From an uncultured Dyadobacter sp. (GTDB lineage: Bacteria; Bacteroidota; Bacteroidia; Cytophagales; Spirosomataceae), in the NCBI RefSeq assembly GCF_946482605.1, contig NZ_CAMLSE010000004.1, positions 310,001 through 374,000 of the forward strand: 64,000 bases of DNA, given 5' to 3'. The position numbers were made by a program, and so were the translations under genes. Positions 1 through 64,000 of this stretch are shown here, in pieces. The notes below the pieces were generated by a model. That model searched no databases and was not told the DNA's origin. It saw only the letters and a program-made list of their open reading frames with translations. Every line of letters begins with the position of its first letter. Positions within the stretch are counted from its first letter, which is position 1.

Positions 1-743
1 CGGAATGCGATGATATCGACGATGAGCCGACCCTCAACGGAGCGGAAAAGCAATACCTGGCCGATACCCTGAACCCCTACCTCGCAAAGCCGATCTCGGT
101 CGGAGAGATCAGGGCCGGTTTCGGCGGGCTCAGGCCATTGCTGGCTGCGGACCCTTCGAAATCAACCAAAAGCCTGGTGCGTGATCATGAGGTAGAGTTG
201 GATGAATCGTCTGGGCTGGTCAGTTTGCTGGGAGGAAAATGGACGACCTATCGGCTGATGGCCAAAGATACCATTGACCAGGCGGACCAGTTGCTGGGAC
301 AAACGCGTTTGTGCCGCACGGCGGATCATATCCTGGCCGGCGGAGAGGGTTATCGGTCCGAAGGCTGGCAGGAACTGGTTTCAAAGTTTAACCTGCCGGA
401 GGAGATCGCGAAGCACCTTGCCCGGAAGTATGGATCCCGTGCCATTCACATCGGTAAGCTGACTTTGGAAAATTCGTCCCTGGCGCAGCGGTTGAGCGCC
501 GCCTATCCCTACATTCGCGCGGAGGTCATTTACACCGTCCGAAGCGAGATGGCCGTCACACCGAGAGACTTTCTGGCCAGAAGGATTCGTTTTGAAATTA
601 CCGACTGGAATGAAACCTTAAATTGTCTGACCATTGTTGCTGATCTGATGGCAGGCGAGCTGGGCTGGACCGACGAACAAAAACAGCATCATACAGACGC
701 ATATGCCGCGGAAATCGGGAGTTTTATAGCAGATGCCCGATAG
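1..743 (+). CDS. glpD: Aerobic glycerol-3-phosphate dehydrogenase, C-terminal part (5' end outside window)
   Basis: The reading frame is open from the first bases of the window (codons start at base 3), so this is the 3' part of a gene that begins upstream. About 246 residues are visible. They include the GFGGLRPLL segment and the GGKWTTYR segment typical of FAD-dependent glycerol-3-phosphate dehydrogenases, followed by the C-terminal helical domain with the TVRSEMAVTPRDFLARR stretch. The family oxidises sn-glycerol-3-phosphate to dihydroxyacetone phosphate at the inner membrane and passes electrons to quinone. The TTG near base 138 is only an internal codon. The gene ends 29 bases before the pigment cluster and is probably unrelated to it. 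Confidence 0.9.
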   Translation, partial: ECDDIDDEPTLNGAEKQYLADTLNPYLAKPISVGEIRAGFGGLRPLLAADPSKSTKSLVRDHEVELDESSGLVSLLGGKWTTYRLMAKDTIDQADQLLGQTRLCRTADHILAGGEGYRSEGWQELVSKFNLPEEIAKHLARKYGSRAIHIGKLTLENSSLAQRLSAAYPYIRAEVIYTVRSEMAVTPRDFLARRIRFEITDWNETLNCLTIVADLMAGELGWTDEQKQHHTDAYAAEIGSFIADAR

Positions 744-772
744 AAGCCCATTTTTCAGAGTTATTTTCAAAA

Positions 773-1816
773 ATGTATATTACAGATTCAGCCTGCATAT
801 CACCTCAGTCCACTTTTGACAATACCTTTTTTGAAGGTGGGATCAAGGTGCACGAAGGTGACAGGTATATTGCCATTGAGCCAGCCTACGGACAGATGAT
901 TCCCGCAGGTTTACTCCGGCGAATGGGAAAGGCCGTGCGAATGGGAGTAGGAGCAGGTTTACCCCTGATCCAAAAAGCAGGCGTCGAGGGCATTGTGCTG
1001 GGAACTGCGAACGGAGGACTTGAAGATTGCCTTAAATTCCTGAATCAGATCGTCGATTACAGCGAAGGTACGCTGACCCCAACCAATTTTGTTCAAAGTA
1101 CGCCTAATGCCGTAGCCGGTAACCTTGCATTGATGAGCAAAACAACCGGCTATAACACTACCCACGTGCATAAAGGGCTCGCTTTCGAGGCCGCATTGCT
1201 GGACGCGATGTTGTTGCTGGAAGAAAAGCGGGGGCAGACGTTCCTGGTCGGGAGCATTGAAGAGATATCAGATTATAACCATAATATCGACTTGCTTTCC
1301 GGAGCCTTCAAAACAGGTCATTTTACGTCGGAAAACTTGTTGACGATCGACTCACCGGGCTCTGCCAACGGGGAAGGGGCAGCAATGTTTATCGTCAACG
1401 CGGAGCGGTCAAACGATACGATTGCGCAGATCAGTGATGTTTTCCAGAGCAATAACCTGCTGGAAAGCGAGTTGGCACCCGTAGTCGAGGCATTTTTGAG
1501 CCGCAACAACCTGCAAGCTTCCGATATCGATGCAGTGATCATGGGAATTAGTGGAGATAACCGTTCGGATTACTGGTATTTCCGGCTGCAAGAGGCATTA
1601 TTCGGAGAAGCGAATTGCTACACCTACAAAAACATGGCAGGCGACTATCCCACGGGATCGGCATTCGCGACCTGGATGGGGGCGCAGGTAATAGCAGGTA
1701 AGCGTGTGCCCGACGCATGCGTGTGGATACAAAAAAACACCCGTGCTCCGAAGCATATCCTGATATATAATCATTATAAAGCTTCACAGCACGGGTTTAT
1801 ATTGCTGGGCGCCTGA
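773..1816 (+). CDS. Ketosynthase-like protein lacking the catalytic cysteine (Ketoacyl-synt_2 type)
   Basis: This 347-residue protein has a beta-ketoacyl synthase fold signature, but the nucleophile region reads TTHVHKG (residues 129-135), so valine stands where ketosynthases carry cysteine. It is a paralogue of the gene at 17488-18423: both share AGLLRRM, a PT-F-QST-N-AG block and GYN-TH followed by a similar helix. Proteins of this type occur in flexirubin and aryl-polyene clusters, where a chain-length-factor or scaffolding role is possible; that role is inferred. It starts 29 bases after glpD and ends one base from the convergent flavoprotein gene. It is the only rightward member on this side of the cluster. 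Confidence 0.75.
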   Translation: MYITDSACISPQSTFDNTFFEGGIKVHEGDRYIAIEPAYGQMIPAGLLRRMGKAVRMGVGAGLPLIQKAGVEGIVLGTANGGLEDCLKFLNQIVDYSEGTLTPTNFVQSTPNAVAGNLALMSKTTGYNTTHVHKGLAFEAALLDAMLLLEEKRGQTFLVGSIEEISDYNHNIDLLSGAFKTGHFTSENLLTIDSPGSANGEGAAMFIVNAERSNDTIAQISDVFQSNNLLESELAPVVEAFLSRNNLQASDIDAVIMGISGDNRSDYWYFRLQEALFGEANCYTYKNMAGDYPTGSAFATWMGAQVIAGKRVPDACVWIQKNTRAPKHILIYNHYKASQHGFILLGA

Positions 1817-1817
1817 A

Positions 1818-3065
1818 TCAGTTCAGGCCAGCTTCTTCCGCTTTCTCTTTCATTTTGATCACTTTCGCGAGCGTCGGCAGGATGGTATCGTGCTTTTTAA
1901 CGAACGGGTTGGATTGGTCCCAGACATAACCCGCAAGTACCGAGCAGATTTGCCTTTTGATATCCTCGTCAATGTGTTTTGCAAAGACAATAGTCTGGAA
2001 ATCACCTGAATACCAGCCGGAAACGTAGCTCCTGAATACATTGATACCCTGCTGGATCACTTCTTCATAATCCTTTTTCCAGTCGACCGCCTCGCCTTGC
2101 AGGTGCCGGTGCGTCATTTTCGCAGAAAGCAGGCCGGACGCCGTCGCGAAGGTCACGCCGGACGAGAAAATAGGGTCGAGAAATTCGGTGCTGTTGCCGG
2201 AAAGTACAAAACCTTCGCCGGACATTTTCGTCACGCCGATCGAATATCCCAGAATATGCCGCGGTTCGAATTTGAAAGTGGATTCGGCAAAACGGCCGCT
2301 CAGATCCTCGAAGCCACGGATAAACTCCTTGTACTTCTCGCCATTGTTTTCGGCCAGTTCCACGATCTTGTCCTTGTCACCCACAATGCCCACGGAAGTC
2401 GAGCCGTCCGAGAACGGGATGGCCCATATCCACGATTTATTGTTATCAAATGAATGCACAAAAATGTTGTTGCTCGCTTCTTCTGTGCGCTTTGTATCTT
2501 CTAAATGCGAGAACACCGCTCCGCGGGGTGTGAATGTCGACGGTTTACTCAAATCAAAAAGCCGGGGCAGCACGCGTCCGTAACCGCTTGAATCGATGAT
2601 GAACTTTGCTTCAATGCGCTGCGAATTACCCTGGGCATCCTTGTAATCGATGACCTGCTTTTCCGGGCCGCATTCCACGGCGGTAACCTCGCATTCAAAA
2701 TGGACGTCGACGCCTTTCGCCCGCGTGGCTTCTGCCAGTTTGTTGTCGAAATCCGCACGTTTCACCTGCCAGGTCCAGGTCCATCCCTGGGTAAACTGCT
2801 CCTCGAAAAAGAACTCGCAGCGTTTCTCACCGCGCATGAAGGCCGCGCCGGTCTTTTTCTGGAAATTCAATGGTTCGATCGCCTCACGCAGTCCGGATTC
2901 CGTTAAATGTTCCATACAGCACGGCAAAAGGCTTTCCCCGATCTGAAAACGGGGGAATTTTTCTTTTTCGAGGATCGTGACGTCGTAGCCCTGTTTCTTT
3001 AAATAAGAAGCTGCGACAGTTCCCGCAGGGCCGGCCCCGATGACCAGCACATCGACAGTTTGCAT
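1818..3065 (-). CDS. FAD-dependent halogenase-like oxidoreductase of the pigment cluster
   Basis: A 415-residue flavoprotein with an N-terminal dinucleotide fold (GAGPAGT at residues 11-17), the FPRFQIGESLLP segment and a later SWIWAIPFSDG segment. These are hallmarks of the tryptophan-halogenase/CmlS superfamily, whose signature is GWxWxIP; here the first glycine is serine. A lysine pair follows the GESLLP block (NFQKKTGA), where the family keeps a functional lysine. Known relatives chlorinate aromatic rings, and some flexirubins are chlorinated, so ring halogenation of the pigment is a reasonable inference. A non-halogenating monooxygenase or reductase cannot be excluded. It lies 2 bases after the desaturase gene in the same leftward operon. 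Confidence 0.8.
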   Translation of the reverse strand: MQTVDVLVIGAGPAGTVAASYLKKQGYDVTILEKEKFPRFQIGESLLPCCMEHLTESGLREAIEPLNFQKKTGAAFMRGEKRCEFFFEEQFTQGWTWTWQVKRADFDNKLAEATRAKGVDVHFECEVTAVECGPEKQVIDYKDAQGNSQRIEAKFIIDSSGYGRVLPRLFDLSKPSTFTPRGAVFSHLEDTKRTEEASNNIFVHSFDNNKSWIWAIPFSDGSTSVGIVGDKDKIVELAENNGEKYKEFIRGFEDLSGRFAESTFKFEPRHILGYSIGVTKMSGEGFVLSGNSTEFLDPIFSSGVTFATASGLLSAKMTHRHLQGEAVDWKKDYEEVIQQGINVFRSYVSGWYSGDFQTIVFAKHIDEDIKRQICSVLAGYVWDQSNPFVKKHDTILPTLAKVIKMKEKAEEAGLN

Positions 3066-3067
3066 AA

Positions 3068-4600
3068 TCAGGCGTTTTTTACTTTTTGGATGAGTTTATC
3101 TTTATCTACAAAGGAGAAGCACGTTATAAATGCACTAACGGTAACCCCTAAAATTCCGTGCAAGGATATATTCTGACCCGTCAGGTGCAGGTTGGGTATT
3201 TTGGTGCGCGTGTTGATCTGCGTTCGCGCCGGAGAATTGGAATCTTTGACAATGCCGTACATGGAGCCGTCGCGGTTACCGATGTAATCGCGGAATGTCA
3301 GTGGCGTCGCGCTGTGTACGGACTTAATTTTAGAGGAAATGCCGGGGAAGACGGTTTCCAGTTTGCGGATCACCCGTGCCTCCTTCTCTTTTTTGAAGTT
3401 CGCATAGGACTCGTCTCGCTTGCCAGGTTCGGCTACCGTACTGAACGTGTCGGCCCATTGAGCAGTTTCGGAGGCCTTCATGTAGGTCATAACCGACATG
3501 GAATCGGCATATTTCCCTTTTTTGGAAACAAAAGGTGTACAGATAAAATAGGTTTGAGGCCAGGTAGCCGCATCGTAATCGACACCTCCCCAGACGTCCT
3601 CGATATGGTGCTGATACACATTGTGGTTCAGGTATTCGAAACTGTTGTCCAGAAATGAAAGGTGTACGAGAAAAGTGGAAACGCTGTTTTCGAGCGTCTG
3701 TACCCGGTTTTTGTAAATATTCAGGAACCTTTCCGCCCCGAAAATGTCGATCGATACAGCGGGATGGACGTTGGAAATGAATTGCTTACCCCGGAAAGAT
3801 TCCCCGTTTTCGAGCACTACTTCCGCCACATGCCCCTTGTCGTCGTACCGGGCGGACACTACTTTTTTATGTTTGTAAATTTCCCCGCCATGCTTCCTTA
3901 CCGACCTGCTGAGCTGGATCGCGATCTGCGAGCCGCCGTCTATGAATTTGTAGGCCCCTGATAGGTAACTTTTCAGGATCAATGCATGGACGTAGAATGG
4001 CGTTTTGTCTTTGACGCCTGCATATAAAAGGTTGTTTCCTGCCAGCACATTGCGTAGGCGGACATTATCCGTGAGAGACGCAATATAATCGTATGCATTC
4101 AGCGCGAGGATATCCCCGTTGGTCTGATAACCCTCTCCGGAAACTTCCAGGTTGTACAATGGGAAGCGCTTACAGATTTCGACGATCTGCCTGCAATAGG
4201 TTTTGATCGCCTTTTCTTCATCTGGAAAATAGGAAACCAGCTTTCGCTCGAAATGTTCCATTCCCTGCGCATAGCCGTACTCGCAGCCATCCTCGAACCG
4301 GATCACATCGAACTGATCGTCGTCGAGACGCTTGATCTTTAGTTTATCGAGAATGCCGAAGTACTTAAAGAACTGATACAGGTTTTCCCCTTCATCGAGC
4401 CCCCCTACATAATGCACACCCGTATCGAAGATGCTTTTATCCCGGCTGTAAACCTGTAAATGTCCGCCGATCTGGTGGTTTTTTTCCAGTACTACCACAC
4501 TGAAACCTTCCATGGCAAGTATGTTGGCACAAGCCAGACCGCCCAGTCCGCTCCCAACAATCACAAAATCATATTCCTTTTGCACGGCGGAAGATTGCAT
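3068..4600 (-). CDS. CrtI-like FAD-dependent desaturase/isomerase (phytoene dehydrogenase family)
   Basis: A 510-residue amine-oxidoreductase-fold flavoprotein. The N terminus carries the FAD motif VGSGLGGLACA and the following VVVLEKNHQIGGH segment, and the C terminus has the HLTGQNISLHGILGV block typical of the CrtI, CrtH and retinol-saturase group. Members desaturate, isomerise or saturate conjugated polyenes. In a polyene pigment cluster a role in setting or isomerising the conjugated chain is a reasonable inference; the actual substrate cannot be read from sequence. It sits 32 bases downstream of the exporter fusion and 2 bases upstream of the halogenase-like gene, so the three are probably cotranscribed leftward. 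Confidence 0.85.
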   Translation of the reverse strand: MQSSAVQKEYDFVIVGSGLGGLACANILAMEGFSVVVLEKNHQIGGHLQVYSRDKSIFDTGVHYVGGLDEGENLYQFFKYFGILDKLKIKRLDDDQFDVIRFEDGCEYGYAQGMEHFERKLVSYFPDEEKAIKTYCRQIVEICKRFPLYNLEVSGEGYQTNGDILALNAYDYIASLTDNVRLRNVLAGNNLLYAGVKDKTPFYVHALILKSYLSGAYKFIDGGSQIAIQLSRSVRKHGGEIYKHKKVVSARYDDKGHVAEVVLENGESFRGKQFISNVHPAVSIDIFGAERFLNIYKNRVQTLENSVSTFLVHLSFLDNSFEYLNHNVYQHHIEDVWGGVDYDAATWPQTYFICTPFVSKKGKYADSMSVMTYMKASETAQWADTFSTVAEPGKRDESYANFKKEKEARVIRKLETVFPGISSKIKSVHSATPLTFRDYIGNRDGSMYGIVKDSNSPARTQINTRTKIPNLHLTGQNISLHGILGVTVSAFITCFSFVDKDKLIQKVKNA

Positions 4601-4632
4601 TTAAATGTCTAATGGAAAAATGATCGGTCGGG

Positions 4633-7600
4633 TTAGTTAGTAATCGGTGAAGGGGAGGAGTGTTGGGCTGGTTTGCGCAGGATGAACAGCACATTCGAGG
4701 TATTTTCGGAGTGTTCCTGCATTTCGTATCCCAATCCGTTCCGGGCGGCAAAATCCCGGATGTCCTGCGACGCGAAGAAATGGAATTCGTCCGTTTTTCG
4801 GTTGAAAGCGAATATGCCTGTCGACAATGCCTCTGTTTTCTGCGTGTTGCGATGTTTCGTGGTAAGGTCCGTAATGCCGTCGCGGATGAAAAGTATGCCG
4901 CCTGGTTGCAGCGCCGAAGCGCAACGGTCGAGTAAAATAAGCTGTTTTTCCCTGGATAAATAATGCAGGACATCATTTAAAAAAATGACATCCTGTGCGC
5001 CGGGATCAACGGCCATGATATCGTCGTACAAAAAGCGGAGGTTTCCGGTTTTATGATAGCTGTTTTCGGCAATCGCAATCTTCTCTTCGTCGTAATCGAT
5101 GCCGGTAATGAGCCGATCGGGGTTTTTGTAATGCAGGTAAAACGACAGGTAACCATAGCCGCAGCCTAAATCCAGGATTCGCTTCCGTGCACCGATCTGC
5201 GCATTATAGTAAGTGTAATTTTTGCTTTCCAGCCGCCATTTGACTTTGAAATACCATTCAAGTACGGGCCCTTTAAACACATAGTTAGTGAAAATCTTGT
5301 GTTTCAGATACCGGGTATCCTCCATTTCATCGCGGTAAGCTGCAAATTCCGCTTTGAAAAAGGCGGTGATCTGTTTGGTCTTGTCGCGTAATGTGGCACC
5401 CCATCGGGAATCGGAATAGTCGATGCGGGGCAGTACGCGAACATTCAGCGCGCCCGGGCGGATGAGAAAGTCGTTTTTAGGTAAAACATCGTGTGCGCCG
5501 TGCAGGAGGATGGGCTGAATATCGAGGCCAAGCTGCTCGGCCAGATAGAATGCACCCTTATGAAAACGCGCGATCGTGCCGTCCTGGGAGCGGGTGCCTT
5601 CCGGGAAGATGAGAACGGAATAGCCGTCGGCCACAAGTGCTCTTACCTTTTCAATGTTCTCCTCGGGACCGTCGTCGCTGTACACATAACCCGCGTAACG
5701 GATAATGGGCCCGAAAAAGGGTGATTTATAAACCCAGCCTTTGACCATCAGCACTATTTTCGGGTGCAGCATAATGGCGAGCAGGATGTCCAGGAACGAG
5801 GTGTGGTTGGCAATAAAGATGACCGGCTTGTTCATGTCCAGGTTTTCCAGGCCTGAGAAGTTCTTTTTCACATGCGGGCCGGAGTAGATAACCGTTTTGG
5901 CGTAGAAGGACAGAGAGTTATTGATGGCAGCCTTTTTCTTCTTTTTTGAAATCGGCATCAGCAGGATTGTCACCAGTTTCGAATGCAGGAAAAGGCAGCC
6001 TGATAAAAAATAGGTAAAGCTCGACACACTGATCAGGAACGGCAGCATCGTCACCGGGGCTTTTTTCTTGCCAATGCGTTTTTGTACAAAAAAATCAAAC
6101 AGTACCGGTTGGAAAACGAAGGAAATGAACAGGATACAGACGATACCAAGCACGCTGATCAGTGAAATGGAGTGAATGGCGGGGTGTTTTGCGAAGATGA
6201 GCACACCGGTACCGATGAGCGTGGTAGTGGCCGACAATGCGATCGCTGCCTGGTAAGAACGGAGCGAGTCTTTGCCCGACTTATACCTGCTGAGCAGGCC
6301 GTCGGTCACGAAAATGCTGAAATCGTCGCCGAGCCCGAAGATGAATGTGGTGACGATCACATTCACAAAGTTGAACTTGATGCCCAAAATGGCTGCAATG
6401 CCCAGGATCCAGATCCAGCTGATGACCATAGGCAAAAAGGACAGCAGCGTGAGTTCGATTCGGCCATACACGACCAGCAGCGTGAAGAAAACGATGGATG
6501 CTGAAATAAGCAGCAGGTAATTAAAATCGTCTTTGACCATTGTCAGCAATTCGCCGGCAAGTTCACCGCGGTCGAAGATTTCGAGGCCATGTATCTGCCG
6601 CAGCTCCCGCTTGACACCGGCCAGCTGCTCCTGGTTAAGGACGACGGTAGAAATGAAAGTCGTGCCCGAGGATTTAATGTCGATCAGGTTGTCGATGCCC
6701 AGTTCATTAAAAAGGGTGTCCAGCGACACGGTGGCGGGAGTGCGACCGGCGATCCAGCCCTTGAAATCGTTGAATGCGTAAGCATTGAATCCATTTTGAG
6801 CTGCGGATCGGTTGAGTATGCTAAACGTCGAATCTTTTTTGCCTTCTGTCCAGAAAGCCTGCCAGCGTTGCATTCGTTCCCGTTTCAGGTCCTGCGGTAT
6901 CAGCAGGGAACCGGACGAAACGAAGTTGTCGATGCGCCCGGAGTGCTGTAATGCGACTAATTTTTGATAGGCGTCGTAATTGATCTTTTCGGCTTTTGCC
7001 CGGCTTGGATCGGAGGCAAATACATAGATCCTTTTTTGTTTTCGCGGATCTATGCCCGTCAAAGCTTCCTCACGGCCGCTGAGTTCGGGATCCTGGATGC
7101 TGAGATTTTCGAACCCGGCATCGAACTCGGTATAGCGGGAAAAATACAGGAAGACGATCGTCAGTACGGCAATACCCGCAAGTGTGGCACCACGCCAGCG
7201 GTCGGGGATGGTGGGAATGCGGAATGCACTTTGTTCGCCGGGTATTTTTTGTATGTCAAAACGGGTGGATGCAAGGATGACCGGCAATGCGATGAGCGTA
7301 AACAATGCGGCGCCGAACAGGCTTAGCGAGGAGAACAGGCCGAAATCCTGCAAAACCACCGAGTTGGCGAAATGCAATGCACTGAATGCCATCACGGTGG
7401 TGAAACTGCCGGTGAGCAGTGGTCCGCTTACTTCCTTAATCGCAACCGGAATGGAATGGGTATGCCGCAGGTGCGTGAAAAAGTGGAATGCATAGTCGAG
7501 CAGAATGCCGAAGATCACGGCGCCGGTAGCCAGGGAAATGCCCGAGATCTCGGGACGGATGTACCCGGTGATGCCCAATGCGAAAATCGCCCCGAATATG

Positions 7601-8499
7601 CCGGGCAGGGTAATGTATATCGGAATGAGCAGCTTGCGGTAGTAGGCGATCAGCAATGCGAGAATCCCCGCCAGGGCAAGGAATGACGTGAAATAGGAAT
7701 CCTGCTTGACTTGTATGGCATTGCGGGCCGCGATCTCGAATGTGCCGAAATACGTGAATTGGTTGTACCGGTGCTGGCGGTTCCATTTGGCCCGGAACGA
7801 CTCCATAAGCTCAAAAAGTGCTACATTCTTATCCGAGCTGCCCGAATCGAAACTGGTGGATGCGAAAATGAGAATGCTTTTGCGGTCGGGCGTGAACATG
7901 ACACCGTCGTCCATGACCATTCCGTTGCTGTTGTTCACCGCGTTCAGCTCGCGGAAGTACTTGCCGGTGATACCCAGCGGATCGTTGAGTACAAACTGTT
8001 TGAGAAATGAGCCGCCAGGCGTGAGAAGCTGATTATAGGTGGCGGTTACCGAGGCCCGGATCGAATCGGAAGCAATGCGTGACCGGATGTGCCCGTAATA
8101 GGGCGCGTCGATCAGCTGCGGAAAATGGCTGTAAACATATTGGTATACATCCTCCTGCACATTGGGTCGTTCTGCCCGGATATTGCGGATGAAGCCGTTG
8201 GTGTATCGGCCGAGCGAGTCGGAGAAGCTCTCTGCTAGCTCCCGGGCATCATCGGTGCCGGTTTCGGCGGGTAAATCCAATGCCAAAACAACCTGGTTGA
8301 TGATGTTTTTACTTTCCACCAAACGGTTGAACTCTTCGAAGCTTTTACCTTTCGGTAAGGTGGCAAAAATACTTTCGGTTACTTTTAGCCGCGCAATTCC
8401 GGTCAGGAGGAAACTGACAATGACAAGCAGGCTAAGGAAAAACGCTGGTTTGTGACTGGAAAGGAATTTGTTTAGCCTTAAAAGTAAATCTCCTAGCAT
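4633..8499 (-). CDS. Tri-domain fusion: MMPL/RND-type exporter, PlsC-like acyltransferase, SAM methyltransferase
   Basis: A single 1288-residue frame encodes three parts. Residues 1 to about 800 form an MMPL/RND-type transporter with two blocks of clustered membrane segments and two large periplasmic loops. From about 860 to 1060 is a glycerolipid acyltransferase with the HX4D motif NHTSFLD (His near 899) and FPEGTRS. From about 1070 to 1260 is a class I methyltransferase with LDLGCGYGY (near 1106). Aryl-polyene clusters usually encode such functions as separate genes. Likely roles are membrane translocation of the finished polyene, esterification to an acceptor, and O- or C-methylation of the aryl head; these are inferred from context. 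A strong promoter-like element lies just upstream at 8525-8554 on the same strand. Confidence 0.85.
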   Translation of the reverse strand: MLGDLLLRLNKFLSSHKPAFFLSLLVIVSFLLTGIARLKVTESIFATLPKGKSFEEFNRLVESKNIINQVVLALDLPAETGTDDARELAESFSDSLGRYTNGFIRNIRAERPNVQEDVYQYVYSHFPQLIDAPYYGHIRSRIASDSIRASVTATYNQLLTPGGSFLKQFVLNDPLGITGKYFRELNAVNNSNGMVMDDGVMFTPDRKSILIFASTSFDSGSSDKNVALFELMESFRAKWNRQHRYNQFTYFGTFEIAARNAIQVKQDSYFTSFLALAGILALLIAYYRKLLIPIYITLPGIFGAIFALGITGYIRPEISGISLATGAVIFGILLDYAFHFFTHLRHTHSIPVAIKEVSGPLLTGSFTTVMAFSALHFANSVVLQDFGLFSSLSLFGAALFTLIALPVILASTRFDIQKIPGEQSAFRIPTIPDRWRGATLAGIAVLTIVFLYFSRYTEFDAGFENLSIQDPELSGREEALTGIDPRKQKRIYVFASDPSRAKAEKINYDAYQKLVALQHSGRIDNFVSSGSLLIPQDLKRERMQRWQAFWTEGKKDSTFSILNRSAAQNGFNAYAFNDFKGWIAGRTPATVSLDTLFNELGIDNLIDIKSSGTTFISTVVLNQEQLAGVKRELRQIHGLEIFDRGELAGELLTMVKDDFNYLLLISASIVFFTLLVVYGRIELTLLSFLPMVISWIWILGIAAILGIKFNFVNVIVTTFIFGLGDDFSIFVTDGLLSRYKSGKDSLRSYQAAIALSATTTLIGTGVLIFAKHPAIHSISLISVLGIVCILFISFVFQPVLFDFFVQKRIGKKKAPVTMLPFLISVSSFTYFLSGCLFLHSKLVTILLMPISKKKKKAAINNSLSFYAKTVIYSGPHVKKNFSGLENLDMNKPVIFIANHTSFLDILLAIMLHPKIVLMVKGWVYKSPFFGPIIRYAGYVYSDDGPEENIEKVRALVADGYSVLIFPEGTRSQDGTIARFHKGAFYLAEQLGLDIQPILLHGAHDVLPKNDFLIRPGALNVRVLPRIDYSDSRWGATLRDKTKQITAFFKAEFAAYRDEMEDTRYLKHKIFTNYVFKGPVLEWYFKVKWRLESKNYTYYNAQIGARKRILDLGCGYGYLSFYLHYKNPDRLITGIDYDEEKIAIAENSYHKTGNLRFLYDDIMAVDPGAQDVIFLNDVLHYLSREKQLILLDRCASALQPGGILFIRDGITDLTTKHRNTQKTEALSTGIFAFNRKTDEFHFFASQDIRDFAARNGLGYEMQEHSENTSNVLFILRKPAQHSSPSPITN

Positions 8500-8524
8500 T
8501 GGCAGGGGAAACGTGAATGTCCGA

Positions 8525-8554
8525 CAAAATTAATGAAATGTATCACTCAGGCAA
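8525..8554 (-). promoter_or_regulatory. Bacteroidota-type promoter for the exporter operon
   Basis: On the minus strand TAATTTTG (8525-8532) is a perfect match to the Bacteroidota -7 consensus TAnnTTTG. It is preceded after 18 bases by TTGC (8551-8554), close to the TTTG -33 element. Transcription would start near 8517, giving a short leader before the ATG at 8497-8499. Confidence 0.6.
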
Positions 8555-8586
8555 CTTCCGTGCCTGCCACCGCTGGCCGGTTCCTG

Positions 8587-8635
8587 TTTGTCAAAACCGC
8601 AAAAAAAGATTTATTTTACACCATATTTAATTTCG
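8587..8635 (+). promoter_or_regulatory. Probable promoter region of the ammonia-lyase operon
   Basis: A TTTG (8587-8590) is followed after 21 bases by TATTTTAC (8612-8619), and a second near-match TAATTTCG lies at 8628-8635. Both resemble the Bacteroidota -7 box imperfectly. The region is the 146-base divergent gap between the two arms of the cluster, so at least one rightward promoter is expected here. Confidence 0.4.
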
Positions 8636-8645
8636 CCATCTCTAA

Positions 8646-10175
8646 ATGAATCGTATTTCATTAGCTCAGATCGAGCAGTATGCTTTTGAAAAGAAGGAAT
8701 TTATCTTAGCCGAAGACGCCCTCCATCAAGTATCCCAATCCTTTGCTTTTTTAACTAACTTCTCCAAAGACAAAATCATATACGGGATCAATACCGGCTT
8801 TGGCCCTATGGCGCAATACCGGATCGAGACCGATCAGCTCAATAATCTGCAATACAACCTGATCCGCAGCCATTCGAGCGGGGTTGGGAAGCCGCTTAAT
8901 GAGGTATATGCGCGCAGTGTGATGCTTGCGCGCCTGAATTCTTTTTTACAGGCCAATTCCGGCGTCAGTACTGCGGTCATCAAACAGCTCGTATCGTTCC
9001 TCAATCAGGGCATTGTACCCGAGATCTTCGAACATGGCAGCGTGGGAGCGAGCGGCGACCTGGTACAGCTTTCGCATTTGGGCCTGAACCTGATCGGGGA
9101 GGGGCATGTGTACCAGCAGGGCTTGCGGCGGAAAACGGCGGAAGTGCTGGCTGAAAAGAACATCAAACCCCTGAAAATGGAGTTGCGCGATGGCCTGGGG
9201 TTGATCAACGGTACTTCCTGCATGACCGGGATGGCGGCGATCAACCTGATCTACGCCAAGCGACTCGTTCAATGGGCCATTGCTGCGTCGTCGATGCTGA
9301 ACGAGGCGATCGAGTCGTTCGACGATTCGTTTTCCAAACAGCTGAATGCCGTCAAGCACCACAAAGGTCAGCAGCAGATCGCTCAGCTTATGCGTGATTT
9401 TGTCGCTGGAAGTGGGCTGATCCGCAGCCGCGAAGAGCTTTTCCGCGATGACACGGCAATGCAAAAGACTGAATTTGAACGCAAAATACAGGAGTACTAT
9501 TCGATCCGCTGCGTGCCGCAGATCCTGGGGCCTGTCCTCGATACGATCCACTACGCGCAGGAAGTGGTTGAAAATGAGTTGAATTCGACGAATGACAACC
9601 CGATTGTCAGCCCGGACGACGATAATGTGTTCCATGGCGGCAATTTTCATGGGGATTACATTTCGCTGGAAATGGATAAGGTAAAACTGGTACTGACGAA
9701 GCTCACCATGCTGATGGAGCGCCAGCTCAACTTCCTGATGAACAGCAAGCTGAACGGGAAATTCCCGCCGTTCCTGAATGCAGGTACCTGGGGACTCAAC
9801 TTCGGCTTCCAGGGCGTGCAGTTTACGGCTACCTCTACCACGGCGGAAAGCCAGGCATTGTCGACGTCGGTTTATGTGCACAGCATTCCAAACAACAATG
9901 ACAACCAGGATATCGTCAGCATGGGTACCAACAGCGCGGTGATCGCCAAGCAGGTGCTTGAAAATGCTTTTCAGGTGATGGCTATCCACATCATGGCCAT
10001 TTGCCAGGCAATCGATTTGCTGCATCCTGAAGAAAAGGAGAAACTGTCGCCGAACGCGCAGTCCATTTACACACAGATCCGCCGGGAAGCCCATTTTGTG
10101 ACCGACGACGTGCCGCAGTCCGAAAGTATTGCAGCCGTTTTTGAATATATCAAAGAAACCCCATTCCATTTATGA
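8646..10175 (+). CDS. Aromatic amino acid ammonia-lyase (tyrosine/histidine ammonia-lyase family)
   Basis: A 509-residue member of the MIO-dependent ammonia-lyase family. The Ala-Ser-Gly triad that cyclises to the MIO prosthetic group is at residues 135-137 (GSVGASGDL), and the catalytic tyrosine loop YGINTGFG is at 46-53. Substrate-selectivity positions read Ser-His (75-76) as in histidine lyases, but no histidine-degradation genes flank it. Heading a polyene cluster, it most likely deaminates tyrosine to 4-coumarate, the aryl starter of flexirubins; this assignment is from context. Its stop overlaps the fabG-like start by 4 bases (ATGA), which implies translational coupling. Confidence 0.88.
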   Translation: MNRISLAQIEQYAFEKKEFILAEDALHQVSQSFAFLTNFSKDKIIYGINTGFGPMAQYRIETDQLNNLQYNLIRSHSSGVGKPLNEVYARSVMLARLNSFLQANSGVSTAVIKQLVSFLNQGIVPEIFEHGSVGASGDLVQLSHLGLNLIGEGHVYQQGLRRKTAEVLAEKNIKPLKMELRDGLGLINGTSCMTGMAAINLIYAKRLVQWAIAASSMLNEAIESFDDSFSKQLNAVKHHKGQQQIAQLMRDFVAGSGLIRSREELFRDDTAMQKTEFERKIQEYYSIRCVPQILGPVLDTIHYAQEVVENELNSTNDNPIVSPDDDNVFHGGNFHGDYISLEMDKVKLVLTKLTMLMERQLNFLMNSKLNGKFPPFLNAGTWGLNFGFQGVQFTATSTTAESQALSTSVYVHSIPNNNDNQDIVSMGTNSAVIAKQVLENAFQVMAIHIMAICQAIDLLHPEEKEKLSPNAQSIYTQIRREAHFVTDDVPQSESIAAVFEYIKETPFHL

Positions 10176-10903
10176 ATTGTGCATTGGTAACCGGTGCGTC
10201 CAGAGGACTTGGCAGGGCCATTGCGGTTCAGTTGGCCAAAGACCATGGTTTGTATGTATTGATCAACTACGCGTCCAACCTGGCTGCTGCGGAAGAAACC
10301 CTGGCGGAAATCCGGGCAGCGGGAGGTGATGGAGAGGTGCTGCATTTCAATGTCCAGCATAAAGCGGAGGTGGATGAGGCACTGAACGGCTGGCGGGAAA
10401 AGAATGAAGACAAATTCATCAGTGTTCTGGTGAATAATGCGGGCATTACCCGGGACGGATTGTTCATGTGGATGCCCGAAAAGGACTGGGACGATGTGCT
10501 GAACATTTCGGCGAAAGGTCTTTTCAACGTCACCCAGAATGCCATCCAGCAAATGTTGCGCAAGCGCACGGGCCGGATCGTCAATATCGCCTCGGTATCC
10601 GGGGTGAAAGGCGTGGCGGGCCAGGCGAATTATTCGGCTGCCAAAGGAGCGGTCATCGCCGCTACCAAATCGCTGGCGCAGGAAGTTGCCAAACGGAAGA
10701 TCACGGTCAATGCAGTAGCGCCCGGTTTCATCACCAGCGATATGACCAAGGATCTGAACGAGGACGAATTGAAACAAATGATACCGATGAACCGTTTTGG
10801 CAAAGCGGAGGAGGTTGCTCATCTCGTGAGCTTCCTGGTTTCCGATAAAGCTGCGTACATTACAGGCGAAGTAATCAATATCAACGGAGGAATTTACTCA
10901 TAA
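10172..10903 (+). CDS. 3-oxoacyl-ACP reductase, FabG-like SDR
   Basis: A 243-residue short-chain dehydrogenase. It shows the NADPH-binding motif TGASRGLG (residues 7-14), NNAG (88-91), the active-site serine in IASVSG (Ser141) and YSAAK (Tyr154, Lys158). The family reduces 3-oxoacyl-ACP to 3-hydroxyacyl-ACP. Here it would perform the single reduction of each polyene extension cycle. It is coupled by a 4-base overlap to the ammonia-lyase and lies 3 bases before a ketosynthase. Confidence 0.92.
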   Translation: MNCALVTGASRGLGRAIAVQLAKDHGLYVLINYASNLAAAEETLAEIRAAGGDGEVLHFNVQHKAEVDEALNGWREKNEDKFISVLVNNAGITRDGLFMWMPEKDWDDVLNISAKGLFNVTQNAIQQMLRKRTGRIVNIASVSGVKGVAGQANYSAAKGAVIAATKSLAQEVAKRKITVNAVAPGFITSDMTKDLNEDELKQMIPMNRFGKAEEVAHLVSFLVSDKAAYITGEVININGGIYS

Positions 10904-10906
10904 TCC

Positions 10907-12124
10907 ATGAGCCATAGGGTCGTCATCACCGGTATCGGCATTTACTCTTGCCTGGGACAGAACCTGGGAGAGGTTGCACAGTCACTGTATGCCGGGAAAA
11001 GTGGCATTGTCTTCGATCAGGTTAGGAAAGATTTTGGTTTCCGCTCTGCCCTCACCGGCATGGTGCAGGAGCCCGACCTGAAAAATTACCTGTCGCGCAG
11101 GCAGCGCCTTGGCATGCACCAGCCTGCGGTGTACGCCTATATGGCCACACGCGAGGCACTCGAACTGTCGGGGCTGGATGTCGATTTCCTTGAGAAAACG
11201 GAAACCGGCATTATATATGGAAACGACAGTACGGCGGCATCCGTGGTGGAAGCCGTCGACAGGGTCAAGGAAAAACATGATACGACATTGATCGGAAGCG
11301 GTGCTATTTTTCAGAACATGAACAGCACCGTGAATATGAACCTTTCGACGATCTTCAAGCTGAAAGGGATCAATTTTACATTAAGCGCAGCTTGTGCATC
11401 CGGTTCGCATTCCATCGGAATGGGTTACCTGATGATAAGCCAGGGGTTGCAGGAGCGCGTGATATGCGGGGGCGCGCAGGAGATCAATGCGGCCGCTATG
11501 GCCAGCTTCGATGGCCTCGGCACGTTCTCGGTCCGGGAGTCGGAGCCGGAGAAGGCCTCACGTCCGTTCGATCGCGACCGCGACGGACTGATCCCGAGCG
11601 GCGGTGCAGCTACCGTCATCCTGGAATCCTACGAAACCGCCGTAAAAAGGGGCGCACCTATTCTGGCTGAACTGATCGGTTATGGTTTTTCTTCCAATGG
11701 CGACCATATCTCCAACCCCAGCATCGACGGCCAGACACGCTCCTTGCAAATGGCCTTGAAGCAAGCCGGCATTTCAACAGGCGATATCGATTACATCAAT
11801 GCACATGCTACTTCTACGCCGGTAGGTGATGGCAGTGAGGCGAGGGCGATTTATGAGGTATTCGGGAGCGATGTCCCGGTGAGTTCCACCAAGTCTATGA
11901 CCGGACATGAATGCTGGATGGCAGGTGCGAGCGAGATCGTTTACTCAATGCTGATGATGCAGAATTCCTTCATCGCGCCGAATATCAACTTCGAAAACCC
12001 GGACGAAGACTCTGCCCGGATCAACATCATTGCTGAAACCAAAGAGCAGACAATCAACTGTTTCCTCTCCAACTCGTTCGGTTTCGGGGGTACCAATTCA
12101 ACATTGATTCTCAGGAGAATCTAA
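10907..12124 (+). CDS. Beta-ketoacyl-ACP synthase (FabF-like), complete catalytic triad
   Basis: A 405-residue ketosynthase with the nucleophile in SAACASGSH (Cys163) and the two histidines in NAHATSTPVGD (His300) and TGHECWMAG (His334), followed by the C-terminal SFGFGGTNS loop. It would catalyse decarboxylative condensation of malonyl-ACP with the growing acyl chain. It closes the first rightward gene group; a 0.2-kb gap with promoter-like sequence follows. Several ketosynthases in the window make the exact job of each (priming, elongation, head-group extension) uncertain. Confidence 0.92.
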   Translation: MSHRVVITGIGIYSCLGQNLGEVAQSLYAGKSGIVFDQVRKDFGFRSALTGMVQEPDLKNYLSRRQRLGMHQPAVYAYMATREALELSGLDVDFLEKTETGIIYGNDSTAASVVEAVDRVKEKHDTTLIGSGAIFQNMNSTVNMNLSTIFKLKGINFTLSAACASGSHSIGMGYLMISQGLQERVICGGAQEINAAAMASFDGLGTFSVRESEPEKASRPFDRDRDGLIPSGGAATVILESYETAVKRGAPILAELIGYGFSSNGDHISNPSIDGQTRSLQMALKQAGISTGDIDYINAHATSTPVGDGSEARAIYEVFGSDVPVSSTKSMTGHECWMAGASEIVYSMLMMQNSFIAPNINFENPDEDSARINIIAETKEQTINCFLSNSFGFGGTNSTLILRRI

Positions 12125-12160
12125 AACCCGGAAGTCAAACAACTTCTACTTCTTCGTGAA

Positions 12161-12196
12161 CGGCGGATATCTGCCGATCGAAATTTCGTATTTTTG
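12161..12196 (+). promoter_or_regulatory. Two adjacent palindromes and a -7 box in the intra-cluster gap
   Basis: Bases 12161-12176 form a nearly perfect palindrome centred on GATATC, and 12179-12188 (CGAAATTTCG) is a perfect one. TATTTTTG (12189-12196) follows directly and matches TAnnTTTG. This could be an operator plus promoter controlling the ACP-to-GT2 gene set, or the second palindrome could act as a weak terminator for the preceding ketosynthase. Confidence 0.35.
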
Positions 12197-12312
12197 TTCA
12201 CCTCCGATATGCCATACGGCGATAGCAATGATTTGAGATGTAATTTATTGTGTGACGGGTGGATTATATTTTAAAATTTGGGAATATTTTTAAACTATCA
12301 GCAAGAATAAAC

Positions 12313-12320
12313 TAATTTTG
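12313..12320 (+). promoter_or_regulatory. -7 promoter element (TAATTTTG) upstream of the ACP gene
   Basis: TAATTTTG matches the Bacteroidota -7 consensus perfectly and is identical to the element before the exporter operon. No good -33 box is present at 19 bases. Initiation about 6 bases downstream would start at the first ATG (12326), so translation from the second ATG (12347), after an A-rich leader, is favoured. Confidence 0.5.
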
Positions 12321-12346
12321 TAGCCATGTATGCTAACGATGTTAAA

Positions 12347-12592
12347 ATGAGTTTGGAAGAAGTTATTGAAGAGACCAGAGACTTTTTGTCTGAGGAATTT
12401 GAGGTGGACCGGGATTTGATTCTTCCTGAAAATAGTCTGAAAGACACTTTGGATCTGGACAGTCTCGACTACGTCGATCTGGTTGTGCTGATCGATGAAA
12501 ACCTTAATATCAAGCTCACAGGAGAAGATTTTAAAGATATCGTAACCTTCGGTGATTTTTATCAGCTTGTCGGTAAGAAACTTGCATTATAA
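12347..12592 (+). CDS. Acyl carrier protein (first of two in the cluster)
   Basis: A small acidic carrier of 81 residues from the ATG at 12347. An upstream in-frame ATG at 12326 would add seven residues but sits at the predicted transcription start. The phosphopantetheine attachment motif is LDLDSLDYVDL with Ser39. It would carry the aryl starter and the growing polyene as a thioester. It lies 2 bases before an acyltransferase gene and probably begins the second, long rightward operon. Confidence 0.9.
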   Translation: MSLEEVIEETRDFLSEEFEVDRDLILPENSLKDTLDLDSLDYVDLVVLIDENLNIKLTGEDFKDIVTFGDFYQLVGKKLAL

Positions 12593-12594
12593 GA

Positions 12595-13461
12595 ATGAGC
12601 CGTTGGGACGGTAAGACCAAGGGATCGCTGGCGGGTTATAAAATTTTCCTGTTTTTTATCAATACCCTCGGACTGGGCTTTGCCTACGGGCTCCTGCGGG
12701 TGGTCACTTACTACTATTATCTGTTTGCGGCAAAGCCAAGAAAAGCTTTGCTTGATTTTTACCAGAATACCCTTCACATCACAGGTTCCGATGCCAGAAA
12801 GATGGCGCGCAGGAATTTCTATATTTTCGGACAGACTCTCGTCGACCGGGCGGCGTTCCTGCTGGGAAAAAACCGGCAATTCTCTCACGTTTTTGAAAAC
12901 GAGCAATACCTGATCGACATCCGGGACGCCGGAAAAGGGGGGATTTTACTCAGCGCCCATGTCGGGAACTGGGAAACTGCCGGAAACCTGCTCAAAGGGC
13001 GCATTACCCCCACCATCAATATAGTCATGCTGGATGCCGAGGTGGAGAACATTAAAAAATACATGGATCTTTCCACGGGTGGCTCACGGTTTAAGGTTAT
13101 CGCGATCAAGGACGATCTTTCGCACATTATTTCAATCCGTAATGCATTGGTCAACAACGAGTTTGTGGCTATTCATGCCGACCGTTACCTGGAAGGTGCC
13201 AAATACATCGAAATGGATTTCCTGGGGCGCAAAGCGAAGTTTCCCTACGGGCCGTTCGTGATCGCTTCGAAGTTCAATGCGCCGGTAACTTTCGTTTTCG
13301 CGGCCAAAGACGGCAAGTTCAGTTATCATTTGAGCGCTACGATGCCCATTGTGGAAAAAATGAAACCTGAGGAAATTGCGCGGCTGTATGTGGAGGAGCT
13401 GGAACGGAAAGTGAAAGCGTTCCCGGAGCAATGGTTTAACTATTTTAACTTCTTTCAGTAA
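12595..13461 (+). CDS. LpxL/HtrB-like lipid acyltransferase
   Basis: A 288-residue protein of the lipid A biosynthesis acyltransferase family with an N-terminal hydrophobic segment (about residues 14-45) and the HX4E motif AHVGNWE (His122, Glu127). Relatives transfer acyl groups from ACP to a membrane acceptor at the inner leaflet. In aryl-polyene clusters similar enzymes are thought to attach the polyene to a lipid anchor; applying this here is inference. The stop codon shares one base with the next start. Confidence 0.87.
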   Translation: MSRWDGKTKGSLAGYKIFLFFINTLGLGFAYGLLRVVTYYYYLFAAKPRKALLDFYQNTLHITGSDARKMARRNFYIFGQTLVDRAAFLLGKNRQFSHVFENEQYLIDIRDAGKGGILLSAHVGNWETAGNLLKGRITPTINIVMLDAEVENIKKYMDLSTGGSRFKVIAIKDDLSHIISIRNALVNNEFVAIHADRYLEGAKYIEMDFLGRKAKFPYGPFVIASKFNAPVTFVFAAKDGKFSYHLSATMPIVEKMKPEEIARLYVEELERKVKAFPEQWFNYFNFFQ

Positions 13462-13880
13462 TGATCGTCGCAGAAGAGGCTATCACTGATTATATCCCGC
13501 ATCGCCCGCCATTTGTGATGGTCGGGAACCTGATTAGCGCCACGCGCGAGCGGTTTGAATCGGACTTCACCATTGCGGGCGATAATGTGCTGGTACAGGA
13601 GGGCTTTTTTCAGGAAACAGGGCTGATCGAGCACATTGCGCAAACCTGCGCGGCGTCGTTCGGCTATCTGGATAGCATGGAGGGGGGAGAGCCCAAAATC
13701 GGTTTTATCGGTGCCGTTAGCAAAGTGCTTGTGACTGAGTTGCCTCCGGCAGGCGCTACGATCCATACGGTGGTAACACCCCTGCACCAGTTGGGAAATA
13801 TTTACCTCGTGAAGGGCGAAAGTTTCCTGGATGGGCGTATATTGCTGGGATGTGAACTAAAAATCGTAGTAAGCGAGTAA
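13461..13880 (+). CDS. 3-hydroxyacyl-ACP dehydratase-like hotdog protein (ApeP type)
   Basis: A 139-residue single-hotdog protein. The N-terminal IPHRPPFVMV segment and the helix ETGLIEHIAQTCAAS correspond to the FabA/FabZ dehydratase core, and the length and context match the ApeP-like dehydratases of aryl-polyene clusters. It would remove water from 3-hydroxyacyl-ACP, leaving the trans double bond that is retained in the polyene. It overlaps the acyltransferase by 1 base and lies 6 bases before a thioesterase. Confidence 0.82.
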   Translation: MIVAEEAITDYIPHRPPFVMVGNLISATRERFESDFTIAGDNVLVQEGFFQETGLIEHIAQTCAASFGYLDSMEGGEPKIGFIGAVSKVLVTELPPAGATIHTVVTPLHQLGNIYLVKGESFLDGRILLGCELKIVVSE

Positions 13881-13886
13881 CCCCTA

Positions 13887-14312
13887 ATGACTGATTGCAT
13901 GATTTCTTCCGAAATAGATATAGACATCCGATTCAGCGAAACCGATGCCATGGGCGTGGTATGGCACGGCAACTATCTGAAATTTTTTGAGGACGGCAGG
14001 GAGGCATTCGGGAAAGAATTTGGATTGGAATACCTCGATATCCATGCCAAAGGCTTTGTAACACCGATCGTGAAATCGGAGATCGATCATAAAGCGCCCG
14101 TTTATTACGGGCAGGTCATCAAAGTCATCACCAGATATATCCCTACCAAGTCGGCAAAGATCCAGTTCGAATACGAGGTGATCAACATCACCACCGGGCA
14201 GCTTTGTGCCACGGGCAAAACCATGCAGGTATTCCTGGACCGTGATTCACGCGAGCTGGAACTGATCTCGCCGGATTTTTACAAGGAATGGAAAGCGCAG
14301 TACGACCTATGA
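13887..14312 (+). CDS. Acyl-CoA/ACP thioesterase, 4-hydroxybenzoyl-CoA thioesterase family
   Basis: A 141-residue hotdog protein with the 4HBT signature FSETDAMGVVWHGNYLKFFE, in which the aspartate after Glu-Thr is the usual catalytic residue. A second ATG at 13902 is also possible. The enzyme would hydrolyse acyl thioesters, perhaps releasing the finished or stalled polyene from the ACP. Its stop overlaps the next ketosynthase start by 4 bases (ATGA). Confidence 0.85.
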   Translation: MTDCMISSEIDIDIRFSETDAMGVVWHGNYLKFFEDGREAFGKEFGLEYLDIHAKGFVTPIVKSEIDHKAPVYYGQVIKVITRYIPTKSAKIQFEYEVINITTGQLCATGKTMQVFLDRDSRELELISPDFYKEWKAQYDL

Positions 14313-15391
14313 TTTACATTGGTGCCGAAGTCATCGTAAGTCCCCTGGGCGATAACGCGGAGGCTAACTGGCAGGCGCTCAGCGAGAACCGCAGCGGCAT
14401 TGCGCTTGCCCCGGCGGTAGGGTTCAGCGGAGAGGATATCCATTTGTCAAAAATCACCGGCCTCAGCGGGCCGTTGCGCTTTCAGCAACTGATTGTCAGA
14501 TCCTTATCGACGCTCAGCGGGCAAATTGACGCATCGATACTAGCTTCCGATAAAACGATCGTTCTGATCAGCTCCACCAAGGGAGCGCTGGACGACAACC
14601 TCCACGACCAGTTCAGCGAAACCTGCGCTGCGGTAAAGCAACGGTTCGGTCTCGCGCATTTGCCGATGGTCATCTCCAATGCCTGCATTTCGGGTGTTTT
14701 GACATTGAATGTGGCAGGTAATATGGTAGAGACAGGTCAGTATGAGCATGTTGTGGTGCTCGGTTGCGACGTTGCTTCCGATTTTGTACTCTACGGTTTT
14801 CAATCGCTGTTTGCCGTGAGCGACAAACCCTGTGCGCCTTTCGACGCTGCGCGGAATGGCATTACATTGGGGGAAGGCTGTGGCGCAGCATTGATTTCAG
14901 CTACAAGATCGGTTTATAATAATCTGCCTTTGGAACTCCTTACCGGGACAAGTGCCAACGACGCCAACCATATTTCGGGGCCATCGCGTACGGGGGAAGG
15001 GCTGGTGAGGAGCGTAAGCCGCACGATGCGGAAGCACGGGATCAATGCGGAAGAGATCGATTTTATTTGCGCGCACGGAACAGGCACGGTTTTCAATGAT
15101 GAAATGGAAGCCATCGCATTCGACCGCCTTTTGCTGCCGGACAAGCCCCTGAACAGTTTGAAAGGCTATTTCGGGCATACGCTCGGTGCGGCCGGTGTGA
15201 TTGAAACGGCCGTTTGTATGCAAATGATCAGGAATAGTATGCTGATCAAAAGCGCGGGCTACCGCGATGCGGGCACGTCCAGGCCTTTGAACATCATTCT
15301 TGAAAACGAACCGAAAAAGCTGCGGACCATTCTCAAAACCGCATCAGGCTTCGGCGGCGGCAACGCTTCATTGATGATCAGGGATTTATGA
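14309..15391 (+). CDS. Beta-ketoacyl-ACP synthase, compact form
   Basis: The start at 14309 is preferred over an in-frame ATG at 14288 because it gives an ATGA overlap with the thioesterase. The 360-residue protein keeps Cys126 (SNACISG), His256 (CAHGTGT) and His290 (FGHTLGAAG), so it is likely active although about 40 residues shorter than FabF. It overlaps the following Cys-less protein by 4 bases, a layout like a ketosynthase/chain-length-factor pair. Confidence 0.88.
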   Translation: MIYIGAEVIVSPLGDNAEANWQALSENRSGIALAPAVGFSGEDIHLSKITGLSGPLRFQQLIVRSLSTLSGQIDASILASDKTIVLISSTKGALDDNLHDQFSETCAAVKQRFGLAHLPMVISNACISGVLTLNVAGNMVETGQYEHVVVLGCDVASDFVLYGFQSLFAVSDKPCAPFDAARNGITLGEGCGAALISATRSVYNNLPLELLTGTSANDANHISGPSRTGEGLVRSVSRTMRKHGINAEEIDFICAHGTGTVFNDEMEAIAFDRLLLPDKPLNSLKGYFGHTLGAAGVIETAVCMQMIRNSMLIKSAGYRDAGTSRPLNIILENEPKKLRTILKTASGFGGGNASLMIRDL

Positions 15392-16014
15392 AAACGATTA
15401 CAGCATATTGCAATCTGCGGGCCGACGAATGCCTTGTGAACGGCGAAGTAATCGCGCGGCGCGACGCAGGTTCGGAAGATTACTGGTTCAAGCAGATTTA
15501 CAGGCGGCAGGAGCTGGGATATCCCAAATTCTATAAAATGGATGTGCTGTCTCAGGCGGGTCACCTGGCGACGGAGCTTATCAAACGCGCCAATCCGGAC
15601 ATTTCGGCTGCCTATGCAGATGATCAGATCGCGCTTGTGTTTGCAAATGCATCGTCCAGCGCGGAAACAGACCGCCGTTTTAAGCAGACTTATCAGGCGG
15701 GCGGATCGCCGAGCCCGTCGCTTTTCGTATATACATTACCCAATATCGTACTGGGGGAAATCGCGATCGCAAACAAATGGTACGGTGAAAATATGTTTGC
15801 TGTTTTGCCTAAATTCGTTCCCGGTTTTTACCTGGATTACAGCAAAATACTAATGGCTTCGGATAGCCTCGCATTGCTCTGCGGATGGTTGGAAGTTACG
15901 GCCGACACTACGGACGTTTTCCTTTTCACGGTAGAGGAACGGGACAGCGGCACGGAATTTAATCATGAAAATCTCCTTCATCTGTCGCAAACCGGCTCGG
16001 TAGCGGCAATTTAA
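15388..16014 (+). CDS. Short ketosynthase-related protein without catalytic residues
   Basis: A 208-residue protein translationally coupled to the preceding ketosynthase. The segment LVFANASSSAETDRRF and the later PSPSLFVYTLPNIVLGEIAI resemble the core of the N-terminal ketosynthase domain, but no active-site cysteine or histidine motif is present and the C-terminal half of the fold is missing. It may be a partner or stabilising subunit of the ketosynthase before it. The assignment to this superfamily is by pattern and context only. Confidence 0.6.
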   Translation: MKTITAYCNLRADECLVNGEVIARRDAGSEDYWFKQIYRRQELGYPKFYKMDVLSQAGHLATELIKRANPDISAAYADDQIALVFANASSSAETDRRFKQTYQAGGSPSPSLFVYTLPNIVLGEIAIANKWYGENMFAVLPKFVPGFYLDYSKILMASDSLALLCGWLEVTADTTDVFLFTVEERDSGTEFNHENLLHLSQTGSVAAI

Positions 16015-16037
16015 CAGACGCTCAATTAATCAGTAAT

Positions 16038-16298
16038 ATGGATAGTTTAAAACAGGATCTTAAAAAACAGATTATCGAACAGCTCAACCTGGAAGACCTT
16101 TCGGTGGAGGACATCGCGGACGACGCGCTGCTTTTCAACGACCAGGGCCTCGGGCTGGATTCGATCGATGCGCTCGAACTGATCGTGCTGCTCGAAAAAT
16201 ACCACGGCATCCAGCTTACCAACCCGGAAGAGGGCAAGGAGGCATTCAAGTCCATCAACACCATGGCGGAGTACATTCACAAAAGAAAAGCAGCTTAA
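16038..16298 (+). CDS. Acyl carrier protein (second)
   Basis: An 86-residue carrier with the attachment motif GLGLDSIDALEL (Ser42). It differs from the first carrier, which has Asp-Ser-Leu, so the two may load different acyl groups, for example starter and extender. It lies 23 bases after the Cys-less protein and 12 bases before a full-length ketosynthase. Confidence 0.92.
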   Translation: MDSLKQDLKKQIIEQLNLEDLSVEDIADDALLFNDQGLGLDSIDALELIVLLEKYHGIQLTNPEEGKEAFKSINTMAEYIHKRKAA

Positions 16299-16310
16299 CC
16301 ACCACACCGA

Positions 16311-17495
16311 ATGGGCGTTTGCATTACCGGTATCGGCGTCGTGTCGGCCATTGGCATGTCGGTGGAGGAAAACCTGGCCGCTTTGCGCGAGGGTAGGACC
16401 GGCATCGGGCCATTGCATTATCTGCAAGGCACGAAGGCATCGCTCGCCGGCGAAGTGAAGGCATCCAACGACGACCTGCGCAAGGCTTTGAACGTGGACA
16501 CCGAATACGTTTCGCGTACCTCCCTGCTCGGTTTGCAGGCTGCCCGCGAAGCCTGGGGCGACAGTAAGCGATCCGGGGTGATCCGTACCGGTATTATTTC
16601 GGCGACTTCGGTAGGCGGGATGGACCGCAGCGAGGTCTTTTACAAAGATTATTTAGCCCAAAATAACCCCGATTACAAACTGCTGACCACGCACGACAGC
16701 GGCAGTACTACCGAGCGCATTGCGAAAGAGCTGGGCATTACGGGTTATATCAATACACTTTCAACGGCCTGTTCGTCGGGCGTGAACGCGATTATGCTGG
16801 GCGCACGCCTGATATTGCAAGGCGTGCTCGACCGCGTGCTCGTGGGCGGTTCCGACGCGCTGAGCGGTTTTACGATCGATGGTTTCCGGTCGCTGATGAT
16901 CTACGACGATCAATGGTGCAGGCCATTCGACGAATCGAGGGCAGGCCTGAACCTGGGCGAAGGCGCTGGTTTTCTTCTTTTGGAAGGTGAAAAAAGTCTC
17001 GAACTGACAGGAAATACGCCCATTTGCCATGTGAGCGGCTGGGCGAATGCTGCGGATGCCTACCACCAGACGGCCTCCTCGCCGGATGGTAAAGGTGCTA
17101 CGCTGGCGATCGAAAACGCGATCCGCCGCGCCGGAATCGGGCTGGACCAGATCTCGTACGTGAATGCGCATGGTACCGGGACGAAGAACAACGATCATTC
17201 GGAGTCTGTCGCGTTGCAAAACGTTTTTGGCGATCGCATCCCGCCATTCAGTTCTACCAAAGCATTCACGGGACATACCCTGGCGGCCGCAGGAGCGATT
17301 GAAGCGGTGTTTTCGGCGCTGGCGATCCAGCATAACCTGATTTTCCCAAACCTGAATTACAGCACGCCGATTTCGGAGACAGGCCTTGTGCCGGCAACGC
17401 AGCTTGAAAAAGGCGCGGAAGTGCATGCGGTGCTCTCTAATTCATTTGGCTTCGGGGGGAATAATTCATCATTGGTTTTGACGAAATATGAGTAA
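16311..17495 (+). CDS. Beta-ketoacyl-ACP synthase (FabF-like), complete catalytic triad
   Basis: A 394-residue ketosynthase with Cys154 (STACSSGVNA), His287 (NAHGTGTKNND) and His322 (FTGHTLAAAG), and the C-terminal SFGFGGNNS loop. It is the most canonical of the three active ketosynthases and a good candidate for the main elongating enzyme of the polyene. It overlaps the following Cys-less ketosynthase-like gene by 8 bases, which suggests the two products form a complex. Confidence 0.93.
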   Translation: MGVCITGIGVVSAIGMSVEENLAALREGRTGIGPLHYLQGTKASLAGEVKASNDDLRKALNVDTEYVSRTSLLGLQAAREAWGDSKRSGVIRTGIISATSVGGMDRSEVFYKDYLAQNNPDYKLLTTHDSGSTTERIAKELGITGYINTLSTACSSGVNAIMLGARLILQGVLDRVLVGGSDALSGFTIDGFRSLMIYDDQWCRPFDESRAGLNLGEGAGFLLLEGEKSLELTGNTPICHVSGWANAADAYHQTASSPDGKGATLAIENAIRRAGIGLDQISYVNAHGTGTKNNDHSESVALQNVFGDRIPPFSSTKAFTGHTLAAAGAIEAVFSALAIQHNLIFPNLNYSTPISETGLVPATQLEKGAEVHAVLSNSFGFGGNNSSLVLTKYE

Positions 17496-18423
17496 ACCCG
17501 CATTGTACCTATCGGCGGCATCTACGATATCGCACCAGCCTACCTTCGGCAATCCGGGTTTTGCATCGGCGTTGGGGCCTGTTGACGCTTCCTCTGTATT
17601 GATCAGTCCGGATTACAAGGCATTTATCGACGCAGGGCTGCTTCGCCGGATGAGCAAGATCCTGAGAATGTCGGTAGCATGTGCCAAAGATTGCATTGCG
17701 CAGGCCGGTATCGAACAGCCGGATGCGATCGTGGTCGGGACGGGCCTGGGCTGTTTGCAGGATACGGAAAAATTTCTGAACACATCGCTCTCCGTTGAAG
17801 GGCTGCTTCCGCCGACTTCCTTTATCCAATCGACGCACAATACCATGGCCGGGCAAATCTCGCTGAGCATCGGCAACCACGGCTACAATATGACACATAC
17901 GCAGAATACGCTTTCATTTGAACACGCGTTGTTCGACGCGTCCATGCTCCTGCGCGAGGGCGACCGCCACGTGCTCGTGGGCGCGGCGGATGAGCATATC
18001 GACATTTTGGAAGATATAGCGGGACGGCTTGGTTTTGCCGCAGCGGCTCCGCTTACTTCCGGTGCCTCGTTTTTTATACTTTCCAATGAAAATGCGGGTC
18101 ATGCGACTGCCGAGCTGGCCGATGTTCATACCAGTGCAGGCGCGGATGAAGGTCAGGAAGAAATCGATGCGTTTCTGGATCGGAATGGATTGCAGGCAAC
18201 TGATATCGATCTGGCCTTGTATACGGGCGTTCCTGTGCAGGGCGCGGCGCGCAACCTGGATTACCTGTCGTTAGCCGGCATTTATCCAACGGCTTCTGCA
18301 TTTGCATTGCATTATGCGGTGGACTTGCTCGGCGTGGATAGGAGTGTAAGGAATGTGTTGATTTGTAATTCATTAAGAAAATGTAATCTGGGATTAACCC
18401 TACTGAAAGCCGTTGAAGCATAA
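17488..18423 (+). CDS. Ketosynthase-like protein lacking the catalytic cysteine (Ketoacyl-synt_2 type)
   Basis: A 311-residue paralogue of the protein at 773-1816. The nucleophile region reads MTHTQNT, with threonine near residue 138 in place of cysteine. Shared landmarks are AGLLRRM, VVGTGLG, PPTSFIQST and GYNMTH. The 8-base overlap with the active ketosynthase before it argues for a heterodimer in which this subunit sets chain length or binds the ACP; that function is inferred. It also overlaps the deacetylase gene that follows. Confidence 0.75.
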   Translation: MSKPALYLSAASTISHQPTFGNPGFASALGPVDASSVLISPDYKAFIDAGLLRRMSKILRMSVACAKDCIAQAGIEQPDAIVVGTGLGCLQDTEKFLNTSLSVEGLLPPTSFIQSTHNTMAGQISLSIGNHGYNMTHTQNTLSFEHALFDASMLLREGDRHVLVGAADEHIDILEDIAGRLGFAAAAPLTSGASFFILSNENAGHATAELADVHTSAGADEGQEEIDAFLDRNGLQATDIDLALYTGVPVQGAARNLDYLSLAGIYPTASAFALHYAVDLLGVDRSVRNVLICNSLRKCNLGLTLLKAVEA

Positions 18424-19198
18424 TCTCCTGATATTTTTTTGCATTACGGCGGCGGCGCTGAGTTCCATTATTTTTTGGGAAACTGATTATTTATGGCTTG
18501 TGCTGGGCGGTATTGCTTTGCTTTTTATAGGTGTAACAGCTTATGGATCAGCTCAGATACAGGTCAATTACTTTGTAAAATCCATGAACAGAGGCGGACG
18601 GCGTCCCGGAAAAGTCAAAGCCATTGCGCTCACATTCGACGACGGCCCCGATCCTGATTCGACACCCCGCATTCTCGACACGTTACTCGAAAACGACCTG
18701 AAAGCAACCTTTTTCGTGATCGGGAAAAAGGCGGTGAGCCATCCGGACCTGCTGCGCCGGATCGTGGAAGAAGGTCATACTATCGCGAACCATTCGTACA
18801 GCCATCATTACCTCATAGCCCTGTTTTCCACCCAAAAGCTCCGTGCGGATATCCAACGGTGCAATGAGGCGATCCGTGACATTACCGGGCACTTCCCGGT
18901 GTTTTTCAGGCCCCCATTTGGCGTGACAAACCCGCGTTATGCCACCGTTTTGAAGGATTTGCAGATGCAATCCATCGGTTGGTCGCTCCGGAGCATGGAT
19001 ACCCGCGCGAAGAACAAGTACCAGCTCATCAACACCATTATTTCAAAATTAAAGCCCAAAGACATCGTTCTGCTTCACGACCATCTGCCGCTCACTGCCG
19101 ACACACTGCCGGACATAATCGGGCACTGCCGCGAAATGGGCATTAAAATAGAACCACTCCCTCGACTGATCGGAAAGGAACCTTATGAGAAGCATTAG
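18413..19198 (+). CDS. Membrane-anchored polysaccharide deacetylase (NodB domain)
   Basis: A 261-residue protein. A TTG start at 18413 is chosen because it keeps two hydrophobic segments (about residues 4-22 and 28-46) ahead of the catalytic domain; no ATG precedes them. The carbohydrate esterase family 4 motifs are present: TFDDGPD (Asp76, Asp77), HSYSH (His127, His131) and RPPFG. Such enzymes remove N- or O-acyl groups from sugars outside the cytoplasm. Its place inside the pigment operon, with overlaps on both sides, suggests it acts on the sugar or lipid to which the pigment is attached, or on a protecting acyl group. Confidence 0.88.
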   Translation: MKHNLLIFFCITAAALSSIIFWETDYLWLVLGGIALLFIGVTAYGSAQIQVNYFVKSMNRGGRRPGKVKAIALTFDDGPDPDSTPRILDTLLENDLKATFFVIGKKAVSHPDLLRRIVEEGHTIANHSYSHHYLIALFSTQKLRADIQRCNEAIRDITGHFPVFFRPPFGVTNPRYATVLKDLQMQSIGWSLRSMDTRAKNKYQLINTIISKLKPKDIVLLHDHLPLTADTLPDIIGHCREMGIKIEPLPRLIGKEPYEKH

Positions 19199-19817
19199 AA
19201 TATTAGCGATGTTGGCCGTTTTAATGACAGCCAGTTTTGCACACGCTCAGTCATTTAAGCCGGTGGCTAATCCTGAAAAGGTGCTTGCCGAACTGCGGAA
19301 GATTTCGCAGGCCACAACGTCCATTCAGGCGTCGTTTACAGATGAGAAATACCTGGCTGTGCTGAAAGATCCCGAAAAATCGTCGGGTCTGTTCTACTAC
19401 CAGCAAAAAGATAAAATGCGCTGGGAGCAGCGGACGCCTTCGAAATACGTTATCCTGATCAACGGCGATAAACTGCGTATCCAGGAAGGGGGCAAAGAAA
19501 AGAATGTCGGGCAGGCGGGCCGTATGGCTGCGCAGATTAAGGAACTGATGATCGGGCTCGTGAATGGCGATTTTCAGCAGAACAAGGGGTTTTCATTGGC
19601 CGTATCGGAGGACAGCGACGACTACCAGATTGTGTTGACGCCGGAGAACCGCCGTTTGAAAAATATTTACTCCAAAATAGCGATGATCTTCTCCAAAAGC
19701 TCCCTGCGTTTGCGAGAACTGTCGTTTTTTGAGAAAGGCGGCGACAAAAGCATTATGAAGTTTCAGCAGGAGAAATTCAACCAGCCGATCGCCGAAAATC
19801 TATTTAAAGACTTATGA
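19185..19817 (+). CDS. LolA-like periplasmic carrier protein
   Basis: A 210-residue protein with a signal peptide (residues 1-22, ending AHAQS) and a LolA-type beta-sheet pattern: a TSIQASF segment early, then SGLFYYQQKDKMRWE and VILINGDKLRIQ. LolA proteins ferry lipoproteins through the periplasm, and LolA-like proteins recur in aryl-polyene clusters with MMPL exporters. It may carry the lipidated pigment between the exporter fusion and the outer membrane; that cargo is inferred. It overlaps the deacetylase by 14 bases and the dehydratase by 4. Confidence 0.85.
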   Translation: MRSIRILAMLAVLMTASFAHAQSFKPVANPEKVLAELRKISQATTSIQASFTDEKYLAVLKDPEKSSGLFYYQQKDKMRWEQRTPSKYVILINGDKLRIQEGGKEKNVGQAGRMAAQIKELMIGLVNGDFQQNKGFSLAVSEDSDDYQIVLTPENRRLKNIYSKIAMIFSKSSLRLRELSFFEKGGDKSIMKFQQEKFNQPIAENLFKDL

Positions 19818-20188
19818 TTCCCAAGCCTTTGAGCAATCTTTATACGATTATAGCCCTGGATCATGGCCCGGCCGAGATTACCAGTACAGTGTGGATCGAT
19901 CCCGCGCATCCGGTATTCGAGGGGCATTTTCCCGGCTCACCGGTGCTCCCGGGTGTTGTTCAGCTGGAAATGATAAAGGCGATACTCTCAAAGGCATTCG
20001 GAAAAGAAATAGCATTAAAGGAAATGAGCACCTGCAAATTCCTGGAAGTGCTTAACCCGGCCGAAACGCCGGAACTGACGATCCATATTCAATATAAAGG
20101 CGATGAAGTGCTTGATGTAAGCGCTTCGGGAAAGCGGGGTGAAAAGACCTATTTCAAAGTAAGGGCCAGTTTCCGTTCGATCGTTTAA
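19814..20188 (+). CDS. 3-hydroxyacyl-ACP dehydratase, FabZ-like
   Basis: A 124-residue hotdog protein with the FabZ signature FEGHFPGSPVLPGVVQLEM. The catalytic histidine and the glutamate 14 residues later are both kept. It is the second dehydratase-type protein in the cluster, with the one at 13461, so one may serve early cycles on the aryl starter and the other later cycles. It overlaps the LolA-like gene by 4 bases. Confidence 0.87.
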   Translation: MIPKPLSNLYTIIALDHGPAEITSTVWIDPAHPVFEGHFPGSPVLPGVVQLEMIKAILSKAFGKEIALKEMSTCKFLEVLNPAETPELTIHIQYKGDEVLDVSASGKRGEKTYFKVRASFRSIV

Positions 20189-20208
20189 ACCCGACATTTA
20201 AAAACAAA

Positions 20209-21372
20209 ATGACCCTCTCGGACATTCAATGCTGCGTGATCATTCCCACTTACAACAACCGCAACACATTGCGGCGGGTGATCGACGGTGTTTTACAGTA
20301 TGCGACCGTGCAGGAGATTATTGTCGTGAATGACGGATCTACGGACGATACGGTCACGATCCTCGCCGGTTATGGCGCGAGAATCCGGGTGTTGGATAAT
20401 GTGGTGAACAAAGGGAAAGGGTTTTCGCTCCGAAAGGCATTTGCCGAGGCGATACGCTTGGGTTTTGAAAACGCCATTACTATCGATTCCGACGGCCAGC
20501 ACTTGCCTTCCGACATTCCGCTTTTTATAGAAGCGGCGATCCAAAACCCGGGCGCATTGCTCATGGGGTCGCGGAACATGGAGCAGGAGGGAGTGCCGGG
20601 GAAGAGTTCTTTCGGGAACAAGTTTTCCAATTTCTGGTTCAAATTCGAGACGGGACTTACCTTGCCAGATACACAAACCGGCTTTCGCCTTTATCCGCTC
20701 GAACCGCTAAGGAAAATCAGTCTTTTTACGACCAAATTCGAGACGGAGATCGAAGTGATCGTAAAAATGGCCTGGAAAGATGTGCCTATCGTGCCGATCA
20801 ACATCCAGGTAATCTACGACAAGGACGAGCGTGTGACGCATTTCCGGCCATTCCGGGACTTTACCCGCATCAGCATTCTCAATACCTGGCTGGTAACGCT
20901 CACCCTGCTTTACTACCTTCCCAAACGCCTTTTCAGGTACATACATAAGAAGGGATTGTGGAAGATCATCCGGGATGAGGCCGTCAAGTCCGATGAAAGT
21001 AATTTCAATAAGGCGAAGTCACTCGGCTTCGGTTTTTTTATGGGTATCGTCCCGATCTGGGGATTTCAGCTGCTCGTGGGCATTCCGCTATCAGTGTATT
21101 TTCGGATGAATAAGGTATTGTTCCTCACAGCGGCAAACATCAGTATTCCGCCTATGATCCCTTTCATCATCTTCGCAAGTTACCGTTTCGGAGGGCTGTT
21201 TTACAGGAATGGCGTGCAGCTGACGTCTGCCAAAAACCTGACCTTTGAATCCATTCATGTCAACTTTGTACAATATTTTTTGGGTGGAACGCTACTGGCA
21301 CTTGTGGCTGGGGCGATCGGTTTTGTCGTTAGTTTCCTGCTTTTCTCCTTGCTCCGTCCCAGGAGGGGCTAG
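20209..21372 (+). CDS. Glycosyltransferase family 2 fused to a DUF2062 membrane domain
   Basis: A 387-residue protein. Residues 8 to about 235 are a GT-A fold glycosyltransferase (IIPTYNN, VVNDGSTDD, DSDGQH). From about 260 to the end is a DUF2062 membrane domain with several hydrophobic helices and a GIVPIWGFQ segment. GT2 proteins of this kind are regular members of aryl-polyene clusters. Glycosylation of the anchor or pigment on the cytoplasmic face is likely, with an unknown sugar. It is the last gene of the rightward operon. Confidence 0.88.
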   Translation: MTLSDIQCCVIIPTYNNRNTLRRVIDGVLQYATVQEIIVVNDGSTDDTVTILAGYGARIRVLDNVVNKGKGFSLRKAFAEAIRLGFENAITIDSDGQHLPSDIPLFIEAAIQNPGALLMGSRNMEQEGVPGKSSFGNKFSNFWFKFETGLTLPDTQTGFRLYPLEPLRKISLFTTKFETEIEVIVKMAWKDVPIVPINIQVIYDKDERVTHFRPFRDFTRISILNTWLVTLTLLYYLPKRLFRYIHKKGLWKIIRDEAVKSDESNFNKAKSLGFGFFMGIVPIWGFQLLVGIPLSVYFRMNKVLFLTAANISIPPMIPFIIFASYRFGGLFYRNGVQLTSAKNLTFESIHVNFVQYFLGGTLLALVAGAIGFVVSFLLFSLLRPRRG

Positions 21373-21649
21373 TCGCGGTATTTGCTTTCTTTTCGCGGAT
21401 TATCACAGGTTATTCATTTTAAAGTAATATAAAAGGGCATTTGCAGGCCCCGTTGCGGGTTTTGGATTACTCCTTGAGGGCCAGTCTGTTAAGCTGAAAA
21501 GGCTGTCTGGAATAGCCCGAAACTCTCCGAATTTTTATAAAATCTATACGAATTGATCAAAAATAAGGGTTTTGCGATTTTGTAGTGTGGTGCCTTTCTC
21601 TATATTTACGAGAATTATAAAACCATTTAACCTAATTATTGATCAGAGC

Positions 21650-23884
21650 ATGAGTATCATTACCTATTTAGTGCCGGCTTTAGGCCTTGTTGGCTTGCTG
21701 GTTATGTTCTTCAAAAGAGGCTGGGTTGTCCGGCAAGATGCAGGGACTCCCGAAATGAAAGAGATAGCGGACGCGATAGCAGATGGCGCCCTGGCCTTTC
21801 TGAAAGCCGAATGGCGTGTACTCATTGTCTTTGGTCTGATTGTCAGTGTTTTGCTGGGTTACTCCGGTACCCTGGTCGAAAATTCCAGTGCTTTTATCGG
21901 CATTTCCTTCCTTGTTGGTGCGTTTATCTCTGCCTTTGCGGGCTATATCGGGATGACGATCGCTACAAAATCCAACGTCCGCACCACTCAGGCTGCACGT
22001 ACAAGTCTGACGAAAGCGCTTGAAGTATCGTTCACCGGTGGCTCCGTGATGGGGATCGGTGTGGCAAGTCTCGCAGTGCTGGGACTCGGTGGTTTATTTA
22101 TCGTATTGTATTCCGTTTTTATCGGCGATAGTACCGACGTAAACGGCCTGCCGATGGAACGGGTGCTCGAAGTACTGGCGGGTTTCTCGCTGGGTGCCGA
22201 GTCGATCGCATTGTTTGCACGGGTAGGCGGAGGGATTTATACCAAAGCTGCCGACGTCGGGGCCGACCTCGTGGGGAAAGTGGAAGCAGGTATCCCCGAA
22301 GATGACCCGCGCAACCCGGCAACGATCGCTGATAACGTTGGTGATAACGTGGGCGACGTGGCAGGTATGGGCGCCGACCTTTTTGGGTCATATGTAGCAA
22401 CTATCCTGGCAACCATGGTGTTAGGGCGCGAGATCGTGACACAGGGGACAGATAATTTCGGGGGCATTGCACCCATTCTCCTGCCTATGGTGATTGCGGG
22501 TGTTGGCTTGATATCCTCCATTGTAGGAATGCTGCTGGTCCGTGTGAGTGACGACCATGGCAACGTCCAGGGAGCATTGAATCGCGGTAACTGGGGTTCT
22601 ATCATTTTAGTATTGATTGTAAGTTATCCTTTGACCATGTGGATGCTGCCCGAGGGTACGCTCAATATTCGCGGTGTGGATTTCACAGCGATGGATGTGT
22701 ACCTGGCCATTCTGCTGGGGTCAGTTGTGGGTGCAATCATGTCGATGGTTACTGAATATTATACTGCCATGGGCAAGCGTCCCGTGCAATCCATTGTAAA
22801 CCAGTCTTCAACAGGTCATGCGACCAATATTATCGGCGGACTTTCAGTGGGAATGGAATCCACGGTGATCCCGACGCTGGTGTTGGCGGCAGGTATTTTC
22901 CTGAGTTACGAGGTGGCTGGCCTGTACGGTGTGGCGATAGCCGCCGCAGGTATGATGGCAACTACGGCTATGCAGCTGGCGATCGATGCATTCGGACCTA
23001 TCGCGGACAACGCAGGAGGTATCGCAGAGATGTCGCATTTGCCGGAGGAAGTCCGCGGGCGTACCGATATCCTGGACGCCGTGGGTAACACCACAGCCGC
23101 CACCGGAAAAGGTTTTGCCATCGCTTCCGCTGCATTGACCTCCCTCGCATTATTCGCCGCATTCTGTGGCGTTGCAGGTATCAATTCAATCGATATTTAT
23201 AAGGCTAATGTACTTTCCGGCCTGTTTGTAGGCGCTATGATACCATTTATCTTTTCTTCGCTGGCCATCGCTGCGGTGGGGCGTGCAGCAATGAAGATGG
23301 TGGAAGAAGTGCGCCGTCAGTTCCGGGAATTACCGGGCATTATGGAAGGACGTACCAAGCCTGAATACGATAAATGCGTTGCCATTTCGACCCAGGCATC
23401 GATCCGGGAAATGGTCGCTCCGGGACTCATCGCATTGATCGTGCCTGTGCTGGTAGGGTTTCTGTTCGGTCCTGAAGTGCTTGGCGGAACGCTGGCAGGC
23501 GTTACTGTTTCGGGCGTGTTAATGGGCATCTTCCAGAACAATGCAGGCGGTGCCTGGGACAATGCCAAGAAATCATTCGAAAAAGGAGTCTTGATCAACG
23601 GCGAGACCTATTACAAAAAGTCTGAGCCGCACAAAGCTGCGGTAACCGGAGACACCGTAGGGGATCCATTCAAAGACACATCGGGACCTTCGATGAACAT
23701 CCTGATCAAGCTTATGTCGATCGTTTCCCTCGTCATTGCGCCGCATATCAGCGTAAAAAGTCATGAAACGGGGAGCAAGGGCATTGATAAACAGGAAGCA
23801 GTAGTGTCGGTCGCCGACGCACAACTGGCCGACAAGGCCGACACAACGGTGCCGGTTTTGAGGCTGGAAAGAAAAGCGAAGTAA
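21650..23884 (+). CDS. hppA: Membrane-bound ion-translocating pyrophosphatase, K+-dependent type
   Basis: The ATG at 21650 is chosen over an upstream in-frame start at 21572 because the protein then begins directly with the first membrane helix; it is 744 residues. Family motifs include [44 protein letters not shown] (in parts) and [12 protein letters not shown]. Alanine in the last motif, where K+-independent enzymes have lysine, marks the K+-stimulated subfamily. The enzyme hydrolyses pyrophosphate and pumps H+ or Na+ out of the cytoplasm; which ion cannot be fixed from what I can read. A strong terminator hairpin follows. Confidence 0.93.
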
Positions 23885-23901
23885 ATTAAGAGGTAGATAA
23901 A

Positions 23902-23939
23902 AAGCAGAACAGCCCGGCATTTGCCGGGCTGTTCTGCTT
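23902..23939 (+). terminator. Strong hairpin after the pyrophosphatase gene (copy 1 of a twin hairpin)
   Basis: Arms at 23902-23919 and 23922-23939 are perfectly complementary over 18 bases with a tiny loop, starting 17 bases after the hppA stop. A-rich and T-rich edges fit a rho-independent terminator. The same arms recur at 24632-24668. Confidence 0.8.
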
Positions 23940-24007
23940 GAGTCAGGGAGCAATCGCATTTGTTTTTGAATTTGATCAGGCGTACTTTAGGTAAAAAGAC
24001 TGACCAT

Positions 24008-24223
24008 ATGGAAGTACTAACCATTGAAATAACCAACCCCAAAGCAAGGCGTCTGATTGATGATCTGGTTGATTTGGGATTGATATCGGTTAAGGAAAGC
24101 AAAGAATCCTGGAATGACCGTTGGGCAGCGTTGTCTCAGACACTTCCTGATACGGATGAGGTGACTGAGCAGGAGATTTTGGAGGAAATTGCAATGGTCC
24201 GAAATAATCGAAAAGCTCATTGA
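24008..24223 (+). CDS. Antitoxin of a PIN-family toxin-antitoxin pair
   Basis: The ATG at 24008 gives 71 residues (an earlier in-frame ATG at 23960 would lie too close to the hairpin). The protein is charged and mostly helical, beginning MEVLTIEITNPKARRL, with a central KESKESWNDRWA segment. Small proteins of this form accompany PIN toxins, bind them and usually repress the operon. The stop codon overlaps the toxin start by 4 bases. Confidence 0.75.
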   Translation: MEVLTIEITNPKARRLIDDLVDLGLISVKESKESWNDRWAALSQTLPDTDEVTEQEILEEIAMVRNNRKAH

Positions 24224-24633
24224 TTCGCATTGTTATAGATACCAATTTGTATGTCAGTGCCTTGATCAATGAAAATTCGAGGGTTAGACTAAATCGTATT
24301 TTGGACGACCCGCGGTACGAAATTGTGATGGATGACATACTTTTTGCGGAGATTGAAGAAGTGATTTTTCGGGCCAAATTCGCTAGAATGGTGTCAAAAG
24401 AGCAAATCGAATCCTTTCTATCATTGTTGAGGGAGAGATGTGTCAATTTTGCAACAAAGTCGAAAGTCAGGCATAGTCCGGATCCCAAAGATGACTTTTT
24501 GCTAGCATTGTGCCTTGATAGCTACTCCCATTATCTGGTAACCGGGAACAAGATCGATCTTCTTGCCCTGAAAAGGTTTGGAGAAACTGAAATTCTGAGT
24601 TTGACGGAACTTCTGGCGAAAACAAAACTATAA
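24220..24633 (+). CDS. PIN-domain toxin (putative ribonuclease)
   Basis: A 137-residue PIN-domain protein that uses a TTG start overlapping the antitoxin stop. Acidic metal-ligand positions are visible in VIDTNLYVSAL (first Asp), in the acidic helix ILFAEIEEVI, and in SPDPKDDFLLALC. PIN toxins of this group cleave RNA when freed from the antitoxin. With its partner it forms a compact module between two almost identical hairpins. Confidence 0.82.
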   Translation: MIRIVIDTNLYVSALINENSRVRLNRILDDPRYEIVMDDILFAEIEEVIFRAKFARMVSKEQIESFLSLLRERCVNFATKSKVRHSPDPKDDFLLALCLDSYSHYLVTGNKIDLLALKRFGETEILSLTELLAKTKL

Positions 24634-24668
24634 GCAGAACAGCCCGGCACTTGCCGGCTGTTCTGCTT
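24632..24668 (+). terminator. Hairpin after the PIN toxin (copy 2 of the twin hairpin)
   Basis: The left arm 24632-24649 is identical over 18 bases to that of the hairpin at 23902, and the right arm lacks one G, leaving a one-base bulge. It starts directly at the toxin stop and lies 11 bases from the end of the convergent hydrolase gene, so it may act in both directions. Confidence 0.7.
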
Positions 24669-24679
24669 ATAGGGAGGAA

Positions 24680-25528
24680 TCATCCCAGTTTCTTTTTCAG
24701 GTAATCCAACGAAAGCTTGTACGCGTCGGCGGCCGCGGCGGCGTCGTATTTCGGGTTGCTGGGGTTGGCAAATGCGTGAACCGCGTCGTACATTTTGATG
24801 GTCACTTTTTTTCCGGCGGTTTTCATGTCTTCTTCAAATTTGCTGACGGTAGCAGGAGGGATTCCCTGGTCCTGACTGCCGAAAATGCCCAGTACATCCG
24901 TGTTCAGCATTTTTAGTTTTTCAATATCAGCCTCGGGCCGACCATAGTACATGACGCACCCAACCACCTGCTGGCCGCCCGCAATGGCATTCTGAAGGGA
25001 CAGCATACCCCCAAAACACCAGCCGATGCTGGCGATTTTGGCACGCTTGCCCGCGTACGTAACGCCGCCCCTGGTGATGGCTGCCAATCGCTCAGCCGAA
25101 GCGCCCTGCATGAGTTTGCCCGCATCTTCGCGTGTCGTGGCTACTTTGCCGTCATACATATCCAGTGCCAATACATTCACGTCGCCAAGATCCCGGTGCA
25201 ATTTGGCCGCTTCCTGTTTGACATAGTCATTCAAGCCCCACCATTCCTGGTAAACGAAAAGCCACTTATCCGACTGCTTCGGCGATTTGAGCAGAAAGCC
25301 GGTTGCAGTTTTGCCATCGGCTGTCGGGAAGCTCACCGTTTCTCCCGCACCCTGGTAAGTAAATGCGAGCGGCGTTTCGTGCAGCATTGCAAAATCGGGG
25401 TCTGCAGCGAGATCCGACATCGCATTGGCCGCCGGATGGCAAACCGGGATTACGTTGGAGGCCGTTTCCGGTTGAGACGGGTTCATTTTAAAAAGAAGAA
25501 TGCTTACGAGGATAAAAAGCGCTCTCAT
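24680..25528 (-). CDS. Secreted dienelactone hydrolase family protein
   Basis: A 282-residue alpha/beta hydrolase with a hydrophobic N-terminal segment (residues 1-14) suggesting export. The dienelactone-hydrolase nucleophile is a cysteine in GWCFGG (Cys171), and the other triad members fit GSQDQG (Asp220) and AVHAFANP (His251). The family hydrolyses lactones or esters; the actual substrate is unknown. It is convergent with the toxin-antitoxin module and divergent from the MFS transporter. Confidence 0.85.
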   Translation of the reverse strand: MRALFILVSILLFKMNPSQPETASNVIPVCHPAANAMSDLAADPDFAMLHETPLAFTYQGAGETVSFPTADGKTATGFLLKSPKQSDKWLFVYQEWWGLNDYVKQEAAKLHRDLGDVNVLALDMYDGKVATTREDAGKLMQGASAERLAAITRGGVTYAGKRAKIASIGWCFGGMLSLQNAIAGGQQVVGCVMYYGRPEADIEKLKMLNTDVLGIFGSQDQGIPPATVSKFEEDMKTAGKKVTIKMYDAVHAFANPSNPKYDAAAAADAYKLSLDYLKKKLG

Positions 25529-25710
25529 AGGGATAGATTAGAAGTGAAAAATTGAAACGTCTTATTAAATATATACAAAATACGGCTGAACACGGGCCTA
25601 TGGTTGCGGAGGGAATTATTGAGGATTGGTGAAAATATTGTACTTATTGAAAAGCAGGAACTTAATGTCCCGACAGACCCGTTATTTTGTGAGTATGTGA
25701 ATGTAAGTCC

Positions 25711-26943
25711 ATGAGCCGCAAGCAATATTTCTTTATTATCCTGATCCTCGGATCCCTGGCTACGGTCAGTCCTTTTTCCATTGACATGTATTTGCCGGGA
25801 TTTCCCCGGATCGCGTCTGATCTGCAAACCACGATCGATAAAGTACAACTTTCTCTGACGAGCTATCTCGTGGGAATCTGTATCGGTCAGTTGGTATATG
25901 GTCCTTTGCTGGACCGGTTTGGTCGCAAGAAGCCGCTCTATATCGGTCTCATTCTGTATGTGATTGCGTCTTTTGGTTGTGCCCTGACGTCCTCCGTAGA
26001 TGCGTTGATCGCCATGCGTTTTTTCCAGGCGATGGGAGGCTGTGTCGGTTTGGTTGCTTCGCAGGCGCTGGTCAGCGACCTTTTTCCGGCCGACAAACGG
26101 GCCGAGGTTTTCTCTCTGATCACGCTTGTTATTGCGGTCTCGCCCATGATCGCGCCCACTGTGGGTGGCTATGTGACGGCATCTATCGCATGGCACTGGA
26201 TTTTTATTATTCTTGCTGGCATTGTAACCCTGATCATCGCCGCGATCTACTTTTTCCTTCCGACGGGCAGAAGTGCAGATACGTCCGTATCTCTGCGCCC
26301 TGCTGCGGTTCTGGACGGCTATCTGACCGTCGTGATGCAACCTCAGTTTTTGATTTACACGCTTGCAGGCGGACTCGCTACGGCAGCGCCATTCGCTTAT
26401 ATATCAGGTTCTTCGGATGTTTTTATGAATATCTATAAGGTATCCGAACAGCAGTATGGGTGGATTTTCGCTTTTCTTGCAGTAGCCATGATCGGTTCGA
26501 CACAACTGAACCACTTCCTACTCAAAAGATTTACCAGTGAGCAGATCATCCGGTTTACATTGTTTTACCAGAGCATTGTGGGCTTGCTTATGATCGTCGG
26601 CGTTTATAACAACTGGTTTGGACTGTATTCGCTGATTGGCATTATGTTTGTTTTTCTGACCGGACAGGGATTGACCGGGCCTAATGCATCAGCCCTTTCG
26701 CTGGCTCCGTTCCGCAAGCACACCGGGAGCGCGTCGGCACTGATGGGCAGCTGGCGTATGGGCGCAGGGGCGGTTATTTCCGCGATTGTCAGCTTTCTGC
26801 ATAATAATACCGCGATGCCCATGGTAGGCATGATGGCCTTCTGTGCATTCGGAGGATTGCTGATTTTACACGCGGGTAATACCGTCGTTCGTCACCGGGC
26901 CAGTCGTTCCGAAGTAGAGGATGAAGTTTCCGTATTGCTTTGA
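25711..26943 (+). CDS. Bcr/CflA-type MFS drug-efflux transporter
   Basis: A 410-residue protein with about 12 membrane helices. The N-terminal SPFSIDMYLPGFP segment and the loop DRFGRKKPLYIG are typical of the Bcr/CflA subfamily, which exports chloramphenicol, bicyclomycin, sulfonamides or small metabolites by proton antiport. The substrate here is unknown. The C-terminal tail is acidic. It ends 6 bases before the convergent nucleoside hydrolase gene. Confidence 0.9.
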   Translation: MSRKQYFFIILILGSLATVSPFSIDMYLPGFPRIASDLQTTIDKVQLSLTSYLVGICIGQLVYGPLLDRFGRKKPLYIGLILYVIASFGCALTSSVDALIAMRFFQAMGGCVGLVASQALVSDLFPADKRAEVFSLITLVIAVSPMIAPTVGGYVTASIAWHWIFIILAGIVTLIIAAIYFFLPTGRSADTSVSLRPAAVLDGYLTVVMQPQFLIYTLAGGLATAAPFAYISGSSDVFMNIYKVSEQQYGWIFAFLAVAMIGSTQLNHFLLKRFTSEQIIRFTLFYQSIVGLLMIVGVYNNWFGLYSLIGIMFVFLTGQGLTGPNASALSLAPFRKHTGSASALMGSWRMGAGAVISAIVSFLHNNTAMPMVGMMAFCAFGGLLILHAGNTVVRHRASRSEVEDEVSVLL

Positions 26944-26949
26944 AGCCGG

Positions 26950-27891
26950 TCAGGGTAATGCCTTGACCGCATTGAAGAGCATATCCAGGAAGGCTTCCCG
27001 GTCGATGTCGTAGGCGACGATGGTGTTCGGCTCTTTTGGGAGGACATTATAAAAGTCGACCACCGTGGTGCCGCTCGTCAGTTCACCTTTGGTTTCCACA
27101 TCCACATAGCAGGGTTTGGTCTTGAAGATCCCGGGGTTCATCAGCCACGCGATCGCACATGGGTCGTGCAACGCGGCCCCGCCTTCGAGTTCGGGGCGGT
27201 TCTGTCGGTAATAGATCGAGAAGAATTCCATAAAATCGGCTGCTGCCAGGGCTGCCTTGTTGCCCAGAGCGCGGAAAAGGTCAATATCTTTCTGAAAAAC
27301 CAACGCTTTATGGGTCACATCGAGTCCACACATCGTGATTGGAATACCAGCATGGAAAACAATCGCCGCGGCTTCCGGATCAGCATGCACGTTGAACTCT
27401 GCCAATGGCGTCATATTGCCCCTGAAAATGCCGCCGCCCATGAGCGAGATTCGTTCGATTTTACCTTTCAAATGCGGGTACGCGAGTAGGAACGTGGCGA
27501 TATTCGTCAAAGGCCCTGTCGGCACAATGTTAATGGGCGACTCAGCCTCTGAGAGAATTAAAGCGATTCCTTCCACAGCATTCACAGGCTGGGCCTGCAT
27601 GACCGGCACCGGTAACGATGGTCCGTCAAGGCCGGTTTCGCCGTGTACCTCATCCGAGATGAGAAGCTCACGAAAAAGTGGTTTTTCCGCACCACGATAG
27701 ACCGGAATGCCCGTTGCCCCGATGAGTGTAAGTACTTTCAGCGCATTCAGCAGTGTTTTATCCTGTGTTTGGTTACCGGCCGAGATGGTTACGGCCTTGA
27801 TGTCAAATCGCCCGCTTCCATGGGCAAGCATCAGCATCAGGGCGTCGTCGAGTCCCGGATCGCAATCGATAATAACGGGTATTTTATCCAT
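26950..27891 (-). CDS. Inosine-uridine-preferring nucleoside hydrolase
   Basis: The ATG at 27891 is preferred over an upstream in-frame one at 27975, because the protein then starts with the family hallmark: MDKIPVIIDCDPGLDDA, the calcium-binding aspartate cluster. It has 313 residues. A second calcium-site region, GGGIFRGNMTPLAEFNVHADPEA, is seen in the middle. It cleaves ribonucleosides to base and ribose. It lies 8 bases after the ribokinase gene in the same leftward operon, so released ribose can be phosphorylated at once. Confidence 0.92.
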   Translation of the reverse strand: MDKIPVIIDCDPGLDDALMLMLAHGSGRFDIKAVTISAGNQTQDKTLLNALKVLTLIGATGIPVYRGAEKPLFRELLISDEVHGETGLDGPSLPVPVMQAQPVNAVEGIALILSEAESPINIVPTGPLTNIATFLLAYPHLKGKIERISLMGGGIFRGNMTPLAEFNVHADPEAAAIVFHAGIPITMCGLDVTHKALVFQKDIDLFRALGNKAALAAADFMEFFSIYYRQNRPELEGGAALHDPCAIAWLMNPGIFKTKPCYVDVETKGELTSGTTVVDFYNVLPKEPNTIVAYDIDREAFLDMLFNAVKALP

Positions 27892-27899
27892 GATTGAAA

Positions 27900-28796
27900 T
27901 CAGACTAATTCGTGTTGGTATGGCGCTGAACTTTGCGCGCCCATGCGCGTAACGGATAATGCGGCCGCGCGGCACGCATAACGGCAGGCGTCCGGGAGCG
28001 ACACGCCATCAGCCAGTGCTTTTAAGATCGCGCCGTTGAATACATCGCCGGCCGCCGTGGAATCGATCGCTTCGACGACCCGGGCCGGGATAATACCCGT
28101 GAATGTGTCGCCGGCGACGTAAACGCCCTTGCTGCCGAGTGTAATCGCCACGTTTTGAATGCCGAGGCCAAGCAGATGCCGGCCCGCTCGTTCCAGAGAT
28201 TCCAGGCTTTCTACCGCGATGCCTGTAATCAGTTCTGTTTCGGTCTCGTTGGGCGTGATAAGGAAAAGTCCTTGCAGCAGCGCCCTGTCAAGCGGCCTGC
28301 CGGGGGCGGGGTTCAAGATGACGGGAATGCCGAGTTCGGTGCATTTTTCGATGGTACGGCGGACTGTCTCAATGGGTATTTCCAATTGCAAAAGCACCAT
28401 TGCCACACCTTCGAATGCGGTTTCGGAAAGATCTTCGGGTTTAAGGTCCATGTTGGCGCCGGATGCTACGACGATCTGGTTCTGCCCCTGTTCGTTGACG
28501 GTTATCAATGCAACACCGGAGGCCAGATCAGCAGATTCACCTGAAAATTGGATGTCGATCCCTTCTTTTTCGAAACCTTCCCGGGCTTGCTTCCCGAAGA
28601 TATCGTTCCCTGTTTTGGTCACGAAGCGTACTTTGGCGCCGAGACGCGCCGCGGCTACTGCCTGGTTGGCACCCTTTCCACCGGCATTCATCAGGAATGT
28701 GCCGCCCAAAACGGTTTCGCCCGGCTTGGGAAATTGGTCGGTTTTGACCACCATGTCCGTATTGGAACTGCCGATAATGAGGACCGTCTGCGTCAT
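27900..28796 (-). CDS. rbsK: Ribokinase (PfkB family)
   Basis: A 298-residue sugar kinase with the N-terminal GGKGANQAVAAARLGA motif (near residue 39) and the C-terminal PfkB signature STAAGDVFNGA, with the catalytic aspartate. The usual DTTGAGD form is modified to DSTAAGD, as in many ribokinases. It phosphorylates ribose to ribose-5-phosphate. Its start overlaps the stop of the upstream methyltransferase gene by 4 bases. Confidence 0.92.
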   Translation of the reverse strand: MTQTVLIIGSSNTDMVVKTDQFPKPGETVLGGTFLMNAGGKGANQAVAAARLGAKVRFVTKTGNDIFGKQAREGFEKEGIDIQFSGESADLASGVALITVNEQGQNQIVVASGANMDLKPEDLSETAFEGVAMVLLQLEIPIETVRRTIEKCTELGIPVILNPAPGRPLDRALLQGLFLITPNETETELITGIAVESLESLERAGRHLLGLGIQNVAITLGSKGVYVAGDTFTGIIPARVVEAIDSTAAGDVFNGAILKALADGVSLPDACRYACRAAALSVTRMGAQSSAPYQHELV

Positions 28797-29407
28797 TTAC
28801 GTTTCGCAATCGATTTTTTATCCACCAGAATACCCAAACCGAAATGGTGAGGGTAGTTATAAAGCTGCTGCCCTGTGGCTTTGGCAATGTCTTTCACTGC
28901 TCTCCGCACATCCGGGAAACTTTCGGTATCATGGAAAATGGTACAGTCGCTGTGTTGCGCCGCCCACAGTCCGCATTGAAATGTATCCTCGTAATTATGC
29001 ACAATGTCCACGTGAGCCAGATCGTACCGGTTATGATCGTGCAAGATCCAGTCCCGGTAGTCAGATTTGTGCAGTTGAATGTTGGGAAAGCCGATCAGAC
29101 GTTCGCTGGTTTGTTGGAAATGCTCTTCTTTGTTCTCGGTATGGATGTCGCCTTCGAAAGTATCGACACCGGTTACCGATTTGAAATAGTTGGAGAACAC
29201 AACTGCCGAAAAGCCGAATTCTACCCCAAATTCAATGCATTTCTCGCCTTTCAATCCGAATTGTGTAATGATATCGCCGATAATCATTTCAAGTCCTTTC
29301 CAGGCCGACACGACTTCGAGTGTTTTTTCGGGTTTGGAGAGTTGACGAGGTTTGTAAGGGCGGATGTCTTCGATAAAATGATCTCTGATGTAAGTTCTTA
29401 ATCCCAT
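28793..29407 (-). CDS. Class I SAM-dependent methyltransferase of unknown substrate
   Basis: The ATG at 29407 gives 204 residues; an upstream start at 29431 is less likely. The SAM-binding region is IEFGVEFGFSAVVFS followed by VTGVDTFEGD, and a later HVDIVHNYEDT segment resembles the TylF/Methyltransf_24 group. It is the first gene of the ribose salvage operon and overlaps ribokinase by 4 bases, yet no sugar or nucleoside link is obvious. A more distant relative is at 54031. Confidence 0.72.
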   Translation of the reverse strand: MGLRTYIRDHFIEDIRPYKPRQLSKPEKTLEVVSAWKGLEMIIGDIITQFGLKGEKCIEFGVEFGFSAVVFSNYFKSVTGVDTFEGDIHTENKEEHFQQTSERLIGFPNIQLHKSDYRDWILHDHNRYDLAHVDIVHNYEDTFQCGLWAAQHSDCTIFHDTESFPDVRRAVKDIAKATGQQLYNYPHHFGLGILVDKKSIAKRK

Positions 29408-29509
29408 GGCTTTTGATTGTTGTACGCGCAAATTAAGGCGACGGGTGACAGATTCATAGCTTATCGGGAAATTTCATTTATTTTACGACGCTTTCAAAAA
29501 GTTTTGCAG

Positions 29510-31288
29510 ATGAGAAAACTGATCCATTACACCCTTGCTGTGGCCGGCTTGCTGATGCAATCCTGCGGGCAGAAATCCGAAAAAACAAACCAGACAATGC
29601 CACTGATCCAGGAAGTTTTCGAACGTTATTATGAGGAAAGGGCACCGCTATACCCGCTGGAAGCCACGATGAACGGCGATAACCGTTACAATGACCTGAT
29701 GTCCGACGATCTGACCCAGGCTGGTAAATCGAAGGCTGCTGCATTTTACAAAAAATATCAGGACGAGCTGGCCGGATATGACCGCGAAAAGCTTACCGGT
29801 GAGGAGCGGGTGAGCTGGGACCTGCTGCAATGGGAATGCAGTATCAACCTGGAAGGGCTCAAATTCCCGACAGAGCTGATGCCCGTTAACCAGATCTTCT
29901 CGACCCACCTGATGATCGGACAAATGGCGAGCGGCGGAAGCGTCCAGCCGTTCAAAACGGTAAAGGACTATGAAAACTGGCTGAAACGGGCGGATGGTTT
30001 TGTGGTATGGTGCGATACTGCGGTCGTGAATATGCGGAAGGGGATCAAAACTGGCTACGTTCTGCCGACTTCCCTCATTAAAAAGGTGATCCCGCAGCTG
30101 GCGGACATGGACCACGGACCCGTAAAAGATCACCTCTTTTATTCACCTGCCAAAAACTTCCCGAAAGACTTTTCTTCCGAAGATAAAGCGAGGCTTGAAA
30201 AGGAGTATACAGCCATGGTAGAGTCGAAGATCATTCCTGCGTTCCGCAAAATGCACGTTTTTATGGAAAAGGAATATTTGCCGGCCGGGCGCAGCACCAA
30301 CGGTTTTGACGCATTACCCAACGGAAAGGCGCTCTACGATTACTACATTAAGTACTATACAACTACTGAAATGACGGCGGATGAGATCCATCAGCTGGGA
30401 TTGAGCGAGGTTGCGAGAATTTCGGCGGAAATGGAGAAAGTAAAGACGCAGGTGGGATACCAGGGCGACCTCAAATCGTTTTTCAGCGACGTCAGGACCA
30501 ACCCGAAGTTGATGCCTTTCACGAAGCCGGAACAGGTGATCACGCATTTTAACGAGATCCACGAAAGGATGAAGCCGCATCTCAAAAAGCTGTTCGAGCT
30601 CACTCCCAAAACACCGTTCGAAGTGCGGAGGACCGAGGCTTTCCGGGAGGCCTCGGCGTCAGCGGAATACAATCCGGGCCTGCCCGACGGCTCGCGGCCT
30701 GGTGTATTCTACGTGCCTGTGCCCGACGCCAAGGCATACAATGTCGTTTCCGATGAAAGTCTGTTCCTGCACGAAGCGATTCCCGGTCACCATTACCAGA
30801 TCTCCCCGCAGCAGGAGAACAAGGCATTGCCGGAATTCAGGAGGAACCTCTGGTACAGCGCTTACGGTGAAGGATGGGCGCTTTACAGCGAGTCGCTTGG
30901 CAAGGAGCTGGGCTTGTACACAGATCCTTACCAGTATTTTGGAATGCTGAGCGCCGAAATGCACCGGGCGATCCGGTTGGTCGTGGATACGGGGATCCAT
31001 TCCAAAGGATGGACGCGCGAGCAGGCTATTCAGTACTCACTGGACCATGAAGCGGAGTCGGAAGAGAGCATTACGGCCGAAATCGAAAGGTATATGGCCG
31101 GTGCCGGACAGGCGGTGTCCTACAAAATCGGCCAATTGAAGATCAGGGAGTTGAGATCGAAAGCGGAAAAGGAAATGGGTTCCCGATTCGATATTCGGGA
31201 ATTCCACAAGCTGGTGCTGGAATCGGGCTGCGTGACGTTGAAGCTGCTCGAAGAAAAACTCAATGCCTGGGTGGCTTCGAAGAAATAA
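29510..31288 (+). CDS. DUF885 family lipoprotein (putative metallopeptidase/carboxypeptidase)
   Basis: The ATG at 29510 gives a lipoprotein signal (LLMQSC) and 592 residues; the longer frame from 29417 lacks one. The DUF885 hallmark HEAIPGHHYQ is near residue 425, with further conserved AYGEGWALYSE and DHEAESEESITAEIERYM segments. These fit a zinc-peptidase-like active site, but few members have known substrates. It should sit in the periplasm, anchored to a membrane. The last 29 bases overlap the convergent gene. Confidence 0.88.
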   Translation: MRKLIHYTLAVAGLLMQSCGQKSEKTNQTMPLIQEVFERYYEERAPLYPLEATMNGDNRYNDLMSDDLTQAGKSKAAAFYKKYQDELAGYDREKLTGEERVSWDLLQWECSINLEGLKFPTELMPVNQIFSTHLMIGQMASGGSVQPFKTVKDYENWLKRADGFVVWCDTAVVNMRKGIKTGYVLPTSLIKKVIPQLADMDHGPVKDHLFYSPAKNFPKDFSSEDKARLEKEYTAMVESKIIPAFRKMHVFMEKEYLPAGRSTNGFDALPNGKALYDYYIKYYTTTEMTADEIHQLGLSEVARISAEMEKVKTQVGYQGDLKSFFSDVRTNPKLMPFTKPEQVITHFNEIHERMKPHLKKLFELTPKTPFEVRRTEAFREASASAEYNPGLPDGSRPGVFYVPVPDAKAYNVVSDESLFLHEAIPGHHYQISPQQENKALPEFRRNLWYSAYGEGWALYSESLGKELGLYTDPYQYFGMLSAEMHRAIRLVVDTGIHSKGWTREQAIQYSLDHEAESEESITAEIERYMAGAGQAVSYKIGQLKIRELRSKAEKEMGSRFDIREFHKLVLESGCVTLKLLEEKLNAWVASKK

Positions 31289-31916
31289 TTTTCACGTTGC
31301 TCACCCGCGCTGTTTCGATTATATCGGGATTGTGTGAGCAAACGAAAAGTCCTACCAGGATTTTTGGACCGAAACGGGGCATCGCATGAGAACCTACGGG
31401 TTGCAGCGGTGCCCCTTTCGCTGCTGCCAGCATGGTGTAAACATCGCCCTTGCGTGCGATCTGAATCGTTTGAATGTCTTTCTCCTTGCTGAAAATCTCG
31501 TCTTCCGGATCGCGCATGGCATCGCCTTTATTGACCCGCCATTGCAGAACGGTGAGTCCGTCGCCATGGATCACTGCACTCAGATGTGATGCATTGTCGT
31601 CTGCCGACTCCCTCACCATCCATCCGACCTTCCGGTGTGCGTCCGTTCCGGCTCCGACGAATTCAAAGTCGGCTGTAACCGTAAAATCGCCTTCAAGCTC
31701 TTTGAAAAGGTACTGGAATTCGTCTCGCTCAAACCAGATGTTGTAGCCAGCACCTTTCATCGTATATACCTTACTTCGGGTGTCGTAAGAAGATGAACCC
31801 TGCAATTTTGGATTGCCGATGTCCCTGCTTTGCTCAAAAACGCCTATTTGAGCCTGGGCAAAACTTGCCAATGCAATAGTTGCCAGTAGAATAGGTAAAA
31901 TCATTCTTTGTTTCAT
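31260..31916 (-). CDS. Secreted beta-sandwich protein of unknown function (DUF1349-like)
   Basis: A 218-residue protein with a signal peptide (residues 1-22, ending AQAQ). The mature part alternates strands and contains KVGWMVRESADDNASH and a central VLQWRVNKGD segment, like concanavalin-type carbohydrate-binding or DUF1349 domains. Its 3' end overlaps the convergent DUF885 gene by 29 bases. The function is unknown; extracellular sugar or glycoconjugate binding is a guess. Confidence 0.6.
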   Translation of the reverse strand: MKQRMILPILLATIALASFAQAQIGVFEQSRDIGNPKLQGSSSYDTRSKVYTMKGAGYNIWFERDEFQYLFKELEGDFTVTADFEFVGAGTDAHRKVGWMVRESADDNASHLSAVIHGDGLTVLQWRVNKGDAMRDPEDEIFSKEKDIQTIQIARKGDVYTMLAAAKGAPLQPVGSHAMPRFGPKILVGLFVCSHNPDIIETARVSNVKIISSKPPRH

Positions 31917-32056
31917 TGGAGAAATAAAAGGCAGGAACAGTATAGAACAGGATAGTTAACTATGCAGTAATTGGCATTATTACTTCAATAAATGTACATT
32001 TTTTTAGTTATTAATATGTGCTAATTAAAAAATGTGCCAGGTATTCTGAACCCAAA

Positions 32057-34378
32057 ATGATGAATTTCAGGAATTGTTTTTTGCTGCTGGCAGGGGTTGC
32101 GGCCTCTGTAACGGGATTCCAGTCGTGCAATACCAGCCCGGGAAGCCCTGCCGAAGAGAAATTGCCGGAACAGGTCAGTTATAATTTCGATATCAGGCCC
32201 ATTCTCTCGGATAAATGTCTGGCTTGCCATGGTCCCGATGCCAACAAGCGTGAGGCAGGCCTCCGGCTCGACGATCCGCAGAGTGCCTTCAAAGCGTTAC
32301 AGGAAAATCCGAAAGCCCATGCATTGGTTGCGGGTAAGCCCCAGCTCTCGGAGGCTTATCTCCGGATTACCACCGAAGACACTTCGCTGCGGATGCCGCC
32401 GCCCTCATCCAATCTCAAACTTACCCAGCGTGAAGTCGACCTGATCGGTAAATGGATCAAACAGGGCGCGAAATATGAAAAGCACTGGGCGTTTGTAGCA
32501 CCTAAGAAGCCAGCCATTCCGAAGGTGGATCATGAGGACTGGCCGCGCAATGAAATCGACTATTTTGTGCTCGAAAAGCAGGAGCAAAAGGGCTTGGAAC
32601 CTGGTATTGAGGCAGACAAGGAGCGGTTGCTCAAACGCCTCAGCCTCGACCTCAACGGGCTGCCCCCGACCCTGCAGATGATGGACGAGTTTCTTGCCGA
32701 CCAGAGCCCCGAAGCCTACGAGAAAATGGTGGATAAGCTGTTGGCGAACCCCGCATACGGTGAAAAAATGGCGATACACTGGCTTGATCTCGCCCGGTAC
32801 GCGGACTCGCACGGTTACCAGGACGACGGCTACCGAACCCAATGGCCATGGCGCGACTGGGTAATCCACGCGTTCAACAAGAATATGCATTATAATGACT
32901 TCGTGACCTGGCAAATGGCCGGGGACCTGCTGCCCAATTCCACCAAGGAGCAGTTGCTTGCGACGGGCTTCAACAGGAATCACAAAATCACGGAAGAGGG
33001 CGGCGTGATCCCCGAAGAGTACCGCATTATGTATGTGACCGACCGCAATGACCTCTTTGGGAAAGGCTTGCTCGGCGTGACGCTCGAATGCGCACATTGC
33101 CACGACCATAAGTATGATCCGTTCTCGCAGAAGGAGTATTACCAGATGTTCGCATTCTTCAATAATGTGAGTGAAGTGGGCATCGAATCGGTGATCGGGG
33201 GTCCGGAGACCTATGCCAAGAAGCCTTTGATGGAGATCAGTAATGAGGATGTGAAGAAAATCCTGACGTTCGTCAATAAGCCGGACACGAACCGGCTGAT
33301 TGTGTCGGTGATGGGCGACCTGGATAGTTTGAGGAAGACTTATGTCCTAAAAAGAGGCGTGTACGACGCGCCCGGGGACGAGGTGCAGGCAGGGACACCG
33401 AATGCGATCCTTCCTTTTGATAAAAAATACCCGAAAAACAGGCTGGGGCTTTCGCAATGGCTGTTTGATAAGCGTAATCCATTGACATCCAGGGTTTATG
33501 TTAACATTCTGTGGCAAGAGTTCTTTGGCAAAGGTATCGTCAAGACTTCCGGGGATTTCGGTATGCAGGGCGAGCTGCCCTCACATCCGGCACTGCTCGA
33601 CTGGCTGGCGGTCGATTTCATGGAGCATAACTGGGATATCAAACGGCTGGTGAAGCAAATGGTGACGTCGGCGACTTACCGGCAATCGGCTGTGGTGACG
33701 AAGGAGAAACTGGCCGTCGACCCCGATAATATCCTGCTGGCGCGCGGACCGCGCTATCGCATTCATGCCGAATTTATCAAAGACCTGGTATTGGCGAGCA
33801 GCGGCTTGCTGAACAGGACCATTGGTGGGCCGAGCGTAAAACCTTACCAACCGGCCGGGCTTTGGGAAGGGGCAACTTCGGGGCGTGGGCTGCTTTCTGT
33901 TTATAACCAGGATCATGGGGCAAGCTTGTACCGACGAGGAATGTACACACTCATCAAACGCACCGTGCCGCCGCCTACCATGGCGATTTTCGATGCCAGT
34001 AACCGTGACCTCTGCGAAGTGAAGCGGCTCAAAACCAATACACCGCTGCAAGCGTTGGTGATGATGAACGACCCGGCAGTACTGGAAGCGTCGCGGGTAT
34101 TGGCGACGAAGCTTTTGCAGGAAAAGACAAGCACGGACGCCAAGATTACCAAGGCGTTCAGGCAGATCGTGTGCCGGACGCCGAGCGCGAAGGAGCTGGA
34201 AGTGCTGACAGCCTATTACCAGAAAGAATTGAAGGAAATAGATCCGAAAACCGCCGAAAAAATGGTGACGATCGGAGAGTACCCGCTCACCCGCAACGTC
34301 GACAGGAAGGCCGCAGCGTCCCTGATGCGGGTCATTTCGACGATCTACAACCTGGAAGAAACCATTACGAAATCTTGA
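32057..34378 (+). CDS. Cytochrome-c/DUF1549/DUF1553 lipoprotein (Planctomycetes-type PSCyt1-PSD1)
   Basis: The ATG at 32057 is preferred over a GTG at 32018 because it gives a lipoprotein signal ending GFQSC; the product has 773 residues. A heme-c motif CLACH is near residue 54 in the PSCyt1 domain. DUF1549 follows (about 140-345, ending in a second motif CAHCHDHKYD) and then DUF1553 (about 470-740). Such proteins are abundant in Planctomycetes and found in some Bacteroidota, always exported, with electron transfer to or from an unknown oxidation suggested by the heme sites. It is followed by a DUF1501 gene, its usual partner. Confidence 0.88.
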   Translation: MMNFRNCFLLLAGVAASVTGFQSCNTSPGSPAEEKLPEQVSYNFDIRPILSDKCLACHGPDANKREAGLRLDDPQSAFKALQENPKAHALVAGKPQLSEAYLRITTEDTSLRMPPPSSNLKLTQREVDLIGKWIKQGAKYEKHWAFVAPKKPAIPKVDHEDWPRNEIDYFVLEKQEQKGLEPGIEADKERLLKRLSLDLNGLPPTLQMMDEFLADQSPEAYEKMVDKLLANPAYGEKMAIHWLDLARYADSHGYQDDGYRTQWPWRDWVIHAFNKNMHYNDFVTWQMAGDLLPNSTKEQLLATGFNRNHKITEEGGVIPEEYRIMYVTDRNDLFGKGLLGVTLECAHCHDHKYDPFSQKEYYQMFAFFNNVSEVGIESVIGGPETYAKKPLMEISNEDVKKILTFVNKPDTNRLIVSVMGDLDSLRKTYVLKRGVYDAPGDEVQAGTPNAILPFDKKYPKNRLGLSQWLFDKRNPLTSRVYVNILWQEFFGKGIVKTSGDFGMQGELPSHPALLDWLAVDFMEHNWDIKRLVKQMVTSATYRQSAVVTKEKLAVDPDNILLARGPRYRIHAEFIKDLVLASSGLLNRTIGGPSVKPYQPAGLWEGATSGRGLLSVYNQDHGASLYRRGMYTLIKRTVPPPTMAIFDASNRDLCEVKRLKTNTPLQALVMMNDPAVLEASRVLATKLLQEKTSTDAKITKAFRQIVCRTPSAKELEVLTAYYQKELKEIDPKTAEKMVTIGEYPLTRNVDRKAAASLMRVISTIYNLEETITKS

Positions 34379-34387
34379 TGGCTGTCA

Positions 34388-34474
34388 GCTGTCGGCAATC
34401 GGCAGTCAGCTTTTGATGAAGGGCATAACAAACTACAGTATTTAAATAAATGCTGACGGCTGATTGCCGAAAGC
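34388..34474. repeat. Imperfect inverted repeat between the DUF1553 and DUF1501 genes
   Basis: Bases 34388-34410 and the reverse complement of 34452-34474 agree at most of 23 positions (shared cores GGCAATC and GTCAGC). The first arm is preceded by GCTGTCA, a further partial copy. The 41-base spacer is AT-rich. The unit resembles short REP-like intergenic repeats; it could also form an mRNA stem between two cotranscribed genes. Confidence 0.5.
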
Positions 34475-34485
34475 CGAAGTTGGAT

Positions 34486-35940
34486 ATGGAAAAAGAAATC
34501 TTAGAACACGGATTCGGCTTCAACAGGAGGCGTTTCTTATCTACCATGAGCCTCGGAATCGGGAGTGTGGCGTTGGGCTCCCTGCTGATGCCCGATCTGT
34601 TGCGTGGGGCAGGTGCCGAAGAAGATGGGCTGGCACCGGGAATCCCCCATTTTGCACCCAAGGCGAAGAGGGTGATCTATCTTTTTCAGAACGGGGCACC
34701 ATCGCAGCAGGAGCTTTTTGATTATAAGCCTAAACTACGGGAAATGCTGGGGCAGGAAATACCGCCCTCGGTGCGTGGTACCCAGCGGCTTACCGGGATG
34801 ACGGCCAACCAGGCGTCCTTTCCGCTGGTCGGTTCATTCGTGGATTTCAAGCAGTACGGGCAATCGCAGGCCTGGGTAAGCAATCTTCTGCCTTATACTT
34901 CCAAAATCGTGGACGACCTGTGCATTGTCCGGTCTATGTATACCGAGGCGATCAACCACGACCCTGCGCTGACATTTTTACAAACCGGCTCCCAGCAGGG
35001 AAACCGCCCGAGTATGGGCTCCTGGCTGAGTTACGGACTGGGTAACGAAAACAAAAACCTTCCCAATTTCACAGTGCTGTTGTCCAGGGGTGTCGGGAAT
35101 GGTCAAGGTGTGTATTCCAAACTCTGGTCAAACGGTTTCCTGGATTCCGTGCACCAGGGCGTACAATTCAGCAAAGGGGAAGATCCGGTACTTTACCTGC
35201 GGGATCCCGACGGCATGAACAGAAAGGATCGCCGGGACATGCTCGACAAGCTTTCGGAGCTCAATGAAATGTCGTATCAGGAGTTTGGCGACCCGGAGAT
35301 TACGGCGAAAATCAAGCAATACGAAATGGCGTATCGAATGCAGACCGCTGTGCCGGAAGTAATGGATCTCTCCAAAGAGTCCGATGACATTATCAAACTC
35401 TACGGTCCCGAATGCCTCGTTCCGGGTACGTACGCGGCCAACTGCCTGCTGGCGCGGAAGCTATCCGAAAATGGAGTACGCTTCGTTCAGTTGTACCACC
35501 AGGGCTGGGACCAGCATGGTAACCTGCCCTTCGAGATCACGAAACAGGCCATGGATGTCGATCAGGCTTCCGCTGCATTGGTGACTGACTTGAAACAAAG
35601 GGGATTGCTGGACGAAACGCTGGTTATCTGGGGCGGAGAATTCGGCCGCACCAGCTACACGCAGGGTAAGCTCACCGCCGATAACTATGGTCGCGACCAC
35701 CACCCGAGATGCTTCACCGTCTGGATGGCCGGAGGCGGTATTAAGCCTGGCATCGTGTATGGAGAAACCGATGAGCTGGGCTACAACATTGCCAAAGATC
35801 CGGTGCATGTGCATGACTTTCAAGCAACTATTTTACATCAATTGGGCCTGAACCACGAGAAACTGACCTTTAAGCACCTCGGACGCCGGTACCGGCTTAC
35901 CGACGTGTCGGGTAAAGTGGTGAAGGACATTATCAGTTGA
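34486..35940 (+). CDS. DUF1501 family protein with a Tat-like signal
   Basis: The ATG at 34486 gives 484 residues and places NRRRFLSTMSLGIGS near the N terminus, a twin-arginine-like export signal. An in-frame ATG at 34450 lies inside the inverted repeat and is unlikely. The rest is an alkaline-phosphatase/sulfatase-like fold characteristic of DUF1501, with YHQGWDQHGNLP and VIWGGEFGRT segments. DUF1501 genes regularly follow DUF1549/DUF1553 genes, as here 107 bases downstream. The biochemical function is unknown; a periplasmic hydrolase is likely. Confidence 0.87.
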   Translation: MEKEILEHGFGFNRRRFLSTMSLGIGSVALGSLLMPDLLRGAGAEEDGLAPGIPHFAPKAKRVIYLFQNGAPSQQELFDYKPKLREMLGQEIPPSVRGTQRLTGMTANQASFPLVGSFVDFKQYGQSQAWVSNLLPYTSKIVDDLCIVRSMYTEAINHDPALTFLQTGSQQGNRPSMGSWLSYGLGNENKNLPNFTVLLSRGVGNGQGVYSKLWSNGFLDSVHQGVQFSKGEDPVLYLRDPDGMNRKDRRDMLDKLSELNEMSYQEFGDPEITAKIKQYEMAYRMQTAVPEVMDLSKESDDIIKLYGPECLVPGTYAANCLLARKLSENGVRFVQLYHQGWDQHGNLPFEITKQAMDVDQASAALVTDLKQRGLLDETLVIWGGEFGRTSYTQGKLTADNYGRDHHPRCFTVWMAGGGIKPGIVYGETDELGYNIAKDPVHVHDFQATILHQLGLNHEKLTFKHLGRRYRLTDVSGKVVKDIIS

Positions 35941-35983
35941 TTTCAGGGTACTATTATTGGGCAATTTTCTGGTTGAATCTTAA

Positions 35984-38158
35984 ATGCATTTGAAACTCAG
36001 GGTTTTCGCGGAACAGTTACTGGTTGTTGCCAACATCTTTGTTTTATTCCTACTGCTCTTTGAAAGCAAACTGGTCATACCGGCCTGGTTGCAGACCATC
36101 GGCCGGATGCATCCGCTGATCCTGCATTTTCCCATTGTGATCCTGCTGCTGGCGATGCTGCTGGAATTTTTCCGCTTCAAGCCGGAGTATGCCTCCAATG
36201 CATTCTATCGTAACTTTTTGCAGGGATTGCTGCTGGTCGGGGCGCTGTTTGCGGCCGTGACGGTGATCATGGGCTTATTTTTGTCCAGGGAAGAAGGATA
36301 TGGCGGCGATATCCTGGTTTATCACAAATGGACTGGTGCCGGTATTTTCTTTCTCGCCTCTGTCATTTATTGGGTTCGCAATGCCCAATGGTATAAAACT
36401 GCCCCTGCAAGATTTAGCGCATTGATTACGGTGGTGGCCCTGGTGCTGACGGGGCATTACGGGGCAGCGCTGACGCATGGCAGTAATTTTATCTGGGAAC
36501 CCGTTTCCAGCAATAAGGCGATGGCCGAAGTACCGCTCGACGAGGCGGTCGTATATACCAACGTCATTCGCCCGATCCTGGAACAAAAATGCACCAGCTG
36601 CCACAACCCCGACAAACTCAAAGGCGAACTCGTACTGACAGACCCGGCTTCGATCATGAGAGGTGGGAAGTCCGGTAAGCTGCTCGTGCCGGGGAACCCG
36701 CAAATGAGTCTGCTGCTGCAACGCGTCCATTTGCCGATGGAAGAAAAGAAGCATATGCCGCCTTCCGGCAAAGCGCAACTCACCTTGCAGGAAATTTCGC
36801 TGCTGACATTATGGGTTAAGCAAAAAGCTGATTTTGAAAAGAAACTGATAACGCTCCCTGAAACCGATTCGCTCCGGATGCTGGCCATTGCATTCTTGCA
36901 GCCCGCGCAACAACAGGAAAAATATGATTTCCCGGCGGCAGACGAGGAGCAGGTGAAGGCGTTGAATACCGACTACCGGACGATCCTCCCATTGGCCAGG
37001 GAGTCACCTGCGCTGGCTGTCAACATTTATAATGCTTCGGCCTACAATGTAAAGCAGCTGGATGAGCTCGACGCGATCCGTAAACAGGTTATTTCGTTGA
37101 ACCTCAATAAAATGCCGGTAAAAGATGCTGATCTCAAAAGCATCGTCCGTTTTGAGAACCTCCGAAAGCTGGATTTGAACTTTACAGAAGTGACAGCCAC
37201 GGGACTGAAAGAACTCGCTGGTCTGAAACATCTGCAAAACCTGACATTATCGGGTACCATGCTGGATCTCAATGGGCTGAAAAGCCTTTTGCCTCAATTG
37301 AAAAGCGTAAAAACGGTGGCTGTTTGGGATACCAAACTTTCTGCGGCTGACGTAACACAATTGCAGCAGGCCAATAAAGCGATCACCGTCATCGGCGGTT
37401 TTAAGGATGATGGCAAAAATCCATTGAAACTCAATCCGCCCCAGGTGAAAAACAGCTCCACCATCTTTGGGGAGTCGCTGGCCGTAGATATCAAACATCC
37501 CATTAAGGGCGTAGATATCCGTTTCACGATGGACGGTTCCGAGCCGGATAGCGTGAAATCTCCATTGTTTGACAGCAAGACCGTGATCAGCCAGAATGCG
37601 ACCATTAGGGCGAAGGCTTACAAGGACGGCTGGTACGGAAGCGAGATGGCCACTTTTGAGTTCTTTAAGAGCAAATTCCGGCCGGACAGCGGAACGCTCA
37701 TGGCGCCTTTGAACCGCGTTCATCAGGCCGAGGGTGTCAAAACGTTCTTTGATCACAAACTGGGCGTTATCGGTGCTAACAATCCCGCCTGGGCCAACAA
37801 CTGGGCGGGCGTCAGGGATAATGACATGACTTTTGTTTCGGAGTTCAAGCGCCCGATTACGATTTCATCGCTTGGCTTGCATTATATGGTGGAAGAGGAT
37901 ACCGGCATCTTTCCCCCTGAACTGGTGGAGATATGGGGAGGCGCGACGCGCGAGAATATGAAGCTGCTGACCAAGTTCAAGGCACCGATGCCGACCAAAG
38001 GGGAAAAGCCCTCTCTCAAATTCATCGAGGGAAGTTTCAGGCCGCAGGCGGTTTCATACATTAAAATCGTCGCCAGGCCTTTGAACAAAATGCCGCAATG
38101 GCACAGAAACAAAGATAAAAAGGCCTTGCTACTCGTAGACGAGATGTTCCTGAACTGA
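35984..38158 (+). CDS. Membrane cytochrome c protein with LRR and CHB_HEX_C domains
   Basis: A 724-residue mosaic. Four or five membrane helices lie in residues 8-170 (DUF2231-like, with a GRMHPLILHFPIVI segment), followed by a periplasmic heme-c domain with CTSCH near residue 203. A leucine-rich region with repeated LENL/LKHLQNL-type units covers about 350-445, a CHB_HEX_C-like segment (VDIRFTMDGSEP) about 500-565, and a discoidin-like C terminus the rest. It follows the DUF1501 gene by 43 bases and likely shares its operon. It may connect the exported cytochrome system to the membrane and bind glycans. Confidence 0.83.
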   Translation: MHLKLRVFAEQLLVVANIFVLFLLLFESKLVIPAWLQTIGRMHPLILHFPIVILLLAMLLEFFRFKPEYASNAFYRNFLQGLLLVGALFAAVTVIMGLFLSREEGYGGDILVYHKWTGAGIFFLASVIYWVRNAQWYKTAPARFSALITVVALVLTGHYGAALTHGSNFIWEPVSSNKAMAEVPLDEAVVYTNVIRPILEQKCTSCHNPDKLKGELVLTDPASIMRGGKSGKLLVPGNPQMSLLLQRVHLPMEEKKHMPPSGKAQLTLQEISLLTLWVKQKADFEKKLITLPETDSLRMLAIAFLQPAQQQEKYDFPAADEEQVKALNTDYRTILPLARESPALAVNIYNASAYNVKQLDELDAIRKQVISLNLNKMPVKDADLKSIVRFENLRKLDLNFTEVTATGLKELAGLKHLQNLTLSGTMLDLNGLKSLLPQLKSVKTVAVWDTKLSAADVTQLQQANKAITVIGGFKDDGKNPLKLNPPQVKNSSTIFGESLAVDIKHPIKGVDIRFTMDGSEPDSVKSPLFDSKTVISQNATIRAKAYKDGWYGSEMATFEFFKSKFRPDSGTLMAPLNRVHQAEGVKTFFDHKLGVIGANNPAWANNWAGVRDNDMTFVSEFKRPITISSLGLHYMVEEDTGIFPPELVEIWGGATRENMKLLTKFKAPMPTKGEKPSLKFIEGSFRPQAVSYIKIVARPLNKMPQWHRNKDKKALLLVDEMFLN

Positions 38159-38168
38159 TGGCGAGCGT

Positions 38169-39395
38169 TTAAGACTTTGCTACCCGTCGCCACATTTCCG
38201 CGCATGCACGGGCATTGTGATAGGGGCATTTCCAGAAATTGATCTTGTCGCCCTTTACCGGCGTGCCATCGGCCTTCACGGTCCCAAACCATTCCCCTTT
38301 TTCCTTATCGACAAACTTATCGGCGATGTAATCCCACGAGCGCTCGGCTTTGGTTTTGAATTGAGGATCTTTGGTAAGCTGATATGCATTGTAAAATCCG
38401 ACGAGCTGCTCGGCGGCGACCCACCAGCTGCGGTCGGTTTGCAGATGTTTCGTTTCCGGATCGTACTCGTAGTTCAATGCACCGTCGGGACTGAGCCCTT
38501 TTACGGCTGCGGTCGCCATCGCAATGGATTTTTGCTTCATGCGGGCGATCAGTTTTTCATCGTGCAGTATTTCCGCCGTTTCAAACAGCAGCCATGAGGC
38601 TTCGATGTCGTGGCCATAAGAGACAATATGGTCTTTAGCTTTCCACTTTTCATCAAAAAACAGCTGCATGGTGTTGGTCTGCGGATTCACGATATGCGTA
38701 ATGATCGCGTCCAGCATTGCGGCGGTTTGTTTTTTCAGCTTGGGATCGGGCCACACGCTGTATAGATTGGTATAGGCTTCGACCAGGTGCAGGTGCGTGT
38801 TCATGCTCTTGATCCAGGGGGCTTTGCTGAGAATATAGTCATCCGTAGGCGACCAGTCCCGTGCAAATGCTTCCCGGTAACCGCCATGAGCCGGATCGAA
38901 CGCATGTTTTTCTATGATTTCAAAAAGCTCCCGGGCTTTGTCCAATGCCGGCTGAAAATGAGTCACCCGGTAATATTCGGCCAGTCCGTACATCGCAAAT
39001 GCATTGCCGTAGATCTGCTTTTTGGTTTCCAGCGGTGAGCCATCGGCGTTAACGGACCAATACACGCCGCCATGTTCCGCATCAAAAAAGTACTTGACCA
39101 ATTGCTGGTAGGCCCGGTCGGCGAGTGTCAGGTACCTGGCTTCCTTCAACAGCCTGTGCGCGAGCGAGAACGTCCAGAGGATGCGGCCGGTCAGCACAAC
39201 CGAGCGCGCGGAGTCTTTTGCAGGCTGGTTCTCATAGCTTACCCTTCCGTAAAAGCCGCCCTTTTCCGGATCCGGACCATACTTCTCCCAGTAATCGAGT
39301 ATCGCTATGAATTCTTTTTTGAAAGCTTCGGGCGTAAAGGCGGCCATGTTCCAGTGATGTTTTTTCAATGAAAAAGCAGCCCGGATCGGGTTCAT
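38169..39395 (-). CDS. Cellobiose 2-epimerase-like AGE-family enzyme
   Basis: A 408-residue (alpha/alpha)6-barrel protein. A second ATG at 39347 may be the real start because the first 16 residues look unstructured. Conserved catalytic segments are NTHLHLVEAYTNLY, SYGHDIEASWLL and KCPYHNARACAEMWRR, each contributing a histidine, plus WWVAAEQLVGF. The family epimerises the reducing-end glucose of cellobiose or other beta-1,4 disaccharides to mannose, or GlcNAc to ManNAc; the first fits better. It is convergent with the cytochrome-LRR gene, 10 bases apart. Confidence 0.87.
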   Translation of the reverse strand: MNPIRAAFSLKKHHWNMAAFTPEAFKKEFIAILDYWEKYGPDPEKGGFYGRVSYENQPAKDSARSVVLTGRILWTFSLAHRLLKEARYLTLADRAYQQLVKYFFDAEHGGVYWSVNADGSPLETKKQIYGNAFAMYGLAEYYRVTHFQPALDKARELFEIIEKHAFDPAHGGYREAFARDWSPTDDYILSKAPWIKSMNTHLHLVEAYTNLYSVWPDPKLKKQTAAMLDAIITHIVNPQTNTMQLFFDEKWKAKDHIVSYGHDIEASWLLFETAEILHDEKLIARMKQKSIAMATAAVKGLSPDGALNYEYDPETKHLQTDRSWWVAAEQLVGFYNAYQLTKDPQFKTKAERSWDYIADKFVDKEKGEWFGTVKADGTPVKGDKINFWKCPYHNARACAEMWRRVAKS

Positions 39396-39415
39396 ACTTG
39401 CCGTTGGAGTGCTTA

Positions 39416-39850
39416 CTAAGTTACCGTTGGCAATTGTTCCCTTGCAAGTAACGATTCAAGGAGTTTGTCAGACGTTATAAATAAGTCTGCCGAGTCCCTC
39501 AGCGAAATAGCGGTTGCGAGTTGAATGCTGTCAAGCGAGCGAAGGCCATCCGACCCATACTTGTTAACGAGTCCGCAGGCGCTCTGAACAATATGATCGT
39601 TTAGGGAGATAAAGGAAAATTGCCGGGCATCTTTTTCAAATAAAAGAGCTGTTTGCCTCACAATATCCGAAGTCAGTTCGCCCAGTCTCCGCTTTTTCCA
39701 CAGAGCCGATAGGAATTCGATCCGAGTCAGTTCTGACAAGAGAATCGAAGAAACAGAACTTTTTACAATCACATTTTTGAGCAGTTCGCTACCCTGTTCT
39801 TCATGATAGAGTTTGATCAAAGAAGAAGTATCCAGAAATAGCCGCATCAC
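39416..39850 (-). CDS. vapC: PIN-domain toxin, VapC family
   Basis: A 144-residue PIN protein starting MMRLFLDTSSLIKLY, with the first acidic ligand in LDTSSL. Later acidic positions are in ELTRIEFLSAL and in RSLDSIQLATAISL. VapC toxins are Mg-dependent RNases cutting tRNA or rRNA. The start (39850 or the adjacent ATG at 39847) touches or overlaps the stop of the upstream antitoxin gene, as is usual for such pairs. Confidence 0.85.
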   Translation of the reverse strand: MMRLFLDTSSLIKLYHEEQGSELLKNVIVKSSVSSILLSELTRIEFLSALWKKRRLGELTSDIVRQTALLFEKDARQFSFISLNDHIVQSACGLVNKYGSDGLRSLDSIQLATAISLRDSADLFITSDKLLESLLAREQLPTVT

Positions 39851-40080
39851 GAATTTCTTCTTTCGGCAATTACTTCTTCGGACAGCGAGCTTTTGAGACT
39901 TTTCAGCAGTTGCCGACTTTTGTCGAATGAGAAATCAGGCCAAGCGAGAATTTTTGGACCCACAGGCGACGGAGTATCAATTTCGGGAAAAGTCACGATG
40001 ACTTTCACAGTTTGACTAATCGTTGGATTCTGATCTAATTGGATTCTTCCGTTTTGATAAATCCCTTTAATTTTGAGCAT
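39847..40080 (-). CDS. Antitoxin partner of the VapC-type toxin
   Basis: A 77-residue protein with a short N-terminal beta-strand region (MLKIKGIYQNGRIQLDQ) followed by a C-terminal helix rich in Lys and Ser. The beginning resembles the AbrB-like or DUF104-like DNA-binding antitoxins, and the C-terminal part would neutralise the toxin. A perfect 7-base inverted repeat lies 38 bases upstream and is a candidate operator. Confidence 0.7.
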   Translation of the reverse strand: MLKIKGIYQNGRIQLDQNPTISQTVKVIVTFPEIDTPSPVGPKILAWPDFSFDKSRQLLKSLKSSLSEEVIAERRNS

Positions 40081-40117
40081 AGTGGTATAGTGTTAGTTGA
40101 AAAACGAAGTTACTACT

Positions 40118-40132
40118 TTCCGATGATCGGAA
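40118..40132. promoter_or_regulatory. Candidate operator of the VapC-type module
   Basis: TTCCGAT and ATCGGAA (40118-40124, 40126-40132) form a perfect 7-base inverted repeat around one base. The position, 38 bases before the antitoxin start, fits autoregulation by the toxin-antitoxin complex. Confidence 0.4.
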
Positions 40133-40226
40133 CCAGGCTCTCGTTCACATTTCAGCTTCAAACGATCCTACCGGGATGCGTCGGATTGTGATACGTATTC
40201 CGGAATAATGCATTGAGAATCAAAAG

Positions 40227-40272
40227 CAGGCCGTCCCGAATGTAATCTCCAAATCACATTCGGGACGGCCTG
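40227..40272 (-). terminator. Terminator hairpin downstream of the acidic protein gene
   Basis: Arms at 40227-40243 and 40256-40272 are perfectly complementary over 17 bases, with a 12-base loop. The hairpin begins 18 bases past the stop of the leftward gene and is followed on that strand by CTTTTG. Confidence 0.75.
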
Positions 40273-40289
40273 CCGGTCTTCTATATCAA

Positions 40290-40616
40290 CTAGTCTCCCT
40301 GATTCTCCTCCTGGTTCTCGTGATTGTCGCCTCCCAGGCTGTAATAGTTATTTTCTTCGTCTTCCCGGCCTATCGCTTCGTCCTCGTCGTCGTACTCCGA
40401 GCCCGGCACATCCAGGTCATCCCCGACCATGTCGTCCTCGAATGACTTCTCATTCCAGTCGTCGGAATCGATATCCAGCGCACGCTTGGCGCGGGACGTA
40501 TCTTCCGGGTCGATATCGGGATCGATCAATCCCTGGCGGAAAATGTCTTCGTTCGCGGGATAATTTCCAGGGAGATCCTCATCATATAAATCATCTTCTT
40601 CATCGGTTGGTCTCAT
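40290..40616 (-). CDS. Highly acidic small protein of unknown function
   Basis: A 108-residue protein in which more than a third of the residues are Asp or Glu, with few hydrophobic residues, no signal peptide and a Gln/Asn-rich tail. It looks intrinsically disordered. It is a plausible gene because it has a clear start and its own strong terminator, and lies alone between the VapC module and the dehydrogenase. Similar small acidic proteins occur across Cytophagales as conserved hypotheticals; the role is unknown. Confidence 0.65.
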   Translation of the reverse strand: MRPTDEEDDLYDEDLPGNYPANEDIFRQGLIDPDIDPEDTSRAKRALDIDSDDWNEKSFEDDMVGDDLDVPGSEYDDEDEAIGREDEENNYYSLGGDNHENQEENQGD

Positions 40617-40830
40617 AATCGTAATCGTTAAAGTGTACTTGTAAAAACTTTCAGGCGGTTGATTGTTCTCGTTTCGACAACGCAGGAAAAAAGTGTTCCC
40701 GGCGCTTTCCCGATCGAAAATAAGGCACTGACGCAGTAATTATCGATGCAGTCGGTGCTTTTACAGATGCTGTCTTTCCGACAGGTTGTTAAACTAAAAA
40801 TAAGTGTTTTCACCCAATTAAAATGATTGC

Positions 40831-42114
40831 ATGCAAGGAAAATTAATCCGTTCAACAGGCGCTGTGGCCGTGCTGGCAGTAGCTGCGGCGCTGTTTGGAT
40901 ATCGCAACGACGACAAGACCCCTTCTACCGGTAAAAATCTGTTTACACCCATTGAAGCTAAAGAACTCAAACTGCCTGCCGGTTTTTCGGCCACCGTACT
41001 GGCTACTGATCTCGGCGCTACCCGTCACATTGCGGTGGGTAAAAACGGCGACATGTATGTGAAGCTTTCCAAACTCAAAGACGGAAAGGGGATTTACCTG
41101 CTGCGGGATACGGACGGTGACGGGGCCATCGATCAGCAAAAGTTGTTCGGTGACTATCCGGGGACTGGCATCGCCATTAAAAACGGTTACCTGTACAGCT
41201 CCTCCAACAAAGGCGTATTCAGGTATAAGCTGAATGAAAAGGAAGAGATCATCGATTTTGATAAGCCGGAAAACATCATCAGCGGCCTGGTCGATCACGG
41301 AAGGGATAATGCAAAACCGGTAACGCTGGACAATGCCGGCAATATTTACGTAACGGTCGGGTCCTACAACGACAACTGCCGAGGAGCCGGTTCGGCAAAA
41401 GGAATGTCCCCCTGTACGATCCTGGATTCGGCGGGAGGGATCTGGCGTTTCAAGGCAGACCAGCCCAATCAGCAGTTTGCAGACGGCAAGCGGTTTGCGA
41501 CGGGTGTTAAAAACGCGGTAGGGATCGATTGGGATAACAAAACGAATGCATTGTACGTAACGACCCACGGCCGTGGCAAATTCGACGATATGTACCCGCA
41601 ATACTATACCCCCAAGCACAGCGCCGAATTGCCGGCGGAAACGCTCTACCGGCTAAAAGAGGGCGACGACGCGGGCTGGCCATACATTTACTACGACCAT
41701 TTTCAGAACAAAAAAATGCTGGCACCGGAATATGGTGGTGACGGGAAAAAGACCGCGGGAGAGAAGGCAATCAACCCGCTGATAGCATTTCCGGCGCACC
41801 TGGGGCCTAATGCACTGCTGTTCTACACCGGGAACATGTTCCCAGCCCGGTACCGGAACGGCGCGTTCATCGCGTTCCACAGCCAGTCATCGGAGTTGAA
41901 AAAGGGCTATCTGGTTGCATTTGTGCCATTTGTAAACGGCAAGGCGGGCAAATGGGAAATTTTTGCCGATAATTTTGCCGGTACCGATCTGGCGAAGCCT
42001 ACCGGCCCGATCCAGCACCGCCCATGCGGCCTCGCGCAGGGGCCCGACGGCGCGCTGTACGTGACCGACGATCTCAACGGGACACTTTTCAAGGTTATTT
42101 ACAAGAAGAAATAG
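40831..42114 (+). CDS. Sorbosone dehydrogenase-like beta-propeller protein
   Basis: A 427-residue exported protein (hydrophobic N-terminal segment at residues 8-23). The family pattern of six-bladed soluble sugar dehydrogenases is visible: LPAGFSATVLA, DTDGDG, VTVGSYNDNC, GVKNAVGIDWD, HGRGKFDD and GPDGALYVTDDLNG near the C terminus. Relatives use PQQ to oxidise sorbosone or glucose; whether PQQ is bound here is not evident. The DTDGDG loop suggests calcium binding. It would act in the periplasm. Confidence 0.87.
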   Translation: MQGKLIRSTGAVAVLAVAAALFGYRNDDKTPSTGKNLFTPIEAKELKLPAGFSATVLATDLGATRHIAVGKNGDMYVKLSKLKDGKGIYLLRDTDGDGAIDQQKLFGDYPGTGIAIKNGYLYSSSNKGVFRYKLNEKEEIIDFDKPENIISGLVDHGRDNAKPVTLDNAGNIYVTVGSYNDNCRGAGSAKGMSPCTILDSAGGIWRFKADQPNQQFADGKRFATGVKNAVGIDWDNKTNALYVTTHGRGKFDDMYPQYYTPKHSAELPAETLYRLKEGDDAGWPYIYYDHFQNKKMLAPEYGGDGKKTAGEKAINPLIAFPAHLGPNALLFYTGNMFPARYRNGAFIAFHSQSSELKKGYLVAFVPFVNGKAGKWEIFADNFAGTDLAKPTGPIQHRPCGLAQGPDGALYVTDDLNGTLFKVIYKKK

Positions 42115-42144
42115 TCGGCCAGCGGGACGACTATTTGAGATAAT

Positions 42145-42200
42145 AAAGACCTGTCATCGATGGCCATTCCGCATGGGATGTTCACCGGCGGCAGGTCTTT
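42145..42200. terminator. Possible bidirectional terminator between convergent genes
   Basis: AAAGACCTG (42145-42153) pairs with CAGGTCTTT (42192-42200), followed by TTTG. The 38-base loop can fold further (GCC at 42162 with GGC near 42187). It lies between the convergent dehydrogenase and cyclase genes. Confidence 0.5.
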
Positions 42201-42205
42201 TTGTA

Positions 42206-43084
42206 TCAGGGCAGCGTAGCAAATGCCCTGACCGGAAAGGTCCCGGCTCCTTTAAATTTGGGAGGTACAGCGCTGAACAGGTAATTCTCAGCCGGTAGTT
42301 TATCCAGGTTGCACAAATGTTCTACGATCAGAATTTCGGCGCCGAGCAAAAGGGAATGGACGGGACGCGTGTTGCCTCGTGTGTCGTCGATATTGTGGCT
42401 GTCGATTCCCACCAGTTTCACGCCGCAATCGCGCAGGTATGCCGCGGCTTCGGCCGTCAGGAATGGGTGGTTTTCGAAATAAGCTTCCGTATTCCAGTTC
42501 TTCGACCAGTCGGTGCGGATCATTACAGCCTTGCCCCGCAGTTCGAGGCCACGGAAATAATCTGCCCCGATTCCGAGCGTCCCGGTCGCATTCACGGTAA
42601 CTGCATTCAGATTGGCAAATGCTTCCAGGGCGACCTCCGAAAGGTCCTTGCCATGTGCATACCGGTGAAACGGGCAGTCGATATAGGTCCCGGTGTTGGT
42701 TACCATTTCGATTTTTCCGATCTGGAATTCGGTGCCTTCCTCATATTTACCCCTGGAATCTTCACGGCTCAGGTAATCGCAGACGATCGGTGCCGGGAGG
42801 CCTTTGTAAGTGATCAGCCCGTCGAATATCACATGGCTCAGATCGACCAGCTTTTCGGGGTTGGGCGCGTCCACCGGTACGCGCTTGTGTGGTTCGTCGA
42901 TGTAATGTTTGTTGAGGATGTCGACCTTCCCGACCATCAGCAGCCGCAGGTCCTGAACGATGTAATCGGCCAGTTCCTGGTCGGAAATGGTTTTCCCGGC
43001 GATATCCAATCTGAAGTCCTGGCCCTGGATTCCTCCGCCGTTGGTAAAGGTTATTTCAAAATCAAAGACAACTCTGCGTTCCAT
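42206..43084 (-). CDS. Cyclase-family hydrolase with an N-terminal extension
   Basis: A 292-residue protein. Residues 75-290 match the cyclase/kynurenine-formamidase family, but the metal motif HxGTHxDxPxH is changed to NTGTYIDCPFH (130-140), with two histidines lost, while SHNIDDTRGN and EHLCNL are kept. Residues 1-72 form an extra domain that begins RRVVFDFEITFTNGGGIQG and ends with a basic stretch. The usual reaction is amide or lactone hydrolysis. The changed motif makes the substrate and even the metal content uncertain. Confidence 0.78.
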   Translation of the reverse strand: MERRVVFDFEITFTNGGGIQGQDFRLDIAGKTISDQELADYIVQDLRLLMVGKVDILNKHYIDEPHKRVPVDAPNPEKLVDLSHVIFDGLITYKGLPAPIVCDYLSREDSRGKYEEGTEFQIGKIEMVTNTGTYIDCPFHRYAHGKDLSEVALEAFANLNAVTVNATGTLGIGADYFRGLELRGKAVMIRTDWSKNWNTEAYFENHPFLTAEAAAYLRDCGVKLVGIDSHNIDDTRGNTRPVHSLLLGAEILIVEHLCNLDKLPAENYLFSAVPPKFKGAGTFPVRAFATLP

Positions 43085-43100
43085 TTGGGTAGTTGTTATA

Positions 43101-43131
43101 AAAAAATGCCCGGCGCGAATACCGGCCGGGC
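43101..43131 (-). terminator. Terminator of the DUF1080 gene
   Basis: On the minus strand the arms 43131-43125 and 43114-43108 pair over 7 GC-rich bases and are followed by a run of six T residues (43106-43101). It starts 20 bases past the DUF1080 stop and ends before the cyclase start. Confidence 0.7.
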
Positions 43132-43150
43132 TGCAATTTCAACTATTTGA

Positions 43151-43936
43151 TTAGAAATCCGTGTCCGGCTTATCGAGTTCCATTTCCTTGATCCAGATGT
43201 TGCGGTAGTAAACATCATGTCCTTCGGATTGCAGTTTCAAACCGCCGGGCGTATCGGTAATGCCCTTGCCGCCATCATTCCCGCCGTCGATGCCCGAATT
43301 GGGTCCTCCCCAGACCTGGCTGATGTGCTGGTTTGAATGCACCTTTTTACCATTGAAATACAAGGTTACGATCGGTTTCTCGACCAGCTTGCCATTCTTG
43401 AACCGCGCGGCGCGGAAGAGTATATCATAAGAATTCCACTTGCCAATGCCATTGTAGGCATAGTAGGGTGATTTCGACTCGTTGATTACCGCCGCCATCC
43501 CGTGGGATGTGGTGTCGCCATCCAGCACCTGGATCTCGTAGCGGTTTTGCAGGTATACCCCGCTGTTCCCGCCCGGCTTGGTGATCAGGAATTCGACGTG
43601 TGCGCGAAAATCTCTGAACTGCTTTTTGGTAACAATGTCCGCCGCCCCGTAAAGGCCGCCTGCCGAGGCCGCATCATTGCAATTGATGACCGTGCCTTTG
43701 TCGACAGGATCGTTTACGACAGTCCATTTGATAGGTGGTTTAGCTTTGAAACGAGGCCCTTCCCAGTATATCCACTTATCATCCAGCATTTTGCGGCTAC
43801 CGTCAAGGTATACTTCCGCTCCCTTTGGAGCCTTTACGCCCACGCCTACCTGTGCGTGTGCGAGGTTGATGAAAGCCATGGCAGCCAATGCCTGGCTGAG
43901 TATTAAGGTTTTGAATTGCATGAAATTTCGGTTCAT
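43151..43936 (-). CDS. Secreted DUF1080 protein (3-keto-disaccharide hydrolase type)
   Basis: A 261-residue exported protein; the signal peptide ends near LAHAQ, and a second ATG at 43921 is equally possible. The concanavalin-like DUF1080 core is clear: FRDFRAHVEFLI, GNSGVYLQNRYEIQVLD and a C-terminal VYYRNIWIKEM strand. Characterised relatives hydrolyse 3-keto-glucosides in the periplasm, which fits the nearby sugar-oxidation genes. A terminator follows. Confidence 0.87.
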   Translation of the reverse strand: MNRNFMQFKTLILSQALAAMAFINLAHAQVGVGVKAPKGAEVYLDGSRKMLDDKWIYWEGPRFKAKPPIKWTVVNDPVDKGTVINCNDAASAGGLYGAADIVTKKQFRDFRAHVEFLITKPGGNSGVYLQNRYEIQVLDGDTTSHGMAAVINESKSPYYAYNGIGKWNSYDILFRAARFKNGKLVEKPIVTLYFNGKKVHSNQHISQVWGGPNSGIDGGNDGGKGITDTPGGLKLQSEGHDVYYRNIWIKEMELDKPDTDF

Positions 43937-44110
43937 ATGCTGGTTGTTTACTTCGATCTGCGCGGCCGCGGAAATCCGGCAAGGGATATAAGGGCGGCGG
44001 TTTTAAGAATTACTCACCGGCGTTTTGTTTTTGTCGGCCGGAAGGTGTTTTTGTTTTGAGAGCTACTTTTAATGCATTTTAAAAGCTGAATACTTTTGAC
44101 GTCTGGAAAG

Positions 44111-46483
44111 CTACAATTTCTCTTCGAAAAGCTTGAAGATCCGCTTGTACTCGTCGGTCCAGGATGATGGTTCCACAAACCCGTGATCTTCCATCGGGTA
44201 CGATGCCAGTTCCCAGTTATTCTTACCCAGCTCGATCAGCCGCTGTGAAAGGCGGACCACGTCCTGATAGTGCACATTGACGTCCACCATGCCGTGGCAG
44301 ATCAGTAAATGGTTTTTAAGCCCGGCCGCGTGGTAAATGGGGGAACTTTTACGATAGGCAAGACTGTCCGACTGTGGTTCGTTGAGAATGTTGGCCGTGT
44401 AGCCTTGGTTGTAGGCGGCCCAATCGGTTACCGGGCGCAATGCCGCGCCTGCCGTAAAGGTGTCGGGCGTGGTAAACAGGGCCATTAGAGTAATGAATCC
44501 GCCATAGGAGCCACCATAAATACCTATCTTTTTGGGATCGATCTTGTAGTTTTTGATCAGCCATTGTGCGCCGTCGGTGTGGTCGGTAAGGTCTTTTCCG
44601 CCCATGAACCGGTAAATGCCCGTCCGCCAGTCGCGGCCATATCCGGAGCTGGCCCGATAGTCCATATCCAGAACAGTGTATCCTTTGTCGGTGAGCAGAT
44701 TATGGAACATGTATTCGCGAAAGTATTGGCTCCACCACTTATGTGCATTCTGGAGATAGCCCGCACCGTGCACAAAAATGACCGCCTTACCATTGGATTT
44801 TTGGGGTTCGTAAACCCTGGCATAGATATCCTGGCCGTCCGTCGCTTTCACAGTAACCACTTTGGCTTCACGCCAGGGGTAGGACAGGAATTCGGCCGAC
44901 GCTGAATGCGTAATCCGAACCAGTGGGGGCGTTTTAGCGCCCGGCGCGGGATTGTCCGTCAGGTAGAGTTCCCAGGGCGCATTGCTGGCGGAGAAGCGGA
45001 TTGCCATTTTCCGCTCGTCGGGCGATAGGGTCATCTCATGCGCGCCTGTGGACGTAGTCATGCGCGTACGGACGCCGCCGGTTACGGGCATGCGGTACAC
45101 GTGCTGTTCGCCGGGATGTACTTCGTTGGTAATGAGGTAAAAGGTCTTTTTATCTTTCGAGAGCGTTATGTTCTGCACTTCGAAACGTCCGGCTGTAAGG
45201 GCTGTTTTTTTGCCGGTTGTGAGGTTTATGGTATATAAATGCGAATAACCCGTGGCCTCGCTCTGGAAGTAAATGGTCTGCTCGTCGAGCCACCCGATTT
45301 CACCGGCTGTTTGCGGATATCCTCCGACGCCCGGCCCGCCGATCCAGGCCTCGTCGCGCTGGCGGTCGAGTAGTTTGAGGGCAAGCGTAGCAGGGTCCAG
45401 AGACATGATCCAGCGATCCTTGCTATCCTGCGAGCGAATGACCACTACGGCTTTTTGTCCATGATCCGACCAGAATGGCCCGTGGACGAGCACTTTACGC
45501 TCTTTATTCTTCCACGCTGAATCGAGTTTGGGATAATCTTTGAGATAGTCAGGCTTGTCATGAATGCCAGGAACGTCCGTGGCGGACAATTTGCGGGTGG
45601 TGTCTCTTTGCACATCATAAACCCAGAACTCGCTTTCAGAATCAGGCGCACCCACTTTGGTACGGGCGGAAATATCCTCTGTAAATCCCGACTCGGTAAC
45701 ATAATTTGGTACGATCGTAGATTTAGCGGTTTTGTCGGTTAGTGTAAGCCGATACGTGACATAGCGGCCATCCGGACTCACTTTCGCCTGCGAGACATTC
45801 TTTTCGCCCAGGTATATTTCTTTGGGGCGGGTCGGTTTTTCGGCATCGGAGATGTTTTTTCCGGCGTCCTTCTTGTCTTTCCGTTCTTTCAGTACTTCAA
45901 ACATGCTCAACTGATCCTCTTTCAGGAATCTTTCCTGTTCGCCGGGCTTTGCTTCCTGTTTTTTGCTGCCCGTTTTGAAGTCAGTTAGCTGACTGAACAT
46001 ACCCGAAGCCAGTGAGACCATGAAAAGGTTGTTGCCCTTTTCAAAAACTACCGCCTGTTCGTCCCCGCTGAACACCGGATTCGTTTCACGCTCTACGGTG
46101 TTGGTCAATTGCTTGATAACGAAGTCTTTATAGCTTATGATAAATATATCTCCGTTCTGCTCATACAGGCGGGCCGAATGTGCGCGGTTGTAGACGCCAT
46201 TGCGGCCGGGTAATTTTTTTCGGTCGACCGGAGTCACTTTGGAGATTTTTTTGGAGGTAAGTGAATAGGCATAGAGCGAGTCCGAAGGATTATGGTCCGG
46301 GTTCCAATTGAAATATATCGATTTGGAATCGTCGGACCAGGTGATATCGGTAGGGGACGTGCCAATCCATTTTTTAGGATCCCTCATGATCTTTTCGACG
46401 GTCAGCGGAGTAAGGGATTGGGCGAAAAGCTGCTGGATGCCGAGAAGAGTGATCAGTAGTGGAAGTCTGTAAACAAGTTTCAT
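44111..46483 (-). CDS. Secreted S9 family prolyl oligopeptidase (DPP-IV-like)
   Basis: A 790-residue protein with a signal peptide (residues 1-21) and a beta-propeller of WD-like repeats (residues about 60-540). The C-terminal alpha/beta hydrolase domain carries the nucleophile in GGSYGGF (Ser near 658), and the C-terminal histidine is in MEDHGF. The family removes dipeptides or cleaves after proline from peptides in the periplasm. It is divergent from the M1 aminopeptidase gene, so the two together suggest peptide scavenging. Confidence 0.9.
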   Translation of the reverse strand: MKLVYRLPLLITLLGIQQLFAQSLTPLTVEKIMRDPKKWIGTSPTDITWSDDSKSIYFNWNPDHNPSDSLYAYSLTSKKISKVTPVDRKKLPGRNGVYNRAHSARLYEQNGDIFIISYKDFVIKQLTNTVERETNPVFSGDEQAVVFEKGNNLFMVSLASGMFSQLTDFKTGSKKQEAKPGEQERFLKEDQLSMFEVLKERKDKKDAGKNISDAEKPTRPKEIYLGEKNVSQAKVSPDGRYVTYRLTLTDKTAKSTIVPNYVTESGFTEDISARTKVGAPDSESEFWVYDVQRDTTRKLSATDVPGIHDKPDYLKDYPKLDSAWKNKERKVLVHGPFWSDHGQKAVVVIRSQDSKDRWIMSLDPATLALKLLDRQRDEAWIGGPGVGGYPQTAGEIGWLDEQTIYFQSEATGYSHLYTINLTTGKKTALTAGRFEVQNITLSKDKKTFYLITNEVHPGEQHVYRMPVTGGVRTRMTTSTGAHEMTLSPDERKMAIRFSASNAPWELYLTDNPAPGAKTPPLVRITHSASAEFLSYPWREAKVVTVKATDGQDIYARVYEPQKSNGKAVIFVHGAGYLQNAHKWWSQYFREYMFHNLLTDKGYTVLDMDYRASSGYGRDWRTGIYRFMGGKDLTDHTDGAQWLIKNYKIDPKKIGIYGGSYGGFITLMALFTTPDTFTAGAALRPVTDWAAYNQGYTANILNEPQSDSLAYRKSSPIYHAAGLKNHLLICHGMVDVNVHYQDVVRLSQRLIELGKNNWELASYPMEDHGFVEPSSWTDEYKRIFKLFEEKL

Positions 46484-46616
46484 AGAATAAGCATGATGCT
46501 CCGGCTTTTTCCGGGCAATATATAAAATGTTCCGTTTTGCCGGGAATCAGATTCTCTTCGTCCGGTTTGACGGGGATTGGACCGGAAGTGCTATTTTTGG
46601 ACACATTCCCCATTTT

Positions 46617-49151
46617 ATGATCCGAATATTCCCCTTACTGGCACTCCTGGCGATTGTGCTGACCACAGTGAGCTGTTCAAAAGAGCGGCGGGACATTCCT
46701 GAGAAGGGCGTCTCATTTGCGTTGAACCAGTACAGAAAACGGCATATCGATAGTGTCCGGTACGCCATTGAATTTGAAATACCACCTTCCAAAACGGAGA
46801 AGATCAAAGGGAAAGAGACCATCACTTTCCTGCTGAATGCATTGGATTCCACCCTGGCGCTGGATTTTAATGTAGATAGCACGCGGTTGCTGGGGGTGCA
46901 AATCGAAGGGAAATCGGTTGAGTACCGGTTTGTGAATGAGCATATATTATTGGACCCTAAGTATTTAACCAAAGGTGAAAACAGGATATCTATCGATTTT
47001 ATCGCAGGTGACCTATCGCTGAACCGGAGCGACGACTATCTCTACACGCTTTTTGTACCCGACAGGGCATCGACCTGTTTTCCACTTTTTGATCAGCCTA
47101 ATCTCAAAGCAAGCTACCAGCTTACCCTGAAAACGCCGGAAAACTGGGAGGCGGTGTCGAACGGGAGTCTGCATTCGAAAACCGTTGAGAAAGGCAAGGG
47201 TATTTACCGCTTTAATCAGACCAAACCCATCAGTTCGTATCTTTTTGCATTTGCGGCAGGTAAGTTTTTCAAAACTACCAAAGCAATGGATGGCCGCGAG
47301 ATGACAATGTATTACCGGGAAACCGACACTGCAAAAGTGCAACGAAATAGCGACGAGGTCTTTCGGCTTCATGCCAGGGCGCTGGGCTGGCTGGAAGATT
47401 ATACCGGCATTCTGTATCCGTTCGGGAAGTTTGATTTCGTATTGCTGCCATCGTTCCAGTATGGCGGCATGGAGCATCCCGGTTCGGTCTTTTACAATGA
47501 GTCGGCACTTTTCCTGGACGAAAATGCATCGGTGAACCGTCGGATGGCTCGTGCGAGTGTGATCGCACACGAGTCGGCGCATATGTGGTTTGGCGACCTG
47601 GTGACGATGGACTGGTTCAATGACGTGTGGCTCAAAGAGGTTTTTGCCAACTTTATGGCCGCCAAGATCGTCCACCCCAGTTTTCCGGAGATCAACCATG
47701 ACCTGCGGTTCCTGCTGGCCCACTATCCCGGCGCCTACGACGTCGACCGGACCGCCGGCACCAATCCCATTTTGCAGGAATTGGGCAATCTCAAAAATGC
47801 AGGGACGCTGTATGGCGCCATTATCTATCTGAAAGCACCGATCGTGATGCGGCAACTGGAAAGGAAGATCGGTGGGAAGCTGATGCAGGAAAGTCTGCGT
47901 GAATACCTGAAGACCTATTCTTTCGGAAATGCGCGCTGGGACGATCTTATCGGGATCATCGATAAACGGACGCCCGGGGATATTGCTGCATGGAGCGATG
48001 TATGGGTGAAAACACCCGGAATGCCTGAGTATGCCGCGGATCGGGACCATCGGCCAAAACAGTTGCAGGACTCTGTTTCCGGGCGTGTCTGGGAACAGCA
48101 GCTGGTAGCCGATACGATCGGAAAAAAGGGAGAGGCATATGCTTTCCCCAACAGCGATGGCACAGGTTATGGGTATTTCAAAATGGATACCGCGAGCAAG
48201 GCTTACTTCTTTGCAAACTACGGTAGAAACGATACGACCTTTTCCAACCCGGTTTTCCGGGGCGCGATGCTGGTAAATATCTGGGAAGGGATGCTACGTG
48301 GCGACGGACCCGCACCGGAGACATTGATCCGGAACATCTTCGCTGTATTACCGAAGGAGCAAAATCCGCTGCTTGTCGATTATCTGCTGGGGAACCTGCA
48401 AACTACCTGGTGGACGTTTTTGAACGGCTCGCAAAGGGAGGCGTATCAGAAACGTGCCGAAGGGATTCTTTGGGATCTTCTGCTGAAAACGAAGGATAAG
48501 GGAATCAAGACCTCGTATTTTAAGTCGTTTAAAAGCATTGCATTGACGGAGGACGGCTGGAAGAAGATGGAATCGCTATGGAATGAATCCCTGAAGGTAC
48601 CAGGCCTGGTACTATCCGAAGACGACAAAATTTCCCTTGCTTATGAGCTCGCATTGAAAGGCAGGGGAGATACGGATGCGATTCTCTGGAAGCAGGTAGA
48701 AAAAACGGTAAATCCCGACCGTAAAACGCGGATGCTGTTTGTCATTCCCGCATTGAGCCAGGACGAGGCGAAACGGGATGCTTTTTTTGAATCTTTAAAA
48801 AAGGAGCAGAACCGCGAAAAGGAGGCCTGGGTTTTAGATGCACTGGCCTATCTGCATCATCCTTTGCGTGCCCAAAGTGCCGAAAAATATTTACGCCCCT
48901 CGCTGGACCTGTTGCAGGAAATCCAGCTTACGGGTGATATTTTTTTCCCGACGCGCTGGATGCACACTACATTTGCCGGGCATTCGTCCCGGAAGGCAGC
49001 GAACATTGCGGGCCAGTTCCTCAAAGAGAATCCGCATTATCCTTACTTCCTGAAAAATAAAGTATTGCAGGCTACTGACCTGCTCGACCGTGTTATTTTG
49101 TTTGAACCCCGCTATGGCCAGAAACGCTATTCCGCTGCATCATCTCGCTGA
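46617..49151 (+). CDS. M1 family aminopeptidase lipoprotein
   Basis: The ATG at 46617 creates a lipoprotein signal (LTTVSCS) and 844 residues; the longer frame from 46527 has none. The zinc site HESAH (near residue 318) with downstream WLKEVFANF supplies the third ligand. The substrate-binding GAMEN box appears as YGGMEHPG, a divergence from the usual sequence. It should remove N-terminal residues from peptides in the periplasm or at the surface. Its 3' end overlaps the AraC regulator gene by 38 bases. Confidence 0.9.
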   Translation: MIRIFPLLALLAIVLTTVSCSKERRDIPEKGVSFALNQYRKRHIDSVRYAIEFEIPPSKTEKIKGKETITFLLNALDSTLALDFNVDSTRLLGVQIEGKSVEYRFVNEHILLDPKYLTKGENRISIDFIAGDLSLNRSDDYLYTLFVPDRASTCFPLFDQPNLKASYQLTLKTPENWEAVSNGSLHSKTVEKGKGIYRFNQTKPISSYLFAFAAGKFFKTTKAMDGREMTMYYRETDTAKVQRNSDEVFRLHARALGWLEDYTGILYPFGKFDFVLLPSFQYGGMEHPGSVFYNESALFLDENASVNRRMARASVIAHESAHMWFGDLVTMDWFNDVWLKEVFANFMAAKIVHPSFPEINHDLRFLLAHYPGAYDVDRTAGTNPILQELGNLKNAGTLYGAIIYLKAPIVMRQLERKIGGKLMQESLREYLKTYSFGNARWDDLIGIIDKRTPGDIAAWSDVWVKTPGMPEYAADRDHRPKQLQDSVSGRVWEQQLVADTIGKKGEAYAFPNSDGTGYGYFKMDTASKAYFFANYGRNDTTFSNPVFRGAMLVNIWEGMLRGDGPAPETLIRNIFAVLPKEQNPLLVDYLLGNLQTTWWTFLNGSQREAYQKRAEGILWDLLLKTKDKGIKTSYFKSFKSIALTEDGWKKMESLWNESLKVPGLVLSEDDKISLAYELALKGRGDTDAILWKQVEKTVNPDRKTRMLFVIPALSQDEAKRDAFFESLKKEQNREKEAWVLDALAYLHHPLRAQSAEKYLRPSLDLLQEIQLTGDIFFPTRWMHTTFAGHSSRKAANIAGQFLKENPHYPYFLKNKVLQATDLLDRVILFEPRYGQKRYSAASSR

Positions 49152-49962
49152 CGACTCGAAATTGGGTTTATCGATCCAGCGTATCGATGCCGGCGACCCT
49201 GTGGATGCGATGTTATTGGGCGCTCACCGCGACGATCACGGCAATTTCTTCTTCCAGGATGGGGGAATCAGCACCATGATGGTCGATTTCCGGGAGATCA
49301 CGTTGAAAGGCTGCGGTGTTTTTTGTATCCTGCCGGGGCAAGTCCACGAACCGGTTGCCGTATCCGAAGCGGCCGGCTGGTTTTTGGGCGTGGAAATGGC
49401 ATTGCTCGATGACCATCACAGGCAGGTGGTAGACCAATACGCACAACATGCCACGCCGGTGCCCCTTTTGAAGGAGGAGTCGGTGATGCTGGGGCAAAGC
49501 CTTGAAATGATGCGGGAGTTTTACCTGTCGCCAGGTGTTTACAAGCGGCCGGTCGTTCAATCGATGCTGAAAGTTTGCCTCGGCTTATTTGTGTCCCACT
49601 TCGAGCGGGATGTTTGCCAGAAGGCTGGTTTTTCGAGACCTTCGGCCATTACGGGCGCATTCAGGAAACTTTTGGCCGAAAATTTTAAAACCGTGAAAAG
49701 TCCTGCTGCCTATGCGGCCATGCAGAACATATCGTCATCTTACCTCAACGAGGTCGTGAAGGACACTACGGGACAGCCCGTCAGTCACTGGATCCATAAT
49801 GAGGTCATGATGGAGGCAAAGCGGCTATTGTACTACACGAGTCTGCATGTAAAAGAAATCGCTTTCGGGCTGGGTTATGACGATCACACCTATTTTTCAA
49901 GAATCTTCCGAAAAACGACGGGTCGTTCTCCGGGGCAGTTTCGTGAAGAATACCGTAAATAG
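49114..49962 (+). CDS. AraC-family transcriptional regulator
   Basis: The ATG at 49114 is taken as the start (an earlier in-frame ATG at 49090 lies deeper in the aminopeptidase gene); the product has 282 residues. The N-terminal part is cupin-like. The C-terminal AraC signature is full: two helix-turn-helix regions, the second in VKEIAFGLGYDDHTYFSRIFRK, and the final TGRSPGQFR. It is followed by a siderophore-interacting-type gene, which it may regulate. It overlaps the aminopeptidase gene by 38 bases. Confidence 0.87.
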   Translation: MARNAIPLHHLADDSKLGLSIQRIDAGDPVDAMLLGAHRDDHGNFFFQDGGISTMMVDFREITLKGCGVFCILPGQVHEPVAVSEAAGWFLGVEMALLDDHHRQVVDQYAQHATPVPLLKEESVMLGQSLEMMREFYLSPGVYKRPVVQSMLKVCLGLFVSHFERDVCQKAGFSRPSAITGAFRKLLAENFKTVKSPAAYAAMQNISSSYLNEVVKDTTGQPVSHWIHNEVMMEAKRLLYYTSLHVKEIAFGLGYDDHTYFSRIFRKTTGRSPGQFREEYRK

Positions 49963-50074
49963 TCCAACCTTTACCATTCTTGCTCCATTTATTGTCTTCA
50001 TTCGCGTCGGTTGTTTTGTAAAGTAAAAAACCAGCTGGAACGTCAGCCTGGTTACAACACCAATCGGACGGAAA

Positions 50075-50764
50075 ATGAACATCATCAAACAGAAGGCAAT
50101 CCATTTATTCGAGACAACCCTTGGTAAAACGGGTACCGTGCTCGCCATCCGGGCGTGGGAGCCTGCAACATTCTTTGAAGTGGACGTGCATTTCCCGGAA
50201 ATGGATATGAGCGGCTGGAAGAGGGTCCAGCATATCAAAGTAAGGGTCGGCTACGGCGTTTACCGGGATTATACCCCCGCAGGTTGGGACGAGGACATCA
50301 GGACCTGCACATTGTACATCAATGCGGAACAGGATGGGCCGGGAGCGCAATGGATCAGGGGCCTGCGCGAAGGCGACCGCATTACTTACGTGGGTGTAGG
50401 CGCTACGATGCATAAGCCGATGCCGGCCGCCGAGATGATAGCATTGGGAGATATGAGCAGTATCGGACATTACCTGGCACTGCAACAGCTGGCTGGAAAC
50501 ATAAAACTCAAAGGAGCCATTACCATCGCCGATGAGAATCACCGGGAAGAGTTCAGGGAGTATTTCAACTGGGATATTCAGCCGGTGAAGAAAACCGATC
50601 CGGGCGGGCTGAGCTCGATACTCAAATGGACCAGCGACAAAGCACTGGACCATTCGAATGTCTATATTTCGGGTCACATTCCGACCTGTATCCGTTTACG
50701 TAAAGAACTCAAAAAACGGGAGGATGCGCCGATGGGTATCCAGGTGCAGGGCTTTTGGACTTAG
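50075..50764 (+). CDS. Siderophore-interacting-protein-type FAD oxidoreductase
   Basis: A 229-residue protein of the SIP/ViuB group. The FAD-binding RxYT motif is YRDYTPAGW near residue 64, followed by TLYINAEQDGPGAQW with the conserved region around the ring. The C-terminal half has a nucleotide-binding fold, with GHIPTCIRLRKELK near the end. SIPs reduce ferric siderophores in the cytoplasm with NAD(P)H. It lies 112 bases after the AraC regulator and is likely controlled by it. Confidence 0.85.
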   Translation: MNIIKQKAIHLFETTLGKTGTVLAIRAWEPATFFEVDVHFPEMDMSGWKRVQHIKVRVGYGVYRDYTPAGWDEDIRTCTLYINAEQDGPGAQWIRGLREGDRITYVGVGATMHKPMPAAEMIALGDMSSIGHYLALQQLAGNIKLKGAITIADENHREEFREYFNWDIQPVKKTDPGGLSSILKWTSDKALDHSNVYISGHIPTCIRLRKELKKREDAPMGIQVQGFWT

Positions 50765-51529
50765 CTAGTCGAAGATACCGTTCATTTCGGTCAGGATTAC
50801 AGGCTTACCGTCGGTGACGATGATCGTGTGCTCATGCTGGGCTACGTAACCCCCGCGGGAACCTACGAGTGTCCAGCCGTCACGCTGCGTGCTGGCGATG
50901 GTAGAGGCTGTTGAAATGAACGTTTCGATAGCCACAACGCTGTTTTTCCTGAATCGGGTGGTGTTGTACCGGTCGTAAAAGTTGGCGATTTCATGCGGCT
51001 CTTCATGGAGGCTGCGACCGATTCCATGGCCGGTGAGATTTCTGATCACCGTGTACCCCGACTTTCTAGCCTCAGTCTCGATCAGTTTTCCGATATCGGC
51101 GATCCGAACGCCGCCCTTGATGTTACTCAGTGCTTTGCGAAGAATGCGTTTGGAGGCATCGACCAGCTTATTGTGGCCCATTGTATCCTGGCCCAGTACG
51201 AACGAGCCGCCATTATCAGACCAGAACCCATTCAGCTCGGCAGAAACATCGATATTGATCAGATCGCCCTCCTTCAATATTTTATGTTCGGAAGGGATGC
51301 CATGTGCGACTTCGTTGTTGATGCTGATACAGGTCCAGCCCGGAAAGCCGTAAGTAAGCCGGGGTGCCGATTTGGCTCCCAGCTTGTTCAGTATTTCGCC
51401 CCCGAAGTCATCCAGTTCCTTGGCGGTCATGCCGGGCCTCGCGTGTTCACGCATCGTGCGAAGTGTACCCGCAACCGCATGGCTGGCTGCCTGCATTCCG
51501 AGTAACTCGTATTCTTTGGTTATTGACAT
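50765..51529 (-). CDS. map: Type I methionine aminopeptidase, stand-alone copy
   Basis: The ATG at 51529 gives 254 residues with the family start KEYELLGMQAASHAV. An in-frame ATG at 51601 lies inside the upstream gene. Metal ligands and catalytic residues are visible: NEVAHGIP, INIDVSAELNGFWSDNG (two Asp), GHGIGRSLHEEPHEI (His), VVAIETFIS (Glu) and QHEHTIIV (Glu). It removes the N-terminal methionine of new proteins. It is not near ribosomal genes, so it is probably an additional copy. It lies 10 bases after the DUF3050 gene and ends next to the convergent SIP gene. Confidence 0.92.
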   Translation of the reverse strand: MSITKEYELLGMQAASHAVAGTLRTMREHARPGMTAKELDDFGGEILNKLGAKSAPRLTYGFPGWTCISINNEVAHGIPSEHKILKEGDLINIDVSAELNGFWSDNGGSFVLGQDTMGHNKLVDASKRILRKALSNIKGGVRIADIGKLIETEARKSGYTVIRNLTGHGIGRSLHEEPHEIANFYDRYNTTRFRKNSVVAIETFISTASTIASTQRDGWTLVGSRGGYVAQHEHTIIVTDGKPVILTEMNGIFD

Positions 51530-51539
51530 AATTGGTTGT

Positions 51540-52331
51540 TCATTCCTGGTGAAAAGCTTTCGAGGCAGCAATCTCTTCATAAACCCCGTCCCAAAGCGCA
51601 ATCCGTTTTTGTAATGATTCGATCGTCGCGGCCTCCGCTTCCTGCCAGCGCGTTTCGTTATCGCCGCACAGGTTGGCTGTCATTTGCAGGGCAAGATGGC
51701 TGTGATGATCACCGTCTACTTCGATGTGCCTTTCAAGATAATACTTAAAAATTGAAATGCTACCGGGGAAATTCTTGTGCATGTCCCCGATGATCGACAT
51801 GAACATTCCGGGGATCAGGTCCTCCCGCCCGAAAGTGAAGATAGCCGCTTGCATATGATCCCCGCCGGTGCGGATGGTATCGAATGTGAAGTCGACGAAG
51901 TTTCTGGCATTTTCAGGTGTCCCCGCCAGGGCGAATGCACTCTCAAAACTGCCGGTCCGGCGAAGTGTTTCGATAAAAAGCGTGATCTCGCCGGTATCGG
52001 CACCGCATTGTTCCATGGCATCCAGGTACAGTTCGAAATGACTTTTTACATTCCCGTCCATATCCACGTCGGATTCCTCGCCCGTCACGATTTCGTTGAT
52101 CAGGTGCCGCGTTTCGCCGTCTCCCGCAGGAAACCAGGGTACTGTGGTACAGGTAAGGCTGTTTTGAAGTGATTTGAGGAGTGACATGAAATCCCAGACC
52201 GCGTAAATGTGGTATCTCATGAAAGCCCTGAGGTCGTCGATGTCTTTGATCACCGAATAAACTTTGTGGTCGATGATCTGTTGCCGCAGCGGCTGGATGT
52301 TTTGCTGGATTCTTGTAATGTGATTGTTCAT
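51540..52331 (-). CDS. DUF3050 family protein (heme-oxygenase-like fold)
   Basis: A 263-residue soluble helical protein. The DUF3050 core is recognisable: DLRAFMRYHIYAVWDFMSLLK, VPWFPAGDGETRHLINEIV and a late LERHIEVDGDHHSHLA. The spaced His and Glu residues resemble heme-oxygenase-like di-iron or quinone enzymes, but no function is established. It lies 10 bases upstream of the methionine aminopeptidase gene in the same direction and is likely cotranscribed with it. Confidence 0.83.
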   Translation of the reverse strand: MNNHITRIQQNIQPLRQQIIDHKVYSVIKDIDDLRAFMRYHIYAVWDFMSLLKSLQNSLTCTTVPWFPAGDGETRHLINEIVTGEESDVDMDGNVKSHFELYLDAMEQCGADTGEITLFIETLRRTGSFESAFALAGTPENARNFVDFTFDTIRTGGDHMQAAIFTFGREDLIPGMFMSIIGDMHKNFPGSISIFKYYLERHIEVDGDHHSHLALQMTANLCGDNETRWQEAEAATIESLQKRIALWDGVYEEIAASKAFHQE

Positions 52332-52401
52332 TTTTTGCGAATTGCTTTTAGTTTAACCACTGTTTGGGAGGGTTTGTTTCAATGGCGCAAATAAACATCA
52401 C

Positions 52402-52467
52402 GGAAGAACTGCCCCGGCAACCTATTTAGTTAATGCGTGATGCGGGCTATGTAAAGGCAGTTCTTCC
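52402..52467. terminator. Long inverted repeat downstream of the VOC gene
   Basis: GGAAGAACTGCC (52402-52413) and GGCAGTTCTTCC (52456-52467) are perfect inverted repeats over 12 bases around a 42-base loop. It begins 11 bases past the VOC stop. The T-run is weak, so it may be a terminator or an operator for the DUF3050 gene. Confidence 0.45.
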
Positions 52468-52478
52468 TCTATACAATG

Positions 52479-52952
52479 CTAGTTTCCCTGTTGCGGGGCG
52501 TACTTAACGAGGTCAATTCCAATGCCATTGGGATCGACGATCGCGAAATGCCGGTCCCCCCAGGGTTCGTCGCGCAGGTCGATCTGGATATCGGCCCCTT
52601 TTTGTTTCAGATCCTTATAAAGCGCATCAACATCGTCGACTTCGATGGTGAGATACATACCCCGTCCGGCAAACGCCTTGTGAAACAAGGGCTGCTGGGA
52701 CGGGTGGTCGGGGAGGAGAAAGCTGAGCTCCGCGCCGCCGTCCGGTGTGTGGAGCAGGAGGTAGAACTCGTTTTCGAAAGTGACGCCAAAACCCAGGGTG
52801 CGGGTGTAAAAATCCTTGGTTTCTGCGAGTTTGGCTGTAACAATACCTGCGTTCAGTTTCATGGTCTTTTTGGTTTGAGTTGTTGGATCGGTTTGTGAAA
52901 ATGCATGCGCAGACAGTAATGCGAATGCCCAGATGGTGATGTGCCGTTTCAT
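52479..52952 (-). CDS. VOC (glyoxalase/bleomycin-resistance) family protein with an N-terminal signal
   Basis: A 157-residue protein. From residue 31 (an alternative ATG at 52862) the single VOC domain begins MKLNAGIVTAKLAETKDFY and ends RHFAIVDPNGIGIDLV; the middle has LLLHTPDGGAELSF. The first 20 residues look like a signal peptide ending SAHAFSQ. If that start is used the protein is exported, which is unusual for this family. Ligand and metal content are unknown. Confidence 0.75.
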   Translation of the reverse strand: MKRHITIWAFALLSAHAFSQTDPTTQTKKTMKLNAGIVTAKLAETKDFYTRTLGFGVTFENEFYLLLHTPDGGAELSFLLPDHPSQQPLFHKAFAGRGMYLTIEVDDVDALYKDLKQKGADIQIDLRDEPWGDRHFAIVDPNGIGIDLVKYAPQQGN

Positions 52953-53031
52953 TTCGTGTTCGTTTGAAGTGAATGTGATGGTACAAATTTCCGGGATACC
53001 GGTCAGCCAGGATTGTAAAAAACGGACAAAA

Positions 53032-53847
53032 TCATCGTCCGAAAGCCTTTCCGGGAGTGACGCCGTAGAAGTTTTTGAACTCTTTGATGAAGTGCGCCTG
53101 ATCGTAGTAGCCTGTGTCGTAAAACAATTTGTTCTCCCGCAGACTTTGCTGGGAAGGTTTGGCGCGGAGGATGTTCTGAAAACGCACCACCTGGCTGAAC
53201 GTTTTGGCCGAATCCCCTATATAAAACCCGAAAAGCCGGCGTAGTTGGCGCTGGCTGAGCCCGGTATCGAGGTCCTTTTCGACGTTCAGGACGCCATTAT
53301 TTTTAAGAATGATGGAAAGGGCGTGGTAAAAACGCGGATCGTAGTCAAAATCAACCTCGCCGCGTAAGCGCAGAAAATAGTGGTCGAACCGCATCTTAAT
53401 TTCAGACATGGGCATGTCGCCTCCAAATTGCGACGCGATGTAATGCGCGGTCGCCGGAAGCACCGCTCCGAGGTTTTCGAACCGGTTACTGAGCTCCGAT
53501 GCATTGATTTTGAAGAGTTGGGGAAACATGGTGGGTAGAAACCGTACACCTACATAATTGAAACTGTTATCCAACGGGAACTCGGTGTATTTTTTACAAA
53601 ACCCCATCACAAAATTCTCCGCAGCATTATGCGGCTCGAAAAAGATATCGATACAGCCGTCGGCGACTACACGGTAAAAGAACGGAGCATCGAGCACCGC
53701 GGTTGTCTGCAACTGCCAATAACAATAAATAATGTCGCGCAGCGCATCGTCGGGTAAAAATTCCTGGTAAGTCACCTGTGCAGCTGATTGTTTGACAGCG
53801 GGCTGGACCGGACGGTAGAGTCCGCGGATATCAGGCGTGTTTGGCAT
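53032..53847 (-). CDS. AraC-family regulator (DUF6597-type sensor with HTH_18)
   Basis: The ATG at 53847 (MPNTPDIRG) is chosen; an upstream in-frame start at 53883 is possible. The product has 271 residues. The N-terminal half has the CYWQLQT segment and DGCIDIFFE pattern found in regulators of this type, and the C-terminal half is an AraC helix-turn-helix pair with GLSQRQLRRLFGFYIG and YYDQAHFIKEFKNFYGVTPG. It may control the VOC gene or the divergent methyltransferase gene. Confidence 0.8.
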   Translation of the reverse strand: MPNTPDIRGLYRPVQPAVKQSAAQVTYQEFLPDDALRDIIYCYWQLQTTAVLDAPFFYRVVADGCIDIFFEPHNAAENFVMGFCKKYTEFPLDNSFNYVGVRFLPTMFPQLFKINASELSNRFENLGAVLPATAHYIASQFGGDMPMSEIKMRFDHYFLRLRGEVDFDYDPRFYHALSIILKNNGVLNVEKDLDTGLSQRQLRRLFGFYIGDSAKTFSQVVRFQNILRAKPSQQSLRENKLFYDTGYYDQAHFIKEFKNFYGVTPGKAFGR

Positions 53848-53929
53848 GAAAGAAATTACCGGTTTGAAATCAGCGCTTACCACAGGCTAAATCTGGTGGC
53901 ATGGATTTTGAAATATAAAAATTATGTAT

Positions 53930-53963
53930 TTACTTGTTAATCAGCAAGTAACGGATCGGTTAC
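53930..53963. promoter_or_regulatory. Overlapping inverted repeats in the divergent AraC/methyltransferase gap
   Basis: TTACTTG (53930-53936) and CAAGTAA (53945-53951) pair perfectly, and GTAAC (53948-53952) with GTTAC (53959-53963) forms a second repeat that shares bases with the first. The site lies between a regulator and a divergent gene, so it is a candidate operator or riboswitch-free mRNA fold. Confidence 0.35.
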
Positions 53964-54030
53964 TCTTTTTTACACTCATCATCCAGTACAGATGCCTGTT
54001 GAATCGTTCTAATTTAACACATACATAACT

Positions 54031-54825
54031 ATGAGTAAAGTGCTCGACGACCTGAGGTTATATGCAGGTGTAATTAAAAGGGTGGGATACACCCTCACAT
54101 TCGGGATGCTGAGTTCGGATTCCCGCAACGAATTGTTGAAACTCTACAATAATTATGGCGCCGGGCCCGAATCGGGCGATCGCACGCCGGAGGATCCTTT
54201 TATTATTCCCAAGACCGACGTTTTTGAAATTTTTGGCAACGATTCGGCCGCCTACGAGGGTGTTTACGAATGCGGGTTCGGGCATACTACGGAATTTGAG
54301 CTCAAAGTGATTAGTAATCTCGTTAAAAAATGGAATCCGAAAAGGATTTTCGAGATCGGCACATTCCAGGGGCGCACCACCTTGAATATGGCGCTGAATA
54401 CCGGAACTGATACAGAAATCATTACGCTGGATCTCCCTGCCGATGAACTGGAATCCACCCAGATGGAAATTGAAGAGGGGGAAGTGCGGTATGTTAAAAA
54501 AGAAGTCTCCGGTGAGCGTTTCATCGGCCATCCCGCCGCTTCTAAAATACGCCAGGTTTTCGGCGACTCTGCCTCATTTCCTTTTCAGGATTACGGCAAT
54601 TCGGTGGATGTCGCATTTATCGACGGGTCACATGCATATGAATATGTTTTGAATGACAGTGAAAAAGTAATGTCAATCATGCGCAAAGGCGGACTGATCA
54701 TCTGGCACGATTACACCAACTGGCCCGGCGTCTGGACGGCGCTGAATGAACTTTTTCAAAGCGACGGGCGATTCAGGGGGATCAAGCACATTGGGGGCAC
54801 CAGCATTGCCATTCTGACGGTTTAA
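54031..54825 (+). CDS. Class I SAM-dependent methyltransferase (Methyltransf_24 type)
   Basis: A 264-residue protein. The SAM-binding region is IFEIGTFQGRTTLNMA, followed by IITLDLP, and later DVAFIDGSHAYEYV and GGLIIWHDYTNW, typical of the TylF/Methyltransf_24 family that methylates sugars or small molecules. The first 80 residues are a helical extension. The substrate is unknown. It is divergent from the AraC regulator and upstream of a DinB-like gene. Confidence 0.8.
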   Translation: MSKVLDDLRLYAGVIKRVGYTLTFGMLSSDSRNELLKLYNNYGAGPESGDRTPEDPFIIPKTDVFEIFGNDSAAYEGVYECGFGHTTEFELKVISNLVKKWNPKRIFEIGTFQGRTTLNMALNTGTDTEIITLDLPADELESTQMEIEEGEVRYVKKEVSGERFIGHPAASKIRQVFGDSASFPFQDYGNSVDVAFIDGSHAYEYVLNDSEKVMSIMRKGGLIIWHDYTNWPGVWTALNELFQSDGRFRGIKHIGGTSIAILTV

Positions 54826-54958
54826 TGCAGGGCATTACCGGGTGCTTCCAAAACGACGTATAGCAATCAGCGGTTTGCAGCTCCAATATCTTAATAATAC
54901 CGGCATTGTTTTTGTGGTCATGTTATTCCTAGGAACTAACAAAAAACCAGATGTCCGT

Positions 54959-55459
54959 ATGAGCAAGAACACATTGACTGCCGCCTACCTGAAAGAGCTC
55001 GATGCCGAGTACACCGCCACACGTAAATGCCTGGAACGGATTCCGGTTACATTATCCGATTACAAGCCGCATCCGAAGTCCATGCAAATGGGCTACCTCA
55101 CCCTGCTGGTTGCCGAAATTCCGTTCTGGATCACACAAATGGTAGAAGTGGGCGAGCTTGATCTCGCCACTTACAAGCGTTTTGAGGCCGAGACAACAGA
55201 GGAATTGGTAGCCCATTTTGAGGAAAATTTTAGCGGTGCCAAAAATGCGCTGCAAAATGTGACCGACGAAGCGCTCGACGCGCCATTCTATCTTAAAAAC
55301 CAGGGCCAGGTTTTGTTCACACAGCCCCGGCTGGAAGGTGTCGGCTCGACGATCAATCATTGGGTGCATCATCGGGGCCAGCTGACGGTCTACATGCGCC
55401 TCAACGATATTGCGGTGCCCTCGATTTACGGACCATCGGCCGACGACCGCACTTTTTGA
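54959..55459 (+). CDS. DinB-family protein
   Basis: The ATG at 54959 is preferred over an in-frame start at 54842, which would add a meaningless N terminus. The product has 166 residues and forms a four-helix bundle of the DinB/YfiT superfamily, with histidines in NHWVHHRGQL as metal ligands late in the chain. Members act as metal-dependent thiol or sugar transferases or are induced by stress; the role here is unknown. It ends flush with the convergent HAD gene. Confidence 0.8.
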   Translation: MSKNTLTAAYLKELDAEYTATRKCLERIPVTLSDYKPHPKSMQMGYLTLLVAEIPFWITQMVEVGELDLATYKRFEAETTEELVAHFEENFSGAKNALQNVTDEALDAPFYLKNQGQVLFTQPRLEGVGSTINHWVHHRGQLTVYMRLNDIAVPSIYGPSADDRTF

Positions 55460-56101
55460 TCAGCGGGGCGGACCGAAGCGATCGAATTGTTCTTGTTTTA
55501 ATTGTTCCAGGATCTCTTTCGTGGACTCGAACGTCGTGTGCTGAAAGGCCCGCAGCCCGAGCGTTTTAGCCATGTTGGCGAACATGATGCGGTCATCGAA
55601 ATAAACGCATTGGCTGGGTGTTGCCTGTGCAATGCCCATAGCCAGTTCAAATATCCTGGGATCGGGTTTGCGCATTTTTACTTCGCAGGAAGAAATAAAT
55701 GCGTCGAAGCAAGTATGCAATTTAAATTTCTGGACGCGATAGTCGTTCAGTTCTTTTCCTTCATTATTGATTGAAATAATGCGGAAGCCGCAGTCCTTTT
55801 TCCATTCTTTGAGCCATGCCAGCATTCCCGGCAATTCTACCGACTGCGAATACATGAATTCTTTGAAATCTTCGCGCACAAAATCGCGCGGGTGATTGAA
55901 AATGACCGTGTCGAGGTACTGGTCGAGATTGACACTTCCTATTTCGTACACATTGAATATGAAATTATGGAGCTGGTCCATTTCCTTGTAATTAAGTCCG
56001 AATTTTTCGGCTGCCAACAGGCGGGACTCATGGCCCCAGCCGTTGCTCAGAAGGACGCCTCCGATATCGAAGAAAAGAATTTTGAGATCGCTGATTTGCA
56101 T
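55460..56101 (-). CDS. HAD-superfamily phosphatase-like hydrolase
   Basis: A 213-residue HAD-IA protein. Motif I is FFDIGGVL, with Asp followed by Gly where the usual second Asp stands, as in the YihX-type sugar phosphatases. Motif II is ISINNEG, motif III the lysine in KMRKPDPRIFE, and motif IV VYFDDRIMFANMA. It likely dephosphorylates a sugar phosphate in the cytoplasm, but the single-Asp motif I makes activity uncertain. Its stop abuts the DinB stop. Confidence 0.82.
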   Translation of the reverse strand: MQISDLKILFFDIGGVLLSNGWGHESRLLAAEKFGLNYKEMDQLHNFIFNVYEIGSVNLDQYLDTVIFNHPRDFVREDFKEFMYSQSVELPGMLAWLKEWKKDCGFRIISINNEGKELNDYRVQKFKLHTCFDAFISSCEVKMRKPDPRIFELAMGIAQATPSQCVYFDDRIMFANMAKTLGLRAFQHTTFESTKEILEQLKQEQFDRFGPPR

Positions 56102-56125
56102 TGTTAAACTGGTATTTAAATGTGA

Positions 56126-56596
56126 TTACTTTTTTGTCATTGGATAATGATACAGGAGAATTGATCCCGGTGCATCGATTCTAACCATGCTCAGCGTCAT
56201 GAGTACGCCCGTCGGCGAGGGCTCAATTTTGACGTCGAAACTGGCTTTGTACTGAACCTTTCCGTCGATCCTCCCTTCTGCTTGCCTCACAAAAGTCAAT
56301 TGATGTTCGGAAATCGCCGCTACGTCGTTGAACAACAATTTCAGGTTATTCGCGTCGAAACCTTTGTTACCGAAAAAGGGGCCGGGGAAGCCGGTAATAC
56401 TGATTTCGACCATATTATTTCGCGTATAACCTACACTCAGGTCGATTTTCTGACTGTTGGCATCGGGGTCTTTTGCAATCCACGAAAATTCACCCAGGTA
56501 TTTCTCGAGAGACGGATTGGGACCCGGGTCTTTGAGGCGGGTCTTGCAACCAACGATAGATAAGGCAATGATGAGCAGCAGCAGGTGGCGGATCAA
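56126..56596 (-). CDS. Small lipoprotein of unknown function
   Basis: A TTG at 56594-56596 is proposed as the start because it gives a compact lipoprotein signal with the lipobox IVGCK, 156 residues in all. The ATG at 56701 would add 35 residues of non-signal sequence. The mature part is a beta-rich domain with the pattern LSVGYTRNNMVEISITGFPG and a terminal SILLYHYPM strand. I do not recognise the family. It would be anchored in a membrane, probably facing the periplasm. Confidence 0.55.
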   Translation of the reverse strand: MIRHLLLLIIALSIVGCKTRLKDPGPNPSLEKYLGEFSWIAKDPDANSQKIDLSVGYTRNNMVEISITGFPGPFFGNKGFDANNLKLLFNDVAAISEHQLTFVRQAEGRIDGKVQYKASFDVKIEPSPTGVLMTLSMVRIDAPGSILLYHYPMTKK

Positions 56597-56701
56597 GGAG
56601 ATTTCGTAAAAGTGAGATTGCGAAATTATGCTTTTATGGGACGGGCGGCAATAGGGGAGCGATAATTCGTTGTTGTCTAAGTGAGCGAACGCTGTGACCA
56701 A

Positions 56702-57026
56702 CTCTTTCCGCTTCTTCGGGTATCTTTTATCGCATAGGAGCTGAGCAGTCGTTATCCATTGTTTTTACTATTCTGATTGCGTCAGATCAGAAACCAATGC
56801 TTTCAAAGCAGTTATACTTTTAGCATTTAGATTTATCTATATACCTATTCTATTATTGAATAGGATAAATTTATTTATGACAGGTTGTTATTTAAGTTTT
56901 TTATAGGTTACTTCATATTGGATATTTAAACATCTTGGATAATTGCTGCTTCATCTTTGTCTCTTAACTAAAATGAAACAGTTTTTTAAGCTTTGATTAA
57001 AACCTTGACCTAAACCTGCCCGCTAC
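56702..57026. other. AT-rich intergenic region with no gene
   Basis: This stretch (or from 56597 if the TTG start of the lipoprotein is used) has no convincing coding frame. It contains a 7-base inverted repeat, CCTATTC and GAATAGG (56844-56850, 56858-56864), in very AT-rich sequence. It probably holds the promoter of the first T9SS cargo gene, though I could not fix a -7 box. Confidence 0.5.
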
Positions 57027-58154
57027 ATGAGAAAAATTTTCCCATTGCTCCTTTTTACAATGGTGACATTGCAGCTTCAGGCCCAAACTATTCAGGCCAC
57101 TCTTCGTTTTGGATCTGACCCGAAAGAACAGATACTGACAATCCGCAATAATTCATTGTCGAATGTGGCGGGAAATATTACAAAGGTACAGTTTACGGTG
57201 TTTATGAATTTCGGAGATAGTTATCCGCCTATGGATGCTTTGAAATTCTTAAGCGTATCTACTTTGCCGGCACCCAACACGGGAAGCTTTAGTACTAACA
57301 GCTTCATGAGCTTCCTTTCGTTTTATTTGGCTACAACGTGGACCGGGAGCAAAGCAGTAGACCTTGATCCTGGCGAAGAAATGGATTTTGTTGTCTTTTC
57401 ACTCCGTGCCGAGGTGCCAAACTATACTACTTATTTCAGCCCATTGAGGATGGTGTATTCCAACCCAATGTTTGCTGCCGGGAGAGTTTTTACAGTCGAG
57501 CTGGATGGCGTGAGTGTGACGGACAATGGGTTCAACAGATTTTACGCCAGTGGCCCATCAGTTACTGTTACCAACTCCGCGGATTATTCTGACCTCGTTT
57601 TAACCAATTTTACAGAGGCTAATTTGCCGGTTAAACTCAAAACGTTCGAAGCCAGACCTGAGGGGCAGGAGGTCCGGTTGGTATGGTCGACTTCCGAAGA
57701 AGAGAACAGCGATTATTTCAGCATAGAGCATAGCTTAGATGCAAAGCAATGGAGCGACGTGGGACGAGTTGAATCGGTTGGGGAGAGCAAAGTGTTGAGA
57801 AATTATGGTTTTACGCATTCAGGGACCAGCCCTGGTGGCAACTACTATCGGCTAAAAATGGTCGACACGGATGAAACTTACGCATACTCCAAAATAGTAA
57901 ATGTGGATATTGAAGACGGTAAGGAAAATGCTGTTTATCCTAACCCGGCAACCAATACAATTACATTTACAAAGGCAGTTGCCCCTGATTCGAAAGTCCG
58001 GATCCTGGATGTTTCAGGCAAAGTCGTTTACAGTTCGGTGCGTGTCAATCCTTTTGCGGCCATATCGCTGGATCATTTATCGTCCGGACAGTTTTTCGTA
58101 GAAGTAGAAGATGTTAAAGCGCGTGTAACGCGCTACAAAGTGGTGAAAAAATAG
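57027..58154 (+). CDS. T9SS cargo protein with C-terminal sorting domain (first of three tandem paralogues)
   Basis: A 375-residue secreted protein. A signal peptide (residues 1-19, ending LQAQ) is followed by a beta-rich domain of about 190 residues with no known enzyme motif. Then comes a segment WSTSEEENSDYFSIEHSLD (residues about 225-245) common in surface proteins of this phylum, and a type A sorting domain with VYPNPATN near residue 305 and a basic end RYKVVKK. The sorting domain directs export by the type IX system and anchoring to the cell surface. Two close homologues follow downstream. Confidence 0.85.
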   Translation: MRKIFPLLLFTMVTLQLQAQTIQATLRFGSDPKEQILTIRNNSLSNVAGNITKVQFTVFMNFGDSYPPMDALKFLSVSTLPAPNTGSFSTNSFMSFLSFYLATTWTGSKAVDLDPGEEMDFVVFSLRAEVPNYTTYFSPLRMVYSNPMFAAGRVFTVELDGVSVTDNGFNRFYASGPSVTVTNSADYSDLVLTNFTEANLPVKLKTFEARPEGQEVRLVWSTSEEENSDYFSIEHSLDAKQWSDVGRVESVGESKVLRNYGFTHSGTSPGGNYYRLKMVDTDETYAYSKIVNVDIEDGKENAVYPNPATNTITFTKAVAPDSKVRILDVSGKVVYSSVRVNPFAAISLDHLSSGQFFVEVEDVKARVTRYKVVKK

Positions 58155-58245
58155 AGATGAGGGCTGAAAACAGGCGAGTTTTAAGGGAGTTTGGCTTTGA
58201 AAAGTAATTGATAATCGAATAACTATTTTTTTAAACCTAAATGCT

Positions 58246-59403
58246 ATGAAAATACAGAAACTTCTACTTTTCTTCTTTTTTGCCATTGTGTTTTTTAACG
58301 CGGAGGCTCAGGATATACAGGGAAGCCTGCGTTATGGCTCAGACTCTAAAAAACAGAGACTGGTGATCCGGAACAACTCATCCGCAAAGATTACCGGAAA
58401 TCTGACCAAAGTTAAATTTTGTCTGGGTACTAATTTCGGCGATTACTTTGGTAGTGGTGAAAAAGCTTTTGACTTTTTAAGCCTCAACACTATGCCGATT
58501 CCAGGTAATGGGAGTTTTGTTACCAAAAGTTTTGCTAGTATGTCGGCCAATTATGTCAACGCTTTGTGGACAGGGACAATCGCTATCGACCTCGATCCAG
58601 CAGAAGAAATGGATATTTTTGAGTTCTCTGTTATCGTAAAAACGGATTTCAAACTCTGGGGCCAGCCATTAGCCCCGTTAAGTGTATCTTTTAGAGACCC
58701 AATTAATACGCATAGCGGTGAAGATTGGAACTGGTTTGTTGAAGTGGATGGGGTCGATATGACGACTTCCGGCTGGTACAAATTTTACAGTACAGGGCCT
58801 GACGTTACAGTCAGCACTTTGGTGGGAATGGACGCAAAAGCTACATTAGCGACTTTCTCGTTCGTAAACCTGCCGGTAAGGCTAAGTCGCTTTGAAGGGA
58901 AGAGAGAGGGGAATACGGCGCAATTGAGCTGGTCTACATCGGAGGAGGTGAATAGCGACTACTTTGGAATAGAACACAGCCTGGATGCTAAAACCTGGAA
59001 AGAGGTAGGCCGGGTAGCATCATTCGGAGAAAGCCGCGAGGAGAGGAATTATACATTCAGCCACACGCCGCCGCGGCAAGCGGAGGTGAACTACTACCGA
59101 CTGAAAATGGTGGACTTAGATAAAACACACGCCTTTTCGAAGATCGTGAATGTGAAATTCAATGAGCATACTACGGAATCCGTCTATCCAAACCCTGTCT
59201 TAAATAAGTTTCAACTTACCAATGGCGGGTTGAATAATGTAGTCAAAGTCAGGGTTTTTGATGTATCCGGTAAGCTTCTTTATGAGTCCTCCCGCGTCGA
59301 TAAATCAGGAGTATCCATTGGACATCTGGCGTCCGGCAAGTTTTATGTTGAACTAGAGGGCAGAGGCGGCATTCTTAAAAAGTATCAGATTGTAAAGAAA
59401 TGA
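58246..59403 (+). CDS. T9SS cargo protein with C-terminal sorting domain (second tandem paralogue)
   Basis: A 385-residue protein of the same architecture: signal peptide to about residue 21 (AEAQD), a beta-rich N-terminal domain starting IQGSLRYGS, a middle WSTSEEVNSDYFGIEHSLD unit and a sorting domain with VYPNPVLN. The N-terminal domain differs more from the other two copies than they do from each other, for instance DYFGSGEKAFDF at the place of the variable loop. It lies 91 bases after the first copy. Confidence 0.85.
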   Translation: MKIQKLLLFFFFAIVFFNAEAQDIQGSLRYGSDSKKQRLVIRNNSSAKITGNLTKVKFCLGTNFGDYFGSGEKAFDFLSLNTMPIPGNGSFVTKSFASMSANYVNALWTGTIAIDLDPAEEMDIFEFSVIVKTDFKLWGQPLAPLSVSFRDPINTHSGEDWNWFVEVDGVDMTTSGWYKFYSTGPDVTVSTLVGMDAKATLATFSFVNLPVRLSRFEGKREGNTAQLSWSTSEEVNSDYFGIEHSLDAKTWKEVGRVASFGESREERNYTFSHTPPRQAEVNYYRLKMVDLDKTHAFSKIVNVKFNEHTTESVYPNPVLNKFQLTNGGLNNVVKVRVFDVSGKLLYESSRVDKSGVSIGHLASGKFYVELEGRGGILKKYQIVKK

Positions 59404-59488
59404 AAGACCCCGATAGTGTCGCATAGACAGAATATTTCAGATCATTGATTGATTGCCTTTTTAACTTACGCTATATAAATTGACTTAT

Positions 59489-60625
59489 ATGAAAATGACG
59501 AAACTTTTACCGCTGCTTCTGTTGATGGTTGCGACATTTCATGCGACATTTCAATTGCATGCGCAGACTATTCAGGGGACTTTACTTTTTGGATCTAATC
59601 CCGAGGAAGTGATCCTGAGAATCCGTAACAATTCGGCTTCGGCCGTGGCCGGTAATGTAACGAAGGTGCAATTTACACTCGGGATGTATTTCGGAAGCCA
59701 GACGCCGGAAGATGGTCTGACATTCATGAGCGTTTACACGCTTCCGACGAATACGGGTGCTTTCAGTAGTTCTAGTTTCATGAACTTTGGCAGCAATTAT
59801 TTGAAAGCGACCTGGATGGGATCCAAGGCAGTTGATCTTGATCCGGGTGAAGAAATGGACTTCGTCGGGTTCACATTGAAGGTGCAGTCATGGGACGATC
59901 CATCTGGTTTTAGCAGCTTAGCGATGTATTACGCCGATCCGATGTTTGTAGACAATCGTGACTGGATTGTTGAGCTTGGTGGAGTAAATCTGGCGGCAGG
60001 TGGTGATACAAAATTTTATAGCAGCGGACCTACCGTGACAGTCAGTAATTCACCAGGTTCTGCGAGCGTCAGACTGACCACATTTAACGCAGGAAGTTTG
60101 CCGGTGAAACTTGCAGCATTCCGGGCCACAAAAGAAGGAATGAACGTCCACCTGAAATGGGTAACTTCGGAAGAAATCAACAGCGACTATTTTTTGATTG
60201 AGCACAGCCAGGATGCCAAACGGTGGGACAGCATCGGCCGGATCGAATCTTTCGGTGAAAGCAAGGAGTCACGTGCGTACGATTTTACACATCCATCGGG
60301 CACTCCCGGGCTTCAATATTACCGGTTAAAAATGGTCGACATGGACGGGACTTTTGCATATTCTAAAATATTGGATGTGCGCATTGAGGACGGCGAAGAA
60401 AATGCGATCTATCCTAACCCGGCCAACGATGCAATTACCTTTACAAAAGCGTTGGCTCACGGCGCAAAGGTTCGGATTCTGGATACTTCCGGGAAAGTCA
60501 GATCAATCCACTCCAATGCTTCCGGGACAATTCAACTAGGTCATTTATCGTCGGGGCAATTTTTCGTAGAAGTGGAAACGGATAGTAAAATTCAGGTAAA
60601 GCGCTACAAGGTAATAAAGAAGTAG
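59489..60625 (+). CDS. T9SS cargo protein with C-terminal sorting domain (third tandem paralogue)
   Basis: The ATG at 59489 is chosen over a TTG at 59480; 378 residues. The signal peptide ends near LHAQT. The N-terminal domain starts IQGTLLFGS, close to the first copy (IQATLRFGS). The unit WVTSEEINSDYFLIEHSQD and the sorting domain with IYPNPAND follow. It lies 85 bases after the second copy and is followed by a hairpin terminator. Confidence 0.85.
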   Translation: MKMTKLLPLLLLMVATFHATFQLHAQTIQGTLLFGSNPEEVILRIRNNSASAVAGNVTKVQFTLGMYFGSQTPEDGLTFMSVYTLPTNTGAFSSSSFMNFGSNYLKATWMGSKAVDLDPGEEMDFVGFTLKVQSWDDPSGFSSLAMYYADPMFVDNRDWIVELGGVNLAAGGDTKFYSSGPTVTVSNSPGSASVRLTTFNAGSLPVKLAAFRATKEGMNVHLKWVTSEEINSDYFLIEHSQDAKRWDSIGRIESFGESKESRAYDFTHPSGTPGLQYYRLKMVDMDGTFAYSKILDVRIEDGEENAIYPNPANDAITFTKALAHGAKVRILDTSGKVRSIHSNASGTIQLGHLSSGQFFVEVETDSKIQVKRYKVIKK

Positions 60626-60632
60626 ACCGCAG

Positions 60633-60670
60633 GTGCCTGGTCAACTTTTGACTTGGCCAGGCACTATTTT
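60633..60670 (+). terminator. Terminator after the third T9SS cargo gene
   Basis: GTGCCTGG (60633-60640) pairs with CCAGGCAC (60657-60664), followed by TATTTT. The inner part TCAA/TTGA can extend the stem. It lies 8 bases past the stop and just before the end of the convergent lactamase-fold gene. Confidence 0.75.
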
Positions 60671-60671
60671 G

Positions 60672-61835
60672 TCACTTCCGACGCGGTTTCGTGCGGTCAG
60701 TTGGAAGTGCTTTTTCGATTTCCCTGATGATTTGCGCCAAAGTTTCATCGTTGTTGTTGCAGAGTAACAAAATGGTTCTGTCCACATCGATGTAGCGTAC
60801 AAATTCGGTCTTGTAACCCGGATTGTCACCGTTGTGCCTGATCACCTTACCCCATTGCGGGTGCTCTTCCAGTTTCCAGCCAAATCCGTATGGAGATAGG
60901 TTACCGTCGTTAAGCCTGGCAGGGGAGAAAGCCTGCCGGAGCGTTTCCGGTTTTACAAGCTTGCCGCCATATAATGCGCGATCCCATTTCAGGAGGTCGG
61001 CCGTGGTGGAACTTACGCGCCCCGGGCCTTTACGGTCTCCGAGCCAGACGGCGTAATTGAACTGCGGGAATGAGTCGGCCGGGATGTATCTTTGTTTTTC
61101 AGCTACATACAAGTGCCCAATGGCCAGGTTTTTAAGTTGGCTTTTCTCCGCTCGGCTTCGGATATCCGTGTCTTTCATCTCATAAGGTCTGAAAAAGCGC
61201 TCGCGGCAGAATGTGATGAACTCCTGACCTGACGCCTTTTCAGTAATGCTCGCGAGTAACATATAGCCCGTGTTGCTGTATTGATATTTTGCACCGGGTT
61301 CAAACAACACCGGCGGGTGATATTGAATGAGGTAGGCAATGTTGTCTGCATTGCCCGCGACTTTGGCCTTGTCCCAATATTTATCCATTACCTCCTGGTA
61401 ATCGGGAAGACCGGAGGTGTGGTTTAATAGATGCCGGATGGTAACACCGGGGTAGGGCAGCCCGGGAATGTACTGGTCGATAGGGTCATCAAACTTTAAT
61501 TTACCTTCATCGGCCAGAACCATGATAGTCATGGCGGTAAACTGTTTGGAAACCGAAGCCAATTCGAAGATCGAAGCGGTTGTCATCGGTTCACGGGTTT
61601 CGAAACTGCGAAAGCCGAACGCCCTTTCATAAATAGGTTTGCCATTATCCGCAACCAGGACGACACCGCTGAAATCCTTTGTCCGGGCAAATACAGCGTC
61701 GAGTTCTGCATTGAGTGAAGCCGTGTGGCGGGCGGTTTTACAAGATACCAGAACCAAAATAAGCAAAGCTGCCATTACAATCTGGCAGCTTGTCGGGGAT
61801 TTTGCGGTGGCCGTACCGCTGAATGTCAAATGCAT
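60672..61835 (-). CDS. Class C beta-lactamase-fold serine hydrolase lipoprotein
   Basis: A 387-residue protein. A hydrophobic segment with a lipobox-like VLVSCKT (near residue 32) suggests a lipoprotein. The penicillin-binding fold has the nucleophile motif SVSK (Ser94, Lys97), the YSN motif (residues 186-188) and a late HNGDN motif. The family includes esterases, D-aminopeptidases and class C beta-lactamases; nothing indicates beta-lactam activity here. It would act in the periplasm on an unknown peptide or ester. Confidence 0.87.
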   Translation of the reverse strand: MHLTFSGTATAKSPTSCQIVMAALLILVLVSCKTARHTASLNAELDAVFARTKDFSGVVLVADNGKPIYERAFGFRSFETREPMTTASIFELASVSKQFTAMTIMVLADEGKLKFDDPIDQYIPGLPYPGVTIRHLLNHTSGLPDYQEVMDKYWDKAKVAGNADNIAYLIQYHPPVLFEPGAKYQYSNTGYMLLASITEKASGQEFITFCRERFFRPYEMKDTDIRSRAEKSQLKNLAIGHLYVAEKQRYIPADSFPQFNYAVWLGDRKGPGRVSSTTADLLKWDRALYGGKLVKPETLRQAFSPARLNDGNLSPYGFGWKLEEHPQWGKVIRHNGDNPGYKTEFVRYIDVDRTILLLCNNNDETLAQIIREIEKALPTDRTKPRRK

Positions 61836-61927
61836 GGAAAGGGTTAGTTGTTTGGAAAAATAAAGTGCGGCTGTGAAGCTAGCAAATTACTTTCCCGGGA
61901 AAAAGCAAAAGCCACTTGAACGTATCA

Positions 61928-61988
61928 TTCTCAGGCCTCTGGCCGGTCTTTACATCTGAAATGCTGAAGACTGGCCGAGGCCTGAGAA
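61928..61988. terminator. Long hairpin between two leftward genes
   Basis: The arms 61928-61950 and 61967-61988 pair over about 21 of 22 positions with one bulged base and a 16-base loop. It lies 39 bases past the stop of the Gly-rich gene, so it is a strong terminator candidate for it. The T-run after the stem on the minus strand is weak. Confidence 0.6.
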
Positions 61989-62027
61989 CGGGTACCTGAA
62001 GAATGACCTTAAAACCAACTATGCATG

Positions 62028-63356
62028 TCAGCGTCGACCGCCCCGGAATCCGCCTCCGCCAAACCCGCCCCGGCTGAAACCACCGCCGCTAAAACCGCCT
62101 CCATTGAACGACCGGCCGCTGAATGACCGCGATGGCGCACTTTGAAATGAGTTGCTGCGGGTCATCGGACGATAGCTGCCGGATGGGGCAAAACGTTGGG
62201 AAGAGCGTACTGCGCCGCTTCTGTCCCAGTTATTGCCCCGCGCATTAGCTGACGGATTAAAATGCCTGGCCGCAGAACCGATGAATGCTGCCCGCGGCGA
62301 GTAGGCGTAATGCCGTGGGGCGACGGAGTACCGGTAGTAATGGTCATACTGGCGGTACAGGTGCGGATAGTAGCGATAGGCGCCTCCAAAAAACCATCTT
62401 GAAAAGCCCAATGAAGGCAATGCATATACCATTGGGTACCCACCCAGCCCAAAGTAGAAGCCGGAACCGTAACCATACATGCCGGGATACCACATCGCCG
62501 AGCCGTACCAGGAGGGATATCCGAACCAGTAGGAGTAAGGGTTGCCATAATTGACCACCTTGTCTCCGGTTGGCGCAGGATAGCTGTAACCTCCCTGCGT
62601 GGCGTATTCCTGCGAAGCCTGACCAAGCTCCTGCATGGCCTGCGGATTTTGTTTCAGTTCGTCCTGATACGACGCGAGCTGTTCCTTATTTTCGGCTTCC
62701 AGCTGATCATGGACATTAGGAAGGTCTCCGCGGACTTGTCCCGGGTCATTTCGGAAACGTTCGCCCAGCTTTGCGGTCAGGTCGGAATGGTCGTTCAGGA
62801 TGGAAAGCACATCGGGCATTTCTTCGAGGGTTTTGAACGCGTTTTGTGCATCCGGATCCAGCGTTGCGATCATTTGCCGGAACGCGGTACCGGCCTGCTC
62901 ATTGAGATTATCGACCTGCACCAGGTCAGTATGGTGATTGTTGTAAAGCTTCCAGGCAGCCTCTTTCAATTCGGGAGTCCGGTTGGGAAGCATTGCTTCA
63001 ATCTGTTCTCTGGATGTTTTACGTGGGGCAGCGGCCAGTTTGTGCATCAGGTCGGGATAACGGGTGATTTCGTAAAACCAACCCTGTTTTTTCTGCGGAT
63101 ATCCCTGGATCACCTGCTGAAATCCTGTACTGCTTTGTTCCCGGATGCCTGCGAGTTTTGCCAGCATGTCGGGATATTGGGTAGCAACGAGGATATCGTT
63201 GCGGACGTCGTCGTTGTAAGGAGCGATGACTTTAAGAAGGCTTTGGTCAGTGACAATGTTTTGGGGCGCGTTACTAACCATCTGATCATCCTGGCCGTAA
63301 CCGGTGAGGCTGGCGGCGGAGAGCAGAACAGTGGCGAAAAAATGAAGCGGTTTCAT
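62028..63356 (-). CDS. Secreted Gly/Tyr-rich protein of unknown function
   Basis: A 442-residue protein with a signal peptide (residues 1-22). Residues 30-250 are helical with repeated PDMLAKLAG, PDLMHKLAAA and PDVLSILNDHSDLTAKLG units that suggest an internal repeat. From about 255 the sequence turns rich in Tyr, Gly and Pro (YGNPYSYWFGYPSWYGS), and the last 45 residues are a basic Gly/Ser/Phe tract. I do not recognise a family for the whole; the second half recalls low-complexity surface or outer-membrane-associated proteins. Confidence 0.7.
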   Translation of the reverse strand: MKPLHFFATVLLSAASLTGYGQDDQMVSNAPQNIVTDQSLLKVIAPYNDDVRNDILVATQYPDMLAKLAGIREQSSTGFQQVIQGYPQKKQGWFYEITRYPDLMHKLAAAPRKTSREQIEAMLPNRTPELKEAAWKLYNNHHTDLVQVDNLNEQAGTAFRQMIATLDPDAQNAFKTLEEMPDVLSILNDHSDLTAKLGERFRNDPGQVRGDLPNVHDQLEAENKEQLASYQDELKQNPQAMQELGQASQEYATQGGYSYPAPTGDKVVNYGNPYSYWFGYPSWYGSAMWYPGMYGYGSGFYFGLGGYPMVYALPSLGFSRWFFGGAYRYYPHLYRQYDHYYRYSVAPRHYAYSPRAAFIGSAARHFNPSANARGNNWDRSGAVRSSQRFAPSGSYRPMTRSNSFQSAPSRSFSGRSFNGGGFSGGGFSRGGFGGGGFRGGRR

Positions 63357-63457
63357 GGTCGTAACTATTAAAATTTGAATTACTAAACCTTTGATGGTGC
63401 CAAGTTACCAGGCGATTCTGTTGAAATACTGAAGATTCGGGAGGTAAGGAGGAAAAA

Positions 63458-63480
63458 CCTCCCGCGGGACGCGCGGGAGG
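63458..63480 (-). terminator. Terminator of the DUF4136 gene
   Basis: CCTCCCGCG (63458-63466) and CGCGGGAGG (63472-63480) pair perfectly around a 5-base loop. On the minus strand the stem is followed by five T residues (63457-63453). It begins 9 bases past the stop. Confidence 0.8.
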
Positions 63481-63488
63481 GGATATGA

Positions 63489-64000
63489 CTAACTTTGACC
63501 AGCCGGGAAGCTTTTCATCAGCTTCCTGACTCCCTTGTCGATGCGTTTGTCCAGCCGGTTGGGATTGGTGACATCGCCGGAGATCGCTTTTTGCCAGATG
63601 ATATTGCCGGTTTTGGTATCGATGACATCGAGGATCAATGTGCCGTCGGTGCCGGTGCTCGAATAGGGATAGCCTCCGTAGGCCGGATAAGCGCCATAAT
63701 ACGGGTACATGCCGTAGGGCAATCCCCAGCCGAAGCGACCCCAGCCCATCATCGGGTAACCCGCGCCGCCATAGTAGTTCTTACGCACGCGCTGCGTGTA
63801 GGTATGGAACTGCAAGAGAAAGTCGGGGTGCTGAGTATTCCGGGTCATTCCCTTGCTTTCCAGCGCTTTGTCAAATGCCGTTTGGATACGATGACGGGAG
63901 AATGAGCTGGCATACATCGGGTTCTGGTTGGTTTTCATATCGGGAACAATCCAGTTATAGGTAGCTGCCTGGCCGGTGCCTACCGGCTGTTGGGGACGTT
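63489..64000 (-). CDS. DUF4136 domain protein, partial (5' end outside window)
   Basis: The frame is open through the right end of the window (about 170 residues visible, reading TYNWIVPD before the first internal Met at 63938). It matches DUF4136: a region NPMYASSFSRHRIQTAFDKA with SKGM, LLQFHTYTQRVR, a Gly/Tyr-rich loop and a final LILDVIDTKTGNIIWQ. The family comprises exported, usually lipoprotein-type proteins of unknown function. It precedes the Gly/Tyr-rich gene in the same direction, with a terminator between. Confidence 0.85.
   Translation of the reverse strand, partial: RPQQPVGTGQAATYNWIVPDMKTNQNPMYASSFSRHRIQTAFDKALESKGMTRNTQHPDFLLQFHTYTQRVRKNYYGGAGYPMMGWGRFGWGLPYGMYPYYGAYPAYGGYPYSSTGTDGTLILDVIDTKTGNIIWQKAISGDVTNPNRLDKRIDKGVRKLMKSFPAGQS

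What the first reader, a model, noticed from the sequence alone, without database searches (positions are those of the whole stretch)
773..21372. Polyene pigment cluster with three active and three Cys-less ketosynthase-type proteins
Seen: three ketosynthases keep the Cys-His-His triad (10907, 14309, 16311) and three ketosynthase-like proteins lack the cysteine (773, 15388, 17488). Two active/inactive pairs overlap by 4 and 8 bases. Known: aryl-polyene systems use a ketosynthase with a chain-length-factor partner. Inference: the cluster may use up to three distinct ketosynthase-type heterodimers, which could make a composite or unusual polyene.
Basis: partly seen in the sequence, partly recalled or inferred. 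Interest (0 to 1): 0.7.

Follow-up and report, generated by a model that had tools for sequence, protein, structure and literature searches.

The report
Flexirubin pigment cluster, relocated partner gene
This is a Dyadobacter gene cluster for the yellow pigment flexirubin; its three inactive ketosynthase-like proteins look like helper subunits, and one of them appears to serve an enzyme encoded elsewhere in the genome that builds the other half of the pigment.

Summary
Three ketosynthases (10907, 14309, 16311) keep Cys-His-His; 773, 15388 and 17488 lack the cysteine; the overlaps are 4 and 8 bases. 773 and 17488 match the chain length factor ApeC by sequence; 15388 resembles ketosynthases only by predicted fold. 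The cluster is a flexirubin (flx) cluster of Dyadobacter type. Such clusters with several ketosynthases were published in 2014, so an unusual polyene is not supported.

The new point concerns 773. Its relatives elsewhere mostly lie directly behind one ketosynthase, DarJ, of the dialkylresorcinol (dar) genes. In Dyadobacter DarJ stays in the dar operon while 773 sits unlinked beside the flx genes. Of 29 Dyadobacter genomes the same 27 carry both, never adjacent. The two lacking both (D. flavalbus, D. sediminis; probably one event) lost a dar block at one locus and 773 at another, yet keep the other ketosynthase genes and FlxY.

I infer two polyene heterodimers (14309/15388, 16311/17488), an ApeR-like enzyme (10907), and a third heterodimer, DarJ/773, encoded at two loci, for the resorcinol half. 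The pairing is well supported by genomics; physical interaction and chemistry are untested.

The parts
773..1816 (+). CLF773: full-length Cys-less ketosynthase homologue (347 aa), inferred chain length factor of the dar-operon ketosynthase DarJ encoded elsewhere
1818..3065 (-). flavin-dependent oxidoreductase, possible halogenase
   Evidence: PF04820 81.3 bits; CmlS model 182 bits, below its cut-off of 900
3068..4600 (-). CrtI/carotenoid-isomerase-like FAD protein
   Evidence: PF01593; below NCBIfam cut-offs
4633..8499 (-). MMPL exporter - acyltransferase - methyltransferase fusion
   Evidence: PF03176, PF01553, PF13649 in one ORF
8646..10175 (+). FlxA tyrosine ammonia-lyase
   Evidence: NF053541 805.2 bits, cut-off 700
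10172..10903 (+). ketoreductase (FlxB-like)
   Evidence: PF13561/PF00106
10907..12124 (+). KS10907: active FabB/ApeR-like ketosynthase
   Evidence: catalytic residues; best PDB hits synthase I (FabB) type; groups with E. coli ApeR 100/98
12326..12592 (+). acyl carrier protein 1
   Evidence: PF00550
12595..13461 (+). LpxL-like acyltransferase
   Evidence: PF03279
13461..13880 (+). putative dehydratase (from position and size only)
   Evidence: no Pfam or NCBIfam hit; conserved in place
13887..14312 (+). 4HBT thioesterase
   Evidence: PF13279
14309..15391 (+). KS14309: active ketosynthase, best PDB match ApeO
   Evidence: 6qsp_A E 4.8e-34; catalytic residues
15388..16014 (+). half-size Cys-less protein (208 aa), inferred CLF of KS14309
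   Evidence: KS fold by prediction only; overlaps the KS gene in 34 of 34 loci that hold both
16038..16298 (+). acyl carrier protein 2
   Evidence: PF00550
16311..17495 (+). KS16311: active ketosynthase
   Evidence: PF00109/PF02801; catalytic residues
17488..18423 (+). CLF17488: Cys-less ketosynthase homologue (311 aa), inferred CLF of KS16311
   Evidence: PF13723; 6qsp_B E 8.1e-5; next to its KS in 33 of 33 loci holding both
18413..19198 (+). polysaccharide deacetylase
   Evidence: PF01522
19185..19817 (+). LolA-like carrier
   Evidence: PF03548
19814..20188 (+). FabA/ApeI-like dehydratase
   Evidence: PF07977 over its cut-off, PF22818 below it
20209..21372 (+). GT2-like glycosyltransferase
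   Evidence: NCBIfam hits, all below cut-off

Best explanation
The window holds the polyene (flx) part of a Dyadobacter flexirubin pathway. FlxA makes 4-coumarate; KS14309/15388 and KS16311/17488 act as KS-CLF heterodimers and KS10907 as an ApeR-like ketosynthase to build the aryl polyene on the two ACPs, with KR, dehydratases, thioesterase and export genes. The third Cys-less protein, 773, does not pair with any ketosynthase in the window. It is the chain length factor of DarJ, the ketosynthase at the end of the unlinked dar operon (darA, B, D, E, F, I, C, J), and the two meet in trans. DarJ/773, with the dedicated carrier protein DarC, most likely supplies a beta-ketoacyl-ACP of set length to DarB for the dialkylresorcinol half of the ester. 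Shown here: gene content, catalytic residues, clade-level pairing of KS and CLF genes, co-occurrence, co-loss. Inferred: physical heterodimers, the trans assembly, and every reaction.
For: FlxA model 805 bits over a cut-off of 700. In G006 a 773 relative follows DarJ with a 34-base overlap behind the other dar genes. In a draw of 198 genomes DarJ-type KSs occur in 11. 10 of these also have a 773-type CLF; in the 11th (G191) the DarJ gene runs to the contig's end where the CLF would lie. DarJ and CLF are adjacent in 8 of the 10, split in the Dyadobacter G001 and in G072. KSs in front of 773-type CLFs form one group with Dyadobacter and G072 DarJ (12 rows, 100/96). No PF13723 protein from a genome without DarJ fell in the 773 clade. 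Dyadobacter: 773 in 27 of 29, DarJ in the same 27, never adjacent. D. flavalbus and D. sediminis lack DarB, DarJ and 773, with clean sites at both loci, but keep FlxY, KS10907, KS14309, 15388, KS16311 and 17488. 773 is under purifying selection (dN/dS 0.049 and 0.038 in the two comparisons that gave a ratio, dS being high).
Against: The window's own genome is not held, so its DarJ is inferred from relatives. The co-loss is probably one evolutionary event. DarB (E <= 1e-60) occurs in 41 of 198 genomes and 30 of these have no DarJ-type KS; heterologous expression of darA and darB gave the resorcinol (PMC3992019). So DarJ/773 is not required for that chemistry in general. A distance-correlation test in 26 Dyadobacter genomes does not single out DarJ for 773 (partial r 0.34 with DarJ, 0.35 with KS10907, 0.47 with CLF17488). 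In 6 of the 8 adjacent cases (G168, G130, G015, G097, G161, G060) the pair lies on another contig than DarB. The 773 clade has 94/80 support, and assignment rests on the trees: of 36 CLF rows outside that clade, 22 score higher with the 773-type profile than with the 17488-type one (the 773 profile includes one Gillisia row). The step from DarJ-type (367 bits, G137) to the next KS (364 bits) is small; the tree draws the line.
Confidence: 0.7

Rival explanations
1. All three Cys-less proteins serve polyene assembly: 773 pairs with KS10907 or another in-window ketosynthase, giving three polyene heterodimers.
For: 773 lies beside the flx genes in the 27 Dyadobacter loci that hold it. Distance correlation does not exclude KS10907.
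Against: KS10907 resembles FabB and groups with ApeR. 773 is absent from two species that keep the flx ketosynthases. Its relatives elsewhere mostly lie behind DarJ.
Confidence: 0.12
2. DarJ/773 does not make a C-C bond but joins the two halves: it moves the polyene acyl group from its carrier protein onto the resorcinol hydroxyl, as some ketosynthase homologues form C-O bonds in nonactin biosynthesis (recalled).
For: The link to dar genes and the loss together with them fit equally well.
Against: The dar operon also encodes a BtrH-like protein (DarE) and its locus a C45-family acyltransferase-like protein, more usual candidates for acyl transfer. DarJ keeps the ordinary Cys-His-Lys-His set.
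Confidence: 0.15
3. 15388 is not a ketosynthase derivative but an unrelated accessory protein of KS14309.
For: No sequence match to a Pfam or NCBIfam family or a relevant PDB chain. Profile-profile score against 17488 is nil and against 773 weak (E 0.0036, probability 9%).
Against: The predicted fold matches ketosynthases and chain length factors in all 50 rows shown by Foldseek (of 759 at E <= 10) and over residues 1-208 in VIA. Its size and gene position fit the half-size ApeC (PMC8358021, passages).
Confidence: 0.1
4. 773 is a relic of the former darJ-CLF operon with no remaining function.
For: It was separated from its KS in Dyadobacter.
Against: Present and open in 27 of 29 Dyadobacter genomes, with dN/dS 0.049 and 0.038 in the two comparisons that gave a ratio.
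Confidence: 0.04

Closest known systems
flx/dar flexirubin gene clusters of Chitinophaga pinensis and Flavobacterium johnsoniae (PMC3992019)
   Same: FlxA-type lyase, several ketosynthases, reductase, dehydratases, deacetylase, LolA, glycosyltransferase, exporter; separate dar genes as in C. pinensis
   Different: In Dyadobacter the CLF that matches DarJ lies with the flx genes, and FlxY lies in the dar locus. The published gene table (supplement) was not readable here, so gene-by-gene equivalence to FlxI/L/N/O is not established.
ApeO-ApeC KS-CLF heterodimer and ApeR of aryl polyene clusters (PMC8358021, PMC8253772; PDB 6QSP)
   Same: Active KS with a Cys-less partner, a half-size CLF (15388), and an extra FabB/ApeR-like KS
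   Different: Three Cys-less partners of three kinds; two are larger (311 and 347 aa); one is encoded away from its presumed KS
dar cluster of Azoarcus sp. BH72 (PMC3949708, Table 1)
   Same: Order darA-B-D-E-F-(G-H)-I-C-J-K equals darA-B-D-E-F-I-C-J-CLF in G006 (gene names there given by similarity and position); darJ is listed as a ketosynthase
   Different: darK is listed only as a hypothetical protein; its sequence was not seen here, so equating it with 773 rests on position

Membership tests
flexirubin biosynthesis cluster | FlxA tyrosine ammonia-lyase | tested here: met
   NF053541 805.2 bits, cut-off 700
flexirubin biosynthesis cluster | type II KS/KR/DH/ACP set with conserved order | tested here: met
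   order shared with relatives
flexirubin biosynthesis cluster | dialkylresorcinol genes darA/darB in the genome | tested here: inconclusive
   Own genome not held; DarB in 26 of 29 Dyadobacter genomes, at another locus
flexirubin biosynthesis cluster | coumarate ligase FlxY | not tested
   The window was not scanned as a whole for it; it is in the dar locus of G001 (629 bits, cut-off 520)
flexirubin biosynthesis cluster | flexirubin product | not testable with these tools
   A KOH test was positive for Dyadobacter sp. HH091 in print (PMC9606717, passages)
KS-CLF heterodimer (ApeO-ApeC type), pair 16311/17488 | active KS plus adjacent Cys-less homologue | tested here: met
   ApeC match E 8.1e-5
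KS-CLF heterodimer (ApeO-ApeC type), pair 14309/15388 | Cys-less partner is a ketosynthase homologue | tested here: inconclusive
   fold yes, sequence no
KS-CLF heterodimer (ApeO-ApeC type), pair DarJ/773 | KS and CLF encoded next to each other (usual, not strictly defining) | tested here: not met
   adjacent in 0 of 27 Dyadobacter genomes holding both; adjacent in 8 of the 10 genomes holding both in the 198-genome draw
KS-CLF heterodimer (ApeO-ApeC type), all pairs | physical complex | not testable with these tools
   the structure tool takes single chains only
ApeR/FabB-like ketosynthase | 10907 groups with ApeR | tested here: met
   100/98, ApeR on a long branch; best PDB hits synthase I type

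The most novel reading that the evidence does not exclude
A type II polyketide heterodimer is assembled from subunits encoded at two unlinked loci, each beside the genes for a different half of the same molecule: DarJ from the dar operon and its chain length factor 773 from the flx cluster. Three kinds of KS-CLF pair then share the making of one ester pigment, and the relocated CLF could tie the resorcinol half to expression of the polyene half.
Probability: 0.55. Interest if true: 0.55.

Novelty: new variant of a known kind. Interest (0 to 1): 0.45.

Why it matters
It gives a partner and a pathway half to an orphan gene that a cluster-by-cluster reading would place in the polyene pathway, and it suggests that a KS and its chain length factor can drift apart in the genome and still be kept, and lost, together. 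It makes testable why flexirubin producers carry several ketosynthase/CLF sets: one or more for each half of the molecule. It also flags D. flavalbus and D. sediminis as natural strains without darB and darJ.

Tried and rejected
Distance correlation (mirror-tree) among 26 Dyadobacter genomes: uninformative, all raw correlations are 0.86-0.93. Simple 773-DarB co-occurrence in the class sample: weak as evidence, since 32 of the 35 genomes with any PF13723 protein carry DarB at E <= 1e-60. Profile-profile comparison of 15388 with 17488 and 773: not significant or weak; a PDB search with its profile hit nothing relevant. The published C. pinensis gene table is in a supplement that could not be read. 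Considered and rejected: 10907 as partner of 773; 773 as a relic; an unusual polyene product; the 8-base overlap as a sign of coupling, as it is not conserved. A first guess that 773 was specific to Dyadobacter was dropped. Rows dropped or missing: one duplicate CLF row in the CLF tree, which also lacks G001's own 773 gene (window, L002 and L025 stand for Dyadobacter) and G060's CLF (missed by the PF13723 search, found); two upstream KS rows, one a duplicate and one of G120, left out of the KS tree; G191's DarJ is in no tree; five CLF places gave no upstream KS.
Full report

What the cluster is. FlxA at 8646-10175 scores 805 bits against a flexirubin-specific model with cut-off 700. A scan of the GTDB contigs with FlxA gave 38 loci, 29 of them Dyadobacter. 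The gene order is shared by Dyadobacter and several uncultured Bacteroidota loci (which lists 18 of the 38). 15388 was recovered in 34 of 38 loci and overlaps its ketosynthase in all 34. The four without it are L020 and L030, whose DNA ends early, and L027 and L028, where other DNA follows KS10907. The window's own genome is not held; kinship to Dyadobacter rests on up to 95% identity of FlxA.

Known background. The C. pinensis cluster was described in 2014 with five putative ketosynthases, FlxC, FlxI, FlxL, FlxN and FlxO (PMC3992019; passages, section 4 part 1). In aryl polyene clusters ApeO pairs with the half-size, one-domain chain length factor ApeC, and ApeR is a FabB-like homodimer (PMC8358021, passages; PMC8253772, passages). 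So an active/inactive pair and an extra ketosynthase are expected. In my tree KS10907 groups with E. coli ApeR (100/98), while KS14309 groups with ApeO only weakly (89/61); both E. coli rows sit on long branches.

Where 773 belongs. Each of four Dyadobacter genomes searched has exactly two PF13723 proteins, relatives of 17488 and of 773; Gillisia has one and no DarB over the cut-off. In G006, a MAG labelled C. pinensis, the 773 relative follows a fourth active ketosynthase, which lies behind an ACP gene and darA, darB and neighbours (DarB by its NCBIfam model, the others by similarity and position). In Dyadobacter the same operon ends with that ketosynthase and no chain length factor follows (L053, L054; L151, L152). 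The order matches darA-B-D-E-F-(G-H)-I-C-J-K of Azoarcus, where darJ is a ketosynthase and darK a hypothetical protein (PMC3949708, passages of Table 1). I therefore call the ketosynthase DarJ. That 773 equals DarK is inference from position.

Pairing across the class. In a draw of 198 genomes DarB (E <= 1e-60) occurs in 41, in 30 over the curated cut-off; PF13723 (E <= 1e-6) in 35 with 45 places; FlxA over its cut-off in 34; DarJ-type ketosynthases (367 bits or more) in 11. All 11 have DarB at E <= 1e-60, 10 of them over the cut-off. Ten of the 11 have a 773-type chain length factor; in G191 the DarJ gene runs to the end of its contig. DarJ and CLF are adjacent in 8 of these 10 and split in G001 (Dyadobacter) and G072. 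Ketosynthases in front of 773-type CLFs form one group with Dyadobacter and G072 DarJ (12 rows, 100/96, 100% of 200 bootstrap trees, unrooted); those in front of the other CLFs lie outside it. G072 groups with G201 in both the KS and the CLF tree, so its split looks independent of the one in Dyadobacter. Limits: the 773 clade has 94/80 support; 22 of the 36 CLF rows outside it score higher with the 773-type profile than with the 17488-type profile, so the assignment rests on the trees; five CLF places gave no upstream KS; the bit-score step at the DarJ limit is small (367 to 364). DarJ lies within 5 kb of DarB in G001, G201, G072 and G137, but on a different contig in G168, G130, G015, G097, G161, G191 and G060. 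In 30 of the 41 DarB genomes there is no DarJ-type KS.

The Dyadobacter test. In 29 Dyadobacter genomes 773 is present in 27 and DarJ, at E <= 1e-100, in the same 27. They are never adjacent: 23 on different contigs, 4 on one contig at 34 kb or more. DarB is present in 26; besides the two discussed next it is missing from G220, where DarJ starts 2.6 kb from its contig's start and DarB, usually about 5 kb upstream, would lie beyond it. D. flavalbus (G221) and D. sediminis (G222) lack DarB, DarJ and 773 at these thresholds. At the dar locus both keep FlxY, the C45-type acyltransferase-like gene and a DUF218 gene; the block from the methyltransferase through darA to darJ (and one further small gene) is gone with no tblastn match at E <= 1e-3 within the 20-kb stretch fetched. 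darA and darC-I were not searched in the rest of these two genomes. At the flx locus the glycerol-3-phosphate-dehydrogenase-like gene is followed after 120-129 bases by the oxidoreductase gene, with no 773 remnant above chance (matches near the site no better than E 1.6). Both species keep KS10907, KS14309, 15388, KS16311 and 17488. Two unlinked deletions with one functional theme are best explained if 773 worked with the dar genes, DarJ being the ketosynthase of the CLF-bearing type among them. The two species probably share one event, so this is a single natural experiment.

Selection and coevolution. dN/dS of 773 between the window and two relatives is 0.049 and 0.038 (dS 1.8 and 2.3, so rough); for the other five KS/CLF genes the ratios that could be computed lie between 0.027 and 0.189; some pairs were saturated and gave none. 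Distance correlation among 26 genomes does not single out any partner, which neither supports nor refutes the pairing.

Mechanism. Most likely the in-window pairs elongate the coumaroyl starter to the aryl polyene, with KS10907 helping, as reported for ApeR beside ApeO-ApeC. DarJ/773 with DarC most likely prepares a beta-ketoacyl-ACP for DarB. Against necessity: heterologous expression of darA and darB gave the resorcinol (PMC3992019), and many DarB genomes have no DarJ. The pair may therefore set chain length or flux rather than enable the reaction. Ester formation by DarJ/773 remains possible.

Print status. Among the titles listed and passages read I saw no paper that assigns a chain length factor to DarJ or reports this split; the library is open-access only and I did not read the listed papers in full. 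The only other paper holding 'darJ' with 'dialkylresorcinol' is PMC11767558 (listing only). PMC9606717 (passages) reports dar and flx genes and a positive KOH test in Dyadobacter sp. HH091. PMC10734526 (passages) reports genus-specific flexirubin cluster types. PMC11573002 (passages) describes the genus as flexirubin-producing; the passages gave no pigment result for D. flavalbus or D. sediminis.

Noticed in passing
L021/L149 (D. flavalbus) and L022/L150 (D. sediminis): Two Dyadobacter species have lost the darA-J block but keep the polyene genes and FlxY; they should make a polyene without dialkylresorcinol.
   Followed up: yes
window 1818-3065 (-): Flavin oxidoreductase with CmlS/tryptophan-halogenase similarity and a WIWAIP stretch resembling a halogenase motif (motif recalled); could point to a halogenated flexirubin.
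   Followed up: partly
window 4633-8499 (-): MMPL exporter, acyltransferase and methyltransferase fused in one 1288-aa protein; matched over 98% or more of its length in 16 of the 18 loci listed (65% in L028, no match listed in L036).
   Followed up: partly
L054:15007-16299 (-): The coumarate ligase FlxY lies in the dar locus of Dyadobacter, so genes for the two pigment halves are mixed between the two loci.
   Followed up: partly
L138 (G072 C1:174000-185000): A second, apparently independent separation of a 773-type gene from its darJ.
   Followed up: partly
L033/L051 (CAMDNE010000003.1): A 3.5-Mb MAG labelled Chitinophaga pinensis whose flx proteins group with those of an uncultured Flavobacteriales MAG (L031) in the trees; the label looks wrong.
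   Followed up: no
window 57027-60625 (+): Three tandem similar ORFs of about 380 aa, each starting with a signal-peptide-like stretch (by eye).
   Followed up: no
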